From positions 62,001 to 126,000 of the forward strand of contig DASXKV010000018.1 of NCBI GenBank assembly GCA_036496605.1: a stretch of 64,000 nt of DNA, given 5' to 3'. The translations under genes were made by a program, and so were the position numbers. Below are positions 1 to 64,000 of this stretch, one piece after another; the stretch's first letter is position 1, and each line of letters starts with the position of its first letter. The notes below the pieces were generated by a model. That model was not told the DNA's origin and searched no databases. It worked only from the letters and a program-made list of their open reading frames with translations. The stretch comes from Gemmatimonadaceae bacterium. Its GTDB lineage: Bacteria; Gemmatimonadota; Gemmatimonadetes; Gemmatimonadales; Gemmatimonadaceae.

Positions 1-1
1 G

Positions 2-466
2 CAGCCGTGGAGCATAACGTCACCCGCGTCGACGCCACGTGGATTGCGGGACGGCGCCCGCGCCGCGGCCGCCTTCGCATGGGCGGTCGACGAGACGACA
101 CACCGCTTCGGCGCCGCCGATGTCGCATGGGGCGACGTCCACCGCGTCCGCGTCGGCAGCGTCGACGTGCCCGTTGGCGGCTGCAACGGTGACCTCGGCT
201 GTTTCCGCGTGATCTGGTACCGCAACGAGCCCGACGGCAAGCGCGCCGCGGCCGGCGGCGATGGCTGGATCCTCGCCGTCGAATTCACGGACATCCCGCA
301 CGCGTACTCGGTGCTGGCGTATGGCGAGAGCGATCGCGCCGATTCACCGTTCCACGACGACCAGGCCGCGATGTTCGCGCGCGGTGAGTTGAAGCCGGTC
401 GCATTCACGGCGAAGGACGTCGACGCCCAGTCGATTCGGAGATATCGACCGGGGGTGAGTCGTTAG
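2..466 (+). CDS. Penicillin acylase family protein, C-terminal fragment
   Basis: The reading frame is open from the left edge and ends at TAG 464-466, giving the last 154 or so residues of a larger protein. The tail has the look of the beta-subunit end of penicillin/aculeacin/acyl-homoserine-lactone acylases (Ntn hydrolases). It has a GDGWILAVEF strand followed by a loop of the form YGESDRADSPFHDDQ, matching the family's usual YGQS-(G/D)xxxSPHYxDQ stretch, then ARGELKPVAFT. In the family, a secreted precursor cuts itself into alpha and beta chains and hydrolyses amide bonds of acylated substrates. The catalytic N-terminal Ser of the beta chain would lie left of the window, so activity cannot be judged. 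The stop codon lies in a near-match (CGTTAGGT) to the window-wide 8-mer. Confidence 0.75.
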   Translation, partial: QPWSITSPASTPRGLRDGARAAAAFAWAVDETTHRFGAADVAWGDVHRVRVGSVDVPVGGCNGDLGCFRVIWYRNEPDGKRAAAGGDGWILAVEFTDIPHAYSVLAYGESDRADSPFHDDQAAMFARGELKPVAFTAKDVDAQSIRRYRPGVSR

Positions 467-528
467 GTTTGTATGCTCCCGACGCCACGCGGGCTCATGT
501 GTCGGGAGAGATCAACGACTATGAAACA

Positions 529-561
529 CGGACAAAGCCGGCCTTGACCCGGCTTTGTCCG
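529..561. repeat. Perfect 13-bp inverted repeat (left cassette end)
   Basis: CGGACAAAGCCGG (529-541) pairs with CCGGCTTTGTCCG (549-561) across a 7-nt loop. It sits between the converging ends of the acylase gene and the GxxExxY gene. It could stop transcription from both sides, although there is no T-run. The same arms recur at 1246-1258 and 1366-1378. Confidence 0.7.
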
Positions 562-616
562 GGGTAAGGCAGTTGACGTAAGCCAAACGAGGCGCCTTCC
601 ATGGGGCGCACTAGCA

Positions 617-652
617 CCGCTCGCGATTCACTATCGCCGCTCGCGATTCACT
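617..652. repeat. Two 16-bp direct repeats
   Basis: CCGCTCGCGATTCACT occurs at 617-632 and again at 637-652 (20-bp period). It lies just beyond, and slightly overlapping, the end of the GxxExxY gene. A third partial unit (CCGCTCGAAAT) follows inside the gene. It may be slippage at the cassette edge. Confidence 0.6.
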
Positions 653-1121
653 GTAGCCGCTCGAAATGATCGGTCGCGAGGAGCCGGTAGAATTTCGGTT
701 TTGGGCCGAAGTGCAGTAGGAGCCCTACGTCGAACCTGGTTGCGCGAAGATAGTTCAGGAGTTGAGGTCGATCGGTTGGGCTGAGAACGAATCGGGATTT
801 TGTCTCGAGTACGATCAAATCATCGACGACGAAATCCATGACGAAGCGCCCAATCGTGAAACCATCATACCAGACCTCAACCGGCACTTCACGCGCGACC
901 TTGTGACCGCGGCGTCGTAGCTCGATCTCGAGCGCCGACTTGTAGATCCTCTCGAGAAATCCAAACCCAAGTTTGTCGTAGACTGCGAAGAATGCCGCGA
1001 TGATTGATTGTGTAATCTTTTCGTGCAACAGCTTTCCGGGCTGACGCGTCGAAGGGTCATCGTCGGCAGTGCGGTTGTCGTCCATGACAGCCAATTCAGC
1101 ATCGAGGGGCGCCGCGTGCAT
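648..1121 (-). CDS. GxxExxY family protein (PD-(D/E)xK nuclease-like)
   Basis: This 157-residue protein carries the family-defining GxxExxY motif as G54-F-L-E57-R-I-Y60 in a helix following AFFAVYDKLG. It also has a nuclease-like core: D96 in VMDFVVDD and E106-T-K108 in VLETKSR, the spacing expected of a PD-(D/E)xK fold. No cellular role is established for the family. Its members are patchily distributed and often repeated within a genome, consistent with selfish or defence-related elements (from memory). The first 30 or so residues are poorly conserved in character and M13 is an alternative start. The gene lies inside the repeat-bounded unit described above, so it was probably acquired separately from its neighbours. 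Confidence 0.85.
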   Translation of the reverse strand: MHAAPLDAELAVMDDNRTADDDPSTRQPGKLLHEKITQSIIAAFFAVYDKLGFGFLERIYKSALEIELRRRGHKVAREVPVEVWYDGFTIGRFVMDFVVDDLIVLETKSRFVLSPTDRPQLLNYLRATRFDVGLLLHFGPKPKFYRLLATDHFERLQ

Positions 1122-1216
1122 AACCAGAATCCTGCCAGCAGAACGAAAACAATCCGACTGGCGCGGTGAGGCCTTTCGCGGGATATCGCCGACTCCTCGC
1201 CGCCGCGCGCGCCGAA

Positions 1217-1378
1217 GTGTTGGGAGAGATCAACGATTCTGAACGCGGACAAAGCCGGGCAAGGCCGGACAAGGCCGGACGAAAAGCAGAACAGAAATTC
1301 TTTTTTGTCTTTTTTTTTTGAAGAAAACACGTTCCCGCTCTTAGTCCGGCAGTGTGCGGCGTTGTCCGGCTTTGTCCG
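1217..1378. repeat. Right cassette end: inverted repeat with T-rich interior
   Basis: This is a copy of the left repeat (TGTTGGGAGAGATCAACGA, then CGGACAAAGCCGG at 1246-1258), closed by CCGGCTTTGTCCG at 1366-1378. Between the arms lie iterated GGCCGGACAA units (1262-1281) and an unusually AT-rich stretch with runs of 6 and 10 T (about 1301-1319). The block covers most of the 316-nt gap between genes (1122-1437); I see no other gene there. Confidence 0.6.
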
Positions 1379-1437
1379 TGTAAATGCCGTAAATGCTGAT
1401 TGAACCAGGAGCCTTGCCACGCGCGATGGAGGAGTTC

Positions 1438-2946
1438 TCACCCAGGACGGCGCGTACTATCGGCAGCTGGTTTCACGGGCTCGAACTCCTTTTCGGGAAC
1501 CCTGAACTGCGGATCGACGCCCGTGTCCTCCCAGACGCCGAGTACGCGCTGCGCGACGTAGTCACCGATCTTTGGCCCGAACTTGAAACCTTCGGCATTT
1601 CCGCCTGCGGCGATCCACACGTTCGTCATGTGCGGATGGTGATCAACGATGAAGTTGCCACTCGAGGTGATCTCGTAGTGGCAGGCATGCGTCTGCGCGA
1701 TCGGCGCATCCTTGAGCAGTGGGAAGCGATGTGCGATGAATCGGCGTGAGCCGTCGAGGCGTTCCTGATTCGCCCAACGATCGCTCGTATCCGGGTCCAG
1801 CTGCTGCGGCGGTACTTCGACCTGCGCCTGTCCGCTCTGACGAGCACCACCGGCGTTCGCTGCGTTCGAGCCCGTGTCGACTGCGGGCGCGTTCGGATTC
1901 GGCGTCGCGCCGCCATTGGCGACGGTCGACGGTGTGTTCGGTGGCGTCGGCGCCCGCTCGGCGCCGCGCACCCGAAACCCACGATTGTCTACCGGCAACG
2001 CCGGCCAGCCCGTCACGCCGGGGAAGTTGAAACTTGGCAGATTAGGATATGTGAAACGATAGTCCCCGATCGGCGTCCCGTAGTAGCAGACGTATCCGAT
2101 CGGCACTCGCATCTTTTTGGCGAAGAGATCTGGAAAAGTCTTGCCTAACCAGGCTCCAACTGCGTAGACAAAAGTGTCGGCGCGCAGCGTCGTGCCCGTG
2201 TCGAGCGCGATCTCCTCGAGGCGGCCATCGACGACTTTCGAGGGCGTCGCCCGGCCGATGACGATCTCACCGCCCAGCTTCTCGAAGGCCGCGGCCACCG
2301 CGTGGACGGCGCGGCGCGCGCGCACGACGCCGGCGTCCGGCTCGTAGAGAATCGCACTGATTTCGTCAACGGACATCACTGGAAACGAGCGGCGGACGTC
2401 CTCGGGCGCGAGGATGTTGTACGGAATCTTGTGCTTGTCCCACCAGAGCTTGCAGCGCAGCTGAAAGTTGTCCCAGTCCTCGCGCAGGATCAGATCGCCG
2501 GTCACATGGAAAAGGTTCAATCTCAGGTCGCGGCCCCATTCGTCGTCGAACGCCTTCCATCGCTTCATTGCCTCACGCGCCCAGAGCATCCACAGCTCGC
2601 CTTGCGTGCCTTGCCGGTCCCCATACGATGAGCGCACGCCACGCGACTCGTCGCCGGAGGTCGATCGGCCATTCCCGGGACCATACGCATCGACGAGCGT
2701 GACCTTCGCGCCGCTCTTGCGCAGGTGGTACGCGGTGAAGCTCCCCCAGATTCCCGCGCCGATGACGACGACGTCGGGCGAGCGCCGTCCGAGCACCGAC
2801 GCGCTCCGCTGTTCCGTCTCCTTCGTCGCGAGCCCCTCCGCGCCGGCGCGTCCGCCAAGCAATAGCATTCCGGCGCCCGTGCCGGCGACTTTGATGAAAT
2901 CCCGTCGGTGGAGGGAGCTGCCGTCTTCTTTCGACTCGTCACTCAT
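1438..2946 (-). CDS. Tat-exported FAD-dependent oxidoreductase (DAO / sarcosine oxidase-like)
   Basis: The protein has 502 residues when started at ATG 2946; an upstream ATG at 3009 would place 21 extra residues before the signal, so I prefer 2946. R14-R15-DFIK begins a twin-arginine signal, followed by a Gly/Leu-rich core. The ADP-binding motif GAGIWG (G63, G65, G68) and the downstream GDESRGVRSSYG region fit the D-amino-acid oxidase superfamily. The C-terminal stretch HACHYEITSSGNFIVDHHP resembles the region of monomeric sarcosine oxidase whose Cys binds FAD covalently, so C422 is a candidate. It probably oxidises a secondary amine or amino acid in the periplasm. Residues 329-382 form a Pro/Asn/Gly-rich insert absent from ordinary family members. 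The substrate is unknown. It is divergent from the cytochrome c gene, a possible electron acceptor. Confidence 0.85.
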   Translation of the reverse strand: MSDESKEDGSSLHRRDFIKVAGTGAGMLLLGGRAGAEGLATKETEQRSASVLGRRSPDVVVIGAGIWGSFTAYHLRKSGAKVTLVDAYGPGNGRSTSGDESRGVRSSYGDRQGTQGELWMLWAREAMKRWKAFDDEWGRDLRLNLFHVTGDLILREDWDNFQLRCKLWWDKHKIPYNILAPEDVRRSFPVMSVDEISAILYEPDAGVVRARRAVHAVAAAFEKLGGEIVIGRATPSKVVDGRLEEIALDTGTTLRADTFVYAVGAWLGKTFPDLFAKKMRVPIGYVCYYGTPIGDYRFTYPNLPSFNFPGVTGWPALPVDNRGFRVRGAERAPTPPNTPSTVANGGATPNPNAPAVDTGSNAANAGGARQSGQAQVEVPPQQLDPDTSDRWANQERLDGSRRFIAHRFPLLKDAPIAQTHACHYEITSSGNFIVDHHPHMTNVWIAAGGNAEGFKFGPKIGDYVAQRVLGVWEDTGVDPQFRVPEKEFEPVKPAADSTRRPG

Positions 2947-3039
2947 GTTTCTTTGGGCCAGGACGGTTGAATCGCGCGTCAACATGCCGTCGGGGCGACG
3001 CGGACGCAAACCGGATCGCGAAATGGCATCACTGCAGGA

Positions 3040-3045
3040 TATAAT
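3040..3045 (+). promoter_or_regulatory. Candidate -10 box for the cytochrome c gene
   Basis: A perfect TATAAT, rare in this GC-rich DNA, lies 35 nt before the cytochrome start codon in the divergent gap. No good -35 box is visible 16-18 nt upstream. An activator or extended contacts would be needed, or the match is chance. Confidence 0.35.
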
Positions 3046-3079
3046 GGTGGCGGTCGCTTATCCGTTGAGGAGCCGTATC

Positions 3080-3589
3080 ATGGGTGCGAGACGTGGAGCA
3101 GTCGTGGTCTGGACGATAGTCGTTGCTGGCTGCGCGAGCGGCGCGGCGTCCGCCGGGCGCGTGCTTACGCCCCTTGGCGCGCACCTTACCGCCGACTCGA
3201 AGACCGGCGCGCCGGTCCCACTGCGGATTGATCCCAACGCTCGGGTCGTGCGCACGACGACCCCCAACCTGCCTGCGGCGACATATTGGCCGGCGCAGGC
3301 TGATCGTGGCGAGAAAGTCTTCACTCAGGTGTGCGCGATGTGCCACGCGCAATCGCAGTTCATCGGACAGGCATTCGTCGAGAACTGGAATGACCATCGT
3401 GTGTCGGATTTCTATACGCTCATCCGCAGCACGATGCCGCTCAACAATCCGGGCGGGTTGAAGGATGACGAGTATCTGGCGGTCGTTGCGTATTTGCTCA
3501 AAGCGAACCACGCGAGTGCCGGTCAGGATTCGCTCGGCACCGACTCCCTGTCGCTCCGGCACCGAAAGATCGGCGTGCGGTTCCCGTAG
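3080..3589 (+). CDS. Monohaem cytochrome c lipoprotein
   Basis: The 169-residue product starts at ATG 3080, preceded by GAGGAG at about 3066-3072. A longer frame runs upstream but only as antisense of the flavin oxidase. The N-terminus is a lipoprotein signal ending in VVAGC, with C18 as the lipid-modified residue. The haem site is C85-A-M-C88-H89. M119 in STMPLNNPGGL is the probable sixth ligand, as in small class I cytochromes of the type fused or paired with dehydrogenases. It should carry electrons at the outer face of the inner membrane or inner face of the outer membrane. The divergent flavin oxidase is a plausible partner, but this is inferred from position only. Confidence 0.85.
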   Translation: MGARRGAVVVWTIVVAGCASGAASAGRVLTPLGAHLTADSKTGAPVPLRIDPNARVVRTTTPNLPAATYWPAQADRGEKVFTQVCAMCHAQSQFIGQAFVENWNDHRVSDFYTLIRSTMPLNNPGGLKDDEYLAVVAYLLKANHASAGQDSLGTDSLSLRHRKIGVRFP

Positions 3590-3805
3590 GCGCGTGATGC
3601 GTGGTGACGCCGGACGCCGAGCGACATACCTCAAATTGTTGGGCACGATAGCTGCTCCGAAACCGCGGGCGAGACATCGCGCCGGCGCGTCGTGCCTCAC
3701 GAGGGTGATTTCAGCAGTCTAACCCTCGTGTCGTTCCGGAACGATTGTTCACGCTCGCCGTCCACAGACGCGGACAACGACGCTACCTGTGCAGGGGCCC
3801 TAACC

Positions 3806-4501
3806 ATGACACATCAGCGAATAGCGACCGCTCTTATCGTAGCGATGAGTATGTGCTCAGTGAGGCTCGGCGCGCAGGCGCCCAACGCGAATAAAGCCTT
3901 GGTGAAACCGACGGCGGATCCAGCGGCGCTCGACGACACGGCCCGCGCATTCACTCAGGTCGATCTGATCGGCGGTAATCGGAACGCCTGGATGACGACG
4001 GCGGGGTTACGCTTGGGTGGCGGGACGATATTTGGCAGCTACGCATGGACCACCGTCGACCGCGCTTACGGACTCGGGTATGCGCGACCTATTGCCCAGC
4101 GCGACTTGGGATTCCTCGGATCGATCGGCACCGGTCTCGACCTGTACGGCGCCTACGATATCGACAAGTGGACCGGGTACAATGAGCGCGCGGTGCGACT
4201 GGCGATCCCACTCTCGATTCGGTGGGGCTCGCCCTCGCGGTTGTCCTTGAGTCCCTTCATCGCGCCCTACGCCGAGCTCGGACGCGCAGGCCTCGAGCAA
4301 GGTGACTGCGTCTACACGGCGCCGTCATGCACGAACCCGTATCGCGTCGGCCCTGGCCAGACGCGTGAAGCCGGCCTTGGCGCCGGCGCCGAGCTCACGG
4401 CATGGCATGTGAGCCTGAACTTCGGCCTTCGCAATCTCTGGATGCGCCGCGACGCTCTCTATTCCGACCAGGCCTCGCTTGGAATCCGTGTCCGATTCTA
4501 G
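3806..4501 (+). CDS. Predicted outer-membrane beta-barrel protein
   Basis: This 231-residue protein starts at ATG 3806; the frame is open further upstream but without signal-like sequence. A signal peptide (MTHQRIATALIVAMSMC..., cleavage near LGAQA) is followed by alternating hydrophobic strands such as WMTTAGLRLGGGTIFGSYAW and LSLSPFIAPYAELGRAG. It ends in SLGIRVRF, an aromatic terminal residue typical of outer-membrane porin-like proteins. I cannot name a family or ligand. Two cysteines (DCVYTAPSCT) may form a disulfide in an extracellular loop. It stands alone, 216 nt after the cytochrome gene. Confidence 0.7.
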   Translation: MTHQRIATALIVAMSMCSVRLGAQAPNANKALVKPTADPAALDDTARAFTQVDLIGGNRNAWMTTAGLRLGGGTIFGSYAWTTVDRAYGLGYARPIAQRDLGFLGSIGTGLDLYGAYDIDKWTGYNERAVRLAIPLSIRWGSPSRLSLSPFIAPYAELGRAGLEQGDCVYTAPSCTNPYRVGPGQTREAGLGAGAELTAWHVSLNFGLRNLWMRRDALYSDQASLGIRVRF

Positions 4502-4639
4502 GGGTGCCTAACGGAAGGAGTCATCTCCGGCAAGAGACACCTTGCTGGCCTGACCGCGTGCAGTAGGCTATTGTTCCCGCGCGCGGTTAGGGCCGCGGTC
4601 GTTCCCACCTCATTGTCCTCCGGCTCCCGGAGATCACGC

Positions 4640-7600
4640 ATGCTCCCACGCTCCGTCAGACGCGGCGCAACGCTGTCTGCGCTCGCGCTCGCTTATCTAT
4701 TCCATCCAACGCCGCTCCACGCCCAGGCGCTCACGGGCACTATCCGCGGCCACGTCACCGACGGCGCGTCCGGTCGCGGCATCCCCGAAGCCCAGGTCAC
4801 CATCACCGGCACGCGCCTCGGCCTGCTGACGAACCAGAGTGGCGACTTCACACTCGCTGCCATTCCCACCGGCTCGCGCACCGTCGAGGTGCGACGCATC
4901 GGCTATCAGCCTGTCGACCGCGTCGTCAACGTCACCGCCGGCGACAATGACGTCGGTGCGATCGCACTCAGTGTCAGCGCCGTAAACCTCAGCGAGGTCG
5001 TCGTCACCGGTACGGGGACCGCGACCGAGAAGCGCGCCGTCGGCACCAGCATCGCTACGGTGGATTCGGCGCTCATCAGCAAGGCCGAAGCGGTCACGGT
5101 CGACCAGGCGATGCAAGGCAAAGTCGCCGGCGCGCAGATCACGCAGAACTCGGGGAGTCCCGGCGGCGGCGGTATCTCCGTTCGCCTCCGCGGCACGAAT
5201 TCGTTCATCTCCGGCTCCGATCCACTCTACATCGTCGACGGCGTGATCATCGACAACGGTTCGGCGCAGCTCGCGGATCTCGGTACTCGCTCGAATCCGC
5301 AGAACCGACTCGCCGACCTGAACCCGGATGACATCGAGCACATCGAGGTCACGCGTGGTGCCGCGGCGGCAGCGCTGTATGGCTCGCGCGCGAACAACGG
5401 CGTCGTGCAGATCTTCACCAAGCGCGGAACTATCGGCAAAGCGCACTATACGGGCACCACCCGTTTTTCCATGGGCGAGTTGCGCGAGCAGCAGCCTTTC
5501 AACTTCTACCCGTTCAACGAAGCGGGACTGCCCGTCCAACGGTACAACTACCAGGACAACATCTTTCATCGGGCGCCCGCGAATGAGCAGAATCTCACCG
5601 TCGAAGGCGGGAACGATCAGACCCGTTACTACATCAGCGGCAATTTCGCCGACGAAGACGGGATCATGCGCTCGACCTCGTCCCGCCGCTCGGGCGCCCG
5701 CATCAACCTCCAGCAGCAACTCGCGTCGAAGCTGATCGGCAACGTCAGCGCCAACTACGTCACGACGCATAACGAGTTACAGGCCTTTGGCGAGCAGAAC
5801 GACTACGGCATCATGGGGTCGCTCTTCTTCGCACCGACGCAGGTCAGTTTTTTCCCGGTGAACGGCATCTACCCGTTGCCTCCCTCGCTGGGGACGAATC
5901 CGCTGCTTGCGATCGACAGGATCCGCAATCCGCAGCAGATCGACCGGTTCATCGGGTCGACGAAGCTGACCTGGACGCCGCTGACGCATGTCCTCTTCGA
6001 CTACACGTTAGGCCTCGATAACACCGGCTTCGAGCAGCGTCAGTTCGTGCCGCGAAATGCCGTCCTCGGTACGGCGCCACTCGCGACCGGACGCTCGCAG
6101 TCGGTGTTTCAGGCGTCGCGGGTACTCAACCAGGACGGCGTCGGTAGCTACACGTGGAACCCGATCGGTCCGTTCGATCTGCGTACGACGGCGGGTTTCA
6201 ACTTCACCGACCAACGCGTTCGCATGACTAGTGCGACCGCGAACGGCCTCGCGCCCGTCGGTGATCTCGTCAGCGCCGGCTCGGTGTTCTCGGCGGCGCA
6301 GACGGACGTCGAGTTGCGCACGTTAGGCTTCTATGGCCAACAGGAGCTCGCCTGGGAGAACAAGCTCTTTCTCACGGGTGGCGTGCGGTACGACGCGTCC
6401 TCGACATTCGCTCCATCCGAACGCTGGCAGGCGTTCCCGAAGTTCTCGGCATCGTACGTCGTCATCGACAACAAACCGGGGGCGCTCAACAATCTTCGCC
6501 TCCGCAGCGCCCTGGGCTACGCCGGTAGCCAGCCGAGCATAACGAACGCCTACTCGCAATTCATCACGTATACGCAACTGCCGTTCGCTGGCCGGCCCGG
6601 CTTCGTCAACAACACGGTTTATGGCAACCCGAACCTCCGCAACGAACGCGCGCGCGAGTGGGAAGTGGGTGCCGACGTCGGATTCCTCGACGGACGCGTC
6701 TCGACCGAAGCGACGTACTACAATCGGCTCGTCTCCGATCTGCTCTTCTTCCGTCCGCTGCCGACGAGCACGGGCTTCTCACAGCAGTTCGCGCCGATTG
6801 GGTCGATGTCGAACAAGGGCATCGAGCTGATGCTCCGCACGCAGAACGTCGACAACCAGAAGGTCAGCTGGGCCTCGACGGTCACGTACGCGCACAACAA
6901 GAACCTCGTCGAGAGCCTGAGCATCCAGGATTTCCAATCGGCGGGCGGCTATCCGAACCGAATCAGAGCCGGATATCCGGCTGGCGTGTTCTATGGCTCG
7001 TACGCCGCTCGCGATTGCATCACCGGACAGCTCCTCGTCGATTCGTTAGGCCGGTATCGCCGCAGCAATCAGACCGTCGACATGGGCGCGACACTCGCTG
7101 CGCGCGAGGCGCTCAGCCACGGCACCTGTAATGATTCACTCAACAAGATCATCGGCGATCCGAATCCGAAATGGACCGGCTCGTTCCTGAACGAGGTGAC
7201 GCTCCTTCGCAAGATTCGCCTCCGCGCGCTGCTCGACGGTGTTTTCGGAAACCAGATCATGAATCTGTCGACGCGCGCGCAGAACGCGGGCATTGCCAGC
7301 AACTCGAAGTCCTACGAGCGTGAGCTGTTGCCGTATGGAGATCCCCGCAAGCTGCCTCCGGGATTCAACGCGCGAACACAGGGCATCTTCGAGTACTGGA
7401 TCGAGGACGGCACGTTCGTGAAGCTGCGCGAGCTCGCGGCGAGCTACACGGTCGATGCACCACCGGTGCGACGCTACTTCAAGGACGGCATCGATCTCAC
7501 ACTGTCGGGTCGCAACCTGTACGTCTGGACGAAGTACAGCGGCTACGATCCCGAGATCAATCTCTTCGGCACCAACGCCGGCGGCATCGGCTCGGTGCAG

Positions 7601-7684
7601 ACGACGGCCGCCGATCGCGGCTTCGACTTCGGTGGCTACCCCATTCCGCGCACGTGGTCGTTGAGCGCGCGGTTCACATTCTGA
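4640..7684 (+). CDS. SusC/RagA-type TonB-dependent outer-membrane receptor
   Basis: The product has 1014 residues from ATG 4640, which is preceded by CGGAGA; the frame is open 23 codons further up. After a signal peptide ending near LHAQA comes a carboxypeptidase-regulatory-like beta-sandwich (TGTIRGHVTDGASGRGIPEA..., about 30-110). A plug domain follows (KVAGAQITQNSGSPGGGGIS...YIVDGVIIDN, about 130-260), including the usual RGAAAAALYGSRANNGVVQI segment. The rest is a large barrel ending in SARFTF. With the adjacent SusD-like lipoprotein it should import oligosaccharides or peptides, energised by TonB; the substrate is not predictable. It contains three CGTTAGGC copies, all read as Leu-Gly with TTA codons. 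It heads the operon with the SusD and DUF4397 genes. Confidence 0.93.
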   Translation: MLPRSVRRGATLSALALAYLFHPTPLHAQALTGTIRGHVTDGASGRGIPEAQVTITGTRLGLLTNQSGDFTLAAIPTGSRTVEVRRIGYQPVDRVVNVTAGDNDVGAIALSVSAVNLSEVVVTGTGTATEKRAVGTSIATVDSALISKAEAVTVDQAMQGKVAGAQITQNSGSPGGGGISVRLRGTNSFISGSDPLYIVDGVIIDNGSAQLADLGTRSNPQNRLADLNPDDIEHIEVTRGAAAAALYGSRANNGVVQIFTKRGTIGKAHYTGTTRFSMGELREQQPFNFYPFNEAGLPVQRYNYQDNIFHRAPANEQNLTVEGGNDQTRYYISGNFADEDGIMRSTSSRRSGARINLQQQLASKLIGNVSANYVTTHNELQAFGEQNDYGIMGSLFFAPTQVSFFPVNGIYPLPPSLGTNPLLAIDRIRNPQQIDRFIGSTKLTWTPLTHVLFDYTLGLDNTGFEQRQFVPRNAVLGTAPLATGRSQSVFQASRVLNQDGVGSYTWNPIGPFDLRTTAGFNFTDQRVRMTSATANGLAPVGDLVSAGSVFSAAQTDVELRTLGFYGQQELAWENKLFLTGGVRYDASSTFAPSERWQAFPKFSASYVVIDNKPGALNNLRLRSALGYAGSQPSITNAYSQFITYTQLPFAGRPGFVNNTVYGNPNLRNERAREWEVGADVGFLDGRVSTEATYYNRLVSDLLFFRPLPTSTGFSQQFAPIGSMSNKGIELMLRTQNVDNQKVSWASTVTYAHNKNLVESLSIQDFQSAGGYPNRIRAGYPAGVFYGSYAARDCITGQLLVDSLGRYRRSNQTVDMGATLAAREALSHGTCNDSLNKIIGDPNPKWTGSFLNEVTLLRKIRLRALLDGVFGNQIMNLSTRAQNAGIASNSKSYERELLPYGDPRKLPPGFNARTQGIFEYWIEDGTFVKLRELAASYTVDAPPVRRYFKDGIDLTLSGRNLYVWTKYSGYDPEINLFGTNAGGIGSVQTTAADRGFDFGGYPIPRTWSLSARFTF

Positions 7685-7700
7685 TCGCGGAGATACTCCC

Positions 7701-9080
7701 ATGCGCATCATGAAGCAGCGCGCGGTGACGATCGCCGCGCTCATCGCGAGCGGGGGCGCGCTCACCGCGTGCACGCTCGACATTCAGAATCCCAATCAGC
7801 CGACGCAGGAGCAGGTGACGACCAGCGTCGACGGTGTGATCGCGCTCGCAACTGGTCTGCAGGGGCGATTTGCCTCTTCGTACGGCAACTTCGCCTACAT
7901 GGCAGGACTTGTGACCGACGAGTTTGCGTCGACGAGCGCAGCCCTGGTCTCGATCTCCGACGCCGAGCAGGGCGCGGTCCCGAGCGGCACGGCGATCGCC
8001 GACAACGTGTTCAACTCGGTGTATCGCACCGTGCGCACGGCGGACGACCTCCTCGCCGGTTCCGTCGCGCTCGCGACGCAGTTCGACCCCGGAACACGGA
8101 GCGGCATCCGCGCCCTGGCGTACGCGCTCAAGGCTGAAGCGTTAGGCGAGGCCTTGCAGTCGTATCAGAAGATCCCGATCGCGACCTACAATATCACCGC
8201 ACCGACGTACGTCGGCCGCTCGGTGGCGCTCCCGTACATCCGCGCATTGATCGATTCGGCGGCCGCCGAGATCGCCGCGACGCCGCCGAGCGCGTTTTTC
8301 AATGCGAACATTCTCACGCCCGGGGTCAGCCTCCCCGACCTGATCCAGCTCTTCCGCGCGCGGTACGCACGGATCGCGAACGACGACGCGACCGCGCTGG
8401 CCGCGGCGAACGCCGTCGCGCGCTCCGGGCCGGCAGCGCTCTCGGTGCTGACGTTCCCGTCGCCGACGGTGAACTTCTACGCCAACGTCACCGGCGGCAC
8501 GAACGGCATCGCCGTGCGGCGTCAATATCGCACGTCGATGGATCCGGCCGATCTCCGCTGGCAGTACTTCGTCACACCCTCCACGACACTCAGCGGCCGC
8601 ATCGGCGCCTTGCTCGATCCCTGGTCTCGCTATTCGAACCCCCAGGCGCCACTGCCCGTCTACATGCCCGACGAGGCGCTTCTCATCAAGGCCGAGGCGC
8701 TGACGCGCCAGAATCAACTCCCCGCCGCGCAAGCCGCGCTCGATTCCGTTCGCACCGATTGCCCCGGCGGCCGCGGTCTGGACGACCCGAAGGCCTGTCT
8801 GCCAGCGTTAGGCAGTCAGCTGACGCAGGCGCAGTTGATCACCGAGATCTATGCGCAGCGACGGTACGAGTTGCTAGGCACGGGAAGCCGGTGGGAGGAC
8901 ACGCGTCGCCTCGGCGCGATCATCGGCCCTGTCGCCTCGCCTAACGTGCCGACGTCGGGTCAGCGCTGCTGGCTGCCGTACGCCGTCGGCGATCGCAACG
9001 CCAACCCGAACGCGACGTTCACTGCTCTCCCCGATCCGACCGAGCCCTCGACGTTTCCCGCCAGCTGCCCGACGACATGA
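7701..9080 (+). CDS. SusD/RagB family nutrient-binding lipoprotein
   Basis: This 459-residue lipoprotein has a signal ending at GGALTAC; the Cys is followed by TLDIQNPNQPTQEQV, the usual start of SusD proteins. Helical repeats carry the C-terminal family signature LITEIYAQRRYELLGTGSRWEDTRRLG. It starts 16 nt after the receptor with GGAG at 7688. A second ATG at 7710 is possible. It would cap the SusC barrel at the cell surface and select ligands. It is somewhat shorter than many SusD proteins but complete at both ends. Confidence 0.9.
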   Translation: MRIMKQRAVTIAALIASGGALTACTLDIQNPNQPTQEQVTTSVDGVIALATGLQGRFASSYGNFAYMAGLVTDEFASTSAALVSISDAEQGAVPSGTAIADNVFNSVYRTVRTADDLLAGSVALATQFDPGTRSGIRALAYALKAEALGEALQSYQKIPIATYNITAPTYVGRSVALPYIRALIDSAAAEIAATPPSAFFNANILTPGVSLPDLIQLFRARYARIANDDATALAAANAVARSGPAALSVLTFPSPTVNFYANVTGGTNGIAVRRQYRTSMDPADLRWQYFVTPSTTLSGRIGALLDPWSRYSNPQAPLPVYMPDEALLIKAEALTRQNQLPAAQAALDSVRTDCPGGRGLDDPKACLPALGSQLTQAQLITEIYAQRRYELLGTGSRWEDTRRLGAIIGPVASPNVPTSGQRCWLPYAVGDRNANPNATFTALPDPTEPSTFPASCPTT

Positions 9081-9880
9081 GCACTCGTATGAATTCATAT
9101 TCGAAGGTCTCCCCGTGGAGACACGTTAGGCACGGCGCACTCGCAATGGCGGTCGCTGCCGCCGCCGCCTGTGGCACGAAGGAGGCGCCGGGCCCGCTCG
9201 AGCCCACGGGCCCAACGGGCCGCATTCGCTTCGTGAACCTGATCACTGATCCGGCGCGCAATCCGGTCAACGCGATCCTCGAGAAGGTCCCCTTCGGTGT
9301 GAACCTGGGCTATACGGGGACAACGCCCTCGAGCCTTCCCGCGCCGAACACGGCCAACTATTCGGCGATTCTCGCGGGCGATCGGTCGCTGGTACTCAAG
9401 CGGACTGCCGACACGACGGTGACGGTCGCGACGTTGACGGTCACGATCACCTCTGGGCAGGACGTCTCCGTGTACGCCACCGGTGGCGCGGGGGGCGGCG
9501 CCGTGTCGTCGTTCGTCACGAAGGATACGAACACGGCGGCGACGTCGACACAAACACGCGTGCGTGTCGTGAACCTCAGTCCGTCCGCCGGTTCGATCGA
9601 CGTGTTCATCACGGCGCCTAACGCCGATCTCTCGACCGCGACGCCCGTCGCTTCGGGTGTGGCGACGCAGAGTGCATCGGCGTATGTCACAACAATCGCG
9701 CCGGGCACCTACCAATTCCGCGCCGTCCCGGCCGGTACTGCCCCCGCCAACCGCTCCGCGAACGTGCTCGTGAACATCGCGAGCGTCGCTCTGGCGGGGA
9801 CGAGTGGGCGCACGTTCGTGGTCGCAGACAAGGCAGCGGGTGGGACGCCATCGACGGCGTTTGTGTTGAGCGACCAATAG
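9077..9880 (+). CDS. DUF4397-domain lipoprotein
   Basis: The product has 267 residues. Its start overlaps the SusD stop (ATGA at 9077), so it is translationally coupled. An N-terminal signal ends at AAAAACG with a candidate lipid-modified Cys. The body has two DUF4397-like repeats: IRFVNLITDPARNPVNAIL and, more clearly, RVRVVNLSPSAGSIDVFIT...NADLSTATPVA. DUF4397 proteins are secreted beta-rich proteins of unknown function. Placement as third gene of a SusCD operon suggests a surface accessory binding protein, but that is inference. The second SusCD pair of the window has no such partner. Confidence 0.8.
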   Translation: MSTRMNSYSKVSPWRHVRHGALAMAVAAAAACGTKEAPGPLEPTGPTGRIRFVNLITDPARNPVNAILEKVPFGVNLGYTGTTPSSLPAPNTANYSAILAGDRSLVLKRTADTTVTVATLTVTITSGQDVSVYATGGAGGGAVSSFVTKDTNTAATSTQTRVRVVNLSPSAGSIDVFITAPNADLSTATPVASGVATQSASAYVTTIAPGTYQFRAVPAGTAPANRSANVLVNIASVALAGTSGRTFVVADKAAGGTPSTAFVLSDQ

Positions 9881-9898
9881 CGCGCAGAAAGGGCAAGA

Positions 9899-9929
9899 GG
9901 GCGAGCCGAAAAGGGTTCGCCCTTTTTTT
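9899..9929 (+). terminator. Rho-independent terminator after the SusCD operon
   Basis: GGGCGAGCC (9899-9907) pairs with GGTTCGCCC (9914-9922, one G-U) across a 6-nt loop and is followed directly by seven T. It closes the receptor/SusD/DUF4397 operon 19 nt after its last stop codon. Confidence 0.92.
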
Positions 9930-9949
9930 CGGCCCCTCTCATACCCTAG

Positions 9950-9985
9950 TTGACATAGGGTTCGCCCGGTCATATACCTATGTCA
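9950..9985 (+). promoter_or_regulatory. PadR/permease promoter with overlapping inverted-repeat operator
   Basis: TTGACA (9950-9955), 17 nt, then TATACC (9973-9978) makes a near-consensus housekeeping promoter. A perfect 9-bp inverted repeat overlaps it: TGACATAGG at 9951-9959 lies in the -35 box and CCTATGTCA at 9977-9985 covers the end of the -10 box. The dyad is of the ATGT/ACAT type bound by PadR repressors. Autoregulation by the PadR protein starting at 10005 is therefore likely. Confidence 0.8.
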
Positions 9986-10004
9986 CCAAGGCCTGGAGCC
10001 CGGA

Positions 10005-10334
10005 ATGGCAGGCTCGAATCTTTACACGGGGACGCTCGACCTCCTGATCCTGAAAGCCGTCAGCTGGGGCCCCAGCCACGGCTATGCGATCGGCCGCTGG
10101 ATTCGCGAGACGACCGACGACGTTCTCGTCGTTCAGGAAGGCGTCCTCTATCCCGCGCTCCATCGCCTCGAACGCCGCGGCCTCCTCAAGGAAGAATGGC
10201 GCCGCAGCGAGACCGGGCGCGACGCCAAGTACTACTCGCTCACCACCGCCGGCCGGCGTGGGCTGCGCGACGAAACCGCGCGCTGGCTCGAGCACACGCG
10301 CGCTGTCAACCGTGCCCTCGCCGTCTCGACGTAG
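10005..10334 (+). CDS. PadR-family transcriptional regulator
   Basis: This 109-residue winged-helix protein begins GTLDLLILKAVSWGPSHGYAIGRWI and continues VQEGVLYPALHRLERRGLLKEEWRRSETGRDAKYYSLT, the textbook PadR N-terminal domain. The C-terminal dimerisation helix is short (PadR subfamily 2). It is preceded by GGAG at 9993 and the operator-bearing promoter described above. The next gene starts 13 nt after its stop. In Acidobacteria and Gemmatimonadota such regulators regularly precede ADOP permeases. The inducer is unknown. Confidence 0.93.
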   Translation: MAGSNLYTGTLDLLILKAVSWGPSHGYAIGRWIRETTDDVLVVQEGVLYPALHRLERRGLLKEEWRRSETGRDAKYYSLTTAGRRGLRDETARWLEHTRAVNRALAVST

Positions 10335-10347
10335 GAGGCCACTCGTT

Positions 10348-13035
10348 ATGCCGCGATCCTTCCGCCTCACCAACAGCAAGCGCGACGTCGCCGAAGAGAT
10401 TGGCTTTCATCTCGAAATGCGGACACGCGAGTTCATCGAGCGCGGGATGTCGCCCGAGGAGGCCAGACGCGCCGCCGCCGCGTGGTTCGGCGACGTCGCC
10501 GCGATCGAAGCCGCGTGCCGCGACGAGCGCGACCACCGCGCCCGCGAGCACGCTCGCCGCGATTGGCTCCAGGGCGTCGGACTCGATCTCAAAGTCGCGC
10601 TGCGCTCGCTCTGGCGGCGGCCGGCCTTCACCGCCGCGGCCACGCTGACCCTCGCGTTAGGCATCGGGGCCGCGGCTGCGGTCTTCGCGATCGTGTCCGG
10701 CGTGCTCCTGCGCCCGCTTCCCTATCGCGATCCGGCCCGCCTCGTCATGCTCTGGTTCGTCGGACCCGACGTTCGCGGTACGCCGAGTCAAATGCCGCTC
10801 TCGGCGCCGACGTATCTCGACATCGTTGAGAGCGTTCCGTCGCTTGGGCCGAGTGCCGCGTTCCGGTCCTGGCCCCTCACCTTGAGCGAGGGAGCGGAGC
10901 CGGAGCAAGTCGCCGGAGTGAGAACGACGCCCGGACTCTTCGCGACACTCGGCATACGACCCGCGATCGGTCGTGACTTCACCGTAGGCGACGCCCAGCC
11001 CGGCGCGCCGCGCGTCGCCATCATCAGCGATGGTCTCTGGCGCCGTCGGTGGGCGGGCGACCCGTCGATCCTTGGCAAATCGGTCACGCTCAGCGGCGAG
11101 CGATGCACCATCATCGGAATCGCTCCGCGTGGCCTCAGCTTCCCGCGTGGTGCCGAGCTTCCCAGTGGTCTTCAATTTCCGACGCGCACGGAGGTATGGA
11201 CCCCACTCACGTTCACCGACAGCGATCTCAAAAACCGCTGGACACTGAATCTGGCCGTCGTCGCTCGGCGGCGAGATGCTGGCTCGACGGCCACGACCGA
11301 CGCGCAGCTCGCTGCTCTCAGCAAGCGGCTCGACGCGCAGTTCGCGGGCGGCACCGGACGCGTCCAGCTGTACGCGCCGTCGCTGGCCGAGCAAGCCGCC
11401 GCGCCGGTGCAGCGCACGCTCCTGGTTCTACTCGGCGCCGTCGCGCTCGTGCTCGTCATTGCCTGCGTCAATGTTACTAGTCTCCTCATCGCGCGGACGA
11501 GCGCGCGAGGGCGCGAGCTGGCCGTTCGCACTGCACTGGGTGCCGGTGCGACGCGGCTTGGGCGGCAGCTGGTAATCGAGAATGTGCTGCTCGCTCTTCT
11601 CGGTGCAGCCGCAGGTGTCGTTCTGGCGGCGTTCGCCACGCGTGTCATGCTCGCGCTCGTGCCAGGTCAGCTCCCACGTGCAGATGACGTCTCCCTGGAT
11701 TGGCGCGTCCTCGTTGCCGCGGCCGTCTGCGCCCTGGCTGCCGGAACGATCTTCGGAATTGCCGCCGCGATCCATGCGCGTGGATCGCCGCTCGCGCCGG
11801 CGCTCACTGGCGGCAGTGCGCGAGCGACCGGGAGCGCGGCACGCACGACGGGCCGCCGAATCCTCGTGGGCGCGCAGATCGCGCTGTCGCTCGTGCTGCT
11901 CGTCGCCGCTGGATTGCTCGGCGCGAGCTTCGTCAGGCTGCAGCACGTCGATCCGGGTTTCCACGCGGAAGGGGCGGTCAGTGCGAACGTCGCGCTGCCG
12001 ATTGCGGGCTCGTTCAATCCGCAACGGGACGGTCCCGGCTGGTCGGCTTTCTTCACGACGCTCACCGACCGCGCCGCGGCGCTGCCTAACGTCGTCGCCG
12101 CCGGCGCAGTCAGTGTGTTGCCACTCACCGCTGATCCGGAATCGGCAGGCTTTACGATCGAGGGTCGGCCTGCACCCGCCCCGGGACAGGCGCCCGAGAC
12201 GCAATACTTCGTGACGGCGGGCGATTACTTCCGCGCGATGGGAATACGGCTCCAATCGGGCCGCACGTTCAACGCCAGCGACCGCGCCGAGACGCCGCGC
12301 GTGATCGTCGTGAGTCGCGAGCTCGAGCGCCGCCTCTTTCCTGGCGATCGCGCTATCGGTCACCGGATTCATTGCGGATGCGACTTCACGCCGGGGGCGC
12401 GAGAGATCATCGGCGTGGTCGACGATGTCCGCGCGTCTTCACTCGACGAGGCGCCGACGCCTGCGGTGTATCTCCCGGAAGCGCAGATGACGTATCCGCA
12501 GCTCGTACTCGTTATGCGAACGAAGGGAGATCCCATCGCTGTGCTTCCGTCGCTGCGTCGCGAGCTCCGCGCGCTCCGACCGGACGTCGCGCTCGAGCTG
12601 GTGCGTACCCTCCGCGACGTCTTCAGCGCCTCGCTCGCGAGGCAGCGCTTCAGCCTCGTCCTGATTGGCGCGTTCGCGCTCGCAGCGCTCGCGCTTGCGG
12701 TCGTCGGTCTCTATGGCGTGATCGCGCTCAGCGTTGGCGAGCGTCGGCGCGAGATTGGCGTTCGCCTTGCCCTGGGCGCTCGTCCGGCGACGGTGCTTGC
12801 GCTCGTGCTTGGCGAAGGCGCGCGCATCGCCGTCGTGGGAATCGTCGCGGGCCTGCTCGTCTCATCCCTCGCGACGCGGCTACTGCGAGGAATGTTGTAC
12901 GACGTCACGGCCTCTGACGTCACGATCTACGCTGCCGCGGCGGTGCTGGTCGCAGTGATTGCGCTCGTGTCGACGTGGGCGCCCGCGCGCGCGGCAACCA
13001 AAGTGGATCCGGTGGTAGCGTTGAGATCGGAGTGA
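10348..13035 (+). CDS. ADOP-family MacB/FtsX-like permease
   Basis: An 895-residue membrane protein starting at ATG 10348, preceded by AGGAGG at 10333-10338. Residues 1-70 form the prefix domain found in PadR-linked members (KRDVAEEIGFHLEMRTREFIERGMSPEEARRAA). Two MacB periplasmic-core plus FtsX units follow. The first TM is in FTAAATLTLALGIGAAAAVFAIVSGVLL, with a TM cluster near 440-560 (LLGAVALVLVIACVNVTSLLIART) and the last at the C-terminus. No ATPase gene is nearby, as is usual for these duplicated orphan permeases. The transported substrate is unknown. The start codon lies within CGTTATGC, and two CGTTAGGC/GCCTAACG copies lie inside. Confidence 0.9.
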   Translation: MPRSFRLTNSKRDVAEEIGFHLEMRTREFIERGMSPEEARRAAAAWFGDVAAIEAACRDERDHRAREHARRDWLQGVGLDLKVALRSLWRRPAFTAAATLTLALGIGAAAAVFAIVSGVLLRPLPYRDPARLVMLWFVGPDVRGTPSQMPLSAPTYLDIVESVPSLGPSAAFRSWPLTLSEGAEPEQVAGVRTTPGLFATLGIRPAIGRDFTVGDAQPGAPRVAIISDGLWRRRWAGDPSILGKSVTLSGERCTIIGIAPRGLSFPRGAELPSGLQFPTRTEVWTPLTFTDSDLKNRWTLNLAVVARRRDAGSTATTDAQLAALSKRLDAQFAGGTGRVQLYAPSLAEQAAAPVQRTLLVLLGAVALVLVIACVNVTSLLIARTSARGRELAVRTALGAGATRLGRQLVIENVLLALLGAAAGVVLAAFATRVMLALVPGQLPRADDVSLDWRVLVAAAVCALAAGTIFGIAAAIHARGSPLAPALTGGSARATGSAARTTGRRILVGAQIALSLVLLVAAGLLGASFVRLQHVDPGFHAEGAVSANVALPIAGSFNPQRDGPGWSAFFTTLTDRAAALPNVVAAGAVSVLPLTADPESAGFTIEGRPAPAPGQAPETQYFVTAGDYFRAMGIRLQSGRTFNASDRAETPRVIVVSRELERRLFPGDRAIGHRIHCGCDFTPGAREIIGVVDDVRASSLDEAPTPAVYLPEAQMTYPQLVLVMRTKGDPIAVLPSLRRELRALRPDVALELVRTLRDVFSASLARQRFSLVLIGAFALAALALAVVGLYGVIALSVGERRREIGVRLALGARPATVLALVLGEGARIAVVGIVAGLLVSSLATRLLRGMLYDVTASDVTIYAAAAVLVAVIALVSTWAPARAATKVDPVVALRSE

Positions 13036-13064
13036 AGAGAGCTCGAAGGGCGCTTTTCCAGTGC

Positions 13065-14999
13065 TCATTCGAGAAGGCTCCGCACAACTTGCAGCAGGAC
13101 CTTCGGCAAATGATCAGGGCGAGGCAGGATCTCGTATCCCGCCGGCCCAAAGATCCTTTTCAGATAGGCCGAGTCCTCGTGATCAACCGTTAGGCAAAAC
13201 GGAAACACGTCGCGCGCGCGCGCCTCGTTGATCGCCTGGCGCGAGTCCTCGATTCCGTACTGGCCCTGATACGTGTCGACGTCGTTCGGTTTGCCGTCGG
13301 AGAGGATCAGGAGCAGCCGATGCCCGGCGCTCTGGGCGTCGAGGAGCGCCGTTGCATGACGGATGGCGGCGCCGAGGCGGGTATTCGCGTCGGGCGCGAG
13401 CGCGGCGATTCGGCTGCGCACTGTCGGCCCGTTACGCTCCGCGAACCCCTTGATCGTGCGTAACTGCACGCTCCGCGCACCTTTTCCGGAGAACGCGAGC
13501 ATCGCATAACGATCGCCCAGCGCGTCGAGCGCCTCGGCCGCGATGAGGAGCGCTATTTTTTCGACGTCGATGACCTGCAGCGTCTTCGTCACCAGCGTAT
13601 CGGTCGATCCACTGACATCGACGAGGAGCATGATCGCGAGCTCGCGGCGCGCCGGACGAACAGCGACGTACAGCCGATCGTCGATGGTATGGCCGGTGCG
13701 AGCGTCGACGAGCGCCCGGACGCACGCAGCGAGGTCGAGCTCATCGCCTTCGCGCTGACGCGGCACGCGAGTTCGCCGGGCACGGAGCCGCTCGAAGCGC
13801 TCGCGCACGTGCCTAACGAGCGCGGCGTGCTCCTTGAGCGTGGCCGTCGCCCAATCCGGAGACGCCTCGCGCGCCGGACGCGCGCGAACGATCACGCTGT
13901 CCCGCCGGTATTGGTGGCTCGCCGCGTCCCACTCCGGATACACGACGTCGTCGCGCGTGAGCGGCTCGATCGCGTCAGGGCCAGCGGCGGACGCGCCTGT
14001 TCCAGAGAGCGCTTCGTCGTCCGGCTGCGGCGAGCTGCCGATGTCGTCGTCCTCGGCGATTCCCCGCTGCTGCTCGACCACTCCCGCTTGCGGCGCGGGC
14101 TGCTCGGGCTCGACCCCACTCTCGGCGGGGACCGGCCTCGGTCGCCCCAGCTGCTCTGCCCCTGCAAGCTCGACGAGATTGAGCAGCCGGTTGTTCATGA
14201 GTGAGCTCTCACTCGATCCTCCGGGCGCCAACACTCCGGGACCCGGTGGCAGGACGCGTCCCCAGATGCCCACGGGCGGCACGCCACGATAGCGCTCGTT
14301 GACGATTCGCAATCGCGCCGCGGTCTCACGAGCCCAGGCGGCAGATTCCTCCGGCGAGGCGGAGCTCAACGCTGGCGGTGGCGCCGTCGGGTCGGCAGCG
14401 AGCAGTTGCCTAACGAAATGCTCCACGTCGCGCTCGGCTCCGGCCAGTGCCTCGAGCACTGGCCGTCGCGCGAGGGCGTCGGCGCGCGCCGCGACCAGGG
14501 CCGGAACCAGGTTGCGTACATCGTGCGCGATCGCCGCGTCGATCGTCGCGCTCTCGCGGAGCAGGAACAGGTCGCGTTCGAGTGAGTCGTTCAACCGCGC
14601 CGCGGCGGTCGCGGTGCCCCGTACGACACGCTCGGCTTGCTCGATGGCGATCAACCGATAGCGCGCGATCGCGACGTCGCGTCCAGACGCTGCGTCCATC
14701 GCCGACGGCAAGCGTAGCGACTCGCCGTCGCTGGCGGGCACACTCTCCGGCTCTTTGAATGGGCTCACCGAGCGCCACGCTCGCGTCAGCCAACCGACGC
14801 GTCGGCGCTCGGGAACGGCGATCGGTATGTGCTTGCCGTACATCGCGGCAAGGAGTAACTCGAGTCGCCGGCGAACGGTGTCCAGCTCGACGATCGGTCG
14901 CGCGCGGCGCCACGGCAGTGTCGGCAGGGGGATGGGCAATCGCGCAGCAAGCCTTGCCGCCGCGCGTCGCGCGCGAATCAGCCGGCGCCGTGATCGCAT
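13065..14999 (-). CDS. VWA-domain protein of the NorD/CbbO/CoxE class
   Basis: This 644-residue protein has a C-terminal von Willebrand A domain beginning about residue 454, with the metal-binding motif DVSGS at 461-465, later T in DANTRLGAAIRHA, and D in LILSDGKPND. The long N-terminal part is Arg/Ala-rich and helical, with an acidic linker. NorD, CbbO and CoxE act with MoxR-type AAA+ ATPases as chaperones that remodel or load metals into large enzymes. The partner ATPase lies 46 nt upstream. No nitric-oxide reductase or RuBisCO genes occur in the window, so a CoxE-like role for the molybdenum hydroxylase next door is more attractive. That is inference. Confidence 0.82.
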   Translation of the reverse strand: MRSRRRLIRARRAAARLAARLPIPLPTLPWRRARPIVELDTVRRRLELLLAAMYGKHIPIAVPERRRVGWLTRAWRSVSPFKEPESVPASDGESLRLPSAMDAASGRDVAIARYRLIAIEQAERVVRGTATAAARLNDSLERDLFLLRESATIDAAIAHDVRNLVPALVAARADALARRPVLEALAGAERDVEHFVRQLLAADPTAPPPALSSASPEESAAWARETAARLRIVNERYRGVPPVGIWGRVLPPGPGVLAPGGSSESSLMNNRLLNLVELAGAEQLGRPRPVPAESGVEPEQPAPQAGVVEQQRGIAEDDDIGSSPQPDDEALSGTGASAAGPDAIEPLTRDDVVYPEWDAASHQYRRDSVIVRARPAREASPDWATATLKEHAALVRHVRERFERLRARRTRVPRQREGDELDLAACVRALVDARTGHTIDDRLYVAVRPARRELAIMLLVDVSGSTDTLVTKTLQVIDVEKIALLIAAEALDALGDRYAMLAFSGKGARSVQLRTIKGFAERNGPTVRSRIAALAPDANTRLGAAIRHATALLDAQSAGHRLLLILSDGKPNDVDTYQGQYGIEDSRQAINEARARDVFPFCLTVDHEDSAYLKRIFGPAGYEILPRPDHLPKVLLQVVRSLLE

Positions 15000-15045
15000 A
15001 ACGACGGAGACCGGAAGAGGAGTGCGCGCGTCGCGCGCGCGAGGA

Positions 15046-15882
15046 TCATATCGTCGCCGCTACCAGGTCATCTATTGCGGCGAGCAAGTCAGGATCGTCT
15101 GTGAGCGGCGCGACGAGTGCCGAGCGACACGCCTGCGCCGCTGGAATTCCGCCGGCGATGAGACGCGCCGTCGCGACGAGAGGCCGCGTCCCCGGGCCTT
15201 CGGTGAGACCTTGATCGCGCAGACGGCGCACCTTCCGCGCGAGGTCCACGAGAGCGGTCGCCGTTGCCCGCTTCACGCCGCTCTCATGCGCCACGATCTC
15301 ACTCTCGGTCGCCGGTGGCGGAAAGTCGAACTCCAACGCGACGAAGCGCTGCCGTGTGCTCGGCTTGAGATCTTTCACGGCGTGCTGATATCCGGGATTG
15401 TACGAGATCACGAGCTGGAATCCCGGCGCGGCTTCCAGCAACTCTCCGGTCTTCTCGATCGGCAAGATGCGCCGGTCGTCAGCGAGTGGGTGCATGACGA
15501 CGACCGTGTCCTGACGCGCTTCGACGACCTCGTCGAGATAGCAGATCGCGCCGAGCCTAACGGCCGTCGTGAGCGGTCCGTCGATCCAGATTGTCTCGCC
15601 GCCTCGGATGAGGTAGCGTCCGGTGAGATCGGCGGCGGAGAGGTCGTCGTGGCAGGCGATCGTGACGAGCGGTCGTCCGAGCACGTGCGCCATGTGCTCG
15701 ATGAATCGCGTTTTGCCGCATCCCGTCGGCCCCTTGAGCATCACCGGCAGGCCGCGCTTATGGCAGGCGGTGAAGGTCGGGATCTCGTCGTGAATCGGGA
15801 CGTAGTACGGCACCTCCGCACCCGGCCAGCGCACGCCGTTTTCCAGGGAGTCGGAGTGAGAGATTGAACGGGTCAGGGTCAT
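15046..15882 (-). CDS. MoxR-type AAA+ ATPase (NorQ/CbbQ/CoxD class)
   Basis: A 278-residue ATPase with Walker A GPTGCGKT at 51-58 and Walker B AICYLDEV at 112-119. It has the CbbQ/NorQ lid sequence SYNPGYQHAVKDLKPSTRQRF and a sensor region further on. The family forms hexamers that work with a VWA partner, encoded immediately downstream, to activate metalloenzymes. It follows the molybdenum hydroxylase gene by 61 nt in the same direction and is probably co-transcribed. The full length and intact nucleotide site argue for an active enzyme. The target enzyme is inferred from position only. Confidence 0.85.
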   Translation of the reverse strand: MTLTRSISHSDSLENGVRWPGAEVPYYVPIHDEIPTFTACHKRGLPVMLKGPTGCGKTRFIEHMAHVLGRPLVTIACHDDLSAADLTGRYLIRGGETIWIDGPLTTAVRLGAICYLDEVVEARQDTVVVMHPLADDRRILPIEKTGELLEAAPGFQLVISYNPGYQHAVKDLKPSTRQRFVALEFDFPPPATESEIVAHESGVKRATATALVDLARKVRRLRDQGLTEGPGTRPLVATARLIAGGIPAAQACRSALVAPLTDDPDLLAAIDDLVAATI

Positions 15883-15943
15883 TTGTATACAACTTAATGG
15901 CGCGATGAAAACCGGAACCCCCGCCGTTCACGCGGTTCCCGCC

Positions 15944-18151
15944 TCAGGGAATGGCAATGGGTAGACGCCTAACGCGTTTGCCTGTCGCCGCGAAGATCGC
16001 GTTCGTCACCGCCGGAGCGATGCTCGGCAGCGTGCCCTCGCCCATCCCGTGCGGCGACTCTTCGCCGCTGTCCACGAAGTGCACCTCGATGCGCGGAACA
16101 TCGCGCATCCGCAGTACTGGGTAATCGTGAAAGTTCGATTGCACGACGCGGCCGGCCTCGACTGTGATTTGCTGATACAGGGCCGCCGAGAGACCGAAGA
16201 TCACGGCGCCCTCCACCTGGGCGCGCGCTCCGCTTGGGTTCACGACGAGTCCCGGATCTGCGGCCGTGACGACGCGGTGCACCCGGACATCGCCGTTCGG
16301 CGCGACCTCCACCTCGGCGACGTGCGCAACGTACGCACCGTTCGAGTAGGAGCCCGCGATGCCACGGCCGCGCCCAGCGGGCAGCGGCTTTCCCCAATCA
16401 CTCTGCTTGGCGGCGACGCGGAACACTACGGCGAGCCGGCCAGTGTCATAGCGCGAATCGTAGAAGGGCAGCTGTCGCGCGGGCTCGAGCATCGAGAGCT
16501 GGAACTCGAGCGGATCGCGCTTGGCGGCATGCGCCAGCTCGTCAATCATGCTCTGCGTCACGAACACGGTCGCCGACGGCTCGACGGCGCGCCACTGGCC
16601 ACGCGGAATCTTCGACTGCAGCGCGGTGTAGCCGATGCGCATATTCGGCGCAACGCTCGCCGGCAGATCGTACGGCTCGAGCTCTCCAGGATCGAGAAGC
16701 GCGGTCTGATTCGGTCCGGAGCTCCAGCGCAGGTAGTGCCCGCGCGACGCATTCACGAGATGCTGCGACCAGGCGACGATGAGCCCATCCCTGTCGAGAC
16801 CAGCACGCATCAGGTGATAACCGGCTGGCCGATAGTATCCGTGGCGCATGTCGTCTTCGCGCGTGAACAGTACCTGAACCGGCCTCCGGCTCGCCTTCGC
16901 CAGATATGCCGCCTCGGCGACGAAATCGGCGTAGAAGCGCCGGCCGAACCCGCCGCCCATGCGGAGGACGTGGACCGCTACGTCGTTAGGCGACAGTCCG
17001 GTCGCATCCGCGGCGGCGCGCCGAGCGCCTTGCGGGTTTTGCGTCGGCGCCCAGACTTCGACGTGTTTGCCGTCGACGCGTGCCGTGCAATTCATCGGCT
17101 CCATCGTGGCGTGCGCGAGGAGCGGCAGTTCATACACGGCCTCGAGCTTCATTGCCGCGGCCGCGAACGCATCGTCGAAATGACCGTCGTCCCGCCTGAC
17201 GAGTTTCGGCGCGCCGGCCGCGATCTGCACCGCCCGCTCGCGCATTGCGGCCGTGCTCTCGGTCTCACCACCGCGCGTATCCCACTCGACCGACAACGCT
17301 CGCCGCCCCTGCATCGCCGCCCACGTCGAATCGGCGAGGACCGCGACGCCGTTAGGCATCTTCGGGCTGTTCTCCTCGAACTCGGGCAGCGCATCCGCGT
17401 CGATGGGGATTACCGCGCGGACGCCGGGCACCTTGCGCGCCGCGGCGTCGTCGACGCGAACCACGCGTCCGCCGAACACCGGGCTGCGTTCGATCGACGC
17501 GAAGAGCATTCCCGGCAGCCGGACGTCGATGCCGAAGGTCGTTCGTCCGGTCACGATCGCCGGTGTATCGACACCAGCACGCGGAGTTCCAATAATGCGA
17601 AACTCATGGCGAGACTTGAGCGGCACATCGGGCGGCGCCTGCTGCGCGCTGGCGTCAGCGGCCAACGCACCGTAGGTTGCCATGCGCCGTGTGGCAGCGT
17701 GCCGGACAACGCCATCGCGGGTGACGCACTGCTCGACCGGCACATGCCAGCGATTGGCTGCGGCCCTAACGAGCATCAGACGCGCGGCGGCACCGGCGCG
17801 CCGGAGCGGCAGCCACGATGTGCGCACGACCGCGCTGCCACCCGCGTATTGGGGACCGTAGCGCGACTCGTCGAGATCCGCCTGCTCGACGCGGATCTCG
17901 TTCCAGTCCGCATCGAGCTCCTCGGCAACGAGCATCGCGATCGCCGTCCGCGATCCCTGTCCCATTTCGGGCCGCGGTACGACGACGACTACCGTCGAGT
18001 CGGGCTCGATGCGAAGGAAAGCGTTAGGCGACCACGACCCGCTCTCGTTGTCCTGAGCGCTCGAAGACTCGAAGCGAAAGCCTACGGCCAACCCACCGAG
18101 CGCGGTGAGCCCGACCGACAGAAAGTCACGACGGTTGAACGCATTCGACAC
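15944..18151 (-). CDS. Xanthine-dehydrogenase-family molybdopterin subunit, IorB-like, Tat-exported
   Basis: The 735-residue product has a Tat signal (R7-R8-DFLS then a hydrophobic run) and two-part molybdopterin-binding organisation as in isoquinoline 1-oxidoreductase beta subunit. Landmarks are VPRPEMGQGSRTAIAMLVAEELDADW, GRRFYADFVAEAAYLAK, GQWRAVEP and, near the end, GMGEGTLP. E705 of that last motif is the expected catalytic base. Such enzymes hydroxylate N-heterocycles or oxidise aldehydes and need a small [2Fe-2S] subunit. None is encoded in the window, nor is an FAD subunit. The gene starts 4 nt after the LeuD-like gene and precedes the MoxR/VWA pair. Substrate unknown. Confidence 0.87.
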   Translation of the reverse strand: MSNAFNRRDFLSVGLTALGGLAVGFRFESSSAQDNESGSWSPNAFLRIEPDSTVVVVVPRPEMGQGSRTAIAMLVAEELDADWNEIRVEQADLDESRYGPQYAGGSAVVRTSWLPLRRAGAAARLMLVRAAANRWHVPVEQCVTRDGVVRHAATRRMATYGALAADASAQQAPPDVPLKSRHEFRIIGTPRAGVDTPAIVTGRTTFGIDVRLPGMLFASIERSPVFGGRVVRVDDAAARKVPGVRAVIPIDADALPEFEENSPKMPNGVAVLADSTWAAMQGRRALSVEWDTRGGETESTAAMRERAVQIAAGAPKLVRRDDGHFDDAFAAAAMKLEAVYELPLLAHATMEPMNCTARVDGKHVEVWAPTQNPQGARRAAADATGLSPNDVAVHVLRMGGGFGRRFYADFVAEAAYLAKASRRPVQVLFTREDDMRHGYYRPAGYHLMRAGLDRDGLIVAWSQHLVNASRGHYLRWSSGPNQTALLDPGELEPYDLPASVAPNMRIGYTALQSKIPRGQWRAVEPSATVFVTQSMIDELAHAAKRDPLEFQLSMLEPARQLPFYDSRYDTGRLAVVFRVAAKQSDWGKPLPAGRGRGIAGSYSNGAYVAHVAEVEVAPNGDVRVHRVVTAADPGLVVNPSGARAQVEGAVIFGLSAALYQQITVEAGRVVQSNFHDYPVLRMRDVPRIEVHFVDSGEESPHGMGEGTLPSIAPAVTNAIFAATGKRVRRLPIAIP

Positions 18152-18155
18152 GTAC

Positions 18156-18710
18156 TCATACTACGCCTCGTGGCGCGACACGCGTGTTCGAATCGCGTAA
18201 GCTTTGTGCCCGCCTCCCACGCAGATAATCCACGAGGCCGCCCGCGTTCAGAATGTCGTGCAAAAAGGGCGGCATCGGCCGAGCAACCATGACGGCGCCG
18301 CTGCGTGCGTTCTCGACTTCGCCGCGATCGTCGCCGAATCGAAGTGTGATCGTGTCACCCTCGGCGATGCTGGCTGTGTCACACTCCGCCGGGATGAGGC
18401 CGTTGTTGATCGCGTTGCGATAGAATGTCCTCGCGAAGCTCTGCGCGACGACGGCGCGGATTCCCGCCGCCAGGATGACGGTCACCGCAATCTCCATCGC
18501 CGAGCCGCAGCCGAAGTTCCGGCCCGCGACGAGAATATCCCCCGGGCGCACACTGTCGGCGAACCGCGGATCGAGCGTCTCCAGCAGATAGCGAGCGAGC
18601 AACTTCTCGTCGAGCGTATCGCGCTTTCGGGTGGACGCGATGATGTAATCGGTGTTGACGTCGTCGCCAAGGCGCCGTGCGCGGCCAGTCAACTCGCGTG
18701 TCGAGAGCAT
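18156..18710 (-). CDS. leuD: 3-isopropylmalate dehydratase-family small subunit (aconitase swivel domain)
   Basis: A 184-residue swivel-domain protein with GRARRLGDDVNTDYIIAS at the N-terminus, GRNFGCGSAMEIAV (about 64-77) and ARTFYRNAINNGLIP. These are all hallmarks of the small subunit that completes the active site of a LeuC-type dehydratase. The loop after DYIIAS reads TRKRDTLD rather than the YLVY or YLRM-like sequences that fix isopropylmalate specificity. The substrate may therefore be a different 2-hydroxy acid (homocitrate, dimethylmalate, citramalate or similar). It begins 3 nt after the large-subunit stop. The rest of the operon is not leucine biosynthetic. Confidence 0.85.
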   Translation of the reverse strand: MLSTRELTGRARRLGDDVNTDYIIASTRKRDTLDEKLLARYLLETLDPRFADSVRPGDILVAGRNFGCGSAMEIAVTVILAAGIRAVVAQSFARTFYRNAINNGLIPAECDTASIAEGDTITLRFGDDRGEVENARSGAVMVARPMPPFLHDILNAGGLVDYLRGRRAQSLRDSNTRVAPRGVV

Positions 18711-18713
18711 ATG

Positions 18714-19991
18714 CTAACCAATCGATGCCGGGTCCGTGATCCGTCCAGTGACTGCCGCGGCGGCGCATGCTTCCGGCGACGCGAGATAGATCGACGCCGT
18801 CGCGTTTCCCATGCGTGCCTTGAAGTTGCGATTCGCGGTCGAGAGCACGTTGACGCCATCGCCGGGGATTGCGCCGCTCGTGCCGCAACACGCGCCACAG
18901 CCAGGCGTCGTGATCACCGCGCCCATGGCGGCGAGCTTCGCGAGTGTTCCATCCTCCAGAAGACGCGAATACACCTCGCGAGACGCCGGCGTGACGACGA
19001 GCTGAACGCCCGGCGCGACACGGCTGCCACCACGCTCGAGGACCGCCAGCGCGGCGTGGAAATCGGAGACACGTCCGCCAGTGCACGTGCCGAGAAACAC
19101 CATGTGGATCGGCGTACCAATAGCTTCCTCGAGCGCCACGACGTTCTCGGGTGCGTGAGGGAGCGCAACCACCCGTTTCGCCCGCGATAAATCGACGACC
19201 AGTGTGCGTGCATAACGAGCACCCGGATCGGACTCGACTGCCCCCGGCTGCCGATCCGTTCGGCCGGCAAGGTACGCAGCGGTCGCGTCGTCGTGTGGGA
19301 AGATCGCCGCTTTGGCGCCTGCTTCCACCGCGAGGTTGGAGACGACCAGACGCTCCTCGAGGCTGAGCGCGCCTAACGCATCGCCGTGGAGCTCCAACGT
19401 CTGGTAGTTCGCGCCCTCCGCTCCCAGCTCGGCGACGAGCGCGAGCGCGATGTCCTTCGCGGTCAGTCCCTTCGGCCGTTCGCCCGTGATGTCGATTCTG
19501 ATCGTATCGGGGACACGCAGCCAGATCTCGCCCATAATCATCGCCGCGGCGATGTCCGACGAGCCGACGCCCGTAGCGAATGCACCCAGTGCACCCGCGG
19601 TCACCGTGTGGCTATCCGCACCGATCACGAGATCGCCCGCGACGACTCGGCCTTGCTCGACCGCGATCTGATGACTGATGCCTGCGCCGACGTCGTGCAC
19701 TTCGATGCCATGCTGCCGTGCGAACGCGCGAACGCGATCGTGAAAGCCAGCAGTCTTTGCCGTCGAGGGCGGCGCGTAGTGGTCGAGCGCGAACATCACC
19801 CGCGCCGGATCGAAGACTCGCTTGCCGTTCATGCGCTCGAAATAATCGATCGCCATTGGCGCCGACGCATCGGTACCGAGCACCAAATCGACGTTGCAGA
19901 CCACCACGTCTCCAGCGTGCGAGTCTCGACTCGCGTGCTCCGAGAGAATCTTCTCACTGACGGTCTTCGCGCTCGACATCGGGACGCTCAC
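18714..19991 (-). CDS. leuC: 3-isopropylmalate dehydratase / homoaconitase-family large subunit
   Basis: A 425-residue iron-sulfur dehydratase of the short LeuC2/HacA type. Cluster ligands are C303 (GTCTGGR), C365 and C368 (PGCGACCG). Other conserved segments are DHYAPPSTAKTAGFHDRVR, GADSHTVTAGALGAFATGVGSSDIAAAM and NRNFKARMGN. It dehydrates and rehydrates a branched 2-hydroxy di- or tricarboxylic acid together with the adjacent small subunit. ATG 19991 overlaps the symporter stop by 4 bp; a second ATG at 19979 is possible. Neighbours (symporter, aminotransferase, RraA-like aldolase) point to a degradative pathway rather than leucine synthesis. Confidence 0.88.
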   Translation of the reverse strand: MSVPMSSAKTVSEKILSEHASRDSHAGDVVVCNVDLVLGTDASAPMAIDYFERMNGKRVFDPARVMFALDHYAPPSTAKTAGFHDRVRAFARQHGIEVHDVGAGISHQIAVEQGRVVAGDLVIGADSHTVTAGALGAFATGVGSSDIAAAMIMGEIWLRVPDTIRIDITGERPKGLTAKDIALALVAELGAEGANYQTLELHGDALGALSLEERLVVSNLAVEAGAKAAIFPHDDATAAYLAGRTDRQPGAVESDPGARYARTLVVDLSRAKRVVALPHAPENVVALEEAIGTPIHMVFLGTCTGGRVSDFHAALAVLERGGSRVAPGVQLVVTPASREVYSRLLEDGTLAKLAAMGAVITTPGCGACCGTSGAIPGDGVNVLSTANRNFKARMGNATASIYLASPEACAAAAVTGRITDPASIG

Positions 19992-21340
19992 CGCTGATCG
20001 CTCGTCGCTGAACGCTCGCCGCTCGACTCACCGTCGACGTCGAGACGCGGCAGCTGCCACACCGAGAAATCAGCGGGCGGCGTTGTCGGCGTCGCCGCTG
20101 GAGTCTCAGTTCGAGCAATCCACGTTGCGCCCACGAGATTGCTCATCGTGTTGACGAGCGAGCGACACATGTCGAGCGGACGATCGATGGCTGCCACGAG
20201 CGCGATCCCTGCCGCCGCATGCGAGCCGAGTCCGATCGCGTCGAGGACGATGAGCGTCGTCACGAGCGAGCTACCCGGGACGCCCGCCCCTGCGAACGCA
20301 GCCGCCGTCGACGCCAGAACGATCGCCAGCATCGCTCCCGCACCGAGTTCCATTCCGTAGAGTCGCGCCAGAAAAATTGCCGTCACCGCTTTGTAAACCG
20401 CCGACCCGTTCTTGTTGAGCGTCGCGCCAGCGGGGAGCAGGAAGCTCGCGACCTCGTTCGAGACACCGAGCCGTGTCGTGGCCGCCTCCATACTCACCGG
20501 CAGCGTTGCGCTCGACGACGCCGTCGAGAAGGCGAGGAGGAGCGGCTCCGATGCACCGCGAAAAAAGCTCGTCAGGCTCTCGCGTGCGCCGAAGCGCAGG
20601 GCGGGAAGAAGGGTCACGGCGACGTGAATCGCCATCGCGATCACGGCCACGAGCGCGAACCCGACGAGTCCGAGCAACAATCCGGCTCCGGTGCGCGCGA
20701 TTGCACCGGCTACAAGCAGAAACACGGCGGGCGGCGCAAGCCACATGAGCCAGCGTACGACGACCATGGAGACGTCGTTCACCGCCGTGAAAAATGCCAC
20801 GAGCGGCTCTCGGCGATTCAGGGGCAGGATCGTTGCCGCCGCGCCGAAGATGCAGACCGCGATCATGAGCGGCAGCAGGTCACCTTGCGCCGCCGCGGCG
20901 ATCGGGTTCTGCGGCACGAGCTCCACGACGGCGGTTACCAGCCCTGGGGCAGCCGTTGCGGCCGCGGGCACGGACGGCTGATTCGCCAGCGCCGCACGCG
21001 TGGCCTGATCCACGTTTACGCCGACGGGTGAGAGCACGGCGACGGTCAGACCAATAGCGGCCGCGATCAGCGTCGTGAAGGCGAAGTATGCCAGCGTCTT
21101 GCCCCCGATCGCACCGAGGCGGCGCACGTCGCCTAACGACGCAACGCCGACGAAGAGGCTCGCGATCACGAGTGGCACCACCACCATCGTCACGAGCCGG
21201 ATGAAGATTGTGCCCAGCGGCTCGGCCGCGATGACGGCGCGGGAAAGTCCGGCGCTCACCGGACCCGGCGCGCGGGCAGCGGCGCCAACGATCGCGCCGC
21301 CCAGGAGTCCGACGGCAATCTTCGTCTCCAACCTCATCAC
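19988..21340 (-). CDS. Dicarboxylate/amino acid:cation symporter (DAACS, GltP/DctA type)
   Basis: A 450-residue membrane carrier. It shows the serine-rich re-entrant loop (FSTASSSATLPVSMEA) and the helix pair LPAGATLNKNGSAVYKAVTAIFLARLYG. The second re-entrant loop is AGAGVPGSSLVTTLIVLDAIGL, all diagnostic of the glutamate/aspartate/C4-dicarboxylate symporters. It should bring an acidic amino acid or dicarboxylate in with Na+ or H+. It overlaps the aminotransferase stop and the LeuC-like start by 4 bp each, so it belongs to the same transcript and probably delivers the pathway substrate. Confidence 0.9.
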   Translation of the reverse strand: MMRLETKIAVGLLGGAIVGAAARAPGPVSAGLSRAVIAAEPLGTIFIRLVTMVVVPLVIASLFVGVASLGDVRRLGAIGGKTLAYFAFTTLIAAAIGLTVAVLSPVGVNVDQATRAALANQPSVPAAATAAPGLVTAVVELVPQNPIAAAAQGDLLPLMIAVCIFGAAATILPLNRREPLVAFFTAVNDVSMVVVRWLMWLAPPAVFLLVAGAIARTGAGLLLGLVGFALVAVIAMAIHVAVTLLPALRFGARESLTSFFRGASEPLLLAFSTASSSATLPVSMEAATTRLGVSNEVASFLLPAGATLNKNGSAVYKAVTAIFLARLYGMELGAGAMLAIVLASTAAAFAGAGVPGSSLVTTLIVLDAIGLGSHAAAGIALVAAIDRPLDMCRSLVNTMSNLVGATWIARTETPAATPTTPPADFSVWQLPRLDVDGESSGERSATSDQR

Positions 21341-22467
21341 GCCACCCCGGCGGCGTTAGGCAGCGCCGCCAGCGCATCGCCGAGCGCCGCCAAGGTTCGC
21401 TCGATGTCGGTTGCGCGGATGTCGCCCATGTGGCCGATGCGGAATCCACGCGGCTCGAACCTGCCCATCGCCGCCGCCGTGAGAATTCCCCTCGACCTGA
21501 GCGCGTCGCGTAGCGTCTTCGGATTCACGGCATCGGGAAGCGCGATCGCCGTGACCGTCGGCGACAGCGCACCGAGCGTCGGACACTGCAGCTCGAGGCC
21601 CAGACGCGTGACGCCATGCCTAACGGCTGCCGCGTTCGTCTCGTGGCGACGCAACACCGAATCAAACCCCTGCTCGTGAATCATGCGCAGCGCTTCGGCA
21701 ACCTGGAGAACAAGGTGCACCGGCGTCGTGCCGGGCGTCTCCGGGCGCGGCTTGCCGAGGGTCTCGCGGATCGGCCGGAAATCCCAGTAGCTCCGCGGCA
21801 ATCGCGCGGACTCCGTCGCTTTCCATGCGCGCTCGCTGAGCACCGCGAACGCCAGCCCCGGGCTCGACATGAGACACTTCTGCGACGACGTGATCGCGAC
21901 ATCTACGCCCCATTCGTCGAACGCGAAAGGCATTCCGCCCAGCGCGGACACTCCGTCGACGAATAGCATCGCACTCCGGGACGACACCACTCGGCCGATC
22001 GCCGCGATATCGTTGCGCACAGCCGTCGACGTGTCGCAGTAGGCCACGAGCACCGCCCGGATCGACCGGTCGCCTTCGAGAAACCCGGCAATCTCATCGG
22101 GCTCCACGTCGCTCGCCCAATCCCGCGCAACGCGATGCACGACGATGCCGTACGTCTCCGCGATCTTCGCCCACATCTCGCCGAACGCGCCGTTGCAGCA
22201 GGCGACGATCGCGTCGCCCGGCGAGAGCAGATTGCACAGCGACGCCTCGAGCGCGCCGCGCCCCGTCGTGTGCACGGGCAGCACCGGCTGCCGCGTGCCG
22301 AAGATTGGTCCGATCAGCTCGAGCATCTCCGACAGCTCGGCGGAGAACTGCGGCGTCCGATGATGCAGCATTGCCCGCGCGCCCGCGCGCCGCACACGCT
22401 CGGGCACGCGCGTCGGACCCGGCGTCATCAACAGATATGGAACGTCATCCGGCCCAAGCGACGTCAC
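21337..22467 (-). CDS. Class V aminotransferase, alanine/serine-glyoxylate type
   Basis: A 376-residue PLP enzyme. It begins LLMTPGPTRVPERVR and has HTTGRGALEASLCNLLSPGD (cofactor phosphate loop), D171 in FVDGVSALGG and the Schiff-base lysine K197 in ITSSQKCLMSSPG. It resembles alanine-glyoxylate, serine-glyoxylate and ureidoglycine-glyoxylate aminotransferases. In this operon it may convert an imported amino acid to a 2-oxo acid, or recycle glyoxylate or pyruvate released by the RraA-like lyase. It overlaps both neighbours by 4 bp. Confidence 0.88.
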   Translation of the reverse strand: MTSLGPDDVPYLLMTPGPTRVPERVRRAGARAMLHHRTPQFSAELSEMLELIGPIFGTRQPVLPVHTTGRGALEASLCNLLSPGDAIVACCNGAFGEMWAKIAETYGIVVHRVARDWASDVEPDEIAGFLEGDRSIRAVLVAYCDTSTAVRNDIAAIGRVVSSRSAMLFVDGVSALGGMPFAFDEWGVDVAITSSQKCLMSSPGLAFAVLSERAWKATESARLPRSYWDFRPIRETLGKPRPETPGTTPVHLVLQVAEALRMIHEQGFDSVLRRHETNAAAVRHGVTRLGLELQCPTLGALSPTVTAIALPDAVNPKTLRDALRSRGILTAAAMGRFEPRGFRIGHMGDIRATDIERTLAALGDALAALPNAAGVA

Positions 22468-23138
22468 GCGATCACGCCCTTCCGCCGCAGCAGATCGTCG
22501 ACGTCGCCGCGAATGAGCATTCCCTCATTGATCTCCGCGACGCGCTTTCGCTCGCGCTCCAGCAGTTCGTCGAGGAGGTGAAGCACTTCCTCGGCGTGAT
22601 CGCGCGGAACGACCGCGACGCCGTCGTCGTCACCGACGATAATGTCGCCGGGCATCACAACCGTGCCGCCGCACGCAATCGGAACGTTGACCTCACCCGG
22701 ACCGTCCTTATCGCAGCTGCCGGGCGTCACCGCACGACTGAACGCGGGGAAATGCAGTGCTGCAATTCCCTCGACATCTCGAATCGCGCCGTCGACGACG
22801 ATGCCCCCGAGTTTTTTCGCCGCCGCCGTGCGACACATCAGATCGCCAAAGACGGCGGTCGTCGTGCTTCCGACCGTGTTGACGACGACGACATCGCCCG
22901 GCTGCGCGACGTCGAGCGCTTTGTGAACCATGAGATTGTCCGCGGGCCGGCAGAGCACCGTCACCGCCGGACCGTACAAGGGAAATCCGCTGCGTGACCG
23001 GATTCCCGGATCCATGAAATTGAACCGCCCCATGGCATCGGCGACGTTCGCGCTCGCCGCTCCCTTGAAGCGCGCAATGAGACCGTCACTGAGTCGCGGC
23101 GGGGTTGGGAGTATTCGAAACCCGAGCTTGCCGGCCAT
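22464..23138 (-). CDS. RraA-family protein, putative 4-hydroxy-4-methyl-2-oxoglutarate-type aldolase
   Basis: The product has 224 residues from ATG 23138; the frame is open to 23210 but those residues (SSTNHERPF...) look non-coding. The D-x20-R-D signature of class II pyruvate aldolases is present: the D of FGDLMCR, then 20 residues, then RD of GAIRDVEG. This separates lyases/oxaloacetate decarboxylases of the HMG/CHA aldolase family from true RraA RNase E inhibitors. It would cleave a 4-hydroxy-2-oxo acid to pyruvate plus a second carbonyl. The C-terminal helix with GMLIRGDVDDLLRRKGV is longer than in E. coli RraA. It overlaps the aminotransferase start by 4 bp. Confidence 0.83.
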   Translation of the reverse strand: MAGKLGFRILPTPPRLSDGLIARFKGAASANVADAMGRFNFMDPGIRSRSGFPLYGPAVTVLCRPADNLMVHKALDVAQPGDVVVVNTVGSTTTAVFGDLMCRTAAAKKLGGIVVDGAIRDVEGIAALHFPAFSRAVTPGSCDKDGPGEVNVPIACGGTVVMPGDIIVGDDDGVAVVPRDHAEEVLHLLDELLERERKRVAEINEGMLIRGDVDDLLRRKGVIA

Positions 23139-23219
23139 GTCGATGGCTAGGTGGCTGGTGAATGGTCGTTCGTGATTGGTAGATGATACCAGCCGACCGC
23201 GACGCGGCAACCCGCTGGA

Positions 23220-24065
23220 TTACGTCCCCGTTTCCTTCGGATGAGTCCCGAGCGCGGCGAGCGAGTCGTCCGCGAAGCGATTCACTAACTCGACCTGCTC
23301 GGTCGCCGAGGCCTTCGCAACGATCTCCGACGCCGTGAGCACTGCGCCGAACCAGTCGGCCGTATGCCAGTGGCCGATCCCGAGCGGTGCCACGGCAAAT
23401 GTTGGTCGCGGAGATGGTCCGACATAGAAATACGGCTCGGCGTAACTCGTGTCTCCTGGCGACATTCCGATTCCGATGGTTTGAAGCGGACCGCCGGAGC
23501 AGCTCACCAGCGTCGCGATATCGAAGTGGTGCGGCCAGCAGCGGACGTCGCTCGCGCCGGGCGTCTGAGCTCGACGCCCCTCGAGCAGGGTGTGTGCGTT
23601 GCGATACCACCGCGCCAGCTCCTCTACTGCTTCGCGTTGCCTAACGAAGTGGCCGCCAGAGTCCGTCGAATGCGGCGCGATGGAGAAGTGCAACGACGTG
23701 TGCAGCGCTGCTGGGTCGCGGCCCGCGTCGCCAATCCGGGCCCGTAGCCAGGCGATTGCGTCTTTTCGCGTTCGTTCAACGAGCGGAAGGATCGCTGTGT
23801 CGTCACCGAATGCATCGAGAAAGAGCAGCGTGAGATCCGCCATTCGCAGGCCGACACGAAACGGGCGCGGGGCATCGACGATCTCGGTTTCCAGTGCGTC
23901 CGCGCTCACGAGCCACGTCATGCTCGTGTGACTGTCGTCCGACCGCGAGGGTATGTACGAGGCGCCGACGAGCGCCAGCAGCAGTGCGGCGTGATGCGCT
24001 GTCTCGCGCGCGTCGCCGAGCGATTTCGGCGAAACCGTACCAACGCGTTCCCACTCGATTGTCAT
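23220..24065 (-). CDS. Conserved protein of unknown function with a WPHHFD motif
   Basis: I do not recognise this 281-residue protein. It has no signal peptide or membrane segments. Notable parts are DVRCWPHHFDIATL and GDTSYAEPYFYVGPSPRP, followed by GHWHTADWFGAVL. The clustered His, Asp, Trp and Tyr suggest a metal or small-molecule site. The N-terminal half is helical (ARETAHHAALLLALVGASYIPSRSDDSHTSMTW). It is the first gene of the minus-strand operon and ends 10 nt before the open frame of the RraA-like gene (about 80 nt before the start I prefer), so a role in that pathway is likely. Its start codon lies at the end of a REP-like repeat (24068-24083). Confidence 0.75.
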   Translation of the reverse strand: MTIEWERVGTVSPKSLGDARETAHHAALLLALVGASYIPSRSDDSHTSMTWLVSADALETEIVDAPRPFRVGLRMADLTLLFLDAFGDDTAILPLVERTRKDAIAWLRARIGDAGRDPAALHTSLHFSIAPHSTDSGGHFVRQREAVEELARWYRNAHTLLEGRRAQTPGASDVRCWPHHFDIATLVSCSGGPLQTIGIGMSPGDTSYAEPYFYVGPSPRPTFAVAPLGIGHWHTADWFGAVLTASEIVAKASATEQVELVNRFADDSLAALGTHPKETGT

Positions 24066-24067
24066 GC

Positions 24068-24083
24068 TTCGCTCAGGATGACA
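24068..24083 (-). repeat. REP-like element TGTCATCCTGAGCGAA, copy 1
   Basis: The minus strand reads TGTCATCCTGAGCGAA followed by GCATGAC, so the repeat runs almost straight into the start codon of the 281-residue gene. An identical 16-mer lies at 40191-40206, also on the minus strand and also just upstream of a gene start (pheA). Similar sequences are common in soil bacterial genomes as far as I recall, but I could not check this. Confidence 0.65.
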
Positions 24084-24116
24084 AAGAAAAACGGCGCCAG
24101 TCGGAAGACTAGCGCC
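24082..24116 (-). terminator. Rho-independent terminator of the second SusCD operon
   Basis: Read on the minus strand, GGCGCTAGTC (24116-24107) pairs with GACTGGCGCC (24102-24093) across a TTCC loop. It is followed by GTTTTTCTTTG. The single non-Watson-Crick pair is a G-U only on the minus strand, which fixes the direction. It lies just after the SusD stop. Confidence 0.85.
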
Positions 24117-24139
24117 GCCTTTCTCGTTCCATCAAGCGG

Positions 24140-25606
24140 TTACGGATTGCGGTCGAGGCACCCGTGGAAATTCGGGTTGTTGTTCTCCTCGTCCTTCGGC
24201 ACCGGCAGGTTTACGTCCGTGCCGTACGTTCCACCACGATAGTGGGTCCCCGCCGGGAACGAGTTCCCAACGTTGTACCACGTCTTGTAGGGATCCTGCC
24301 TGACGAGTCGGCGCAGATCGCCCAACCGCTCGCCGCGGCTGAACGTCCAGAATGCTTTCTCGCGGAACAGCTGCGCAACGCGCGCGCTGTCGGTTCCCGG
24401 ATCGGTAAGCGCCGGAAGCGCGTTGGCCGCCACCGTCACCGTGCCGAGCGTCTGGGCCGCCGCGCGCAGCCCGTTCAGGGTCGCCAACGTTCCCGTCGTC
24501 GCCGTTGCGTAATTACCAGACAGGAACGCCGCCTCGGCCTCGATCAGTCGAGCATCGATGCCATTGGTCACGTCGACCGGCGTCTCCTGACCCCAGATCG
24601 ACGTCGTGCGCGAGAACGTCAGACCGTCCTGCGACTTCGTCGTGTCCTTGCCGTTCGTGCTGATCGTGTACTTCGACGGCACGCGCGGATCTTTCGATGA
24701 GAAGAACGGAGTCTGCCCCGTGACGAGAATGTCGTGCGCGTTTCCCTCGAGGCTGTCGCCGACGTTGTACCGACGACCGCTGTTCGGCTGGCCCCAGATC
24801 GCGTTGCTTCCCGAGCTCGCCGCGTACGTGTGCTGGTACTTGAACGACGTCGGAATGCCGTTCATAAGCGCCGCCGCCGCAGCGACGTTTGCCGCGCCGC
24901 CGAGGCCTAACAAGGCGCGAGCTTTCGTGATCTTGATTGCGCGGCCGACATCGCTCGCGGTGTCCGCGACGGCCAGCAGCTTGTATCCCGAGTCCAGCGT
25001 CGAGATTGCCGTCGTGAAGATCGCAGAAACCGGCTGCGGCGTGCCGTAAACGATCGTCGTCGGCGAGGTCGCCGTCGACGCGTCGCTCAACGGAATGCCG
25101 TTGCAGAAGTCCGACGCGAGCTGCATTTCCGCATTCCCACGTGCGAGATACAGCTCGGCGATCTGCACCGTCTGCGTCGGATTCCACTTCACCATCGCCG
25201 GCAGCGCCTGATCTACTGCTGTACGGACGCGCTCCAACTTGCGGAAGTCGAACGTCACCGTGGCGTTATTGAGCTGAACTCGGCGCTCGTCGAGCTCGTC
25301 GTTCTGCACGAAGGTGGACGACGTACCCCACTCGTCGGCGAGCAAGCCGCCGGTGAGCCAGGTGCTTTCCTGTCCGTTCGTGTTGTCACCACCCGTCGCG
25401 AAGCGCCAGCGCTGGAGCGCGCCAATGCGCAACGCGTTCGCGCCTTCGGGCGAGTCGAGATCTGACGGCGAGATCAGATCTGGGTCGGTTGCCTGGAGGA
25501 GGCTATCGGTGCACGCCGTCGCGCCGAGTGCAACCAGAGTCGCGAACGACCCGAGCAACACCAGCGCGCGCGTCCGCGCAATGCCTCGTAGTCTCGATAT
25601 ATGCAT
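24140..25606 (-). CDS. SusD/RagB-like lipoprotein
   Basis: A 488-residue protein with a signal ending LVALGATAC (lipid-modified Cys) followed by TDSLLQATDPDLISPSDLDSPEGANALR. The family's helical repeats are visible, with the C-terminal signature VAQLFREKAFWTFSRGERLGDLRRLVRQ. It starts 10 nt after the receptor stop, making a two-gene SusCD operon on the minus strand. It should bind the nutrient at the surface and pass it to the barrel. Substrate unknown. It is closed by the terminator at 24082-24116. Confidence 0.87.
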   Translation of the reverse strand: MHISRLRGIARTRALVLLGSFATLVALGATACTDSLLQATDPDLISPSDLDSPEGANALRIGALQRWRFATGGDNTNGQESTWLTGGLLADEWGTSSTFVQNDELDERRVQLNNATVTFDFRKLERVRTAVDQALPAMVKWNPTQTVQIAELYLARGNAEMQLASDFCNGIPLSDASTATSPTTIVYGTPQPVSAIFTTAISTLDSGYKLLAVADTASDVGRAIKITKARALLGLGGAANVAAAAALMNGIPTSFKYQHTYAASSGSNAIWGQPNSGRRYNVGDSLEGNAHDILVTGQTPFFSSKDPRVPSKYTISTNGKDTTKSQDGLTFSRTTSIWGQETPVDVTNGIDARLIEAEAAFLSGNYATATTGTLATLNGLRAAAQTLGTVTVAANALPALTDPGTDSARVAQLFREKAFWTFSRGERLGDLRRLVRQDPYKTWYNVGNSFPAGTHYRGGTYGTDVNLPVPKDEENNNPNFHGCLDRNP

Positions 25607-25616
25607 TTATGAATTC

Positions 25617-28600
25617 TCAGAAGCCGAGGTTGAAGCGAACCGTGTAGTACGTCGGGATACCGAGCGTCTGGAACTCCTCGCCCGGGGCGTTGGGCGAATC
25701 GCCGGCAAGACGATCGATTTCCGGATCGATGCCGCGATACTTCGTCCACAGGTGCAGGTTTCGCGCGGCGAAGTTGAGCGACGCGGACCGTGAGCGCAGA
25801 TACTTGCCGGCCCACACGTCAGGCAGATTCCACGTCGCCGTGAACTCACGCCACCGAATGAAGGAGGCGGGCTGGAAGAAGCCATCCAGCGTCTTCGACG
25901 GATCGTCGCGCGTGGCCACGACCATCGCCTGCTCCTCGAGCGACGCGCGCGGAACGAGCTTCCCGTTCACGACGTCTGCGTTCATCAAGCCGTCGCAGTT
26001 CTGGCGGCTGACGCAACGGATGCGCTCCGTGTTGTTGTACCACTTGTAACCACCCTTGTAGTCGAACAGCGACGCAAAGCGCAGGCGGTGACCAAAGAGG
26101 TCGATGCCCGGCTGGAGCGACGTGAGGTATCGCGGCGAGGAATAGCCGCGGAAGATCGGCTGCGAGCCGACGAACACCTCGTTCAGATTCGGATCGTCGC
26201 TGTGGACGAGCACACCGTCTCCGTTCTTGTCCTGCCAGCCAGTGATCGGCTGCGCCCAGAAGCCGAAGAGCGGATACCCGGCAACCGCGCGCCAGGTCGT
26301 GTTGATCTGCGGCGGCACTGGGCCAAGGCTCACCAGCTTGTTGTCGTTGATCGAGCCGCTGAGCGTGACGTCGAACGCGATGCGACGCGTGTCAAAGATC
26401 TGCGCGTTGAGCGCGAGCTCTTCACCCGCGTTCTTGACCGAACCGATGTTCTCCTTGACGGTGTTCGCGGCGCCCGCGGACGGGGCGACGATCGCGTCGA
26501 TGAGTGCATCCTTGGTCAGCTTGCTGTAGTACGTGAGCTCGGCGTGGAGGCGATGACCGATCAAGTCGGCATCGAAGCCACCCTCGAACTCGGTCGTGCG
26601 CTCCGGCTTGAGGTTCGGATTGCCAAGCGCGGTGAAGGTCGCACCGGCGATGTCCGTCTGCTTCAGGTTTCCGGTGACGCCGCTGAAATAACGGAGCGCA
26701 TCGTTCGATCCGGGCTGCACACCCGCGGCGCCGTACGCGGCGCGGAAGCGGAACTGATCCAGCCAGTGCGGCTTCGGGAAGAACGGCTCGTCCGAGGCCA
26801 GCCAGGAAACGCTCGCTTTCGGATAGAACACGCGCTGGAACTTCGTACCGAAGGCGCTGTTCTGGTCCGAGCGCACGGCGCCGGTCACGAACAGACGGTC
26901 GCGGAAACCAACTTGCTGTTCGACGAACACGCCGAAAGTTTTCGTCAGCGTCGTCGCCTCAGTCGCCGACTGCACGGCGCCCGAGTTGGGTGTCTGCGTG
27001 CCTGGGCTGAGCTGACTGCCAAACGCATCGTTCTGGTCGAGCTGATAGTTGACGAACTGTGCGCCGAACGTGGTCCGCGAGTTCAGCGTCGGCCTCGGAT
27101 TGAACGTCTCCGTGCTGCCGAGGTCGAACGAGAAGTTCCGGAGACCGGTGCGGTTGTCGTCCTTGAAGCCGAGGCGATACGTCGAGCTCACCGGTGGACC
27201 CTGGCCGTTGCGGTTCAGGTTCAGGTCGACGCGACTTGTGTAATCGAGACCGATGTTCGCGCGATTCTGCATCCAGCTGAATGGACGCCAGTTGGCGTTG
27301 CCGCTCGTGATGATGCGGTTGAGCCGCTGCTCGTTGAGCTCCTGGAAGGTGTAGCCAGGAGTCCACGCACGGTAACCGTGAAGTGGCGTGCCGAGACCGC
27401 TGACGGTTCCGTTGTTCACGTACCCCGCGCCACCGAAGATCTGCGACCCGATGCCCGCCGTCGCGTTCGACTCGGTTGCATAACGAGTATTGACGTGGAT
27501 CAGGTTACCGGTGAAGCCGAGGTCGAGCTTCGGCGAGACGGAGGTGTTGAGGTTCGACCTGAAGCTGTACTTGTACTGATCGTTAGGCCGCTGAACGTTG
27601 TCGGGCACGACGGTGCCGACGCTGTCGAAGCGCTGCCGCTCGAAATCGGGAAGCTTGAGCACGCCCATCTCGTCTTCGCGCTCACCCGAAACGAAGTAGC
27701 GGAGCGACTCCGAGCCGCCCTGCACGTTCGCGCCGAACTTGCTGCGGTGACCGACACCAATCGGTGTCGCGCTCGCATCGTGGAATGGGCTGTACTGCCT
27801 GAGGCTGTCGGGGATGCATGCGCCGGAAGCCACCACCGGCATCGAGCACTCCTTGTATGGGAAGGGCGCGGTTGCAGTCGGAGAGTGACCGGCGATCGTG
27901 TAGTTGTACGGATAGTCGCTGTTGTCCTGCAGCAGGCCGCCCTCGGCCCAGCCATTCCATCGCGCGGCGCCGGCGCGACCCTTCTTCGTCGTGATGACGA
28001 TGACGCCGTTGGCCGCATCGGTGCCGTACAACGTCGCCGCTGACGGGCCCTTCACGATCTCGATGTTCTCGATCTCGTCGGGGTTGATGTCGTTGGCGCG
28101 GTTCGGTGTCGCACCCCCTGTGAACAACGCCGTCGAGCTGGTGTTGCTCGTCATGCGGATGCCATCGATGATATAGATCGGATCGTTCGAGAGGCTGAGC
28201 GAGTTGTTGCCGCGGATACGCACGCGACCGCCGCCACCGACCTGCGATCCACCCGTGACCTGGACGCCCGGCGTACGAGCCGCGAGCACGTCCTGCACGT
28301 TGCTGATCGGCGACGTCTCCATGACCTTCGCCGCGTCGATGCTGCCGATGGCGTTGCCCAATTCCGAACGCCGCTGGTCGCCGGTCGCCGTCGTGACAAC
28401 TTCGGTGAGCTTGACAACGACAGGAACCATCGCGAAGTCGAGCGTCGCGGCCTCCGTGCCGCTTACCTGGACTGGCTTCTTCTGCTCTTCATAGCCAACG
28501 CGGAGCACGCGGACCGTGTAGCTGCCCGCCGGTACGTTGCGGATGTTGTAACGTCCGTCCTGTCCAGCCGTCGCGAACAGGCTCGTGCCGACGAGCACGA

Positions 28601-28760
28601 CGCGCGACTCTTGGAGCGGTTCACCACTGCCCGTCGCGGTGACGCGTCCGGTGATACTGGCCTGCTGTGCCTGTGCGACAGCGGCGCTGGCGGCGAGCAC
28701 TCCTAATGGAAGTGCACACCACGCCAGAAGCCGCCTCGCGACCGTGCGTGGAAGACCCAT
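25617..28760 (-). CDS. SusC/RagA-type TonB-dependent receptor
   Basis: A 1047-residue outer-membrane receptor. The signal peptide ends near AAVAQAQQ. A carboxypeptidase-regulatory-like domain follows (SITGRVTATGSGEPLQESRVVLVGT..., about 33-115). The plug has VAARTPGVQVTGGSQVGGGGRVRIRGNNSLS, a SusC-type IYIIDGIRM segment and KGPSAATLYGTDAANGVIVITTKKG. The barrel ends in YYTVRFNLGF. It is paired with the SusD-like lipoprotein immediately downstream. The 126-nt leader contains a short palindrome (28824-28841). Only one exact CGTTAGGC copy lies in this 3.1-kb gene. Confidence 0.93.
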   Translation of the reverse strand: MGLPRTVARRLLAWCALPLGVLAASAAVAQAQQASITGRVTATGSGEPLQESRVVLVGTSLFATAGQDGRYNIRNVPAGSYTVRVLRVGYEEQKKPVQVSGTEAATLDFAMVPVVVKLTEVVTTATGDQRRSELGNAIGSIDAAKVMETSPISNVQDVLAARTPGVQVTGGSQVGGGGRVRIRGNNSLSLSNDPIYIIDGIRMTSNTSSTALFTGGATPNRANDINPDEIENIEIVKGPSAATLYGTDAANGVIVITTKKGRAGAARWNGWAEGGLLQDNSDYPYNYTIAGHSPTATAPFPYKECSMPVVASGACIPDSLRQYSPFHDASATPIGVGHRSKFGANVQGGSESLRYFVSGEREDEMGVLKLPDFERQRFDSVGTVVPDNVQRPNDQYKYSFRSNLNTSVSPKLDLGFTGNLIHVNTRYATESNATAGIGSQIFGGAGYVNNGTVSGLGTPLHGYRAWTPGYTFQELNEQRLNRIITSGNANWRPFSWMQNRANIGLDYTSRVDLNLNRNGQGPPVSSTYRLGFKDDNRTGLRNFSFDLGSTETFNPRPTLNSRTTFGAQFVNYQLDQNDAFGSQLSPGTQTPNSGAVQSATEATTLTKTFGVFVEQQVGFRDRLFVTGAVRSDQNSAFGTKFQRVFYPKASVSWLASDEPFFPKPHWLDQFRFRAAYGAAGVQPGSNDALRYFSGVTGNLKQTDIAGATFTALGNPNLKPERTTEFEGGFDADLIGHRLHAELTYYSKLTKDALIDAIVAPSAGAANTVKENIGSVKNAGEELALNAQIFDTRRIAFDVTLSGSINDNKLVSLGPVPPQINTTWRAVAGYPLFGFWAQPITGWQDKNGDGVLVHSDDPNLNEVFVGSQPIFRGYSSPRYLTSLQPGIDLFGHRLRFASLFDYKGGYKWYNNTERIRCVSRQNCDGLMNADVVNGKLVPRASLEEQAMVVATRDDPSKTLDGFFQPASFIRWREFTATWNLPDVWAGKYLRSRSASLNFAARNLHLWTKYRGIDPEIDRLAGDSPNAPGEEFQTLGIPTYYTVRFNLGF

Positions 28761-28823
28761 AACGCTGACCTGTGAGGAGGGTGGGGAAGTGTTGCAGGGA
28801 CTAAACGACAGTGACGAGATGCA

Positions 28824-28921
28824 CCGGTGTGGTCACACCGGGAACCCGAGGTGAAACTCAGCCTAGCGAGTCGGGGGTCACTGCAGTTCCGGCAATTTAG
28901 TCTGCGACCGCGTTATGTGAA
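28824..28921 (-). promoter_or_regulatory. Candidate promoter and leader palindrome of the second SusCD operon
   Basis: On the minus strand, TTCACA (28921-28916), 16 nt, then TAAATT (28899-28894) is a reasonable promoter. Downstream, inside the predicted leader, CCGGTGTG and CACACCGG (28824-28841) form a perfect palindrome about 65 nt before the start codon. It could be an operator or an RNA hairpin. No known riboswitch pattern is evident. Confidence 0.35.
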
Positions 28922-29143
28922 GCGGGCGTAACTAGATGCCAAACGACACTTATCGGGGCCAATATCCCTCCAGCGTTTGACGAGGCGTTAATTGTAAGAA
29001 AACTTCCAAGCTTTGCTGGGCGCCTAGCAACGGGCAACTCGTTGAGCACCTTGCGAGTCACAATTCTCGTTGGCGCTTATTTCAACACGGATCGAACGAT
29101 CAGCAATCCGGCCGCCAAACGATTCGTTCCAACCCATCGGTTA

Positions 29144-29309
29144 ATGGTTGTTGGTGGTTAGTGGCGGGGAAAGGACGACGGTGGGTTGATGGTTGTTGGT
29201 GATTGGTGGCGTGGAAAAGGAAGGCCGGCGAACTAGGCTCGCCGGCGCATCCACAGATACGAACAACCAATAACGAACAACCAACCACCAACAACTAATC
29301 ACCACTAAC
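29144..29309. repeat. Iterated GGTTGTTGGTG words and their inverse
   Basis: ATGGTTGTTGGTG begins copies at 29144 and 29189, each followed by a TTAGTGG- or TTGGTGG-like tail and GGAAAGG/GGAAAAGG. From about 29262 to 29309 the complementary words (AACAACCAA, CCAACCACCAACAAC, AATCACCACTAAC) follow, so the block can fold on itself. It occupies the right part of the 560-nt gap 28761-29320. The left part holds the operon leader described above and nothing else I can name. Confidence 0.6.
29224..29246 (-). terminator. Hairpin after the metalloprotease gene
   Basis: GCCGGCGA (29224-29231) pairs with TCGCCGGC (29239-29246) over a 7-nt loop. On the minus strand the hairpin is followed by CTTCCTTTTCC, 75 nt past the stop of the metalloprotease gene. 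It fits a terminator with a broken T-run and sits inside the iterated-word block. Confidence 0.5.
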
Positions 29310-29320
29310 AGCCGCCAACC

Positions 29321-31945
29321 TCATTTCTTCGGCTCGAGAATCTCGGAGATCCGGTGGTCCGCTCCCGAGAGATGGAGCTGCGTCTCACGGTCCGCGGCGC
29401 GCGGTATCGCTCGGCGAATCTCCGCCTGGAGAGTGACGAGCTCGCCACGAAGCTCTGATTTAGCGTCCTCTGATAGCGGCGCCTGTGGCGCGCCAAAGTT
29501 GAAGCCGCCGCCTTGAACGGGCGTCGCCACCGTGATCGGAGTCAGCTTCCGATCGATGAGCGACAGATAATCGTTCTGCAGTTGGCGTCGGTAGGCATCG
29601 ACTTTTGGGGAGGCTTCCGCTACCTCGCTCCACACACCCTTACGAAGATCGTCGAGCATGTCGGCCAACGAGTAGACGTCGCCGCCGCTCTTTGCGAGCG
29701 CCTCCTCCTCGAGCAATCGGTTCATGCGGCCATCGTTGAGCACGGCATTGAGGACGCGATTCTGTGCGCCGCCAATCCGTCCAAGCATTCCCTCTGCCTC
29801 GATGCGAGACGCGATGTCCGGTCGAATGAGATAGGCCGGTGTCTTGAAAACCTCATCATTGAGGAAGCGCATCGCCTCTGCCTGGCGAGCGCGCGAGAGC
29901 GCCGTGTACACCGCGCCCGGCTGGCTACCGGACTTGTACTGCACCGTGCCGCCCCCGATGATCGTGACCACATGTCCCGCCTCGGTGGCCCACTGCCCAA
30001 CGGTGCGATCGTACAGCTCCTTCAATAGCTCGTTGTCCTCGTCGGGCCGCGTCCCGGCGCTCGGGATGTAGCCGACCACCCGCGCGATGTTCTTGAAGCC
30101 GAGCCGCGTCGATTTCACTGGATCGGCGTCGCCGACTGCCTCGTTGAGCGTTCCATACTGGCCAAATGCGTTGTTGCCCGAGAAGCGGTACCACGGAATG
30201 GTGTCCTGCATCCGCGTCCACTGCTCGAGCGTCGCGCGCTCATCATCGGGCGACTGAGTCTCGGTGGGTATCTCTTTATAACCCCACATGATCGTGTACT
30301 TGTCCCACGGTCCTACCCGCGGCGTAATGTCGCTCAGCGCGAGCTTGTCCTCCGGCTGCGCGACATAGTTCATGCGCGAGTAGTCCATGATGCTCGGGCT
30401 GTGTCCCATTTTGTGCACCCACGTAGGGCTGCGCACACTATCAGCTGGATATGTGGAGCTGCCGATCTGGTCGTGCTGGAGGCCTATCGTATGCCCGATC
30501 TCGTGGGCGACGCCCCACTCGAGCAGCTTGCCCATCAAGGAGTCGGGGAAGGGAATCGTGCGCGCCCGCGGATCGACCTGAGCCGCTTGCGTGAAGTACC
30601 ACGCCTGCATCAACGCGATGAGGTTGTGGAAGATTCGCGACGAGCCGTTGAGGATCTCACCGGTCCGCGGATCGCTCACGTGTGGGCCGACCGAATTCTC
30701 GACCGTCGAAGGGAGCCAGCGAACCATCGTGTGCCGAATGTCTTCGGGCGACCAATCGGGATCGTTCGCGGGCACTTCGCCTGGAATGATGCCATCCTTG
30801 AAGCCCGCGGCCTCGAACGCCGGCTGCCAGTCGAGAATTGCCTGACGAATGTATGGCTGCCACTGCTTCGGTGTGGCCGGATCGACATAGTAGACGATCG
30901 GCTTCTTCGGGTAGCAGAGATTCCCCTCGCGCCGATTGGAGCACTCGAGCCGCCAGCGCGTGATGAACTCCTTTGTGACGGCGCGCTGATCGCGCGTGCC
31001 GAAGTCCACGGTTCGCACGTTGAAGAAGCCGATGCGTTCGTCGGCCCGCCGCGGCATCATCGGCTGCTCCGGAAGCCTAACGATGCTCCAGTGCGCCACC
31101 ACGCTCTGCGCCTGCTGCGCCCCGGCGGCTGCACCGCCGCCACCACCACCGCCGCGGCCTGCTGTCGCCGCTGCCCCGGGCACGCCGGTCTGCGTCGCCT
31201 CGATCTCGACGTTGTCAGGGAACGCCATCGCGTGCTCGATGTACGACCGCGTCGCGTCGATGTTCCCACGAATCGCTGCGACTTCGGGGACATTTGTCGT
31301 GAAGAGACGCGTCACGTCAATTACTGCGGAGCTATCAGGCCCGTAAGCCTCCACGTTCACGACCGCGATGATCGGCCCGTAGTTCGAGTGCTCGACCGCC
31401 CGGTAAACGCTGAGCGTCGTGTCGGCGGTGATCGAGAACGATGGCGAGCGGAGGATCACGCGATTGCCATTTCGCTCCCATCGCAGCGTGCGCTCGCCGA
31501 ACTCGTCGCCCGCGTACTCACCGAAGCCGCCGCCCGCGCCACCGCCGCCACCGTTTCGTCCTTGCGGCTGCGGCGCGGCGGCGAAGGCATACCGTCCAAC
31601 GAGCAGCTCGTCCCTGCCCATCTCTTTCTCCGGAATCTCGAAGTAGAGTCGGTCGCCGACGCGATGGACGGCGAACATTCCGCGCCGGGTGATCGCCTCA
31701 CGCGTGATGACGCGGTTGTACGGACGCGGACGCGCCGCGGCGAGACCCAAGCCGGCAGCACCGCCGCCGGCACCACCAGCGCCGCGTTCCGCCTGCGAAT
31801 CTGAAGGTGTTGTGGGTGAGGCCGTTCCGCGGTTAGGCGACTGTGTTGGACTTTGAACGGGCGACGGCTGCGTCGCCGGCGGTGCTTTCGAGCAGCCGGC
31901 GACAACACCGACGGCGCTGAGGAGAATGGCGATTCGTCTGGACAT
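29321..31945 (-). CDS. Zinc-dependent metalloprotease lipoprotein (DUF4953/DUF5117/DUF5118 type)
   Basis: The product has 874 residues from ATG 31945; the frame is open 72 codons upstream but the lipoprotein signal ([19 protein letters not shown]18) fixes this start. No purine-rich ribosome site is visible before it. A low-complexity Pro/Ser/Gly linker leads into the DUF5118 and DUF5117 regions. The gluzincin/metzincin-like site is H481-E-I-G-H485-T-I-G-L-Q-H491. Then comes a Met-turn candidate [10 protein letters not shown]. Several poly-Gly loops (e.g. around residues 131-136 and 265-272) are unusual. It is predicted to be a cell-surface or periplasmic peptidase. It diverges from the PQQ-type propeller gene. 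Confidence 0.88.
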
Positions 31946-32190
31946 TGGAGGTGACCACGGGAGATGAGAGGCCGCGACGCGCGGACTCTTGGCGTCGTGA
32001 TCCCGACCTGCGTCGGGAGTGCGCCATGGGATGATGACGGTAGCTCTTGGAAAGCTCAAGCTGCGGAGCGCACGCATTACCACCCCGTTCGTCCGCCTCG
32101 ACACAGAGGCGTGGATGAAATGGTGACGCGGTACAACGTTGCCTGCCGCCTCTATACGCACGCTACCCGCTTAACGCTCTGGGATCGCCC

Positions 32191-34017
32191 ATGCTCCCCA
32201 TCCGCGCACTCGGTGTCCTCGGCCTGGTCGGTTCGGCAATCGTAGTTACCGAATCCCGACGCACCCCGCCTGATTTGCCGCCGGAAACGATGTTCCGCGG
32301 CGGACCCGCGCACCACGGGGTCTACCATGGTGGTGGTCCAACTCTGCTCGGTCTCGCCTGGCGAGCCGCGACAAATGGCGATGTGGTGTCTTCGCCCGCG
32401 ATCGCGAATGGCATCGTCTACGTCGGCAGCGGAGATGGCGGCCTCTACGCTTTCGAGCTGGCGACCGGGGTGCGCCGCTGGAAGTACGACGCCGCCAGCC
32501 CGGTGAGCTCCTCACCCGCCATCGGCGGTGGTCTCGTGTACGCCGAGTCGCGCGAGGGAAGCATCTTCGCGGTCGACGCCGCCACCGGAGCGCGGCGGTG
32601 GCGCATAACGACGGGAAAGGACCTTCCCTTACCGTGGGGGCATGAAAGTGGGGATTATTTCCTGTCGTCGCCGGCGTATGTCGACGGGACGATCGTGGTG
32701 GGGGCCGGCGACGGCGGAATCTACGCGCTCGATGCAACGACGGGCCGCCGCAAGTGGCGCGCGCAGACCGAAGGTCGCGTACGCGCTTCGCCCGCGGTCG
32801 CGAACGGAAAGGTCTACGCAGGATCATACGACGGCCGCGTCTACTGCTACGACCTAACGAATGGCGCACTCCGCTGGCGCTACGAAACGCAGGGGGTGAC
32901 GCTTCAGTCCGGCTCGTATGGATTCGACCGGAGGAGCATTCAGTCGTCGCCGGCGGTCGACAACGGCGTCGTCTACGTCGGCGCCCGCGATGGATTCCTG
33001 TACGCGATCGGTGCCGATGACGGCAAGCTACGCTGGAGAGTCGATCACAAAGTCTCATGGATCATCACGTCGCCCGCAGTGAGCGAGCATGTGGTCTACG
33101 CTGGAAGTTCCGACGCGCACTTTGCCCAGGCTCTCGATTCGGCCGGCACCGAACGGTGGCGTTTCGGCGCCGACGTCCCGGTCTGGTCGTCACCGGCAGT
33201 CGCCGGTGATCTGGTCTATTTCGGCGACGCCGCTGGGCGCATCCACGCCGTCGACCGCGCGACCGGCAAGGAGCACTGGATGTTCCGCACGGGCGCAACC
33301 GTCTTTTCGTCGCCGGTGGTCGAGGGTAGTCTCGTCATCGTCGGCAGCACGGATGGCGGCGTCTATGCCCTTCGCACCGGCAACGGCCCTGCGATCAAAC
33401 GCGCGGTTTTCTTCGATAGCACATATTTCAAGGCGGCCACCGTTAGGCAGCCCGACGTCACGGCCCGTTACTTCAACAATCGCGGATATCAGACCATCGA
33501 TGCCGCCGCGCTCGAGCGCTTTCTCGCGGACCGCATCGCCGACCACGCGCCGAGCATCGTCGTCTTCGCCGTCGATCAGGCGCCCGCCTCGATCGTTGCT
33601 CGACCACTCGATCAATCGCTGCTTCGCCGGTATCTCGACGCGGGCGGCAAGGTCGTGTGGCCCGGCAAGCCGCCACTCATCTTCCCGATGGATCTTGCGA
33701 CCGGCGCCTTCCCACCGATGTCTTCCATGAACTGGGCCGCGCCTAACGACCTGCTCGGCGTGCCGCACGAGGCCGCGATCTTCGACATGCGCGGCGCGCG
33801 CGCGACGCCGGCCGGCGCCCGCATCGGGTTGCCCGTACGGTGGCACGACAACTGGTCCGTCGCCCCGGCGGGTGTGACCACCGTGCTCGGTGTCGACGAG
33901 TGGGGTCTCGCTGCCGCGTGGATCAAGCGCTACGGTGGAAAGCCGGGCACTGGATTCATCAGAGTGCCGGGCGACGACCCGATGGTGTTGTACGAGGCGG
34001 CCGAGTCGATTCAATAG
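32191..34017 (+). CDS. PQQ-type beta-propeller protein with an extra C-terminal domain
   Basis: A 608-residue exported protein. After an N-terminal hydrophobic signal it starts FRGGPAHHGVY, as in outer-membrane assembly/PQQ propellers. About seven blades follow with the repeating pattern SSPAIANGIVYVGSGDGGLYAFELATGVRRWKY (cut here by blades). From about residue 405 the sequence changes to a domain with IVVFAVDQAPASIV and RYLDAGGKVVWPG. These look like the alternating beta/alpha pieces of a glutamine-amidotransferase-like or ThuA-like fold, but no Cys-His-Glu set is obvious. The methanol-dehydrogenase Cys-Cys and metal residues are absent, so it is probably structural or binding rather than a quinoprotein dehydrogenase. 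Confidence 0.8.
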   Translation: MLPIRALGVLGLVGSAIVVTESRRTPPDLPPETMFRGGPAHHGVYHGGGPTLLGLAWRAATNGDVVSSPAIANGIVYVGSGDGGLYAFELATGVRRWKYDAASPVSSSPAIGGGLVYAESREGSIFAVDAATGARRWRITTGKDLPLPWGHESGDYFLSSPAYVDGTIVVGAGDGGIYALDATTGRRKWRAQTEGRVRASPAVANGKVYAGSYDGRVYCYDLTNGALRWRYETQGVTLQSGSYGFDRRSIQSSPAVDNGVVYVGARDGFLYAIGADDGKLRWRVDHKVSWIITSPAVSEHVVYAGSSDAHFAQALDSAGTERWRFGADVPVWSSPAVAGDLVYFGDAAGRIHAVDRATGKEHWMFRTGATVFSSPVVEGSLVIVGSTDGGVYALRTGNGPAIKRAVFFDSTYFKAATVRQPDVTARYFNNRGYQTIDAAALERFLADRIADHAPSIVVFAVDQAPASIVARPLDQSLLRRYLDAGGKVVWPGKPPLIFPMDLATGAFPPMSSMNWAAPNDLLGVPHEAAIFDMRGARATPAGARIGLPVRWHDNWSVAPAGVTTVLGVDEWGLAAAWIKRYGGKPGTGFIRVPGDDPMVLYEAAESIQ

Positions 34018-34073
34018 AGAGTCCTGGCTGCAGCTGGTGGCAGATAGGCCGCTGCTGCGCGACATTCCACTCC

Positions 34074-35525
34074 GTGACCACGCGGCGAACTTTCCTCTCC
34101 ATGGTTGCCGCCGGATTCGTCGCGCGGCGGGCGGCTGGGTCCGCGCTCTTTTCGGCGCCGCCCCGTCCGCGCCCATCACAAGCGCAGCTCGAGTGGCAAC
34201 GCGACGAGCTCGCGATGTTCCTCCACTTCGGCGTCAACACGTTCACCGATCGGGAATGGGGAGACGGCCGCGAGGATCCGGCGATCTTCAACCCGACGCA
34301 GCTCGACGCGCGACAGTGGGCTCGGACCGCGGGCGAGGCTGGATTCCGGACACTCATTCTCACCGCCAAGCACCACGACGGATTCTGTCTCTGGCCAACG
34401 AAGACGACGAATCACTCCGTCGCGCACAGTCCATGGCGGAACGGCCAGGGCGACGTCGTCCGCGAGATGGTCGACGCGTGTCGCGCCGAAGGCCTCGAGG
34501 CGGGTATTTATCTGTCGCCGTGGGACCGCCACGAGCCCTCGTACGGTGACTCGGCCCGATACAACAATCTCTACTGCGCGCAACTCACCGAGCTCCTTAC
34601 GAACTACGGTGCGATCAGCGAGGTGTGGTTCGATGGCGCGAACGGTGAAGGGCCGAACGGGCGCAAGCAGGTCTACGACTGGCCGCGCGTCTGGAGTCTC
34701 GTTAGGCGATACCAGCCCAACGCGGTGATCTTTTCGGACGCGGGTCCCGACGTCCGGTGGATCGGCAACGAACGCGGCGCTGCGGGCGAGACGAATTGGT
34801 CGATGGTGGATCCGAGCGTCGTGCCGTACCCCGGCGCGTCTGGCGACGCGGTGACGCGCATGCTGCAGCAGGGCGACCCAAATGGCAGTTCGTGGCGTCC
34901 TGGAGAGACCGACGTCTCGATTCGCCCCGGCTGGTTCTACCACCCGGCGGAGGACGCACGCGTCAAGAGTGGCGACGAACTGGTCCAACTGTATTTCACG
35001 TCCGTCGGCCGGAACTCGAAGCTGCTTTTGAACGTGCCGCCGACGCGCGACGGGAAGCTTCACGACCACGACGTCGCAGCTCTTCTCGCAATGCGACGAC
35101 GCCTAACGGCGCTATTTCCCATGCCGCCGGGTGGAGCTCGCCCGAATACCTGGCGCGTCACCGGTCCACACAGTGGTGTGCTCGAGATCGACTACGGACA
35201 CACGGTCAGCGTGTCGATCGCCGACCTGCGCGAGGACATCGCGCGCGGCCAGGTCGTCTCTCGTTACGAGCTCGCTGGCACTACTGGCGGATCGTGGACC
35301 ACGCTCGCGCGCGGAACGACGATCGGCTATCGCAAGCTCGATCGCTTTGCGACCACGAGAGTGCGCCGCGTCAGACTCACCCTGGAGGCGGTCGACGCGG
35401 CGCAACCCGTGAGTATCGCTCTTTACTCGACCTTGAACTTGACCGACTGCAGGACCTTGCCGTCCTGCACGACGTCGCAGCGCCAGTCGCCCGACGCATC
35501 GGGGCCGAGGGTCTTGGAGCTGTAG
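34074..35525 (+). CDS. Alpha-L-fucosidase, GH29, Tat-exported
   Basis: The product has 483 residues from GTG 34074, chosen because it places T-R-R-TFLSMVAAG at the N-terminus as a Tat signal; ATG 34101 would cut this. GH29 landmarks are FLHFGVNTFTDREWGDG, LTAKHHDGFCLWPTKTT, GIYLSPWDRHEPSYG and EVWFDGANG, where D187 is the expected nucleophile. RNSKLLLNVPPTRDGKLHDHD lies at the end of the barrel, followed by a beta-sandwich. It removes terminal alpha-L-fucose from glycans. The last 34 codons run antisense over the end of the DUF2914 gene, giving a 103-bp convergent overlap, so the natural stop may have been lost. Confidence 0.88.
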   Translation: MTTRRTFLSMVAAGFVARRAAGSALFSAPPRPRPSQAQLEWQRDELAMFLHFGVNTFTDREWGDGREDPAIFNPTQLDARQWARTAGEAGFRTLILTAKHHDGFCLWPTKTTNHSVAHSPWRNGQGDVVREMVDACRAEGLEAGIYLSPWDRHEPSYGDSARYNNLYCAQLTELLTNYGAISEVWFDGANGEGPNGRKQVYDWPRVWSLVRRYQPNAVIFSDAGPDVRWIGNERGAAGETNWSMVDPSVVPYPGASGDAVTRMLQQGDPNGSSWRPGETDVSIRPGWFYHPAEDARVKSGDELVQLYFTSVGRNSKLLLNVPPTRDGKLHDHDVAALLAMRRRLTALFPMPPGGARPNTWRVTGPHSGVLEIDYGHTVSVSIADLREDIARGQVVSRYELAGTTGGSWTTLARGTTIGYRKLDRFATTRVRRVRLTLEAVDAAQPVSIALYSTLNLTDCRTLPSCTTSQRQSPDASGPRVLEL

Positions 35526-35842
35526 GTACGCCACGGCGACCCGCCAACCTTGAGCTTCACGCGTCCCTGCTCGGCGTCGCCCTTGTACCAGACATGCTCG
35601 ACTTCGGTGCTGTCAGCGCCGCTGATCTTGCTCATGCAGTAGAGCTTTGCCGTTCCCTTCGGAAAGGACTCGGCGCCGCCAGTGAGCTCGTGATTGGCGA
35701 CCGCGGTGCCGACGGACACCTCGGCCGTTGCCGCCGCCTTGGCAGCGCCGGCTTGCGTGGCATCTTGCGCGCGCGCGGTCATCGGGGACATCAGCGCGAT
35801 CGCGGCCCCGAGAAAGAGACTTGCGGACAGGTGGGTGCGCAT
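35423..35842 (-). CDS. DUF2914-domain exported protein
   Basis: A 139-residue protein from ATG 35842 with a signal peptide (HLSASLFLGAAIALMSPMTARAQ). A DUF2914-like domain follows: KGTAKLYCMSKISGADSTEVEHVWYKGDAEQGRVKLKV and ending DWRCDVVQDGKVLQSVKFKVE. DUF2914 is a small beta-rich extracytoplasmic domain of unknown function. Longer in-frame sequence upstream has no signal and is rejected. The C-terminal coding end overlaps the fucosidase on the other strand. Confidence 0.82.
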   Translation of the reverse strand: MRTHLSASLFLGAAIALMSPMTARAQDATQAGAAKAAATAEVSVGTAVANHELTGGAESFPKGTAKLYCMSKISGADSTEVEHVWYKGDAEQGRVKLKVGGSPWRTYSSKTLGPDASGDWRCDVVQDGKVLQSVKFKVE

Positions 35843-36045
35843 AGCGCTCCTGGGAGGGGAGGGAGTGGGTTCTCCAAAATGCATGATCGGGTTCCACCCG
35901 GCCATAGTAGCCTCGTCACCACTCGAGCCGTGGAGGATCTCTGCTGATGACGACGATCCCAGCGTAACGTTGCAGATCCCTTTGCCACCCGGCTCATCCC
36001 CGCCATACTCCAAGGCGTATCCTACTCCGCCCGGAGAATCCCCAC

Positions 36046-39000
36046 GTGCGCAAAACCGTCGTCGCCGCCCTGATCGTACTCGTCGCCGCAACCGCCAAAG
36101 CCCAGAGCCCCAACACGTACAGCGACATGCGCTGGCGCGAAATCGGACCCACGCGTGCCGGAAGGGCGCGCGGTGTCTCCGGCGTCCCGAGTCAGCCTAA
36201 CGTCGCGTACATCGGCTTCGACAACGGGGGCGTCTGGCGCTCCACGGATTACGGATCGACCTGGCATCCACTCTTCGACAGCCAGACGACGGGATCGATC
36301 GGCGCGATTGCTGTCGCCCCATCGGACCCGAACGTCATCTATGTCGGTACGGGGGCGGGAATCATCCGGCCTGACCTGGCCGTGGGCGACGGCATGTATA
36401 AGTCGACCGACGGCGGCAAGTCATGGCTCCATCTCGGGCTCCACGACACGCAGATGATCGCGATGATCGCCGTCGACGCGAAGGATCCGAACCGCCTTTT
36501 CGTCGCCGCCCTCGGTCACCCGTACGGTCCCAACGCCGAACGTGGCGTGTTCCGCTCCACCGACGGCGGACAGACGTTTCAGAAAGTTCTCTACAAGGAC
36601 GAATACACGAGCGCGAACGACGTCCGCATCGACCCGAGCAATCCGAACATTGTTTACGCTGCGCTCTGGCAACAGCAGCAGAGTTTCATCGAGGGCGGCT
36701 CATTCGGTGGCTCGAACGGCGGGATCTTCAAGTCGATCGACGGCGGCACGACGTGGAGTCAGCTCACCGAGGGGCTGCCGACCGTTCTTCAGGCCAACCT
36801 CGGGATTGCCGCGAGCGATCCCAATACGATCTACGCAACCGTCGCCGGGGCCGCACCGGGTACCCCGGCTGCACCGGTTGGCTTCGGCGGTGGCGTCATC
36901 GGCTTCTTCAAATCGACCGACGCCGGAGCGCACTGGACGCTAGTGAACGGCGCCGGCGTCACAGGACGCGTCCCGGACAATCGACCGCTCGCTCGCATCG
37001 GCGGCGGCGACCTTCCGACGATCGCCGTCGACCCGAAGAACCCGAATGTCGTCTACACCTGCTCGACGGTCTCCTGGCGAACGGAGGACGGCGGACTCAC
37101 CTGGACGGCGGTGCGGGGCGCGCCCGGCGGCGACGATTATCAGCAGATGTGGATCAACCCGAATGATCCAAACATTCTCATCATGGTGAGCGACCAGGGC
37201 GGCGTCGTCAGTGCCAACCGGGGCGCTTCGTGGAGCAATTGGTACACACAGCCCACGGCGGCGATGTATCACGTCTCGACCGACAACACCTTCGTCTATC
37301 GTGTCTGCGGCGGCCAGCAGGACTCCGGCTCGGCGTGCGTCGACAGCCGGTCGATGGACGGCGAGATCACCTTCCACGACTGGCATCCCGTCAACATCCA
37401 GGAGTACGGCATTGCGGCCCCGGATCCGCGCGACGCCGATCTGGTGTTCGGCAGCATGCGCCAGGGTGTCTCACTCTACAATCGACACACGGGCCAGACG
37501 ACGCTCGTCGGGCCCGACATGAGTGCGAAACTGCCTAACGGCGACCCGATCAACCGCAACGTCCGCACGATGCCGATCGCCTGGCGCGGTGACGAGCTGT
37601 TCTACGTCTCGAATGTCGTGTGGCTGACTACCGATCGTGGTCACGCCTGGACGCGCATCAGCCCCGACCTCGCGCGGCAGACGTGGGCCGTCCCGGCGAA
37701 CGCCGGCAAGTACGCGTCGGGCGTGACACCTGCACCGCAAGGCACGATCACGGCACTCTCGCCATCACCGCGCGCGCACGGAATCCTCTGGGCCGGCACC
37801 GACGACGGGCAGATCCAGACCACGAGTGACTTCGGTGCGCACTGGACCAACGTCACACCGCCCGCGATCAAGCCGTGGACGCGCATCTTCAACATCGAGG
37901 CAGGCCACTTCGACAACGCCACCGCCTACGCCGCCGCCAACACCTTCCGCGTCGACGACAACAATCCGCACTTCTGGCGAACGCACGATGGCGGTCGGAC
38001 CTGGACCGAGATCGACAACGGCATTGCACCTGGCGCAGTCGCCAACGCGATCCGCGAAGATCCGCGCAAGCGCGGGCTGCTCTACGCCTCGACTGACACG
38101 CAGGTCTGGGTGTCGTTCGATGACGGCAATAATTGGGAAACGCTGCGCCTCAACATGCCAGCGATCTCGGTGCGCGATCTCCAGCTCAAGGACGACTCCA
38201 GTTGCCTGTGCTCCGATCTGATCGCCGGAACTCACGGGCGTGGATTCTGGATCCTCGACGATGTGACGCCCCTTCGCCAGGCCGCCGACGCGCGCGCTGC
38301 GCGGAGCGCCTACCTGTTCAAGCCCGCGACGGCGGTCCGCGTTCGCTTCGCCACGAACGATCCGACGCCGTGGCCGCCCGAGCTTCCCGCCGGAGAGAAT
38401 CCACCGCCGGGCGGCATCGTCGATTACTACCTACCTAACGATGCCTCGGGTGAGGTGAAGCTCGAGATCCTCGAGAACGGCGGTAAGGTCATTCGGCGGT
38501 ACTCCAGCAACGATCCGGTTCTCAATCCCCACCCCGCGCTCGACTCGGCCGCGTACAATCGCGTTTGCCAGGCGACGCCGACCGCACCCTTCTGCGGCCT
38601 GCCACTCTACTGGCAAGGACCACCGATGGTGGTCTCGACGCGTCGCGGCATGCACCGCTTCGCGTGGGACCTCCACTTCGATCCTGTCACTGCCGGCGAC
38701 ACCCTACCGAATAGCGACGAAGACGCGCTTGGCGCCGTGCCGCATCGCACCTACACGACGGTGAATTCGCCCTGGGCGCCACCAGGCAACTACACCGTAC
38801 GCCTAACGGCCAACGGCCAGAGCATGACGCAGCCGCTCACGCTCCGCCTCGATCCGCGCGTCAAGACACCGGCCGCGGGACTCACACAGCTCGCTCGTCT
38901 CTCACGCGAACTATACGACCAGGCGGTGGCGACGCACGCGGCCTATTTGCAAGCACGATCGCTTGCCACGTCGACAGCCGAAGGCACGCCGCTGCGCGCG

Positions 39001-39261
39001 CAGATCGATTCGCTCGCGCCGGCGCCGGCGCGCGGTGGCGGCCGACGCGGCGGATTCGGTCGTCGCGGTGGCGCCGGCGGCGCCACGCCAACGCTCAACG
39101 GAGCGAGCGACGCGCTGCTCGCTGCCGCGATGGCCCTGCAGAGTGCCGACGTGACGCCGACCGTGAGTGAAGTTGCGGCCGCCGAGCACGCGCAGGCACA
39201 AGCGAAGGAAGTGATGTCGCGATGGAACGCGCTCAAGAGCGGGAAACGACCCGTTCATTAG
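36046..39261 (+). CDS. Secreted BNR/sortilin-like (VPS10) beta-propeller protein
   Basis: A 1071-residue protein with a GTG start at 36046 and GGAGA 8 nt upstream. A short signal (KTVVAALIVLVAATAKAQ) is followed by many Asp-box repeats of the form S-T-D-G-G-x-(S/T)-W: STDYGSTW, STDGGKSW, STDGGQTF, SIDGGTTW, TEDGGLTW, THDGGRTW, SFDDGNNW. These build one or two propellers as in sortilin and xyloglucanase-type proteins. The C-terminal 250 residues contain an Ig-like segment (PGNYTVRLTANGQSMTQPLTLRLDPR) and a helical tail with an Arg/Gly patch. Catalytic acidic pairs of true glycosidases cannot be confirmed, so I call it a binding or scaffold protein. Confidence 0.85.
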   Translation: MRKTVVAALIVLVAATAKAQSPNTYSDMRWREIGPTRAGRARGVSGVPSQPNVAYIGFDNGGVWRSTDYGSTWHPLFDSQTTGSIGAIAVAPSDPNVIYVGTGAGIIRPDLAVGDGMYKSTDGGKSWLHLGLHDTQMIAMIAVDAKDPNRLFVAALGHPYGPNAERGVFRSTDGGQTFQKVLYKDEYTSANDVRIDPSNPNIVYAALWQQQQSFIEGGSFGGSNGGIFKSIDGGTTWSQLTEGLPTVLQANLGIAASDPNTIYATVAGAAPGTPAAPVGFGGGVIGFFKSTDAGAHWTLVNGAGVTGRVPDNRPLARIGGGDLPTIAVDPKNPNVVYTCSTVSWRTEDGGLTWTAVRGAPGGDDYQQMWINPNDPNILIMVSDQGGVVSANRGASWSNWYTQPTAAMYHVSTDNTFVYRVCGGQQDSGSACVDSRSMDGEITFHDWHPVNIQEYGIAAPDPRDADLVFGSMRQGVSLYNRHTGQTTLVGPDMSAKLPNGDPINRNVRTMPIAWRGDELFYVSNVVWLTTDRGHAWTRISPDLARQTWAVPANAGKYASGVTPAPQGTITALSPSPRAHGILWAGTDDGQIQTTSDFGAHWTNVTPPAIKPWTRIFNIEAGHFDNATAYAAANTFRVDDNNPHFWRTHDGGRTWTEIDNGIAPGAVANAIREDPRKRGLLYASTDTQVWVSFDDGNNWETLRLNMPAISVRDLQLKDDSSCLCSDLIAGTHGRGFWILDDVTPLRQAADARAARSAYLFKPATAVRVRFATNDPTPWPPELPAGENPPPGGIVDYYLPNDASGEVKLEILENGGKVIRRYSSNDPVLNPHPALDSAAYNRVCQATPTAPFCGLPLYWQGPPMVVSTRRGMHRFAWDLHFDPVTAGDTLPNSDEDALGAVPHRTYTTVNSPWAPPGNYTVRLTANGQSMTQPLTLRLDPRVKTPAAGLTQLARLSRELYDQAVATHAAYLQARSLATSTAEGTPLRAQIDSLAPAPARGGGRRGGFGRRGGAGGATPTLNGASDALLAAAMALQSADVTPTVSEVAAAEHAQAQAKEVMSRWNALKSGKRPVH

Positions 39262-39333
39262 TCCGCGTGAATCCTTCGCTATCGTGGCTTCCGCATTACG
39301 ACTCCGGCGTCCCGGCGACGTACATCGTCGGCC

Positions 39334-40155
39334 TCACTTACGCGCGTACGTTCCCACGACGCGGGTTCTCGCTGCCTCGCGCTCCACGTCGCGAAGGGCC
39401 GCGATGACATCCGGATCACCGGCGCGATGCTCGAACTCGAGAACGAAGTGGTACGTCCACGGTTCGCCCGTCGGCCGCGATTCGAGCTTCGTTAGGTTCA
39501 ACCCGCGGTTCGACAACGGTGTGAGGACGCGTACCAGTGAGCCGGGCCGGTTGTCCACCTGGAGCATGAGCACTGTTTTCGCCGCAGTGCTCGCTTCCAA
39601 TTGCGCCGGCTCTCGCTCGAGTACCACGAAGCGCGTCTGGTTGTCTCCACGGTCCTCGACATTCTCGGCCAGCAGCTCGAGCCCGTAACGAGCTGCGGCG
39701 ATCCGACTCGCGAGCGCGCCCCGCGACACGTCCAGTGCGGCCGCCACATCTCGCGCTGCTCCGGCCGTATCGTACGCTGCGCGCTGAACGATCGACGGAT
39801 GCGCCGCGAACCAGCTCGCGCACTGCGCCAGCGCGATCGGGTGGCTCTCGATCGTTCGAAGCGTGTCCAGCGTGGCTCCCGGGCAAACCATGACGCAGTG
39901 ATGAATCGGGAGCACGACTTCACCCACGATATGTAGCGTGGGCTCGGCAAGAATCGCATCGTATGATGCCGGCACACTTCCGGCGAGCGTGTTTTCGACC
40001 GGCAGGACACCCGCATCGCCCCGGCCGTTGGCAACCTCCCGTGCGACGTCGCGGTTTTCCCTGCAGGGGATGGGCTCGGCGCCGGTGCCAAATGCGCGCT
40101 GCACAGCCTCTTCACTGAAAGCGCCGAGCTCACCCTGGAACGCGATGCGAAGCAT
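39334..40155 (-). CDS. pheA: Prephenate dehydratase
   Basis: A 273-residue monofunctional enzyme starting MLRIAFQGELGAFSEEA. Upstream in-frame sequence is repeat-derived and not part of the protein. Catalytic-domain landmarks are GVLPVENTLAGSVPASYD, LPIHHCVMV and the active-site DNQTRF. A C-terminal ACT domain (TVLMLQVDNRPGSLVRVLTPLSNRGLNLTKLESRP) has the ESRP phenylalanine-sensing motif, so feedback inhibition is expected. It converts prephenate to phenylpyruvate in phenylalanine synthesis. It is convergent with the BNR gene and stands alone; no other aromatic pathway gene is in the window. Confidence 0.96.
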   Translation of the reverse strand: MLRIAFQGELGAFSEEAVQRAFGTGAEPIPCRENRDVAREVANGRGDAGVLPVENTLAGSVPASYDAILAEPTLHIVGEVVLPIHHCVMVCPGATLDTLRTIESHPIALAQCASWFAAHPSIVQRAAYDTAGAARDVAAALDVSRGALASRIAAARYGLELLAENVEDRGDNQTRFVVLEREPAQLEASTAAKTVLMLQVDNRPGSLVRVLTPLSNRGLNLTKLESRPTGEPWTYHFVLEFEHRAGDPDVIAALRDVEREAARTRVVGTYARK

Positions 40156-40162
40156 TACGACC

Positions 40163-40210
40163 AATCTGTCATCCTGGGGGGCCCTTCGCATTCGCTCAGG
40201 ATGACAGATT
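40163..40210. repeat. Perfect 14-bp inverted repeat containing REP-like copy 2
   Basis: AATCTGTCATCCTG (40163-40176) and CAGGATGACAGATT (40197-40210) are exact inverse copies across 20 nt that include six G and a TTCGC. The right arm, with adjacent bases, is the same TGTCATCCTGAGCGAA 16-mer as at 24068-24083. It lies between the end of the LVIVD gene and the start of pheA and may end transcription of the former. Confidence 0.75.
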
Positions 40211-40216
40211 AGCGGG

Positions 40217-42226
40217 CTACTTCGTCGCGTTCGCGAGGTCGCGAACCGACGTCGCAAGCACACGCACCTTGTCAGCGTCGCTCGAGCTGCCCGCGTCGGT
40301 ATCGAGCTGCGAGGCAAGCTGCGTCAGCGCATCACGCCGCGGCGCTCCCGACGCCTGCTCGGCGGCCGCCAACGCCGCGCGAACGGCTCCAATCCGCTCC
40401 GCCGAGAGACCCGACGACCGCTGCAACTGATCGACGTACGCTCGCGAGACGACAAACGCCGCCGGCCACCGGATCTTCTGCTGGTCCTGAACATTCAGCT
40501 CGTCGACGTGTACCAACTTCGCCGCGTCGATCTCGTTCTGCGAGAGCAGCGCACTCGGTTGCAGATCGAACACGTCGAGCCCGCGGGCGATTTCCGAGCT
40601 GTAGATGTAGCCGTTGTACCAGTACGCCGACCACGAGCCGCCGACGTACATCTTCGTCGAATCGATCGGGCCACGATCGAAGTAGGCGATCTCCTTCGGG
40701 TGCGAGGGATCAGTAAAGTCGAACACCGAGACGCCGCCCTGATACCAGCCTTGCGCCATGATGTCGCGGCCCGGCACCGGCACCAGAGAGCCGTTATGCG
40801 CGACACAGTTCTCCTGTGCCGTCTGCGGCGCCGGAAGCTTGAAGTAGCCTTTGAACGACAGCTGATCGCTCGACAGCGTGAAGATCGCGTCGGCGCCCCA
40901 CTCCGGCTTGTCGGTCACGCGGCAGCGCGGCTGGGTGCCACCACCCCACTCGTCGGTGAAGAGCATTTTCGTACCGTCGTTGTTGAAGCTCGCCGAGTGC
41001 CAGAACGAGAAGTTCGAGTCGGCAACGGCACCGACGCGCTTCGGATGTGCCGGGTCGCGAATGTCGAGCAACACGCCGTAGCCGCCGCACGCGCCACCGG
41101 CGAGACCGATCGCCGGATACGCGGTAATGTCGTGGCACTGTTGTGGTCCGCGCCGGGGGCCGCCCGCGCCGATCATCTTCTGGATCGATGCCGGCAGATC
41201 CTGTCGCAGCTTCGCGCTATCTGCGGACGTCGGTTCGCCGGTGCCACCGCGCAGTTTCACGATGCTGTCGAGCATGTGCTTACTGAACTCGGCAGGAAGC
41301 ACCCGCTCCATGCCGAAGATGTTCGCCGTGAATTCGCCGCGCGCGCGCGCAGCTTCAGCGATCTTCGCGGCCGCAGCGATGTCCCCCGGCGCTTCGCCAT
41401 GGGCCTCGACGGGCATAAGGTTCGCGAGAATCGGTGGCTTGCTCACGACGTGCGCCTGCTCCGGATGCGCAACCGGGACCTGGATGACTTCGATGCGGAA
41501 CAGTTCGCTGGTCGGATCCTGACCCGGATCCATCGCCGAGCACCCGGCGAGCTCGTTAGGCGAGCGGACCGGCGCCGAGCCGGAGATGTAGATGTAGACG
41601 TTCGCGTTGTCGTTCGGATCGGTGACGACGCTGTGCGTGTGCGATCCGCGGCAGGTCTGCACCACGCCGATGAGCTTTGGGTGCGCGAGGTCGGCAATGT
41701 CGTAAATGCGGATGCCGCGCAGTCGGTCCTTGCTTACCGTATCCGGAACGCCCTCTGCACCGCAGTCGTTGCGTCCGTTGAGCGATTCGCTCGACTCGAA
41801 GAGCAAATTCCCGTGCACCGAGACGTCGCTCTGCGTGCCGGGACAGAGGTACGACGAGAACAGCGTTGGCTTGGTCGGGTTCGAGACGTCCCAGATCTGG
41901 TACCCGCTGAAGTCTCCCTGGATCACGTACTTGCCCGTGAAGGCAAGGTCGGAGTTCCACTTGCTCGCGTCACCCGGATCGCTGCGATTGATGAACCCCG
42001 CAGACGGCTGCGTCGTCGAAACGAGCGACATGTTCCACGACGCTTGCGCCGCGTTGAACCAGCCAGCGCTAAGCCCGACTCGCCGATCGGGCTTGGGGGC
42101 CGACGCGGACATGTCGGGAACAGGCATCGCCGCACCGGCCATGGTGACGTTGCCTCTGGATGTCGCGCAACCCGCAACGAGAGCGATGCCAAGGGCGAAC
42201 GATGGACGAACGAATACACGTGTCAC
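40217..42226 (-). CDS. LVIVD-repeat lipoprotein
   Basis: The product has 669 residues from GTG 42226, which puts a lipoprotein signal (RPSFALGIALVAGC) at the N-terminus. It contains several LVIVD-type propeller repeats of the form xxDIxDPxxPxxxG: IWDVSNPTKPTLFSSY, IYDIADLAHPKLIGVV, LLDIRDPAHPKRVGAV and VFDFTDPSHPKEIAYF. HSH (CRGSHTHSV) and several conserved Cys occur between blades. Such proteins are surface or periplasmic with unknown ligands. The C-terminal 120 residues are helical (SAERIGAVRAALAAAEQASG). It is a longer relative of the LVIVD protein at 53226-54617. Confidence 0.83.
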   Translation of the reverse strand: MTRVFVRPSFALGIALVAGCATSRGNVTMAGAAMPVPDMSASAPKPDRRVGLSAGWFNAAQASWNMSLVSTTQPSAGFINRSDPGDASKWNSDLAFTGKYVIQGDFSGYQIWDVSNPTKPTLFSSYLCPGTQSDVSVHGNLLFESSESLNGRNDCGAEGVPDTVSKDRLRGIRIYDIADLAHPKLIGVVQTCRGSHTHSVVTDPNDNANVYIYISGSAPVRSPNELAGCSAMDPGQDPTSELFRIEVIQVPVAHPEQAHVVSKPPILANLMPVEAHGEAPGDIAAAAKIAEAARARGEFTANIFGMERVLPAEFSKHMLDSIVKLRGGTGEPTSADSAKLRQDLPASIQKMIGAGGPRRGPQQCHDITAYPAIGLAGGACGGYGVLLDIRDPAHPKRVGAVADSNFSFWHSASFNNDGTKMLFTDEWGGGTQPRCRVTDKPEWGADAIFTLSSDQLSFKGYFKLPAPQTAQENCVAHNGSLVPVPGRDIMAQGWYQGGVSVFDFTDPSHPKEIAYFDRGPIDSTKMYVGGSWSAYWYNGYIYSSEIARGLDVFDLQPSALLSQNEIDAAKLVHVDELNVQDQQKIRWPAAFVVSRAYVDQLQRSSGLSAERIGAVRAALAAAEQASGAPRRDALTQLASQLDTDAGSSSDADKVRVLATSVRDLANATK

Positions 42227-42450
42227 GGGAAACTCTCTGGAAGAGTGGGTCGGTGGGAGGGAACAGGCCTCTGTTCCCGAGTGGCACATCTTACGAGCGA
42301 ATGGCGTCCCGTCGCAACGGGTCGCCGCAAACGGGAATCGTCACGTTCCGACGCATCGAGGCGGGTGTGGTGTTAGAATCGGTGCGTTCCCATTCCAAGG
42401 ACTCTCACCCAATCGACGAAGCGCACCGTCGACGAACGCCTGGAGCGGCA

Positions 42451-44247
42451 ATGAAGCACCTCACGATCCTCTTCGCCCTCGTGCTATCTGCAGGCCCGGC
42501 CACGGCGCAGAGCACCAGACAACAAGCCCGTCCGATGCCTAACGTGCCGCGCAGCGTCCAGACGCATACCAACGCGCTCCACAAGCTCCTTGGCGAGCAG
42601 TGGGAGTACTCGCTCCGCACCAGCCCGGAGTTCGCCTCGATTCTCGGTGACAAGCGCTACAACGACAAATTGAGCGACTTCTCACAGGCGGCGATCGATC
42701 GCGATCTGGCGAAGACCCGGGAGTTCCTGAAGCGCTTCGAGGCCATCGATGCGACCGGCTTCCCGGAGCAGGAGCAGCTCAATCGCGATCTCATGGTTCG
42801 AAATCTTCGTGAGAGTGTCGAGGCGGAGCAATTCAAGGATTGGGAGATGCCGGTGAATCAATTCAGCGGCATCCACATCGACATGCCGCAGCTCGTCACC
42901 TCGCTCTCCTTCGCGACGGTAAAGGATTACGAGGACTACGTCGCGCGGCTGCGCGAGCTGCCGCGCCTCTTCGGCGAGACGGTCGCGCAGATGCGCAAGG
43001 GCATGGCGGATGGCCTCATGCCACCGCGCATCCTCCTGGAGCAAGTGGCAACGCAGGCGGAGAACATCGCAAAGCAAAAGCCGGAGGACTCTCCGTTCGC
43101 CGTTCCAACCACGCAATTCCCGAAGGAAATCGCCGAGCCGGACCAGATTCGCCTGCGCAACGCCGTGCTGTCCGCGATCAGAGATAGCGTGTTGCCCGCA
43201 TACGTGACGTTCACTGCCTTCGTCCGCGACGAGTACGCTCCGAAGGGTCGAGCCGACATTGGTATCTGGTCGCTTCCCAATGGAAAGGCGCGTTATGCCT
43301 TTGCCGTGCGCCGCATGACTACCACGAACATGACTCCCGAGGAGATCCACGCGCTCGGGTTGCGCGAGGTCGAGCGCATCGAACGCGAGCAGACGGCGAT
43401 CGCCGCAAAGCTCGGGTTCGCCGACCTCAAATCCTTCCGTGACTCGATCCAGAAGATGCCGAGTCTCCACCCCAAATCGCGCGAGGAAATCCTCGACGAA
43501 TACCGTCATTACGAAACGCAAATGTGGGCTCGGCTGCCGGAGCTCTTTGGGCGTCTGCCCAAGGCGAAGCTCGAGGTGATGCCAATCGAGGCCTTCCGAG
43601 AAAAGGAATCATCGACGCAGTACAACCAGGGAACGCCCGACGGATCTCGTCCCGGACACGTCTTTGTGAATACCTACGACTACGCGAACCAGCTCACGAT
43701 CAACAACGAATCGACCGCGTATCACGAAGGCGTCCCCGGACACCACATGCAGATCTCCATCGCGCAGGAGCTGCCAGCGCTGCCGCCGTTCCGGCAACAG
43801 GCGACCTACACGGCGTACGTCGAGGGCTGGGCGCTCTACTCCGAGCGACTCGGCAAAGAGATCGGGTTCTACACCGATCCATACAAGGACTATGGTCGGC
43901 TCGACGACGAGATGCTTCGCGCGATCCGCCTGGTGATCGACACCGGAATTCACGACAAGCACTGGACCCGCGACCAGGCAGTGGCCTTCTTCCGCGCACA
44001 CTCGAGCGAGAACGAGGCGAGCATTCAGTCGGAGACCGATCGCTACATCGCGTGGCCTGCGCAGGCGCTCGGCTACAAGCTCGGTCAGCTCACGATCCTG
44101 CGTCTCCGCGAGCAGGCGAAGCAAGCGTTAGGCGCGAAGTTCGATATTCGCGCATTCCACGACGAGGTCCTCGGGGCCGGCGCATTGCCGCTCGACGTCC
44201 TCGAACAGCGCATCGCGCACTGGGTGGCAAGAGGGGCTAGGGGGTAG
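42451..44247 (+). CDS. DUF885 family predicted metallopeptidase
   Basis: A 598-residue exported protein starting at ATG 42451, with GGAG at 42442. The signal is MKHLTILFALVLSAGPATAQ. It is helical, as in the M32/M3-like DUF885 fold, with the zinc motif STAYHEGVPGHHMQI (HExxxxHH variant) and downstream YVEGWALYSERLGKE, whose Glu is the third-ligand candidate. It probably cleaves oligopeptides in the periplasm. Upstream in-frame codons to 42160 lack coding character. Its last codons (ARGARG) run into the iterated GGGTAGA block, which may act as terminator. Confidence 0.88.
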   Translation: MKHLTILFALVLSAGPATAQSTRQQARPMPNVPRSVQTHTNALHKLLGEQWEYSLRTSPEFASILGDKRYNDKLSDFSQAAIDRDLAKTREFLKRFEAIDATGFPEQEQLNRDLMVRNLRESVEAEQFKDWEMPVNQFSGIHIDMPQLVTSLSFATVKDYEDYVARLRELPRLFGETVAQMRKGMADGLMPPRILLEQVATQAENIAKQKPEDSPFAVPTTQFPKEIAEPDQIRLRNAVLSAIRDSVLPAYVTFTAFVRDEYAPKGRADIGIWSLPNGKARYAFAVRRMTTTNMTPEEIHALGLREVERIEREQTAIAAKLGFADLKSFRDSIQKMPSLHPKSREEILDEYRHYETQMWARLPELFGRLPKAKLEVMPIEAFREKESSTQYNQGTPDGSRPGHVFVNTYDYANQLTINNESTAYHEGVPGHHMQISIAQELPALPPFRQQATYTAYVEGWALYSERLGKEIGFYTDPYKDYGRLDDEMLRAIRLVIDTGIHDKHWTRDQAVAFFRAHSSENEASIQSETDRYIAWPAQALGYKLGQLTILRLREQAKQALGAKFDIRAFHDEVLGAGALPLDVLEQRIAHWVARGARG

Positions 44248-44348
44248 AGGGTAGGGGGTAGAGGGTAGAGGGTGGAGGGTTATGCGTCCCGCATCATCCA
44301 CGCGCTACCCTCCACGCTCCACTCTCCACCCTCCACTCTCCACCCCTC
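44231..44348. repeat. Iterated GGGTAGA/GGGTGGA words with inverse copy
   Basis: GAGGGGCTAGGGGGTAGAGG and further GGGTAGAGGGT units (44231-44280) are followed, after about 25 nt, by the complementary CCCTCCACGCTCCACTCTCC-type words (44306-44348). The block lies exactly between the convergent ends of the DUF885 gene and the next lipoprotein gene. It can form a long imperfect hairpin, so a bidirectional terminator is likely. Confidence 0.65.
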
Positions 44349-44351
44349 GTC

Positions 44352-45308
44352 TTACTGGCTCACCAGTGTCACGGTCGCCGAATTGCACGACGAGTACGTC
44401 ACGTCTGCAAACCCGCTTCCCTCCTGGCTCGTGACGGCGACGCGAATGCGCCCTGCCGAGAAGGGTGTGATCGACGTGCCTTGCGCGACGCCTGCCGCGC
44501 ACGAGGCGCTGTACTGCAGCGGGTCCATCGTCGTCACCGAGAACGATGCGACGCGATTGCCCTGCCGGAAGCCGACCGTCCCGTTAGGCGTGTACGTACC
44601 ATCCGGGAGCGAATGGCCTGCGGTAATCGACTGACCCGCCGCGGCTGCGAACGTCGACGTCCAGTTGATGTCCACGGTCGCGCTCGTGACGCCCGTCAAT
44701 AGCGCGACTTCCGTCCAATCTTCCGTCTGCGACAGGCCGCTCCCAGACACATTCACGGAAGCCGTTCCATCACGCGAGACATACCCGCTGCCATCGGCGC
44801 CAGAGAACGCGAGCTTGAAGTTGTCGAGACCAAAGCTGAGTGCGAGCCCGGCCGTTCCAGGTTGCGTATCGGTGACGTGCAGCGCGCCCGTAATATCGTA
44901 CGAGTTCGTCTGATCGGCGAAATGACACGCGGGGAGCGAGAATGTCAGGCTCCAGTTGTCGGGGATGCCATCGCCGTCGCTGTCGACGGGTGGGTTCTGC
45001 GACGCGACACCACATTGCGCGATGTCCGTTGTGCTCGACGCGCGGCTCATCGAGCGGCCGAACATCGCCGCCGGCGACCGCGGCACGCGAGAGAAGCTGG
45101 GCGCGCCACCATTGCTGTTCATGACGTCCTGCGCGGTGAGTTGCGCAACGCCGCCTTCGAGCTCGGTGGCGACGGATTCGCCAATCGCCTGGAGTTGATC
45201 TGGTGTAACGTTGAGCGGAGACGTGCTGGAGTCCTTGCAAGCAGCGAGCGTGAGCGCGCCGATCACGAGCACGCCGCCACGCGATAGAGTGCGAGGCGAG
45301 ATGGGCAT
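44352..45308 (-). CDS. Lipoprotein of unknown function with a calcium-type repeat
   Basis: I do not recognise a family for this 318-residue protein. A signal ending IGALTLAAC gives a lipidated Cys. Residues about 108-118 read DSDGDGIPDNW, a thrombospondin-type-3/dockerin-like calcium loop. The rest is Ser/Thr/Gly-rich and beta-prone (LSFGLDNFKLAFSGADGSGYVSRDGTASVNVSGSG), with four well-spaced Cys. Probably a surface protein. It contains one CGTTAGGC copy. Confidence 0.7.
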   Translation of the reverse strand: MPISPRTLSRGGVLVIGALTLAACKDSSTSPLNVTPDQLQAIGESVATELEGGVAQLTAQDVMNSNGGAPSFSRVPRSPAAMFGRSMSRASSTTDIAQCGVASQNPPVDSDGDGIPDNWSLTFSLPACHFADQTNSYDITGALHVTDTQPGTAGLALSFGLDNFKLAFSGADGSGYVSRDGTASVNVSGSGLSQTEDWTEVALLTGVTSATVDINWTSTFAAAAGQSITAGHSLPDGTYTPNGTVGFRQGNRVASFSVTTMDPLQYSASCAAGVAQGTSITPFSAGRIRVAVTSQEGSGFADVTYSSCNSATVTLVSQ

Positions 45309-45391
45309 GGATGAAGGGACCTGTGGTTAGGAATGGGGTGTGTTTGGGAGTCGGGCCACAGACATAACGATCGAGGCCGCCTGAGGGATAC

Positions 45392-46474
45392 GTGACAATC
45401 AGGGACATCCGCCGGCTGCGACTTGGGGCACAATTCCTCACGACGCCTGGCCTCAGCCGAGCGAGCGACGTCGTGCGCGCCCTCGGTGCCGTACAAGCGC
45501 AGGACTACGCCGGCGCCAAGTGGGCGGTTGCCCAACGCACGCACGGCGCCACAGAGGCGTCCGTCGAACGCGAGATCGACGAGGGGCGCATCCTGCGCAC
45601 GCACGTGCTGCGCCCGACGTGGCACTTCGTCGCGCCCGCCGATCTCCGGTGGATGCTCGGGCTCACCGCTCCGCGCGTGAATGCCATGATCGCGTCGTAC
45701 AGCCGGAACCTCGAGCTCGATCGCAAGGTGTTCAGTCGGAGCAATGCGGTGTTCACGAGAGCGCTGGCCGGTGGGAAGTGCCTTACGCGGAGCGAGCTGC
45801 GTGTCGAGCTGGAGCGAGCGAGAGTGAAGATTCCCACCAGTCAGCACCTCGGCCACTTGATGATGCAGGGTGAGCTCGACGGCGTGATCTGCAGCGGCCC
45901 ACGACGCGAGAAGCAATTCACCTATGCGCTCCTCGACGAACGGGCGCCGTCGTCGCCGAGCGTTGATCGAGACGAGGCACTGCTCGAGCTGACGCGGCGC
46001 TATTTCACGACGCGTAGTCCCGCCACGCCACAGGACCTCGCCTGGTGGTCGGGGCTCACGGTCAAGGACGCCAAGCGCGGAATCGAGATCGCCGGTCGCG
46101 AGCTGGAGCCTGTCGCGTTAGGCAGCCAGACCTACTGGGTAGCCCAGAGTCTCCCTCGACCGCGGAAGACGACGCTCACTGTCCATCTGCTACCGAACTA
46201 CGACGAGTACTTCATCGGCTATCGCGATCGCAGTGCGCTCGGCAATCGCATCGGGCACACGACGCCGATCACCGGTGGGAATGCTCTCATCCCACACGTG
46301 ATCGTCGCCGATGGAGAGCTCGTCGGCGTGTGGAAGCGGACGTTCGCGAGGAATGCAGTGCGCGTCACGCTTTCACTCATGACGCAACTCAGCGGCGCTG
46401 AGGAGAGAAGGCTTCGCGACGCGGTGCAACGTTTCGGCGCGTTTCTCGAATCGCCGGTCGAGATCGACGCATGA
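45392..46474 (+). CDS. AlkZ-like winged-helix DNA-binding protein (HTH_42, DUF1006)
   Basis: The product has 360 residues from GTG 45392, preceded by GAGGG. The N-terminus LRLGAQFLTTPGLSRASDVVRALGAVQAQDYAGAKWAVAQR contains the QAQ-D signature of the AlkZ/YcaQ glycosylase family. LRTHVLRPTWHFVAPADLRWML and, near the end, LPNYDEYFIGYRDRS and VGVWKR fit the same family. Members unhook alkylated or cross-linked bases. In this branch, many are annotated only as winged-helix proteins, and glycosylase activity is inferred. It is divergent from the lipoprotein gene across 83 nt. Confidence 0.85.
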   Translation: MTIRDIRRLRLGAQFLTTPGLSRASDVVRALGAVQAQDYAGAKWAVAQRTHGATEASVEREIDEGRILRTHVLRPTWHFVAPADLRWMLGLTAPRVNAMIASYSRNLELDRKVFSRSNAVFTRALAGGKCLTRSELRVELERARVKIPTSQHLGHLMMQGELDGVICSGPRREKQFTYALLDERAPSSPSVDRDEALLELTRRYFTTRSPATPQDLAWWSGLTVKDAKRGIEIAGRELEPVALGSQTYWVAQSLPRPRKTTLTVHLLPNYDEYFIGYRDRSALGNRIGHTTPITGGNALIPHVIVADGELVGVWKRTFARNAVRVTLSLMTQLSGAEERRLRDAVQRFGAFLESPVEIDA

Positions 46475-46585
46475 GGGCATGTCCTGCAGTGAATGAGAAG
46501 GTGGAATTGGACTCATAATCGGTGCGGGCATAGCGTGGCGTATTCGAATTCACGAATCGCGCCTCCCCTCCAGTGACTCGTCGCC

Positions 46586-49024
46586 ATGAGATCCGCTTTC
46601 CGCTGGTTCTCCCGCGAAGCAGGGCTCCGCTTCCTCGCGCGGCGCAAGGCCGCCTGCACCGTCGCGGTCCTCACGATGGCGCTCGCGCTCGGCGCCAACA
46701 CCGCCGTTTTTTCGGTGGTTCGAACATTTCTTCTGGCGAGCATCGGTGTGCCGGACGCGCAGCGACTCTTTCTGCTCGCGCCCGTGCGCAATCTGCCGGG
46801 ACGGGGATCGGTCGTCTTTAACGAGGCGTATCCGAACTACGAATTGATTCGGCGCACGCAGCACGCCTTTGCCGACGTGACCTGCATCGCGCAGGGCGTC
46901 GCGGGTTGGGACGACCACGGCGAGTCGCGTCCGCTGCAGACGGCCCGCGTTACCGCGAGCTTCTTCTCCACCGTGCGCGTCTTTCCAATTCTCGGCCGGG
47001 GCTTCACTGCAGCGGAGGAAGGACCGCCGCCCACACGTGTTGTCGTGATCAGCAACGCGCTCTGGCATTCTGCCTTCAATGCCGATCGTTCCGTAATCGG
47101 GAGCGCGCTGATCCTCAATGGTGAGCCGCATACGATCATCGGCGTCATGCCAGAGGGGTTCACGCAACCCGTGCCGACCGACGTCTGGCTCCCGTTCGAC
47201 CTTCCGCCCCAAGCGCGCATCGCCGTCACCGGAGCGCGAACGCTCACGGTCTATGCGCGACTGGCCGAAGGCATGCCGCGCGCCCGAGCCGACGCCGAAG
47301 CGCGCGACCTCACGAAACGGGCGCTCGCTGCGACGAGCGAGAATCGCGACTTCTGGTACGAGGCACGCCCGCTCCGCGGCGTCCTGCTGGACGGTGCGGA
47401 TTCGACGGTGCTACTCGTTCAGGCGGGTGCCGTCGTCCTGCTACTGCTCGCCATCCTCAACCTCGCTTCGCTGCTGCTGGCGTGGGGATTCGAGCGCGGG
47501 CAGGAGCTTGCCGTTAGGCAGGCACTCGGCGCCGGACAGGTACGTGTCGTGCGGATGCTCTTCCTGCAGGGCGTTGTCGTCGTCGGCGTTGGCGCTGCAC
47601 TTGGCGTCGGCCTCACTCGATTGATCGTGCCGTGGCTTCGCCATCTCGATCTCAACCAGAGTGTCGCTTTCTTCACCTCGCAGATCACGCTCGACGGAAG
47701 CGTTCTCCTCGCGAGCGCCACCGTCGCCATTCTGTCTGGCCTGGCCGCGGGAGTTTTGCCGGCTGTCTTCACGCGAAATAGCGATGTCGCGACGACGCTG
47801 CGTTCAGGCGCGCGCAGCGCAACGTTGTCACCGGCCGCACTGCGATGGCAGCAGGCGATGGTCGTCGTTCAAGCCGCGCTGTCGGTCGTGATTCTCACCG
47901 CGGCAGCGCTGATCGGTGTCAGCTTCGCGAAGCTCGTTCGAGTGCCAATCGGATTTGTGCCTCGCGATCTTCTCGTCGCCCGTGTGAATCTGCAGAATGC
48001 CGTCTATCTACAAGCTTCCGCGCGCGTTCGCTTCGGCCGTGACCTGTTGGACAATCTCGCGCACGAGCCGGAGATCGCGTCCGCGGCGTTCACGACGACG
48101 CTTCCCGTGAGCGACGGCCTCTGGGGTGGACGTTTCTTCGTCGAGCTGCCCGACGGCAGCCTGAGCACCGAACCATCGCTACTCCACATTCGCCGTACGT
48201 CGACGAATTATCTGCCGACGATCGGCATTCCGTTGCTGACGGGTAGACAGTTCGCGACGAGCGACGATTCGGCGTCGCCGAATGTCGCGATCGTGAGCCG
48301 CAGTCTCGCCGCGCATCTCTGGCCGAACCAGAGCGCGATCGGCAAGCGCATTTATCGATTGGCCGCTGGAAAAACGCAACCCGTGGCCCACGAGGTCGTG
48401 GGTGTCGTAGGCGACGTAATGGATGCGGGCAACAGCGTGCCACCGGGTGAGACCGTCTATCTCCCCTGGGGGCAGGTCTCGACGACTCAGCTGTCGATTG
48501 TCGTTAGGCCCAGAGCCGGCGACGCCGCTGCCTTCGCCGCCGTGCGACGCGCACTCCGGCATACCGATCTGGTCGTTGCCACACACGATGAGGCCCCTCT
48601 CGAGGCGCTCGTCACACAAGCGAATGCGCTCCCGCGCTTGCAGAGCCTCCTGCTGCTCACCTTTGCCATCGCCGCACTGGGGATTGCCACGCTCGGCAGC
48701 TACGGTGTCATGAGTCAACTTGTGTCGACGCGCGAGCGCGAATATGCCTTGCGACTCGTCTTTGGTGCGGTGCCGTCTCAATTGGGCCGATCGGTGCTGA
48801 CCCAGGTCGGAAGGCTGACGCTTCCCGGTGTCGCGGCGGGTCTCGTCGCCGTCGTGCTGCTGGGTGGTACGCTCAAGCGATTCGTGTTTGGAGTCGAGCC
48901 GCGGTCGGTGGTGGTCCTGTCGCTCGTGAGCGTTGGCATGCTGTTGGTGGCCTTGGCCGCCACCCTGCCGTCGATGCGGCGAGCGATGCGTGTCGACATT
49001 CGCCGCACCATTGGCGCACAATGA
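46586..49024 (+). CDS. ADOP-family MacB/FtsX-like permease without prefix domain
   Basis: An 812-residue membrane protein with the same duplicated layout as the permease at 10348 but beginning directly at the first transmembrane helix (AACTVAVLTMALALGANTAVFSVVRTFLL). MacB-type periplasmic parts contain the FxxxGVxPxLGRxF-like stretch FFSTVRVFPILGRGF, then GAVVLLLLAILNLASLLLAWGFERGQELAVRQALGAG and C-terminal FtsX helices. It has no PadR gene and no ATPase nearby. The substrate is unknown. No clear ribosome site precedes ATG 46586. Confidence 0.88.
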   Translation: MRSAFRWFSREAGLRFLARRKAACTVAVLTMALALGANTAVFSVVRTFLLASIGVPDAQRLFLLAPVRNLPGRGSVVFNEAYPNYELIRRTQHAFADVTCIAQGVAGWDDHGESRPLQTARVTASFFSTVRVFPILGRGFTAAEEGPPPTRVVVISNALWHSAFNADRSVIGSALILNGEPHTIIGVMPEGFTQPVPTDVWLPFDLPPQARIAVTGARTLTVYARLAEGMPRARADAEARDLTKRALAATSENRDFWYEARPLRGVLLDGADSTVLLVQAGAVVLLLLAILNLASLLLAWGFERGQELAVRQALGAGQVRVVRMLFLQGVVVVGVGAALGVGLTRLIVPWLRHLDLNQSVAFFTSQITLDGSVLLASATVAILSGLAAGVLPAVFTRNSDVATTLRSGARSATLSPAALRWQQAMVVVQAALSVVILTAAALIGVSFAKLVRVPIGFVPRDLLVARVNLQNAVYLQASARVRFGRDLLDNLAHEPEIASAAFTTTLPVSDGLWGGRFFVELPDGSLSTEPSLLHIRRTSTNYLPTIGIPLLTGRQFATSDDSASPNVAIVSRSLAAHLWPNQSAIGKRIYRLAAGKTQPVAHEVVGVVGDVMDAGNSVPPGETVYLPWGQVSTTQLSIVVRPRAGDAAAFAAVRRALRHTDLVVATHDEAPLEALVTQANALPRLQSLLLLTFAIAALGIATLGSYGVMSQLVSTREREYALRLVFGAVPSQLGRSVLTQVGRLTLPGVAAGLVAVVLLGGTLKRFVFGVEPRSVVVLSLVSVGMLLVALAATLPSMRRAMRVDIRRTIGAQ

Positions 49025-49113
49025 ACAGGTTCTGACAATTGGCCGCTGTGCGGCCTCGAAGGTGGAATTTTTCCGCACGCGAGCACATCATTGGGCCGCC
49101 CTGACCCCACTCA

Positions 49114-51057
49114 ATGATGCGAATCCTACTTCTGCTCGCCCTCGCCGCACAGCAACAGCAACCCACCTCCATTCGTCCGCTCGTTCCGACCGCACCCAAG
49201 AAAGAGCAGCAGGTGTTCGGGCCGTCGGTGCCCGCGCCTGCGTCAGCGCGCGGCGTGCGAGATCGCGCCGAGCTCGCGGCATTCCTCGACGGCGTCATGG
49301 CCGCCAATCTCCGCGACAAGCATGTCGCTGGCGCTACCGTCGCCGTCGTCAAGGACGGCGCGCTCTTCTACGCCAACGGATACGGCTACTCGAACGTCGC
49401 ACGTCGAGCTACGGTCGATCCGGAGCACTCGCTCTTTCGGATAGGCTCGACGAGCAAGCTGTTCACCTGGACGGCCGTTATGCAGCTCGTCGAGCAGGGG
49501 AAGCTCGACCTCGACACGGACGTCAACAAGTACCTGGACTTCAAGATTCCGGCGACGTATCCGCAGCCGATCACGCTGCGGAATGTCATGACCCACACGC
49601 CCGGCTTCGAGGAGGATGGGCGCGACCTCATCATCGACGACTCGACGAAGATGATCCCGCTCGGCCGTTGGCTCGCGACCCACATACCTGGTCGTGTGCG
49701 GCCGCCCGGTACGTACTCGTCATACTCGAATTATGCGACCGCCCTCGCCGGCTACATCGTTCAGCGTGTGTCCGGGGAATCGTACGACGACTACATCGAG
49801 CACCACATCCTCACGCCGTTAGGCATGACGGAAACGTCGACGCGCCAACCGCTGCCGGCACGCCTCAAGGGCGATATGTCGAAGGGATACGTCTGGCAGG
49901 GCGGCGTCTACCAGCCACAGAAATACGAGATCGTCGACGCGTCTCCCGCCGGCGCGATTGCCGCGAGCGCGACCGACATGGCGAAGTTCATGATCGCTCA
50001 TCTCAACGACGGCGTCCTCAACGGGCAGCGCATTCTCGCCGACTCGACGGCGAAGCGAATGCATGCGCGTGCCTTTGGACACGATCCACGTATCCCTGGA
50101 TTCGCGCTGGGCTTCTACGAGAAATCGAGCCACGGCCTGCGCATCATCGGCCACGGCGGCGACACGCGCTTCTTCCATACCGATCTGGCGTTGATCCCTG
50201 AAGAGAAGCTCGGCGTGTTCGTCTCATACAACACGAGCAGCGGTGGGGAGCTCAGCTTCGGTCCGTTCCTCAACCAGTTCCTCGATCACTACTATCCCAC
50301 GCCGGTGACTGCCGTTGCGCCTTCCGCGGATGCCGCGAAGGAAGCAGCCCGCGTTGCCGGAGAATACGAGTTCAATCGCCGCTCGTACACGACCTTCCAG
50401 AAGGCGATCGGCCTTGCCGGCGACATCCGCATCAGCGCCGCCGACAGCGGCCGCCTCATCCTGCATTCGCCGTTAGGCGATTCGCGTCTCGTACCCGTCG
50501 GGCCGCTGCTGTATCGGGATGAATTGGGCGGCGACCTCGTTGCCTTCCAGGCGAACGACAAGGGGAAAGTCGAGCGCGGCTTCCTCGGTGAAGCGCCAAT
50601 GATGACGATGGAGCGCGTTCCCTTCTCGCAATCTCCACATCTCCATTGGGTCCTGCTCGGGCTTGGAGCGGTGGTGTTCGTCGGTATCGTGCTCGCCGCG
50701 ATCGGTCGAGCCGTTAGGCGCCGCTTCGGTGAAGCACGTGCCGACGACGTGCTCCCTGGCCGCTGGCTTCTCGTGACGCTCGCGATCGCCGATCTTGTTT
50801 TCCTCGTCGTGATCGTCTCGATCATCAGCGGCTCGGGCGGACTCCTCAATGGACCGCTGACTTCGCTCAAGCTTGCGCTTGCACTTCCCGTCATCGCGAC
50901 GATCTGCACGCTCGCCGCGGTATACGTGGCCACTCGTCAATGGCGCACACGGGTCGGCACGCGCGCGGCGCGATTGCGTTACAGCGGCGCCGTCGTCGTC
51001 GCGCTCCTCTTCACCTGGTCGCTGGCGCAGTGGAACCTGCTCGGCTGGCGCATGTAG
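49114..51057 (+). CDS. Class C beta-lactamase-related serine hydrolase with C-terminal membrane helices
   Basis: The product has 647 residues from ATG 49114, with a short signal (MRILLLLALAA). The penicillin-binding fold carries S112-T-S-K115 (SxxK), Y204-S-N206 (YxN) and HGGD in IIGHGGDTRFF as the third motif. After a beta-rich linker (about 400-500) come about four transmembrane helices (WVLLGLGAVVFVGIVLAAI, LLVTLAIADLVFLVVIVSII, LALALPVIATICTLAAVYVA, AVVVALLFTWSLAQWNLL). It is probably a peptidase or esterase anchored in the inner membrane rather than a resistance enzyme. Three CGTTAGGC copies lie in this gene. Confidence 0.87.
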   Translation: MMRILLLLALAAQQQQPTSIRPLVPTAPKKEQQVFGPSVPAPASARGVRDRAELAAFLDGVMAANLRDKHVAGATVAVVKDGALFYANGYGYSNVARRATVDPEHSLFRIGSTSKLFTWTAVMQLVEQGKLDLDTDVNKYLDFKIPATYPQPITLRNVMTHTPGFEEDGRDLIIDDSTKMIPLGRWLATHIPGRVRPPGTYSSYSNYATALAGYIVQRVSGESYDDYIEHHILTPLGMTETSTRQPLPARLKGDMSKGYVWQGGVYQPQKYEIVDASPAGAIAASATDMAKFMIAHLNDGVLNGQRILADSTAKRMHARAFGHDPRIPGFALGFYEKSSHGLRIIGHGGDTRFFHTDLALIPEEKLGVFVSYNTSSGGELSFGPFLNQFLDHYYPTPVTAVAPSADAAKEAARVAGEYEFNRRSYTTFQKAIGLAGDIRISAADSGRLILHSPLGDSRLVPVGPLLYRDELGGDLVAFQANDKGKVERGFLGEAPMMTMERVPFSQSPHLHWVLLGLGAVVFVGIVLAAIGRAVRRRFGEARADDVLPGRWLLVTLAIADLVFLVVIVSIISGSGGLLNGPLTSLKLALALPVIATICTLAAVYVATRQWRTRVGTRAARLRYSGAVVVALLFTWSLAQWNLLGWRM

Positions 51058-51061
51058 GCCC

Positions 51062-52756
51062 CTAACGATCGACGTGCAGCACGGTCATCATGCCGGCGCC
51101 AAGGTGCTCGGCGATGTGGCAATGCAGCATCCAGTCGCCCGGATTGGATGCGTCGATGAGCAGATCCACCGTCGAGCCGACCGGTATCAGAGCGGTGTCC
51201 TTCCACACCTGGTTTCGTGTGGGGACACCGTCTCTGGCGATGACGAGCATGCGCTGGCCATGCAGGTGAATCGGATGCTGCATCGGGTGAAACGACTTCG
51301 GGTCGTTGAAGAGCCGGAGCTTCACCACCGATCCACGCGCGACGTGCCAGTCGATATCCATGTTCTCCTTTCCCGTCGCGTCGTCGCGGAGAATCCAGCG
51401 GACCTCCTTGCTCGTCGAGAGCCAGTTCATGTCCGGCATCCCGTCGATCCATTCCACCGGCGCATAGTACGCCGTGTCGATGGTCATGAACTGCACCGTC
51501 GCGAGGGCGAGGCCGGTCGTCTGAACGGTCAGGGTAAGCTCCTTGTCGGGCGGCTTGTCGAAATAGCCTCGGTACCGGTCGACGTCTTTGGTCACGGCGC
51601 TGTTCACGCGCATCGTCGCGAACGCCCGTCCGTAATCGGCTCTCACCGGCGCGGCGTCCACCGTCACGAAGCCCAGCGTGTCGACCTCGGGCTCGAACTC
51701 ACCCTTGTAGTGGTTGATTGCCTGTACGGCGTTCACGATCGCGTAGCGACCAGCGCGCGCGAATCGTACGTCGACCACGTACCGCTCCGCGGGCGCGAGC
51801 ACGACACTCGGCACGAGCTCCTCGTGCTCGAACCGGCTCTGGTCGGACGCGATCACCTTCATCTGCGCTCCACCGAACGAGAGATTATACGTGCGTGAGC
51901 TCGCCGCGTTTGTGAGATAGAATCGGGCCACCTCGCCCCTTCGGACGTGCAACGCGTAGCTCGGTTCGCCGTTTGTGAGCAGAACGTTGCCGACGCGTCC
52001 CATGAGCGCGAAGTCGGGCCCGTCGGCGCCGAACGGAACGAGCGTGTCCGCGTTGATGAGCAAATCATCAAGCATCAGTGCATGCTCGCTGTTCGCCGGC
52101 CCATAGTAGTCCGCGTCCGGCGAGTCGACGATCATGTTGCCGAACAAGCCCATTGCCTGCTCGACGTCCTCACGGACGTGGGGGTGATACCAGTAGATCC
52201 CGGCGTCGGGGAAATGCACGCGGTAGACGTAGCTTCCGCCGGGGGCCACCGGTTCCTGCGTCACGCCCGGCGCGCCGTCGCTCCGATTGTCGAGCCGCAC
52301 CCCGTGCCAGTGCACGGCGCTCGGCAGATCGATGCGATTGTGAAAGCGAGCGATGATTGTCGCGTTTTGCGGCACGCGAATGAGCGGACCCGGGACCTCG
52401 CCGTTGAATCCGTACATCGCGAACTCGTGGCCCTTGATCCTGCGCCTGACGAGCATCGCCGTGAGGTCGATCGTGTCGCCGTCTGCGAGACGCAGGAGTT
52501 GCGACGGCTTGGCCAATGGCAGACGAGCGGGATCGATGCCGCCACCCGGAACGAATGTGCCACCGGACGGCACCAGTCCGATCAGCCCGGGAATCATCGG
52601 CATTCCTCTCGGCATCGGAATCGGCATCCCGGCCGAATCGTGCTTCATCCCCTGCATATGGTCCATCCCGCTCATCGGGTCGCGCTTCTGCTGCGCGGAA
52701 CCGATCGCGAGCGGCACGCCTAACGATATCGCGACGAGAGCGGCGCGCCCGTTCAC
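51062..52756 (-). CDS. Multicopper oxidase with Met-rich N-terminus
   Basis: The product has 564 residues from GTG 52756, overlapping the upstream stop (GTGA), so it is translationally coupled. Copper sites are HWHG, WYHPHVRE, HPMQHPIHLHG and HCHIAEHLGAGMM, so all type 1, 2 and 3 ligands are present. After the signal, residues 28-56 are rich in Met and His (MSGMDHMQGMKH... PMPRGMPMIPG), a pattern that binds Cu(I) in copper-tolerance oxidases. It probably oxidises cuprous ion, metals or phenolic compounds in the periplasm. It is the last gene of a three-gene operon with a 158-residue protein and an LVIVD protein. Confidence 0.92.
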   Translation of the reverse strand: MNGRAALVAISLGVPLAIGSAQQKRDPMSGMDHMQGMKHDSAGMPIPMPRGMPMIPGLIGLVPSGGTFVPGGGIDPARLPLAKPSQLLRLADGDTIDLTAMLVRRRIKGHEFAMYGFNGEVPGPLIRVPQNATIIARFHNRIDLPSAVHWHGVRLDNRSDGAPGVTQEPVAPGGSYVYRVHFPDAGIYWYHPHVREDVEQAMGLFGNMIVDSPDADYYGPANSEHALMLDDLLINADTLVPFGADGPDFALMGRVGNVLLTNGEPSYALHVRRGEVARFYLTNAASSRTYNLSFGGAQMKVIASDQSRFEHEELVPSVVLAPAERYVVDVRFARAGRYAIVNAVQAINHYKGEFEPEVDTLGFVTVDAAPVRADYGRAFATMRVNSAVTKDVDRYRGYFDKPPDKELTLTVQTTGLALATVQFMTIDTAYYAPVEWIDGMPDMNWLSTSKEVRWILRDDATGKENMDIDWHVARGSVVKLRLFNDPKSFHPMQHPIHLHGQRMLVIARDGVPTRNQVWKDTALIPVGSTVDLLIDASNPGDWMLHCHIAEHLGAGMMTVLHVDR

Positions 52757-53229
52757 CCCGTAATCCCCCGGAACATCGGGTGGTTCAGGAACGACTGCAG
52801 CCAACCACTCGGCGACGTCCCGTGCAATACCGTTGGCCCCGCGTGTGACCTCGGCGCCGAATCCGGCTCGGCGGTAATCACGAGCAGGAACTTGTTGAGC
52901 GTCACGTGTCCAACCGTGGTCGTACCATTTGCGATCGGGCCGAGTCGATCCCAACGCTGCAGGTCGGGGGTGGCCGCCCACGCGACGTACGCTCGGAATG
53001 CGCCGAGAGACGACGGTGACGGTAGCCCCGAGACTGCGACCTGTACATCGTACTGAGCGCGTCCGTCTGCCGTCACCGAGATTCCGAACGGTGACTGCGC
53101 GAAGACGAGCCGCGCCGACCCGCTCGCCCTCGGCGCCTTGGGGGTCGAGAACAGCGGAATGTCGTACGGTCCCGCCGCGATCAGCAGCGGGACCGCGAAC
53201 ATCAGGCTCAGCTGCCTAACGCCGATCAC
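52753..53229 (-). CDS. Exported protein of unknown function in the multicopper oxidase operon
   Basis: A 158-residue protein with a GTG start at 53229 overlapping the LVIVD stop, and its own stop overlapping the oxidase start. A signal is followed by a beta-rich domain (RLVFAQSPFGISVTADGRAQYDVQVAVSGLP, then AYVAWAATPDLQRWDRLGPIANG) resembling an Ig/cupredoxin sandwich but without the His-Cys-Met copper set. I cannot name the family. A CGTTAGGC copy lies within its first codons and uses a rare AGG arginine. Confidence 0.72.
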   Translation of the reverse strand: MIGVRQLSLMFAVPLLIAAGPYDIPLFSTPKAPRASGSARLVFAQSPFGISVTADGRAQYDVQVAVSGLPSPSSLGAFRAYVAWAATPDLQRWDRLGPIANGTTTVGHVTLNKFLLVITAEPDSAPRSHAGPTVLHGTSPSGWLQSFLNHPMFRGITG

Positions 53230-54617
53230 CGTCCATCGTGGCTAGTGGTCGCCGTGGACTTCGTCGCACCCTCCGGCCCGTGATCCCAATCCTGCACGCT
53301 CGAGATGTTCGGCATCCCGTGGTCGTGGCCATTCCATCCCTTGAACCCATCGACGCGGAACAACCAAAGTCCTGTCCGCATGTCCGAGAGCACCACCAGT
53401 CCATCGTAGTTGCGCACGTCGACACCGAACGCACCCTGCTCGACGCTCGTCGTGCTCTGCCAGCCATTGTCTGGATTGCCACCGAACCCGTGCTCGTGTT
53501 CGCACTCGCACGTGAACCAGTGACCGACGGTCTTCGGGTTCTTCGGATCGGTGAGATCGAACACCTGCAGCCCGTCCTCGTATGCCGAGACGAAGACATA
53601 CGGCCAACGCACCTCGTGATTGTGCGACAGATCGCGCCAGTCCGCCGTCCACGCGCTGATCGGAATATCGATGTTCTGCGTCTTCCCTGATTGCCCGGGC
53701 TCGAGGTCCCAGATGCGAAGCGGCGTGTACTGATATTCCGTCTCCGTCACCGCATAACGACCATCGGGAGACGGTGTGAAGGTGTGGGCGATGTCCATGC
53801 CGAGACTGGTGATCGTGAACAACTGCCGCGGCGCATTCGGGTGCGTGACGTCCCACACCGAATACCCGCCGAGCCCCGCACCGTAGAACTTGTCCTCGTG
53901 CGCAACCGGATCGTAGCCGACGTAGAAGTCGTGGTATCCGCCGGCTCCGATCTGCTTGAATGGCGTCGGATTCGGCACCTCGCCGATCAGCCACGTGCTC
54001 GGGTCGGCGCCGCTCACGACTTTAGCAAGATCATACACGAGCGCTTTTTGCTGATTCACCGTCGCGAAATACAGCGCGCGACCATCCGAATGCTTGTAGG
54101 CGAACGTGTTGTGGAATCCGCCCGGTGCCTGCGGATAGCGAATGCGGGCGACCACCGTGACCTTCGACGCATCCGGCAATCCCGTAACGTCGAAGATCAC
54201 CGCGCCGAGATCCGCATCCGGGCTGCCCTGCATGAACTGGTACGACTGGGCGTAGTAGTACCGATTTCCGATCTTGAAATACTTCCCGTCCATCGCGCCG
54301 ATCCCGCGATGGAGCTCCGGGTTCTCGATGGTCCAGTCGTAGATCTTCTTCGGGTTCGCGGGATCGCGCACGTCATAGATCTGCATGTCGAAGTTGGTGA
54401 ATCCGCAGAGGTAGACGTACGGCCGCGACGGGTCCTGTTCCATTTCGATGTCCGCCGCCTTCCACGCACCTGGATGAGCGGCGACACGACTGAGCATGTG
54501 CACTTTCTCATTGCCGCCCCGCTTCTGGTCGAACGATGGCACGGTCGTGCCTCCGTCCTGGGCGCGGGCCGCGGCGGCAAGAGCGAACGTAGTCAACAGA
54601 ACGACATAGCGACGCAT
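53226..54617 (-). CDS. Exported LVIVD-repeat protein
   Basis: A 463-residue exported protein, signal YVVLLTTFALAAAARAQ. LVIVD-type repeats include MQIYDVRDPANPKKIYDW, GYSVWDVTHPNAPRQLFTI, LRIWDLEPGQSG and LQVFDLTDPKNPKTVGHW. The segment TCECEHEHGFGG (two Cys, two His) could bind a metal such as copper, which would fit its operon with the multicopper oxidase. It heads the operon and overlaps the next start by 4 bp. Confidence 0.82.
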   Translation of the reverse strand: MRRYVVLLTTFALAAAARAQDGGTTVPSFDQKRGGNEKVHMLSRVAAHPGAWKAADIEMEQDPSRPYVYLCGFTNFDMQIYDVRDPANPKKIYDWTIENPELHRGIGAMDGKYFKIGNRYYYAQSYQFMQGSPDADLGAVIFDVTGLPDASKVTVVARIRYPQAPGGFHNTFAYKHSDGRALYFATVNQQKALVYDLAKVVSGADPSTWLIGEVPNPTPFKQIGAGGYHDFYVGYDPVAHEDKFYGAGLGGYSVWDVTHPNAPRQLFTITSLGMDIAHTFTPSPDGRYAVTETEYQYTPLRIWDLEPGQSGKTQNIDIPISAWTADWRDLSHNHEVRWPYVFVSAYEDGLQVFDLTDPKNPKTVGHWFTCECEHEHGFGGNPDNGWQSTTSVEQGAFGVDVRNYDGLVVLSDMRTGLWLFRVDGFKGWNGHDHGMPNISSVQDWDHGPEGATKSTATTSHDGR

Positions 54618-54754
54618 CGAAGCCTCACAACGGTGGGAGGAAACGCCATCCTGTCCGAATCAGCATTCGGAGACGCGAAGGGAAACATGACCATGCACGC
54701 GCGACCACGCGAGTCCCGGTAGCCAATGGCCTTTCGCGATCTAAGTGAAATCGC

Positions 54755-55324
54755 TCAGAGCTTTTCGCCGGCCGGCAGCCAGGTCTTGAGCCTCTCGCGC
54801 AAAACGCGCAGCGCCTTGCCCATTTGCACCTCGACCGTCTTCACCGAAATTCCCAGGCGCGTCGCGATCTCGGCGTACTTGAGCCCATCGACCCGACTGA
54901 GCTCGAACACCTGCCGGCACCGGTCGGGAAGATCGGCGACCGCAGCCTGAAGGGCGCTCTCGATTTCCCCCTCACGTGCTGCCGTGTCGGTCGATGGCGA
55001 CCGAGTGGCACTTTCGAGCAGCTCCGGCTCGCTCTTGCGCTCGATAGCCTGATGCCGCAGCGCGTTGAGCGTTCTGTTCCTCGTCGCCTGAAGGAGATAG
55101 CCGCGCACTGACTCGGTGACGTCGAGCGACTGCCGGCGTCGCCAGAGCTCGAGCATCACGTCCTGCGCGATTTCCTCGGCCATCGAGCGCTCTCGCAGCA
55201 TCGCCTCGGCGACGCGCACGAGCAGTGCATAGTTTGCACGAAAGATCGCGTCGAACGCGCTCGTTTCTCCCGCGCGCAGACGCGCCAGGAGCTCACGATC
55301 ATCAATCGCCGGCGTGCTCGTCAC
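54755..55324 (-). CDS. ECF RNA polymerase sigma factor
   Basis: The product has 189 residues from GTG 55324; another GTG at 55372 would add 16 unlikely residues and leave only 29 nt to the divergent FecR gene. Region 2 is YALLVRVAEAMLRERSMAEEIAQDVMLELWRRRQ. Region 4 is LPDRCRQVFELSRVDGLKYAEIATRLGISVKTVEVQMGKALRVLRERL, a clear helix-turn-helix. It belongs with the FecR-like regulator and STN-type receptor encoded divergently. It should direct transcription of that receptor when the ligand binds outside. Confidence 0.92.
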   Translation of the reverse strand: MTSTPAIDDRELLARLRAGETSAFDAIFRANYALLVRVAEAMLRERSMAEEIAQDVMLELWRRRQSLDVTESVRGYLLQATRNRTLNALRHQAIERKSEPELLESATRSPSTDTAAREGEIESALQAAVADLPDRCRQVFELSRVDGLKYAEIATRLGISVKTVEVQMGKALRVLRERLKTWLPAGEKL

Positions 55325-55365
55325 GAGCTTTGTGTATTTTTGAGGACATCCGTTGCTCCGATAAG

Positions 55366-55389
55366 GGGACACTGAGAGTGGAGTGTCCC
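55366..55389. promoter_or_regulatory. Inverted repeat in the sigma/FecR divergent gap
   Basis: GGGACACT (55366-55373) and AGTGTCCC (55382-55389) are perfect inverse copies 8 nt apart, 13 nt before the FecR start. It could be an operator shared by the two divergent genes or a leader hairpin. Its overlap with the longer sigma reading frame supports the shorter sigma start. Confidence 0.4.
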
Positions 55390-55401
55390 TAGCACAAGCC
55401 T

Positions 55402-56505
55402 ATGAAGAACACCCCCTCGACACCCGACCAGCCGATTGCCCCCATCGATTGGGAGGCAATTGCGCGCTATCTCTCGGGGGAATCCTCTCCCGCCGACTCG
55501 GAGCGGATAGCGCAGTGGCTCGACGAACACGCTTCCGACGCCGAACTGGTGGCCGCGCTCGACAAGGCGATGGCGAGTCTCGTCTTGCGCGACGCATCGG
55601 ACGTCGACGTCGAGCGCGCGCTGCGGAGCGTCGCTGCCCGGCGTGACAAGCCGATCCCAATCACGGAACGCAAATCGACGCTGAGGCCGGTCAGCCAGCA
55701 CGTCACCACGACGACCGCATCTTCGTGGCGAATGGTTACCCTGCTGGCTGCAGCCGCAGTTGTCATCCTCGCGGCCCGCGCCGTGCTGGAACGCAGGGGT
55801 AGCGCGGTCTCTTCGCCGTCGGGTGCCGGTGGTGTGAGTTCGCGCACGTTTGCAACGGCTGTCGGCAAACGCGAGTCGCTCCGGCTTCCGGATGGTGGTC
55901 GAGTGATTCTTGGTCCGAGCAGCCAGTTGACCGTTGCGTCGGGCTATGGCGCAGGCCAGCGAGTGCGAGAGGTCGAATTGCATGGTGAAGCCTACTTCGA
56001 CGTCGTCCACGACACCACGCGTCCATTCGTGGTGCGCGCGGGAGGCGCAATTATCAGAGATGTCGGCACCAGCTTCGACGTCCTCAACGACAACGGCGCC
56101 CGGGTGCGGGTCGTCGTAACCTCGGGATCGGTCTCGCTCCGCGCGGGTGTCGCGAACGACAGCGTCGCCCTCATGGCCGGTGACGTTGGAATGGTTCAGG
56201 CCGATGGCCGAGTGTCTGCGCAGCATGGTGCGTCGACCGCGCCCTATCTCGCCTGGATGCGCGACAGCCTGATCTTCCGCGAGGCGAGCATCTCCGAAGT
56301 GAGCAGCGGCCTGCGACGCTGGTACGGCGTCGTCCTTCTCGTCGACGACAGCGCACTCGCACGCCAGCACCTAACGATGACATTTGTCGGGGATCCGCTC
56401 GCACAGGTCCTGCGCACGATCGGTCTCGAGCTTGGCGCCGATGTCGAGCGTCGTGGTGACACCGCGATCGTCCGTCCTTCCACGCGGAGCACACAACCGC
56501 AATGA
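55402..56505 (+). CDS. FecR-family anti-sigma factor
   Basis: This 367-residue membrane regulator has a cytoplasmic N-terminal domain (WEAIARYLSGESSPADSERIAQWLDEHA), one transmembrane helix at about 110-127 and a periplasmic FecR domain (ATAVGKRESLRLPDGGRVILGPSSQLTVA...VRELH-type GEAYFDVVHDTTRPFVVRAG). A DUF4974-like C-terminus follows (LTMTFVGDPLAQVLRTIGLELGADVERRGDTAIV). It holds the sigma factor until the receptor's signalling domain contacts it. Its stop overlaps the receptor start by 4 bp. Confidence 0.92.
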   Translation: MKNTPSTPDQPIAPIDWEAIARYLSGESSPADSERIAQWLDEHASDAELVAALDKAMASLVLRDASDVDVERALRSVAARRDKPIPITERKSTLRPVSQHVTTTTASSWRMVTLLAAAAVVILAARAVLERRGSAVSSPSGAGGVSSRTFATAVGKRESLRLPDGGRVILGPSSQLTVASGYGAGQRVREVELHGEAYFDVVHDTTRPFVVRAGGAIIRDVGTSFDVLNDNGARVRVVVTSGSVSLRAGVANDSVALMAGDVGMVQADGRVSAQHGASTAPYLAWMRDSLIFREASISEVSSGLRRWYGVVLLVDDSALARQHLTMTFVGDPLAQVLRTIGLELGADVERRGDTAIVRPSTRSTQPQ

Positions 56506-59051
56506 GCTCGGCGCCGAGTGCGAGAGCGGGACCCTGGCGGGTTCTCGCTCGCGCGACATGCCTTCTTCTTCTCGTCACGCCCGCAGTTTCGCGTGCGGAG
56601 CCGGCGTGCGTCGCGCACGCCGGTGCGGCGATGGAGTCGCATCGCTGGCCAGCGCCGCTCGATCGCATGGTGACGTTGCACAATCGCGACCTCGCGTTGC
56701 GCGACGCGCTCGATCGCCTTGCGAGCGCCGCGAGGCTTCGCCTCTCGTACTCTTCCGAGCTGCTCACGCTCGATCGCCGTGTTTGCGTCTCCTACGATTC
56801 CGTCGCGGCAGGCTCGGTGCTGGCGGACCTCCTCGATGGAAGCGCCGTCGCGCCGGTCGTCGCCGGCGACGATCAGGTGGTACTCGCACCGGTCGCTGCT
56901 CCCCATAAGAGTGAGCAGCGCTCCGAGCAGAGCGTCAAGGTCCTCGATCGCGTCGTTGTCACTGGCAGCGCGATCGGCGTGCCGCAGCGTGGGCTCTCAT
57001 CCGCCGTGACGGTGATCGACCGCTCCGAGCTCGCGTCGCAGCGCGGCGGGACCATTTCGCAGACGCTAAACAGTGCGGTTCCGGGACTCTGGCTCTGGGA
57101 CGAGGGACCATCCAGCCTGCTCGCCCAGTACGGCAGTCTGCGCGGCGTGAGCTCTTTCCAGGTGAGCTATCCGAAGATCTACATCGACGGAATTCAGGTC
57201 GCGAATCCGCTGCTACTCACGGAGCTCAGCCCAGACGCCGTCGAGCGCATCGAGGTCATTCGCGGGCCGCAGGGCGCCGCGCTCTACGGGGCCGATGCGA
57301 TCGGTGGTGTGATCAACATCATCATGCGCCACGATAGCGGCGATGGCGAGGACGCCGGCGCGCAACTGCGCACGAGCGCCGGCGCCACGCACAGCGCCTA
57401 CGCGGCGCATCCCGTGCTCGTGCAGGAACACACGCTCGATTTACGTGGCGGGAGTGACCTCAGATCGTCGGCGCTCTCGATCACGTTAGGCAGCGTTGGT
57501 TCCTACGTGCCCGACGCGCAGAGCCGGGAAGCGCGCGCCGATGGCGGCTTCCGAATCATTGGCTCGCGGACCGTACTGACCGGTACGGCGCGCCTGTACG
57601 CCAAGGACGCAGGCGCTGGCGCGAGCCCGCTCATCGCCGCGCCATCGATGCTGCAGTTCAATCGGTCGGCGATGGAGCAGGAACCCTGGCGTCTGAACGG
57701 ACAGCACGACTTCGGCGGTCCCCCGCGTGGAATGACGCGAGTCGCCTCGACCAGCTCGCAATCGCTGCGCGAGTATACGTTAGGCACGACGGCGACATTC
57801 AACAGTGGCGGCAGATGGACGCAGGCCGTTACGGCCGGTCTCGACGGCTACACGTTGTCAGGCGACGCCTCGGCCGCGCTGACGCCAAATCCGTCGGCAG
57901 TCGATTCGGCGTTGCGCGCGGCCCGTGGCAGCGCCAACCGCGCCACGCTCCGCGCGAGCAGTGTCGCGCGTTTTGGATCGAGCGCAGGTACCGCCGCGAC
58001 GACAACGTTCGCAGCCGAGTACTCCTCGCTCCAACAGATCACGCCCGACGACGGCTGGGCGCCCTCAGGCGAGCAGGCGAGCGATTACACGACGTGGCAG
58101 AGCGACGCCGGCGTCGTCGCACAGATCGACGCTTCGTGGCAAAACGCGGTGTTCGCGACGAGCGGCCTGCGTTTGGAGCGAACGCTCGGGCTCGCGGCGA
58201 CCAACGGACTTCTAACCTTGCCGATGATCGGCGGCGCTGCTGTTCATGACTTCGGCCCAGTAACGACGAAGTTGCGTGCGTCGTACGGGAAGGGAATACG
58301 TCCCGCTGGCACCGCGCTTCGTGCTTCGTGGCTCGCTCCTCGGTCGTTGTCGCAACGCAGCCTCGCGCCGGAGGAGCAATCCGGCCTCGAGGTCGGAGTC
58401 GACGCGTTCATCGGACGCACCTTTGCGCTTCACCTGACGCGCTTCGATCAGTATGCGTACAACCTGATCCAGCCTGTGGTCATCGCGTCGTCGCTGACCC
58501 CGTTGCCGAGCGATGAAAGCTCGATGCGTCTGATGTACGCGCTACAGAATGTCGGTGAGATCACCAATCGCGGCTGGGAGCTCGAGAGTGCCATCGCCAG
58601 GGGACCATTGTCGCTGTCAGGCACGGTGTCGCTCGTCGATAGCCGCGTGCGTCAGCTCGCACTCGGTTACAGAGGCGACCTGCAACCGGGCGATCGCATG
58701 TTGGGTGTCCCAGCCCTCACGACCGGCCTAACGAGCACCTGGACCGCTCGTCGCTGGTCGGCGTCGCTTACGGCGACGCGGGCGTCCGATTGGTTGAACT
58801 ACGATGGGCTCGCGCTCGCGTCGGCATTCTCCACCGCGGACCACCCGATTGTTGGTCAGCTGCTGCGCGGCTACTGGCGGTCATACGGCGGCGTGACGCG
58901 TATCGATGCCTGGGCATCGCGACAGCTCTTCGGCGGCCTGACGGGCATCCTAGCGGCGCGGAATGTTCTCGACGTCCAGCGCGGTGAGCCGGACAACCTT
59001 ACGGTGGTGCCGGGCCGGACGCTCACCGCGGGCGTGCAAGCGAAATTTTAG
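56502..59051 (+). CDS. TonB-dependent transducer (receptor with STN signalling domain)
   Basis: An 849-residue receptor. After the signal comes a secretin/TonB N-terminal (STN) domain, about residues 48-125 (LHNRDLALRDALDRLASAARLRLSYSSELL). The plug includes RVVVTGSAIGVPQRGLSSAVTVIDRSEL and the segment IYIDGIQVANP...RIEVIRGPQGAALYGADAIGGVINII. A barrel ends in TAGVQAKF. The STN domain marks it as a signal-sending receptor working through the FecR protein encoded just upstream. It is smaller than the SusC receptors and has no SusD partner. Its ligand could be an iron chelate, vitamin or glycan; the sequence does not decide. Confidence 0.92.
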   Translation: MSSAPSARAGPWRVLARATCLLLLVTPAVSRAEPACVAHAGAAMESHRWPAPLDRMVTLHNRDLALRDALDRLASAARLRLSYSSELLTLDRRVCVSYDSVAAGSVLADLLDGSAVAPVVAGDDQVVLAPVAAPHKSEQRSEQSVKVLDRVVVTGSAIGVPQRGLSSAVTVIDRSELASQRGGTISQTLNSAVPGLWLWDEGPSSLLAQYGSLRGVSSFQVSYPKIYIDGIQVANPLLLTELSPDAVERIEVIRGPQGAALYGADAIGGVINIIMRHDSGDGEDAGAQLRTSAGATHSAYAAHPVLVQEHTLDLRGGSDLRSSALSITLGSVGSYVPDAQSREARADGGFRIIGSRTVLTGTARLYAKDAGAGASPLIAAPSMLQFNRSAMEQEPWRLNGQHDFGGPPRGMTRVASTSSQSLREYTLGTTATFNSGGRWTQAVTAGLDGYTLSGDASAALTPNPSAVDSALRAARGSANRATLRASSVARFGSSAGTAATTTFAAEYSSLQQITPDDGWAPSGEQASDYTTWQSDAGVVAQIDASWQNAVFATSGLRLERTLGLAATNGLLTLPMIGGAAVHDFGPVTTKLRASYGKGIRPAGTALRASWLAPRSLSQRSLAPEEQSGLEVGVDAFIGRTFALHLTRFDQYAYNLIQPVVIASSLTPLPSDESSMRLMYALQNVGEITNRGWELESAIARGPLSLSGTVSLVDSRVRQLALGYRGDLQPGDRMLGVPALTTGLTSTWTARRWSASLTATRASDWLNYDGLALASAFSTADHPIVGQLLRGYWRSYGGVTRIDAWASRQLFGGLTGILAARNVLDVQRGEPDNLTVVPGRTLTAGVQAKF

Positions 59052-59059
59052 GAGGGCTA

Positions 59060-59111
59060 GGGGCTAGAGCAAAGGGGCTAGGGATCGTCTCCCTAGCCCC
59101 TTTGCTCTAGC
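59060..59111. terminator. Bidirectional terminator: 21-bp perfect palindrome of GGGGCTAG words
   Basis: The arms 59063-59083 and 59091-59111 are perfect inverse copies (21 bp) around a 7-nt loop. They are built from GGGGCTAG-type words with an AGCAAAG core, and further partial pairing continues outward to about 59122. It lies between the convergent ends of the receptor gene and the next lipoprotein gene. Confidence 0.8.
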
Positions 59112-59129
59112 TCCTAGCCCCTCGGTTGT

Positions 59130-60050
59130 TCAGCTGCAAATCAACTTTCCAAACGGCAGCGGCAGCTTGCAGGTCTTCGTCGTTCCGTTCTTCGTGATCA
59201 CGACCTTCGCGGTGTCCGAGCCGTCGTAAGTGATGACCTCCGTACGCGACTTCGTCACTGGTGGATTGCTACCGAGGGTGAGCGACGCCTGCATGATGCG
59301 CGTCACCGTGCCGGCGGTCGGGAACGTCGGGCGATTGTCCATCAACGGAATCACGAGACCCTTGATCGTATCCGCGACCAATCGGGACGAGGTGAACGAC
59401 GTGCTGTCGGCGGTCTTTCCCGTGGACTCCTCGGTTCCCTTCGACCCGCCGTCCACCGTGCGCTGCGTGCTGCCGGAGACGAGTCCGCCCACCGTACGGC
59501 TGCTGCTGTGATCGACCTTGGACGTCACACGACCATCATGTCGCGTCACGGTACCGTCCACCGAGTCGACGACGTTGATGGTGTTCGTCTGGAAGTTCGG
59601 GAACGGTTGAACGGTTCCTGAAGCGTCCTTGAAGGCGAACGACCGTTTGATGGTGAGCCCACCTCGCGCGACGGGAGCGCAGGTCACGCGACCATCGGTG
59701 CTCGAGAACGTGCAGTTGAACAGAAAGTAGCCGAAGCCGAACGGGCCGCGGTCAAAGCCATGGCCCACGGCGACCCCGCCAAAGAACTCGGGCCCGATCC
59801 CACCACCCATCATGTGACCGTCGTCGTCCTTGGCGCTGCGATCGGGCATCCAGGGCTCACCGGAATCGCCACTCGGCGAGAAGCTGTTGTCCGTCGCGCT
59901 GTATCCGGCGGGTGTCGAGAGAAAGGCCGCCGTAAGCTCCTGCGCTGCGACTGATGGTGTTGACGACGTCGACGACGTTGAATCAGAACATGCAGCGACA
60001 GCGAGGATCGCCGCGGTCGCGGCGACAAGACGGAGGGATAAGCTTTTCAT
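59130..60050 (-). CDS. Lipoprotein of unknown function
   Basis: The product has 306 residues from ATG 60050 (upstream in-frame codons lack signal character). The signal ends ILAVAAC, and the Cys is followed by a Ser/Thr tract (SDSTSSTSSTPS). A Gly/His/Phe-rich middle (DDDGHMMGGGIGPEFFGGVAVGHGFDRGPFGFGYFLFNC) precedes a beta-rich C-terminal half. I recognise no family. The TCKLPLPFGKLIC end has two Cys that may pair. Confidence 0.68.
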   Translation of the reverse strand: MKSLSLRLVAATAAILAVAACSDSTSSTSSTPSVAAQELTAAFLSTPAGYSATDNSFSPSGDSGEPWMPDRSAKDDDGHMMGGGIGPEFFGGVAVGHGFDRGPFGFGYFLFNCTFSSTDGRVTCAPVARGGLTIKRSFAFKDASGTVQPFPNFQTNTINVVDSVDGTVTRHDGRVTSKVDHSSSRTVGGLVSGSTQRTVDGGSKGTEESTGKTADSTSFTSSRLVADTIKGLVIPLMDNRPTFPTAGTVTRIMQASLTLGSNPPVTKSRTEVITYDGSDTAKVVITKNGTTKTCKLPLPFGKLICS

Positions 60051-60268
60051 AAGTGTGGTTCTCCGATCAGCGGTGCCCGCGTTGGCCCGGTTGACGACCA
60101 AAAAAACGCACGCTGCGAAAGAGCCCGCGCGGGGTCGCAGTCCATGCGTGGTCCGTTTCCTGTTGGGCAGGGTGAATAGCCACGGCGCACGAGAGGCGCC
60201 GTGACAATTCTCACACTCGCTGATTTGTTAATGAGTCTTAGCGATCGCCGCTTTACGGTTTCGCGATT

Positions 60269-60895
60269 CTAGCGCGTTCGCGACGCGCGCGATGTCGAGC
60301 GCGGCTTCCCTCGACCACCGCTGCTGGGTCGAGTGCGCCCGCCTTCGCTGGCGACCGTTCTCGTGACCTGTCGGTCGCCTCGCCGGCTCGTCGTCTCGTC
60401 CGCGCCTTCTTCAGCCTCCGCGTTGACCGTCGTTTCCGCAATCTGCGTCAGCAGCTCGTTCGCCTTGCCCTCTTCATCGAGTGTCTGCTGAAGCAGCTTT
60501 GCGTGGTCGGTGAAGCCAAGCTCCTTCGCATAGGTGCGCACGGTACCGTAGCCGGCCATCTCATAATGCTCCACGTGCTGCGCTTTCGAGATCAGTCCCG
60601 CATCGAGCACTTCTTCCGAAGCATCTTCCTCGAGCAGCTCTTTCGCCTCTTCGATCAGGCCCTCCATGCCTTTGCACTTCTTCCCCCCCGCTTTTTCGCC
60701 CAGCATCGCGAAGATCTTCTCGAGTCGTTCGACGTGACCTTCGGTCTCGTCCAGATGATCGGAGAATGCCCTCTTCAGCTGAGCATTGCTGGCATTCTTC
60801 ACCATTTTCGGCAGCGCTTTGACGATCTGCTTTTCGGCGCTGTACAGATCCTTCAACTCCGACACGTACAACTCGTGCAGCGATTCCATCTCCAT
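60269..60895 (-). CDS. DUF892 (YciE/YciF-type) ferritin-like protein with basic tail
   Basis: A 208-residue protein starting MEMESLHELYVSELKDLYSAEKQIVKALPKMV. The four-helix ferritin-like bundle has the expected carboxylate and His residues: E20, E51/H53 region (LDETEGHVERLE), and HVEHYEMAGYGT later. DUF892 proteins bind a di-iron centre and are linked to stress responses. After residue 165 there is an Arg/Ser/Gly-rich tail (RGDRQVTRTVASEGGRTRPSS...), absent from E. coli YciE/YciF, that could bind DNA or RNA. Confidence 0.88.
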   Translation of the reverse strand: MEMESLHELYVSELKDLYSAEKQIVKALPKMVKNASNAQLKRAFSDHLDETEGHVERLEKIFAMLGEKAGGKKCKGMEGLIEEAKELLEEDASEEVLDAGLISKAQHVEHYEMAGYGTVRTYAKELGFTDHAKLLQQTLDEEGKANELLTQIAETTVNAEAEEGADETTSRRGDRQVTRTVASEGGRTRPSSGGRGKPRSTSRASRTR

Positions 60896-60949
60896 GTCCG
60901 GCCTCCGATGGGTGGGAAACGGGGAACGGCAAGACGCACACCGCAGAGG

Positions 60950-61046
60950 GACTAGGGGCTCGGGGCTAGGGAATAGGGGCTGGCGCTAGGGTAAAGAGAC
61001 GAGGGCTATGGCTATAACCCTCGTCCCCATCCCAGCCCCTTTCTCT
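60950..61046. repeat. GGGGCTAG/GAGGGCTA iterated words with nested hairpins
   Basis: GGACTAGGGGCTCGGGGCTA-type words (60950-60990) are followed by nested inverse pairs. GACGAGGG (60998-61005) pairs with CCCTCGTC (61018-61025), and outside it GGGGCTGG (60976-60983) pairs with CCAGCCCC (61032-61039). Unlike the other such blocks it lies between divergent genes. It ends directly at the promoter of the next gene. Confidence 0.6.
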
Positions 61047-61075
61047 TGACACCACTTTGGTACCAGTACTAGAGT
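61046..61075 (+). promoter_or_regulatory. Promoter of the unknown/MerR-like/clpP operon
   Basis: TTGACA (61046-61051), 18 nt, then TAGAGT (61070-61075), 28 nt before the first start codon of the operon. GGTACC lies in the spacer. Confidence 0.5.
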
Positions 61076-61103
61076 TCAATCAGGTCGCATTCGGAGCCAC
61101 TCT

Positions 61104-61892
61104 ATGCGTATCGGGGATTTTGCTGTCGAAGTCGTATCGCGCGGAAAAGGCATCGGCGTTCGCGAGACGGGATCGGGCCACGTGCTCGCTCGGCCGGGGC
61201 AGGTATATGCCCTCCGGCTTCGTAATTTCGGCCCTCTTCGCTGCGTCGCGGATGTCAGTGTCGACGGACGCACGGTGACGGCGGGAGGGCTCGTCATCGA
61301 CGCGTATTGCACGGAGGAGCTCGAGCGTCCGATCACGCCTGACGAGGACGGGCGATTCACCGTGGTCGCGGAGGGCGACGAGCGCGTGTTTGGACCCGAT
61401 GGTGGCAGAGACAATCCCGACCTCGGGTTGATCGAGGTGCGGTTTCGACGTGAGCTGCCTGGCGGGCCGGAGCGCACGCGCCCGCTGCCACCGACCCTCG
61501 GCACTGCCCTTGGCGATCCGGCCCGGCCGTTCCCGGCTCATCCCTCTCGATTCGAACCCGGGACGCTCCGGGGGTTCGGTTCGAGCGACGCTGCGCGGGC
61601 ACCTAACGGCAACGTGAGACGCATGCTGCTCGGGCGCGAATCCATCATGCGTGAGCCGGTTGAGCCCTCTTCGTTGCCTAACGAACCAGCGTGGGAGGAC
61701 GTCGAGCGCGCCGCGGGTACTGGACTCACTGGACACTCGAGCCAGCGCTTCACTCCGACGCAGCTCGGACCGCTCGAGCACGAAGCCACGGTCCTTCAGC
61801 TCCGCCTCGTGATTGCAACCGCGGAAGCGATCGACGCCGCGCGCTCGCCGGTGGAGTCAATCGCGCCCGTTCGTCCAGCGGCACGGCCTTAG
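61104..61892 (+). CDS. Unknown cytoplasmic protein, first gene of the clpP operon
   Basis: A 262-residue protein without signal or membrane segments. Residues 1-115 form a beta-rich domain (GQVYALRLRNFGPLRCVADVSVDGRTV, then ERPITPDEDGRFTVVAEGDERVFG and DLGLIEVRF). It resembles a widespread but functionally undefined family I cannot name. A Pro-rich linker precedes a second conserved stretch GTGLTGHSSQRFTPTQLGPLEHEATVLQLRLV. The next gene starts 4 nt after its stop. Two or more copies or near-copies of the 8-mer word lie in it. Confidence 0.68.
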   Translation: MRIGDFAVEVVSRGKGIGVRETGSGHVLARPGQVYALRLRNFGPLRCVADVSVDGRTVTAGGLVIDAYCTEELERPITPDEDGRFTVVAEGDERVFGPDGGRDNPDLGLIEVRFRRELPGGPERTRPLPPTLGTALGDPARPFPAHPSRFEPGTLRGFGSSDAARAPNGNVRRMLLGRESIMREPVEPSSLPNEPAWEDVERAAGTGLTGHSSQRFTPTQLGPLEHEATVLQLRLVIATAEAIDAARSPVESIAPVRPAARP

Positions 61893-61896
61893 ACTG

Positions 61897-62628
61897 ATGT
61901 CCGGCGATCGGTCACCCGTGCGCGCGCAGCGCCGTGCGCCGCGACGCCTCGACGCCGGATTGGCGTCGCGAAGCGCGGCGCGAGCCGAGGTCGAGCGTGA
62001 GCTCGACGAGTGGCGTGCGCGCGCGGTGCCGGATCCGTCGATGCCGCTCGAGGCGGACGACGTCGCGCGGCTCGTCGGTGATTGCCTAGTTTCCCTCGGA
62101 CTCGACGAGGCAGCGGCGTCCAACTTCAGTGTGAACACGGTGCACTTCTACCGCCGGAAGGAGATCCTCGACGCTCCGGAGGGACGCACCTCGGCCGCCC
62201 GTTACGCACTCCGTCACCTCTGGCAAGCGGTTGGCGCGCGCCTCGCGGGACAGCTCGGGCTCCTCACGCTCGCCGAGGCACGCGACGCGATGAGTGGCCG
62301 AAGCGAGACCGTCCTTGTCGGATTCGTTGCCGAGCGAGTGCTCGATGCCCGCGCCCGTCAAGCCGTACGGCGATCGGCGACACCCGTCGTCATGGCGCGC
62401 CCGCTCGCGCCGGTCGCGGCGGCGGCGAGCCTAACGACGGCGCGTCCCCTTCCTGGCATCACCAAACGCAGCGCCGGCGCCGAAGCGATTGTCATCGCGC
62501 TTCCGGGCAATGCCTGGTGCGTGGTCCCGGCCGTTCACGGTGCCCATCGGTCCGCCGCGGCGGCGCGTGCGCTCGGTCGTGCTCTCACCCACGCGTTGCT
62601 TGTCTCCGATGACCCAACAGACTCCTGA
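61897..62628 (+). CDS. MerR-like winged-helix protein
   Basis: The product has 243 residues from ATG 61897, close behind the upstream stop. The central region ([53 protein letters not shown], about 65-118) has the Y-R-R and R-Y-x-L-R-H-L features of MerR-type DNA-binding domains. The usual very N-terminal placement is displaced by a 60-residue leader. The C-terminal half has a predicted alpha/beta piece ([20 protein letters not shown]) that could sense a signal. No metal-binding Cys set is present. It overlaps the clpP start by 20 bp and may control the operon. Confidence 0.65.
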
Positions 62629-63265
62629 GCCCATGTCGACCTTGCATCTGCCGTATATCGTGGAGCGCTCCAACCGTGGTGAGCGGACGTATGACATCTA
62701 TTCGCGTCTGCTCATGGATCGAATCATCTTCCTCGGTTCGGAGATCAACGACGACGTTGCGAACATCATCATCGCGCAGCTGCTCTTTCTCGAGGCCGAC
62801 GCGCCAGGGAAGGACATTCAGCTCTACATCAACTCGCCGGGCGGCGACGTCTCCGCCGGTCTCGCCATTTACGACACGATGCAGCACCTGTCCTCTCCCA
62901 TCTGCACGATTTGCATGGGAATGGCGGCGAGCATGGGTTGCTTTCTCCTCGCAACCGGAAGCAAAGGGAAGCGCAGCGCTCTTCCGCACGCCCGCATCAT
63001 GATGCATCAGCCATGGGGCGGTACGGCGAAGGGAACCGCCTCGGACATCGAGATCGCGGCAAAGGAGATCATCTACCTGCGCGCGAAGATGTTCGAGTTG
63101 CTCGCCAAGCATTCGGGGCAGCCCCTCGAGCGCATCGAGCGCGAGTTCGATCGCGATTACTACATGTCGGCTGAGGAGGCGCGCCGGTACGGGATCATCG
63201 ATCGCGTCGTCGAGCCAACGAGCGAGGTCGTGGCTCCGGCGAGCGTGATCGAGAAGTCTGCGTAA
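62609..63265 (+). CDS. clpP: ATP-dependent Clp protease proteolytic subunit
   Basis: The product has 218 residues from ATG 62609; ATG 62633 gives 210 and is equally possible. It is a typical serine peptidase: S108 in [10 protein letters not shown]133 in [10 protein letters not shown] and D183 in [11 protein letters not shown], preceded by [15 protein letters not shown] and [17 protein letters not shown]. With an AAA+ partner (ClpX, ClpA or ClpC) it forms the main cytosolic protein-degrading machine. No clpX or tig lies beside it, unlike the usual bacterial tig-clpP-clpX order. It sits instead behind a MerR-like gene, suggesting this may be a second, specialised ClpP. Confidence 0.95.
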
Positions 63266-63330
63266 GGCCTGTCGCCGTCCGTCGGTCTTTCGGGATGACA
63301 TGAGAGTTCTCGATCGCTAGTTTCGAGTTC

Positions 63331-64000
63331 ATGTACATGCTGCGTGCGGGAAGTGCACTCGCGTTGCTCGTGTTGATCGGCGTCGCCTCGCCATCACCCG
63401 TCGACAACGGCCTCGCGCGCACGCCGCCGATGGGCTGGAACAGCTGGAACCACTTCGGCTGCAACGTCAGCGAGAAGCTCATCGAGGAGGAGGCGGATGC
63501 TATCGCGGCGAGCGGCATGCGCGACGCTGGCTATCGATACGTCGTCATCGATGATTGCTGGCAAGTGGCGCGCAACGCGCAGGGAGTAATCGTCGCCGAC
63601 AGCGCGCGCTTTGCGCATGGCATCAAGGCCCTCGCCGACTACGTCCATTCAAAGGGTCTCAAGTTCGGCATCTACACCGACGCGGGAACCTTGACCTGCC
63701 AGCGTCGCCCCGGCACGCTCGGGCATGAAGAACAAGACGCGCGTACGTACGCGGCGTGGGGCGTCGATTACGTGAAGGAGGACTGGTGCCATGCGGAACA
63801 GCTCGTTGCGCCGACGCAGTATGCGAGGTTCCGCGACGCGCTCGCCCACTCCGGCAGGCAGATTGTGTTCAGTATCTGCGAATGGGGATCGAATCAGCCC
63901 TGGGAGTGGGCGCCCACGGTCGGCAATCTCTGGCGCACGACGGACGACATCGAGGACAAATGGCCGTCGATGCTGTCGAACCTCGATCAGGACGGACAGC
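63331..64000 (+). CDS. GH27 alpha-galactosidase, N-terminal part (cut by window end)
   Basis: It starts at ATG 63331 with a signal (RAGSALALLVLIGVASPS). The first 223 codons show the GH27 barrel: LARTPPMGWNSWNHFGCNVSEK, YVVIDDCWQ, GLKFGIYTDAGTLTC and WGVDYVKEDWC, whose Asp is the nucleophile. RTTDDI carries the expected acid/base Asp. It hydrolyses terminal alpha-galactosyl residues of plant oligosaccharides after export. The frame is open at the right edge, so the C-terminal beta domain is missing. Confidence 0.92.
   Translation, partial: MYMLRAGSALALLVLIGVASPSPVDNGLARTPPMGWNSWNHFGCNVSEKLIEEEADAIAASGMRDAGYRYVVIDDCWQVARNAQGVIVADSARFAHGIKALADYVHSKGLKFGIYTDAGTLTCQRRPGTLGHEEQDARTYAAWGVDYVKEDWCHAEQLVAPTQYARFRDALAHSGRQIVFSICEWGSNQPWEWAPTVGNLWRTTDDIEDKWPSMLSNLDQDGQ

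Follow-up and report, generated by a model that had tools for sequence, protein, structure and literature searches.

An abundant octamer in the window

The DNA analysed here is a 64,000-nt stretch (the window) from a Gemmatimonadaceae bacterium, corresponding to positions 62,001-126,000 of the forward strand of contig DASXKV010000018.1 (assembly GCA_036496605.1). It contains 50 exact copies of the 8-mer CGTTAGGC (hereafter the word), which reads GCCTAACG on the opposite strand (Table 1). All 50 coordinates listed in the original prediction were recovered by exact matching, together with the balanced orientation it described (26 copies on the plus strand and 24 on the minus strand). Dinucleotide shuffling of the window (n = 100) gave an expectation of 1.26 copies, the highest shuffle reaching 5. 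When synonymous codons were shuffled within each gene, keeping the proteins fixed, 1.6 copies were expected in the window genes, where 48 are found.

Table 1. Positions of the word in the window and its state at compared sites in other genomes.
Feature	Position	Strand	Remarks
CGTTAGGC word	4506..4513	-	exact match
CGTTAGGC word	6006..6013	+	exact match
CGTTAGGC word	6321..6328	+	exact match
CGTTAGGC word	7044..7051	+	exact match
CGTTAGGC word	8140..8147	+	exact match
CGTTAGGC word	8806..8813	+	exact match
CGTTAGGC word	8939..8946	-	exact match
CGTTAGGC word	9124..9131	+	exact match
CGTTAGGC word	9616..9623	-	exact match
CGTTAGGC word	10655..10662	+	exact match
CGTTAGGC word	12084..12091	-	exact match
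CGTTAGGC word	13188..13195	+	exact match
CGTTAGGC word	13811..13818	-	exact match
CGTTAGGC word	14408..14415	-	exact match
CGTTAGGC word	15555..15562	-	exact match
CGTTAGGC word	15967..15974	-	exact match
CGTTAGGC word	16984..16991	+	exact match
CGTTAGGC word	17350..17357	+	exact match
CGTTAGGC word	18022..18029	+	exact match
CGTTAGGC word	19371..19378	-	exact match
CGTTAGGC word	21131..21138	-	exact match
CGTTAGGC word	21354..21361	+	exact match
CGTTAGGC word	21618..21625	-	exact match
CGTTAGGC word	23639..23646	-	exact match
CGTTAGGC word	27581..27588	+	exact match
CGTTAGGC word	31075..31082	-	exact match
CGTTAGGC word	33441..33448	+	exact match
CGTTAGGC word	33741..33748	-	exact match
CGTTAGGC word	34700..34707	+	exact match; altered in word-poor G144
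CGTTAGGC word	35101..35108	-	exact match
CGTTAGGC word	36195..36202	-	exact match; kept in congener G390; altered in G360 and G144
CGTTAGGC word	37533..37540	-	exact match; kept in G390 and G360; altered in word-poor G144
CGTTAGGC word	38801..38808	-	exact match; kept in G390 and G360; altered in word-poor G144
CGTTAGGC word	41554..41561	+	exact match; kept in G390
CGTTAGGC word	42537..42544	-	exact match
CGTTAGGC word	44126..44133	+	exact match
CGTTAGGC word	44582..44589	+	exact match; kept in G360
CGTTAGGC word	46116..46123	+	exact match; kept in G390
CGTTAGGC word	47512..47519	+	exact match; kept in G360
CGTTAGGC word	48502..48509	+	exact match; altered in G360
CGTTAGGC word	49817..49824	+	exact match; kept in G390
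CGTTAGGC word	50471..50478	+	exact match; kept in G360
CGTTAGGC word	50712..50719	+	exact match; kept in G360 and G390
CGTTAGGC word	52718..52725	-	exact match; kept in G360
CGTTAGGC word	53214..53221	-	exact match
CGTTAGGC word	57484..57491	+	exact match
CGTTAGGC word	57778..57785	+	exact match
CGTTAGGC word	58726..58733	-	exact match
CGTTAGGC word	61676..61683	-	exact match
CGTTAGGC word	62429..62436	-	exact match

Enrichment across the genome and independence from protein sequence

The whole host genome (5.97 Mb in 70 contigs) carries 3,411 copies of the word, 1,661 on one strand and 1,750 on the other, against 211 and 197 copies of a control, CGTTAGGC reversed without complementing. The enrichment is therefore genome-wide, and confinement to the window, which the original prediction had named as counter-evidence, was not seen. 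A count of 8-mers against a codon-aware null had also been proposed; by z-score against synonymous-codon shuffles, CGTTAGGC was the top 8-mer in the host genome and in G080, and ranked first or second in G156, G102, G090, G200 and G244. In 544 kb of the host, 281 copies lie in genes, where 11.4 +/- 3.0 were expected after shuffling synonymous codons per gene. With proteins held fixed in both comparisons (48 against 1.6 and 281 against 11.4), the claim that protein sequence offers no explanation holds. On the basis of this null and of the codon choice in each context, neither protein sequence nor codon usage is accepted as the origin of the enrichment.

All four coding frames previously described are used in the host, although unequally (TTA-GGC 99, CCT-AAC 64, CTA-ACG 60 and GTT-AGG 58), and TAA stop codons also carry the word, written GCC-TAA-CG. 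In the best-sampled word-rich genomes, Leu between NCG and GGC is encoded by TTA in 38% (host), 37% (G080) and 61% (G156 and G200) of cases, compared with 0.2-1.9% elsewhere. In the antisense frame, CCT makes up 67%/50% of the Pro codons in nnG-Pro-AAC-G, against 18%/7%. Ten word-poor genomes showed no TTA in 130 NCG-Leu-GGC contexts and no CCT in 26 nnG-Pro-AAC-G contexts. The capture of both sense TTA and antisense CCT shows that the word acts at the level of double-stranded DNA. Genes carry it even where this calls for rare codons: in G080, 80% of the sampled TTA codons fall within it. Pro-Asn and [ASPT]-Leu-Gly peptides are over-used in word-rich proteomes.

In the host, the word is denser in genes (0.58 per kb) than in intergenic DNA (0.29 per kb). 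Its density ranges from about 0.3 to 0.9 per kb across gene bodies, and from 0.57 to 0.97 per kb (about 0.5-1 per kb) in the richest genomes. It is not concentrated in housekeeping genes, several of which are spanned by a 13.8-kb stretch of contig C1 that lacks it. A repeat family with shared flanks was also considered and rejected, the flanks giving only codon periodicity, a purine (R) after the word and some T before it.

Conserved positions, spacing and orientation

Conservation in orthologues, another check proposed at the outset, was found: word positions were shared with congeners in 18 of 26 site comparisons, with 17-20% expected. G390 keeps the word at 7 of 8 sites and G360 at 11 of 18, against 17% and 20%, respectively, for 8-mers of equal composition, while word-poor G144 keeps it at none of the six sites compared. 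Moreover, the words repel each other, spacing below about 300 bp being avoided. The occupancy of NCG-Leu-GGC sites was 0.14-0.34 when another word lay closer than 300 bp, compared with 0.38-0.48 at distances of 300-2,500 bp (pooled p = 1e-5), and only 5 of 302 neighbouring words were within 150 bp, two of them inverted. Strong replichore polarity, which would have pointed to a segregation or recombination signal, was not observed under any origin position (at most 55.6% co-oriented across 400 kb sampled from the G080 chromosome).

Distribution and variants among Gemmatimonadota

A survey of 395 Gemmatimonadota genomes showed enrichment of the word in 26, with sister lineages remaining at chance level. 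One of the 26, a genome matching Gemmatirosa kalamazoonensis KBS708, has 4,469 copies. When word-rich and word-poor genomes were placed on an RpoB tree, the word was seen to be gained and lost between sister genera, and loss was also seen inside one genus (3 copies in G229 vs 3,754 in G200). No substitute word was found in ten word-poor genomes (40 kb each).

The consensus has a strict GTTAGG core, preceded by C more often than by T or G and followed by C, then preferably by A or G. Tolerated variants are lineage-specific around this fixed core: the host also favours CGTTAGGT and CGTTATGC, G080 accepts changes at the first base only, and G200 also uses CGTTAGGA, CGTTAGTC and CGTTGGGC.

Competence genes and search for a receptor

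Of the competence genes suggested as a check, comEC is present in 46 of 52 genomes, including the host, the genomes without it being mostly fragmented assemblies, and prepilins with a class-III signal occur in all genomes tested. The machinery for natural transformation is thus represented, as judged from these genes. However, comEC is as common in word-poor relatives as in word-rich genomes, so that the word cannot be predicted from the machinery by itself, and all matches to the ComP_DUS family fell under its cut-off. In a limited comparison, none of the prepilin groups or minor-pilin operons tracked the word; the ComP family, N_methyl prepilins and the FimT/PilV/PilW/PilX operon gave no clean pattern, and the C-terminus of a FimT-like protein failed as a correlate on G200.

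Comparison with known uptake sequences

According to PMC12616744, Neisseriaceae and Pasteurellaceae are the only groups in which DNA uptake is known to be sequence-specific. The Neisseriaceae DUS (GCCGTCTGAA family) occurs in many copies, in both orientations and with dialects, and generally favours neither orientation along the genome (PMC3630211, PMC2346458, PMC12616744). The word resembles it in its hundreds to thousands of copies, many genic and in both orientations, and in its lineage variants, which recall species dialects around a fixed core. It differs in being an unrelated 8-mer from another phylum, the DUS being a 10-12-mer, and in its patchy occurrence, whereas DUS follows whole subclades. 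DUS and USS also often form inverted pairs acting as terminators, a common though not a defining trait, unlike the word, for which frequent inverted pairs were not found (2 inverted within 150 bp among 302 neighbours).

The Pasteurellaceae USS (AAGTGCGGT) is similar in copy density and in preferring one reading-frame orientation (PMC2346458). Its molecular-drive-like accumulation at weakly constrained places (PMC1939737) has a counterpart in the build-up of the word, but the two sequences are unrelated, the phylum is another one, and no AT-rich flanking tracts were seen around the word. Temperate Pasteurellaceae phages carry USS (PMC6776037), and the word likewise accumulates in a resident phage-like element, the high-copy element of G080, with 12 copies in a 15-kb repeat unit (0.8 per kb; cf. 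PMC3974934), close to the 0.55 per kb of the chromosome sample. A search for viral contigs related to this element gave one weak match only. The receptor of DUS is ComP, and ComN/PpdA is proposed for USS.

Alternative explanations

Chi sites and KOPS, like the word, are asymmetric 8-mers with many copies, but they are replication-polar, and in species where it is well studied Chi favours the leading strand. The orientation bias flipping between replichores that marks them is absent from the word. A Chi-like or repair word, read by an intracellular recombination or repair enzyme and either favouring self DNA or shielding it from degradation, would account for the conserved positions, and the spacing avoidance would also fit one action per fragment. 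Given the lack of polarity, and since gain and loss between sister genera would be unusual for a core repair enzyme, this explanation is unlikely. A word acting in recombination after transformation would nevertheless be hard to tell from an uptake signal by sequence. Binding by a nucleoid-organising or global regulatory protein agrees with conserved positions on both strands and both replichores; its probability is slight in view of the spread through gene bodies with a lower density in intergenic DNA, the avoidance of close spacing and the loss within one genus.

The cyanobacterial HIP1 (GCGATCGC) is also very frequent and patchy within its phylum, and methyltransferases have been linked to HIP words (PMC4390886). 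A word made or kept by DNA modification or repair, as proposed for HIP1, would suit the mostly synonymous placement seen here. HIP words are palindromic, however, and CGTTAGGC is not; the SMRT motifs of G. kalamazoonensis KBS708 comprise only RGATCY, ATGCAC and CCAGN7TCA, none of which fits (PMC3974934). This argues against m6A methylation of the word and against its being simply a methylation site, as the original prediction had allowed, although SMRT probably misses m5C; a HIP1-like origin is considered improbable. A donor-side signal, marking DNA for packaging or export by a gene transfer agent, phage-like element or secretion, would produce the same biased spread. The words in the G080 element speak for it, but their density is near that of the chromosome and the word was not linked to any gene for packaging or export, which leaves it little probability.

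As a heptamer, GTTAGGC has the sequence of an R box of integron attC sites (GTTRRRY). Most of the integron-integrase loci checked, word-rich or word-poor, hold at least one copy, at some of them GTTAGGC sits in an attC-like inverted pair, and same-direction arrays account for the residual copies in word-poor genomes. The dispersed words, in contrast, are single, with unrelated flanks, at synonymous sites in conserved genes, and only 2 of 302 neighbours form inverted pairs within 150 bp; integron integrases are common to word-rich and word-poor genomes. The lack of paired attC structure and cassette arrays excludes an attC origin for the dispersed words, and attC remnants are a highly improbable general explanation.

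A candidate self-DNA uptake sequence

Taken together, these features suggest that CGTTAGGC is a candidate self-DNA uptake sequence accumulating by biased transformation (probability about 0.6). This remains the best explanation rather than a proved one: the original uptake reading agrees with a word that is genome-wide, independent of protein sequence, active on both strands, non-polar, genic, conserved in position, spaced apart, patchy with variants and of DUS/USS-like density, while comEC is non-specific and no receptor was found. The word would serve as a double-stranded DNA recognition word by which cells in natural transformation preferentially take up self DNA, bound by a cell-surface receptor that, by analogy, may be a DNA-binding minor type IV pilin; we infer both uptake as the selecting step and a pilin as the reader. 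DNA bearing the word would enter the cell and recombine more frequently. The word would therefore build up wherever the encoded protein allows, for the most part through synonymous changes (NCG-TTA-GGC, G-CCT-AAC-G). If one word per few hundred bases suffices, a second one nearby would bring no gain.

More speculatively, a third, independently evolved uptake code in Gemmatimonadota could have been gained or lost several times between sister genera, each time with the same core. Since this core equals the attC box GTTAGGC, integron cassettes would also be preferred by the receptor, and transformation would be linked to the capture of cassettes, a scenario that we regard as an outside possibility.

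Even if the selecting step is not uptake, a word capturing 37-61% of Leu codons in context needs explaining. If the uptake reading is true, the many positive and negative sister lineages would offer material for a comparative search for the receptor, and adding the word would give a practical handle for the transformation of a group that has few cultured representatives. The Gemmatimonadota word would then be a third, independent case beside the Neisseriaceae DUS and the Pasteurellaceae USS, in a distant phylum whose members abound in soil, and would mean that self-recognition in transformation evolves repeatedly.

Abundance of the word and its reach into codons

The original prediction placed 50 copies of a non-palindromic 8-mer (the word) in the window, and all coordinates proved exact, with 26 copies on the plus strand and 24 on the minus strand, compared to 1.26 expected from dinucleotide shuffles. 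The word is not restricted to the window: the whole genome (G000, 5.97 Mb in 70 contigs, with the window at C18:62001-126000) contains 3,411 copies (1,661/1,750 by strand), while the word reversed without complementing, used as a control, occurs 408 times. The protein families found, including TonB-dependent receptors and MacB/FtsX-type ABC permeases, assign this genome to Gemmatimonadota, as does the closest contig bearing a name, which comes from a soil Gemmatimonas metagenome assembly.

It had also been claimed that protein sequence does not explain the word. This was confirmed by shuffling synonymous codons inside each gene, as called by a simple codon-usage script, in 544 kb of G000 (about one tenth of the genome) and 460 kb of G080, a second word-rich genome. 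With proteins fixed, 281 words were found versus 11.4 ± 3.0 expected in the G000 sample, 219 versus 7.7 in the G080 sample and 48 versus 1.6 in the window genes, and the word was the most over-represented 8-mer in both samples. Leucine between NCG and GGC is encoded by TTA in 99/257 cases in G000, 129/348 in G080, and 19/31 and 25/41 in the word-rich G156 and G200, against 0.2-1.9% of all other leucine codons in these four genomes and 0/130 in the same context of ten word-poor relatives. Within the G080 sample, 129 of 162 TTA codons fall in the word. In the antisense frame, nnG-Pro-AAC-G uses CCT in 64/96 (G000) and 58/117 (G080) cases, versus 18% and 7% of prolines elsewhere, and even stop codons are affected, TAA occupying 7/9 GCC-stop-CG contexts in G000. 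Word-capable peptides are over-used in word-rich proteomes, among them Pro-Asn (1.38-1.44 times expectation, versus 0.88 in word-poor ones). Therefore, the pressure for the word works on double-stranded DNA and extends into protein sequence.

Motif, spacing and placement

Codon-aware one-mismatch counts defined a strict core, GTTAGG, preceded preferably by C (T and G being tolerated) and followed by C, then preferably A or G. The tolerated variants differ by lineage: G000 also favours CGTTAGGT (12.6-fold) and CGTTATGC (4.3-fold), G200 has CGTTAGGA, CGTTAGTC and CGTTGGGC, and G080 varies at the first base only. No common flanks were seen around words apart from codon periodicity.

Gaps shorter than 200 bp are too few (13 versus 33 expected in G000, 13 versus 25 in G080). 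Codon opportunity cannot be the sole cause of this wide spacing, as NCG-Leu-GGC occupancy is 0.38-0.48 at 300-2,500 bp from another word but drops to 0.14-0.34 at distances of up to 300 bp (pooled Fisher p = 1e-5). A second nearby word thus seems to add no benefit, which fits the DNA fragment as the unit of selection. Words are denser in genes than between them (0.58 versus 0.29 per kb, G000) and denser in GC-rich genes, which are probably less constrained. GC content declines steadily away from the nearest word, from 0.666 to 0.621 in G000 and from 0.752 to 0.704 in G080, mainly at codon positions 1 and 2; weak constraint or a recombination-linked GC bias may underlie this gradient. Individual features are listed below.

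Coordinates of individual features in the window and in the surveyed genomes
Feature	Location	Observation
tRNA-Val (tac), ARAGORN call	window, 58732-58813	within long reading frame 56502-59051; first bases overlapped by one word; probably a false positive
Word desert	G000:C1:58451-72252	13.8 kb, zero words; housekeeping genes (release factor 1, thymidylate kinase, most of SMC; named by reading)
PilA-like major pilin gene	G000, contigs C22, C33, C51, C52, C58	five or more copies, nearly identical
Same-direction CGTTAGGC runs	G138:C5, G114:C2, G002:C43, G255:C14	roughly 0.5-1 kb apart; word-poor genomes of a neighbouring family; look like integron cassette arrays
L004, high-copy element of Gemmatirosa	G080:C1, 20,952 bp; 298-3964 repeated at 15295	probably a 15.0-kb circle plus overlap; 12 words in each unit; integrase-like and tape-measure-like proteins encoded on the element (by reading)

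Conservation and distribution

Positions in orthologues, suggested as a check, are indeed conserved. At about 77% DNA identity, two congeners of G000 keep 11/18 (G360) and 7/8 (G390) words at aligned sites, versus 20% and 17% of same-composition 8-mers, while the word-poor sister G144 keeps 0/6. Contig L001, from a metagenome-assembled genome (MAG), was excluded as an independent comparison, its states being identical to those of G360.

Of 395 Gemmatimonadota genomes, several of which are fragmented MAGs, 26 carry more than 150 copies. They span nine genera of Gemmatimonadaceae, with a maximum of 4,469 in G080, and extend into neighbouring families, where a few genera are included, mostly at lower counts. 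The majority of the remaining genomes stay below 40 copies, which is about the chance level. Sister lineages can differ in the trait: G200 (3,754 copies) is word-rich and G229 (3 copies) word-poor, although both are placed in one genus. A quick tree of a single gene, RpoB, needs 8 trait changes, at least 5 of them forced by well-supported branches. No replacement word was found in 40 kb each of ten word-poor genomes. Across the word-rich genera of Gemmatimonadaceae, RpoB words recur at a small set of common [PA]-Leu-Gly positions; RpoB of 14 word-poor genomes has none. Either shared opportunity or shared ancestry could account for these positions.

Possible origin of the word

Chi and KOPS are replication-polar. 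In contrast, co-orientation of the word with replication in the G080 chromosome sample is at most 55.6% over every possible origin position, so the predicted lack of such polarity held. The heptamer GTTAGGC is an R box of integron attC sites, which explains why word-poor genomes still have residual copies close to integrases, but does not explain the dispersed single words; integrases are widespread across Gemmatimonadota, in word-rich and word-poor genomes alike. As for methylation, the replicons of G080 (5,311,527, 1,106,233, 1,040,503 and 20,952 bp) match those of Gemmatirosa kalamazoonensis KBS708, with which we infer it to be identical. The published SMRT methylome of KBS708 lists only RGATCY, ATGCAC and CCAGN7TCA (PMC3974934). 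Thus, the word is absent from the reported m6A sites, although it could carry m5C.

Of the competence genes proposed for inspection, ComEC occurs in 46 of 52 genomes checked, irrespective of word content, and prepilins were seen in every genome. All matches to ComP_DUS, the family of the Neisseriaceae uptake receptor, scored below the cut-off, and neither the prepilin clusters of eight genomes nor a FimT/PilV/PilW/PilX-type operon tracked the word. The phage-like element of G080 carries words at chromosome-like density, which parallels the accumulation of the uptake signal USS in Pasteurellaceae temperate phages (PMC6776037).

Taken together, the presence on both strands, a spacing as of one word per DNA fragment, mostly synonymous placement limited by coding tolerance, species variants built around one core, patchy gain and loss in Gemmatimonadota and the phage-like element fit biased DNA uptake. 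From these sequence features, we consider it fairly probable (roughly 0.6) that the word is a DNA-uptake sequence; most of the remaining weight goes to words serving recombination or repair, words driven by DNA modification, and packaging on the donor side.

Follow-up and report, generated by a model that had tools for sequence, protein, structure and literature searches.

Five adjacent genes on the minus strand (positions 23210-18156) of the window, the 64,000-nucleotide stretch of Gemmatimonadaceae DNA analysed here, form a genuine cassette that encodes an RraA-type aldolase, a class V aminotransferase, an SDF symporter, and LeuC-like and LeuD-like subunits. On balance, the five genes appear to be a self-contained catabolic kit whose substrate is an acidic amino acid, with a glutamate substituted or unsaturated at C3 or C4 as the most likely choice. 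A modified acidic amino acid of this kind is probably consumed by soil and lake bacteria; no described pathway was found, and a literature search on the gene combination and on methyleneglutamate degradation returned nothing.

Gene content and boundaries

Six ORFs were confirmed at the positions given by the initial annotation within 18156-24065, and its gene identities agree with the ORFs and with Pfam/NCBIfam matches. In order along the minus strand, the cassette comprises a gene of the RraA/HMG-CHA aldolase type, a relative of PRK06201 (22464..23210; RraA-like, 6.7e-46); a class V PLP aminotransferase (21337..22467; Aminotran_5, 3e-20) with conserved PLP lysine (SQK) and R[IV]GHMG motif; an SDF symporter of the GltP/DctA superfamily (19988..21340; SDF, 6.1e-95); the LeuC-like large subunit of a dehydratase in the aconitase superfamily (18714..19991; Aconitase, 3.9e-89); and a LeuD-like small subunit (18156..18710; Aconitase_C, 1.5e-15). 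Each of the first three junctions is a 4-bp overlap, LeuC and LeuD are 3 bp apart, and 9 bp lie between the sixth gene and the RraA gene. The run of genes is as tight as had been reported, but it continues past the proposed limits on both sides: upstream on the same strand lie SusC/SusD-like genes, at gaps of 10 and 74 bp, and downstream, also on the same strand, a xanthine-dehydrogenase-like gene follows after 4 bp. A promoter and terminator scan of the locus gave fewer terminator-like sites than expected by chance. The xanthine-dehydrogenase-like, CbbQ, VWA and SusCD neighbours were rejected as cassette members, since they are not conserved next to other cassettes.

Conservation of the cassette

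Recurring linkage across relatives bears out the operon as a unit for five genes. The analysis found 16 complete five-gene sets, in Gemmatimonadota and Acidobacteriota, those of the latter on contigs of up to 100 kb. The RraA gene occurs in 16 of 298 Gemmatimonadota genomes; in 10 of these the five genes are contiguous, in one they are spread over two contigs, and in one they are interrupted by two permease genes. Among the aminotransferase homologues in a collection of 85,000 genomes, each of the 11 above 50% identity adjoins RraA, with the remaining partners also present where the contig is long enough, and all 69 below 42% identity lack the other four genes. The carriers are scattered soil and freshwater bacteria. 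Two points are counted against the catabolic reading: nearly all carriers are metagenome-assembled genomes, and some genomes retain RraA without the rest of the cassette. A search for the RraA gene in plasmids gave no match at 1e-35, and a search for the characteristic LeuD (see below) gave none in 381 genomes of the class of Desertibaculum or in 392 of the phylum of L087.

Transport and proposed pathway

The initial annotation left the choice between an acidic amino acid and a dicarboxylate as the imported compound. The amino acid is favoured, and the dicarboxylate weakened, by one and the same signature: LDMxR (20162-20173) is present in 18 of 18 cassette symporters, as in E. coli GltP, whereas DctA has MSEAR. 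At the positions of GltPh residues 394 and 397 the cassette symporters have Asp and Arg, as acidic amino acid carriers of the SDF family do, and they are not of the SEAR type that lacks Asp at the alpha-amino position. With GltP-type glutamate/aspartate symporters they share this DxxR signature, for the alpha-amino group and side-chain carboxylate, and the HP1 serines. They differ in the NMDGT motif, where every cassette member has Asn or Ser instead of Asp (NKNGS in the window, with the lost Asp at about 20408-20410), and the symporter scores 218 bits against a GltP cut-off of 638.

Taken together, the transporter, aminotransferase, LeuCD and RraA support the earlier suggestion of a substituted acidic amino acid as the target. 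The order of steps, the reaction of each enzyme and the identity of the substrate that we infer are as follows. The symporter would import a substituted glutamate, and the aminotransferase would transaminate it with pyruvate, glyoxylate or oxaloacetate as acceptor, leaving a 2-oxo acid. The LeuCD-like [4Fe-4S] enzyme would then add or shift water to give a 4-hydroxy-2-oxo acid, which the RraA-type aldolase would split, yielding pyruvate together with another 2-oxo acid; either of these products could serve as amino acceptor. One concrete possibility, 4-methylene- or 4-methyl-branched glutamates degraded via 4-hydroxy-4-methyl-2-oxoglutarate to two pyruvates, is a speculative choice with a low probability of being correct.

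A modified LeuCD-like dehydratase

Aconitase, homoaconitase and isopropylmalate isomerase are textbook enzymes with one common substrate-binding motif. In the small subunit, substrate is bound by two regions, GSSRE and the recognition loop (PMC7308503), and both are altered in the cassette. Every cassette LeuD has GSAME in place of the family-wide GSSRE (18492..18506 in the window; Ser70 is kept, followed by Ala71 and Met72), and a search with the GSAME pattern picks out the cassette LeuDs and none of the other LeuDs compared. The loop, predicted to recognise the substrate, is STRKRDT in the window (18615..18635) and contains RK[K/R] throughout the cassettes; the initial annotation was right that it is unlike the isopropylmalate type, being one residue longer and basic. 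In LeuC, the Asn of the family GSCTN is lost and Gly stands in its place (GTCTGG, 19074..19091). This motif supplies the cluster cysteine Cys303, and the remaining two, Cys365 and Cys368, lie in CGAC (18888..18899). Ser642 has been described as the base (PMC8184944). The catalytic serine and all three cluster cysteines are retained, in keeping with the aconitase superfamily excluding AcnX.

Among the closest described systems are the HacA/LeuCD-DmdAB-type dehydratases (PRK00402/TIGR02087), with which the cassette enzyme shares the heterodimer, the cluster cysteines, the catalytic serine and the NRNFxxRxG and DSH motifs. It differs from them by GSAME instead of GSSRE, GTCTG instead of GSCTN, and the extended basic loop, and it falls below every equivalog cut-off. 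Judged by its motifs, LeuCD is predicted to have retained dehydratase chemistry and changed its substrate binding, and the changes may reflect an altered substrate shape. Citramalate, 2,3-dimethylmalate and homocitrate, the assay substrates put forward initially, are classical vicinal dicarboxylates; because LeuD no longer has the Arg and the Ser with which GSSRE binds substrates across the family, 4-hydroxy-2-oxo acids and their dehydrated forms would be better first candidates. We tentatively suggest, as a plausible reading, a new aconitase-superfamily activity that does without the Arg and second Ser of GSSRE and whose substrate is of the 2-oxoglutarate type (a 4-hydroxy-2-oxo acid or its 3,4-ene), not a vicinal dicarboxylate. 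It would belong to an undescribed modified-glutamate pathway that was put together on at least two occasions, with different importers and aminotransferases. A clade that replaces GSSRE and always lies by an aldolase and an aminotransferase offers a testable handle on substrate change in the superfamily.

The RraA-type aldolase

The cassette RraA is a predicted 4-hydroxy-2-oxo acid aldolase. The reported D-x20-R-D signature is present in the window (D123...R144 D145, 22776-22844), but its first acid is not conserved in orthologues, where it is mostly E and in two cases G, a point counted against the catabolic reading; the R-D pair alone does not vary. HMG/CHA aldolase (LigK/GalC, PDB 3noj) shares the RraA fold family and the R-D pair, and with the window protein the whole D-x20-R-D signature. 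The cassette protein differs in missing the curated HMG/CHA aldolase equivalog cut-offs (163/179 and 142/304.5 bits), in having no aromatic ring-cleavage genes nearby, and in the E that usually takes the first position in its orthologues.

Among named models, CHA aldolase/oxaloacetate decarboxylase comes closest to RraA, which would also suit a tricarboxylic glutamate derivative as the imported amino acid. The aminotransferases resemble aspartate-using ones, in line with such a substrate, and the basic LeuD loop could hold a third carboxylate. However, LeuD lacks GSSRE, the substrate-binding motif of aconitases and isopropylmalate isomerases, and an amino acid of this type is not known as an abundant compound; both points are counted against a tricarboxylic substrate, which we consider unlikely.

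The aminotransferase and glyoxylate

The best equivalog match of the aminotransferase is BhcA, the aspartate-glyoxylate aminotransferase of the beta-hydroxyaspartate cycle, likewise a class V enzyme (about 37% identity), and its PDB relatives are glyoxylate aminotransferases. This raises the alternative that RraA splits 4-hydroxy-2-oxoglutarate into pyruvate and glyoxylate, and that the aminotransferase, like BhcA, disposes of the glyoxylate by converting it to glycine, with aspartate supplying the amino group, and does not act on the imported compound. Yet the BhcA score (264 bits) is far short of the cut-off of 650, and BhcB, C and D are absent from the cassettes; the one exception is a relative with an ammonia-lyase of this family. 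The Burkholderiales counterparts (see below) use a class I aspartate-type aminotransferase, and the transporter resembles an amino-acid carrier, so that glyoxylate disposal is also improbable. The beta-hydroxyaspartate cycle itself was rejected, as scores lie far under the cut-offs and the bhcA-D gene set is not present.

Counterparts in Burkholderiales

In Burkholderiales the same LeuCD and RraA occur together with different importers and a class I aminotransferase that is not homologous to the class V enzyme. The gene order in Cupriavidus campinensis is TctC-LeuC-LeuD-class I aminotransferase-RraA; this type of LeuC is found in 2 of 399 Burkholderiales. In another genome of the Burkholderiales the order is LeuC-LeuD-GltI-like-class I aminotransferase-RraA-two ABC permeases, and the ABC binding protein and one permease come close in score to the GltI and GltK models for Glu/Asp. 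TctC, the importer of one set, belongs to a family that binds many carboxylates, which is counted against the acidic amino-acid reading.

In a LeuC tree the two cassette types form one clade (support 0.86). Its sister comprises catabolic LeuCs linked to lyases of the PEP-mutase/isocitrate-lyase type (Pseudoroseomonas, Bradyrhizobium) or to tricarballylate dehydrogenase (TcuA; Hydrogenophaga). As in the cassette, the dehydratase has a C-C lyase or a dehydrogenase as neighbour, and a TctC uptake protein is present in two of the three; unlike the cassette, these sets keep GS[SG]RE and show no RraA in the stretch displayed.

Aldolases of the RraA type are reversible, and LigK is able to form parapyruvate from pyruvate (PMC11951559). 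The pathway might thus run in the synthetic direction, from two 2-oxo acids by aldol addition, dehydration and transamination to an unusual glutamate moved by the SDF protein. This is quite unlikely: the Burkholderiales sets carry importers (binding protein and permeases, or TctC), and the cassette flanks show no recurrent ligase, peptide synthetase or exporter.

Relation to leucine and lysine biosynthesis

No leuA or leuB is present at the locus, as noted initially, and there are no lysine genes near the cassette. The check for leuABCD elsewhere found a full canonical leuA-leuC-leuD-leuB set on another contig, in which LeuA exceeds the curated cut-off of one equivalog model, LeuB that of TIGR00169 and LeuC that of TIGR00170; the cassette LeuCD is therefore not the only one in the genome, the finding that would have spoken against a separate role. 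It lacks the leuA/leuB partner and the GSSRE of an isopropylmalate isomerase, and stays below the homoaconitase (HacA/HacB) cut-offs (365/550 and 132/230 bits). Whereas isopropylmalate isomerase and homoaconitase genes are linked to a synthase and a dehydrogenase, the cassette LeuCD is linked to an aldolase. That it is a second leucine- or lysine-type enzyme with chance neighbours is very improbable: its subunits do belong to subfamilies in which isopropylmalate isomerase and homoaconitase are also found, but the separate leuABCD, the missing leuA/leuB or homocitrate synthase, the sub-threshold scores, the strict linkage to RraA, aminotransferase and symporter, and the loss of GSSRE all argue against it. 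Annotation pipelines will label these two cassette genes leuC and leuD.

The sixth gene

The DUF5996-like gene at 23220-24065, listed initially as an unknown protein of the operon, has no link to the cassette in relatives: it is missing from every other cassette, and its homologues are unlinked in 10 of 199 other genomes. A Pfam/NCBIfam search gave no match at 0.001. Its AlphaFold model is confident (pLDDT 92.9) and has no PDB match at E<=0.001, so that the structure gives no function. The gene is a divergent relative of DUF5996: of its 10 homologues, 6 hit that family at E<=1, the strongest at 1.2e-5.

A conserved five-gene cassette

In the window, six minus-strand genes follow one another in transcription order, with 4-bp overlaps at three junctions: those for a 281-aa protein (24065-23220), an RraA-type aldolase (23210-22464), a class V aminotransferase (22467-21337), an SDF symporter (21340-19988), and LeuC-like (19991-18714) and LeuD-like (18710-18156) proteins. 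Family scans agree with the initial annotation for all but the first of these. That gene had been counted as an operon member, but it is missing from all other cassettes. Its product is a divergent DUF5996 relative (23220-24065, minus strand), whose homologues are scattered through the phylum and unlinked to the cassette. The predicted structure is confident (pLDDT 92.9), it matches no solved structure at E<=0.001, and the motifs WPHHFD and PGD/PY are conserved.

The same-strand run extends upstream, with gaps of 74 and 10 bp, to a SusC/TonB-receptor-like gene and a SusD-like lipoprotein gene (24140-28760, minus strand), the 488-aa product of the latter having no match in Pfam at 0.001. Downstream, the run continues 4 bp past LeuD with a molybdopterin-binding xanthine-dehydrogenase-like subunit carrying a Tat-like leader, then a CbbQ-type AAA ATPase and a VWA protein (13065-18151, minus strand), an arrangement resembling CoxD/CoxE-type maturation. 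The xanthine-dehydrogenase-like gene is not kept beside other cassettes.

The draft genome is 5.97 Mb, its relatives in the searches are Gemmatimonadota, and nearly all genomes examined are metagenome-assembled. The RraA gene occurs in 16 of 298 genomes of the phylum. In ten of the 16, among them the genome of the window, the five genes are contiguous; in one, contig ends cut the cassette and LeuC lies on another contig, and in one, two MacB/FtsX genes are inserted between SDF and LeuC. Two have remnants without LeuC, and two encode distant RraA proteins. In L032 and L033, loci of two Gemmatimonadaceae genomes, RraA is kept, once with a truncated aminotransferase, and LeuC has no match at 1e-40, apparently reflecting decay.

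Among 80 aminotransferase homologues kept from an 85,000-genome collection, all 11 above 50% identity adjoin RraA, with the rest of the cassette present where the contig is long enough, whereas none of the 69 below 42% has cassette partners beside it. The cassette also occurs in four Acidobacteriota records or genomes (contigs up to 100 kb). Full sets were seen in 16 distinct genomes; in one of them, additional genes separate LeuD from SDF. SDF is third in most Gemmatimonadota sets and last in most Acidobacteriota and some Gemmatimonadota sets; gene order varies, and linkage has thus survived rearrangement. The unit is therefore five genes, on which we found nothing in the open-access literature.

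The extra genes (L051:10897-12404, one relative) encode a threonine/threo-3-hydroxyaspartate ammonia-lyase-like and a small lipoprotein-like protein. In two relatives from another family, genes for an M20 peptidase (L034:9844-11283, L035:8120-9556) and a CutC-family protein (L034:4450-5118, L035:14342-14986) frame the cassette, suggesting that the amino acid may come off a conjugate.

An altered dehydratase

The genome encodes three LeuC/aconitase-type proteins: the cassette LeuC, an aconitase and a canonical LeuC. The initial reading, against which a sole leuCD in the cassette would have counted, withstands this check: the canonical LeuC belongs to a leuA-leuC-leuD-leuB cluster, of which LeuA, LeuB and LeuC pass curated cut-offs. 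The cassette LeuCD very probably does not serve leucine synthesis.

Isopropylmalate isomerase small subunits and aconitases have two substrate-binding regions, the highly conserved GSSRE motif and a five-residue recognition loop that determines specificity (PMC7308503); the general base of mitochondrial aconitase is Ser642 (PMC8184944). Every cassette LeuD, both Burkholderiales LeuDs included, has GSAME, whereas LeuDs outside the cassette have GSSRE or GSGRE and three solved homologues GSSRE. GSAME was found in none of 381 and none of 392 genomes of two other groups. The base Ser, which we take to be the first of GSSRE, is retained, and the second Ser and the Arg are substituted. The loop, SxRK[KR] (SRRKK in one member), is one residue longer and differs from the YLVY and YLRT types of solved Methanocaldococcus homologues. 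Cassette LeuCs have GTC[TA][GA]G, a site at which 18 comparators have Asn. No change affects the cluster cysteines, the DSH motif or either Arg of NRNFxxRxG.

Judged from these residues, the enzyme would keep dehydratase chemistry and would have lost one carboxylate contact, its basic loop now holding an anionic group farther off. A 4-hydroxy-2-oxo diacid, with an oxalyl group instead of the vicinal carboxylate of an alkylmalate, would fit such a site, and is the kind of compound that an RraA-type aldolase cleaves. LigK splits CHA and 4-hydroxy-4-methyl-2-oxoglutarate by such aldol cleavage (PMC11951559).

Symporter specificity

All 18 cassette symporters have LDMxR, like E. coli GltP and unlike E. 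coli DctA (MSEAR). In the SDF family, Asp at GltPh position 394 touches the alpha-amino group and Arg at 397 the side-chain carboxylate; the motif thus favours an acidic amino acid as the putative cargo. The Asp of NMDGT, a cation-site residue in SDF-type transporters, is found in the closest solved homologue as well as in GltP and DctA, but all 18 cassette symporters carry Asn or Ser instead (in the window, residue 311, 20408-20410, minus strand), so that cation coupling may differ.

A proposed pathway and its variants

As we infer the reactions and their order, the symporter would take up an acidic amino acid, which the aminotransferase would convert to a 2-oxo acid; LeuCD would hydrate a 3,4-ene, or shift a 3-hydroxyl, to give a 4-hydroxy-2-oxo acid, and RraA would cleave this by retro-aldol reaction, yielding pyruvate plus another 2-oxo acid. 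Candidate substituents, among which we make no choice, are methyl (giving two pyruvates), H (pyruvate and glyoxylate) and carboxymethyl (pyruvate and oxaloacetate).

The best evidence for a single pathway is the exchange of non-homologous partners around LeuCD and RraA. A tblastn search of plasmids with LeuC gave a single match at 50%, in Cupriavidus campinensis, where the order is TctC, LeuC, LeuD, class I aminotransferase (nearest model PRK06107, aspartate transaminase) and RraA. In a second Burkholderiales genome, LeuC and LeuD are followed by a gene for a periplasmic binding protein (351 bits against a Glu/Asp model, below the cut-off of 375), then by those for a class I aminotransferase, for RraA and for a pair of ABC permeases, of which one is near GltK (307 of 318 bits). 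One LeuC clade unites these sets with the cassette (support 0.86), whereas the aminotransferases (class I versus class V) are of different families and the importers (TctC, ABC and SDF) unrelated. Because LeuCD and RraA of the same LeuC clade are paired with different aminotransferases and importers, the four steps, from uptake through transamination and (de)hydration to aldol cleavage, would form one pathway.

In one Burkholderiales LeuC of this clade (L135:196-4954), a probable insertion of about 3.5 kb separates the two parts of the gene. On haloarchaeal megaplasmids (L126:3801-7829, L127:3835-7841), genes for a CoA-transferase, an HMG-CoA-lyase-like protein, LeuC and LeuD stand in a row, accompanied by amidohydrolase and flavin oxidoreductase genes, apparently another catabolic setting of LeuCD.
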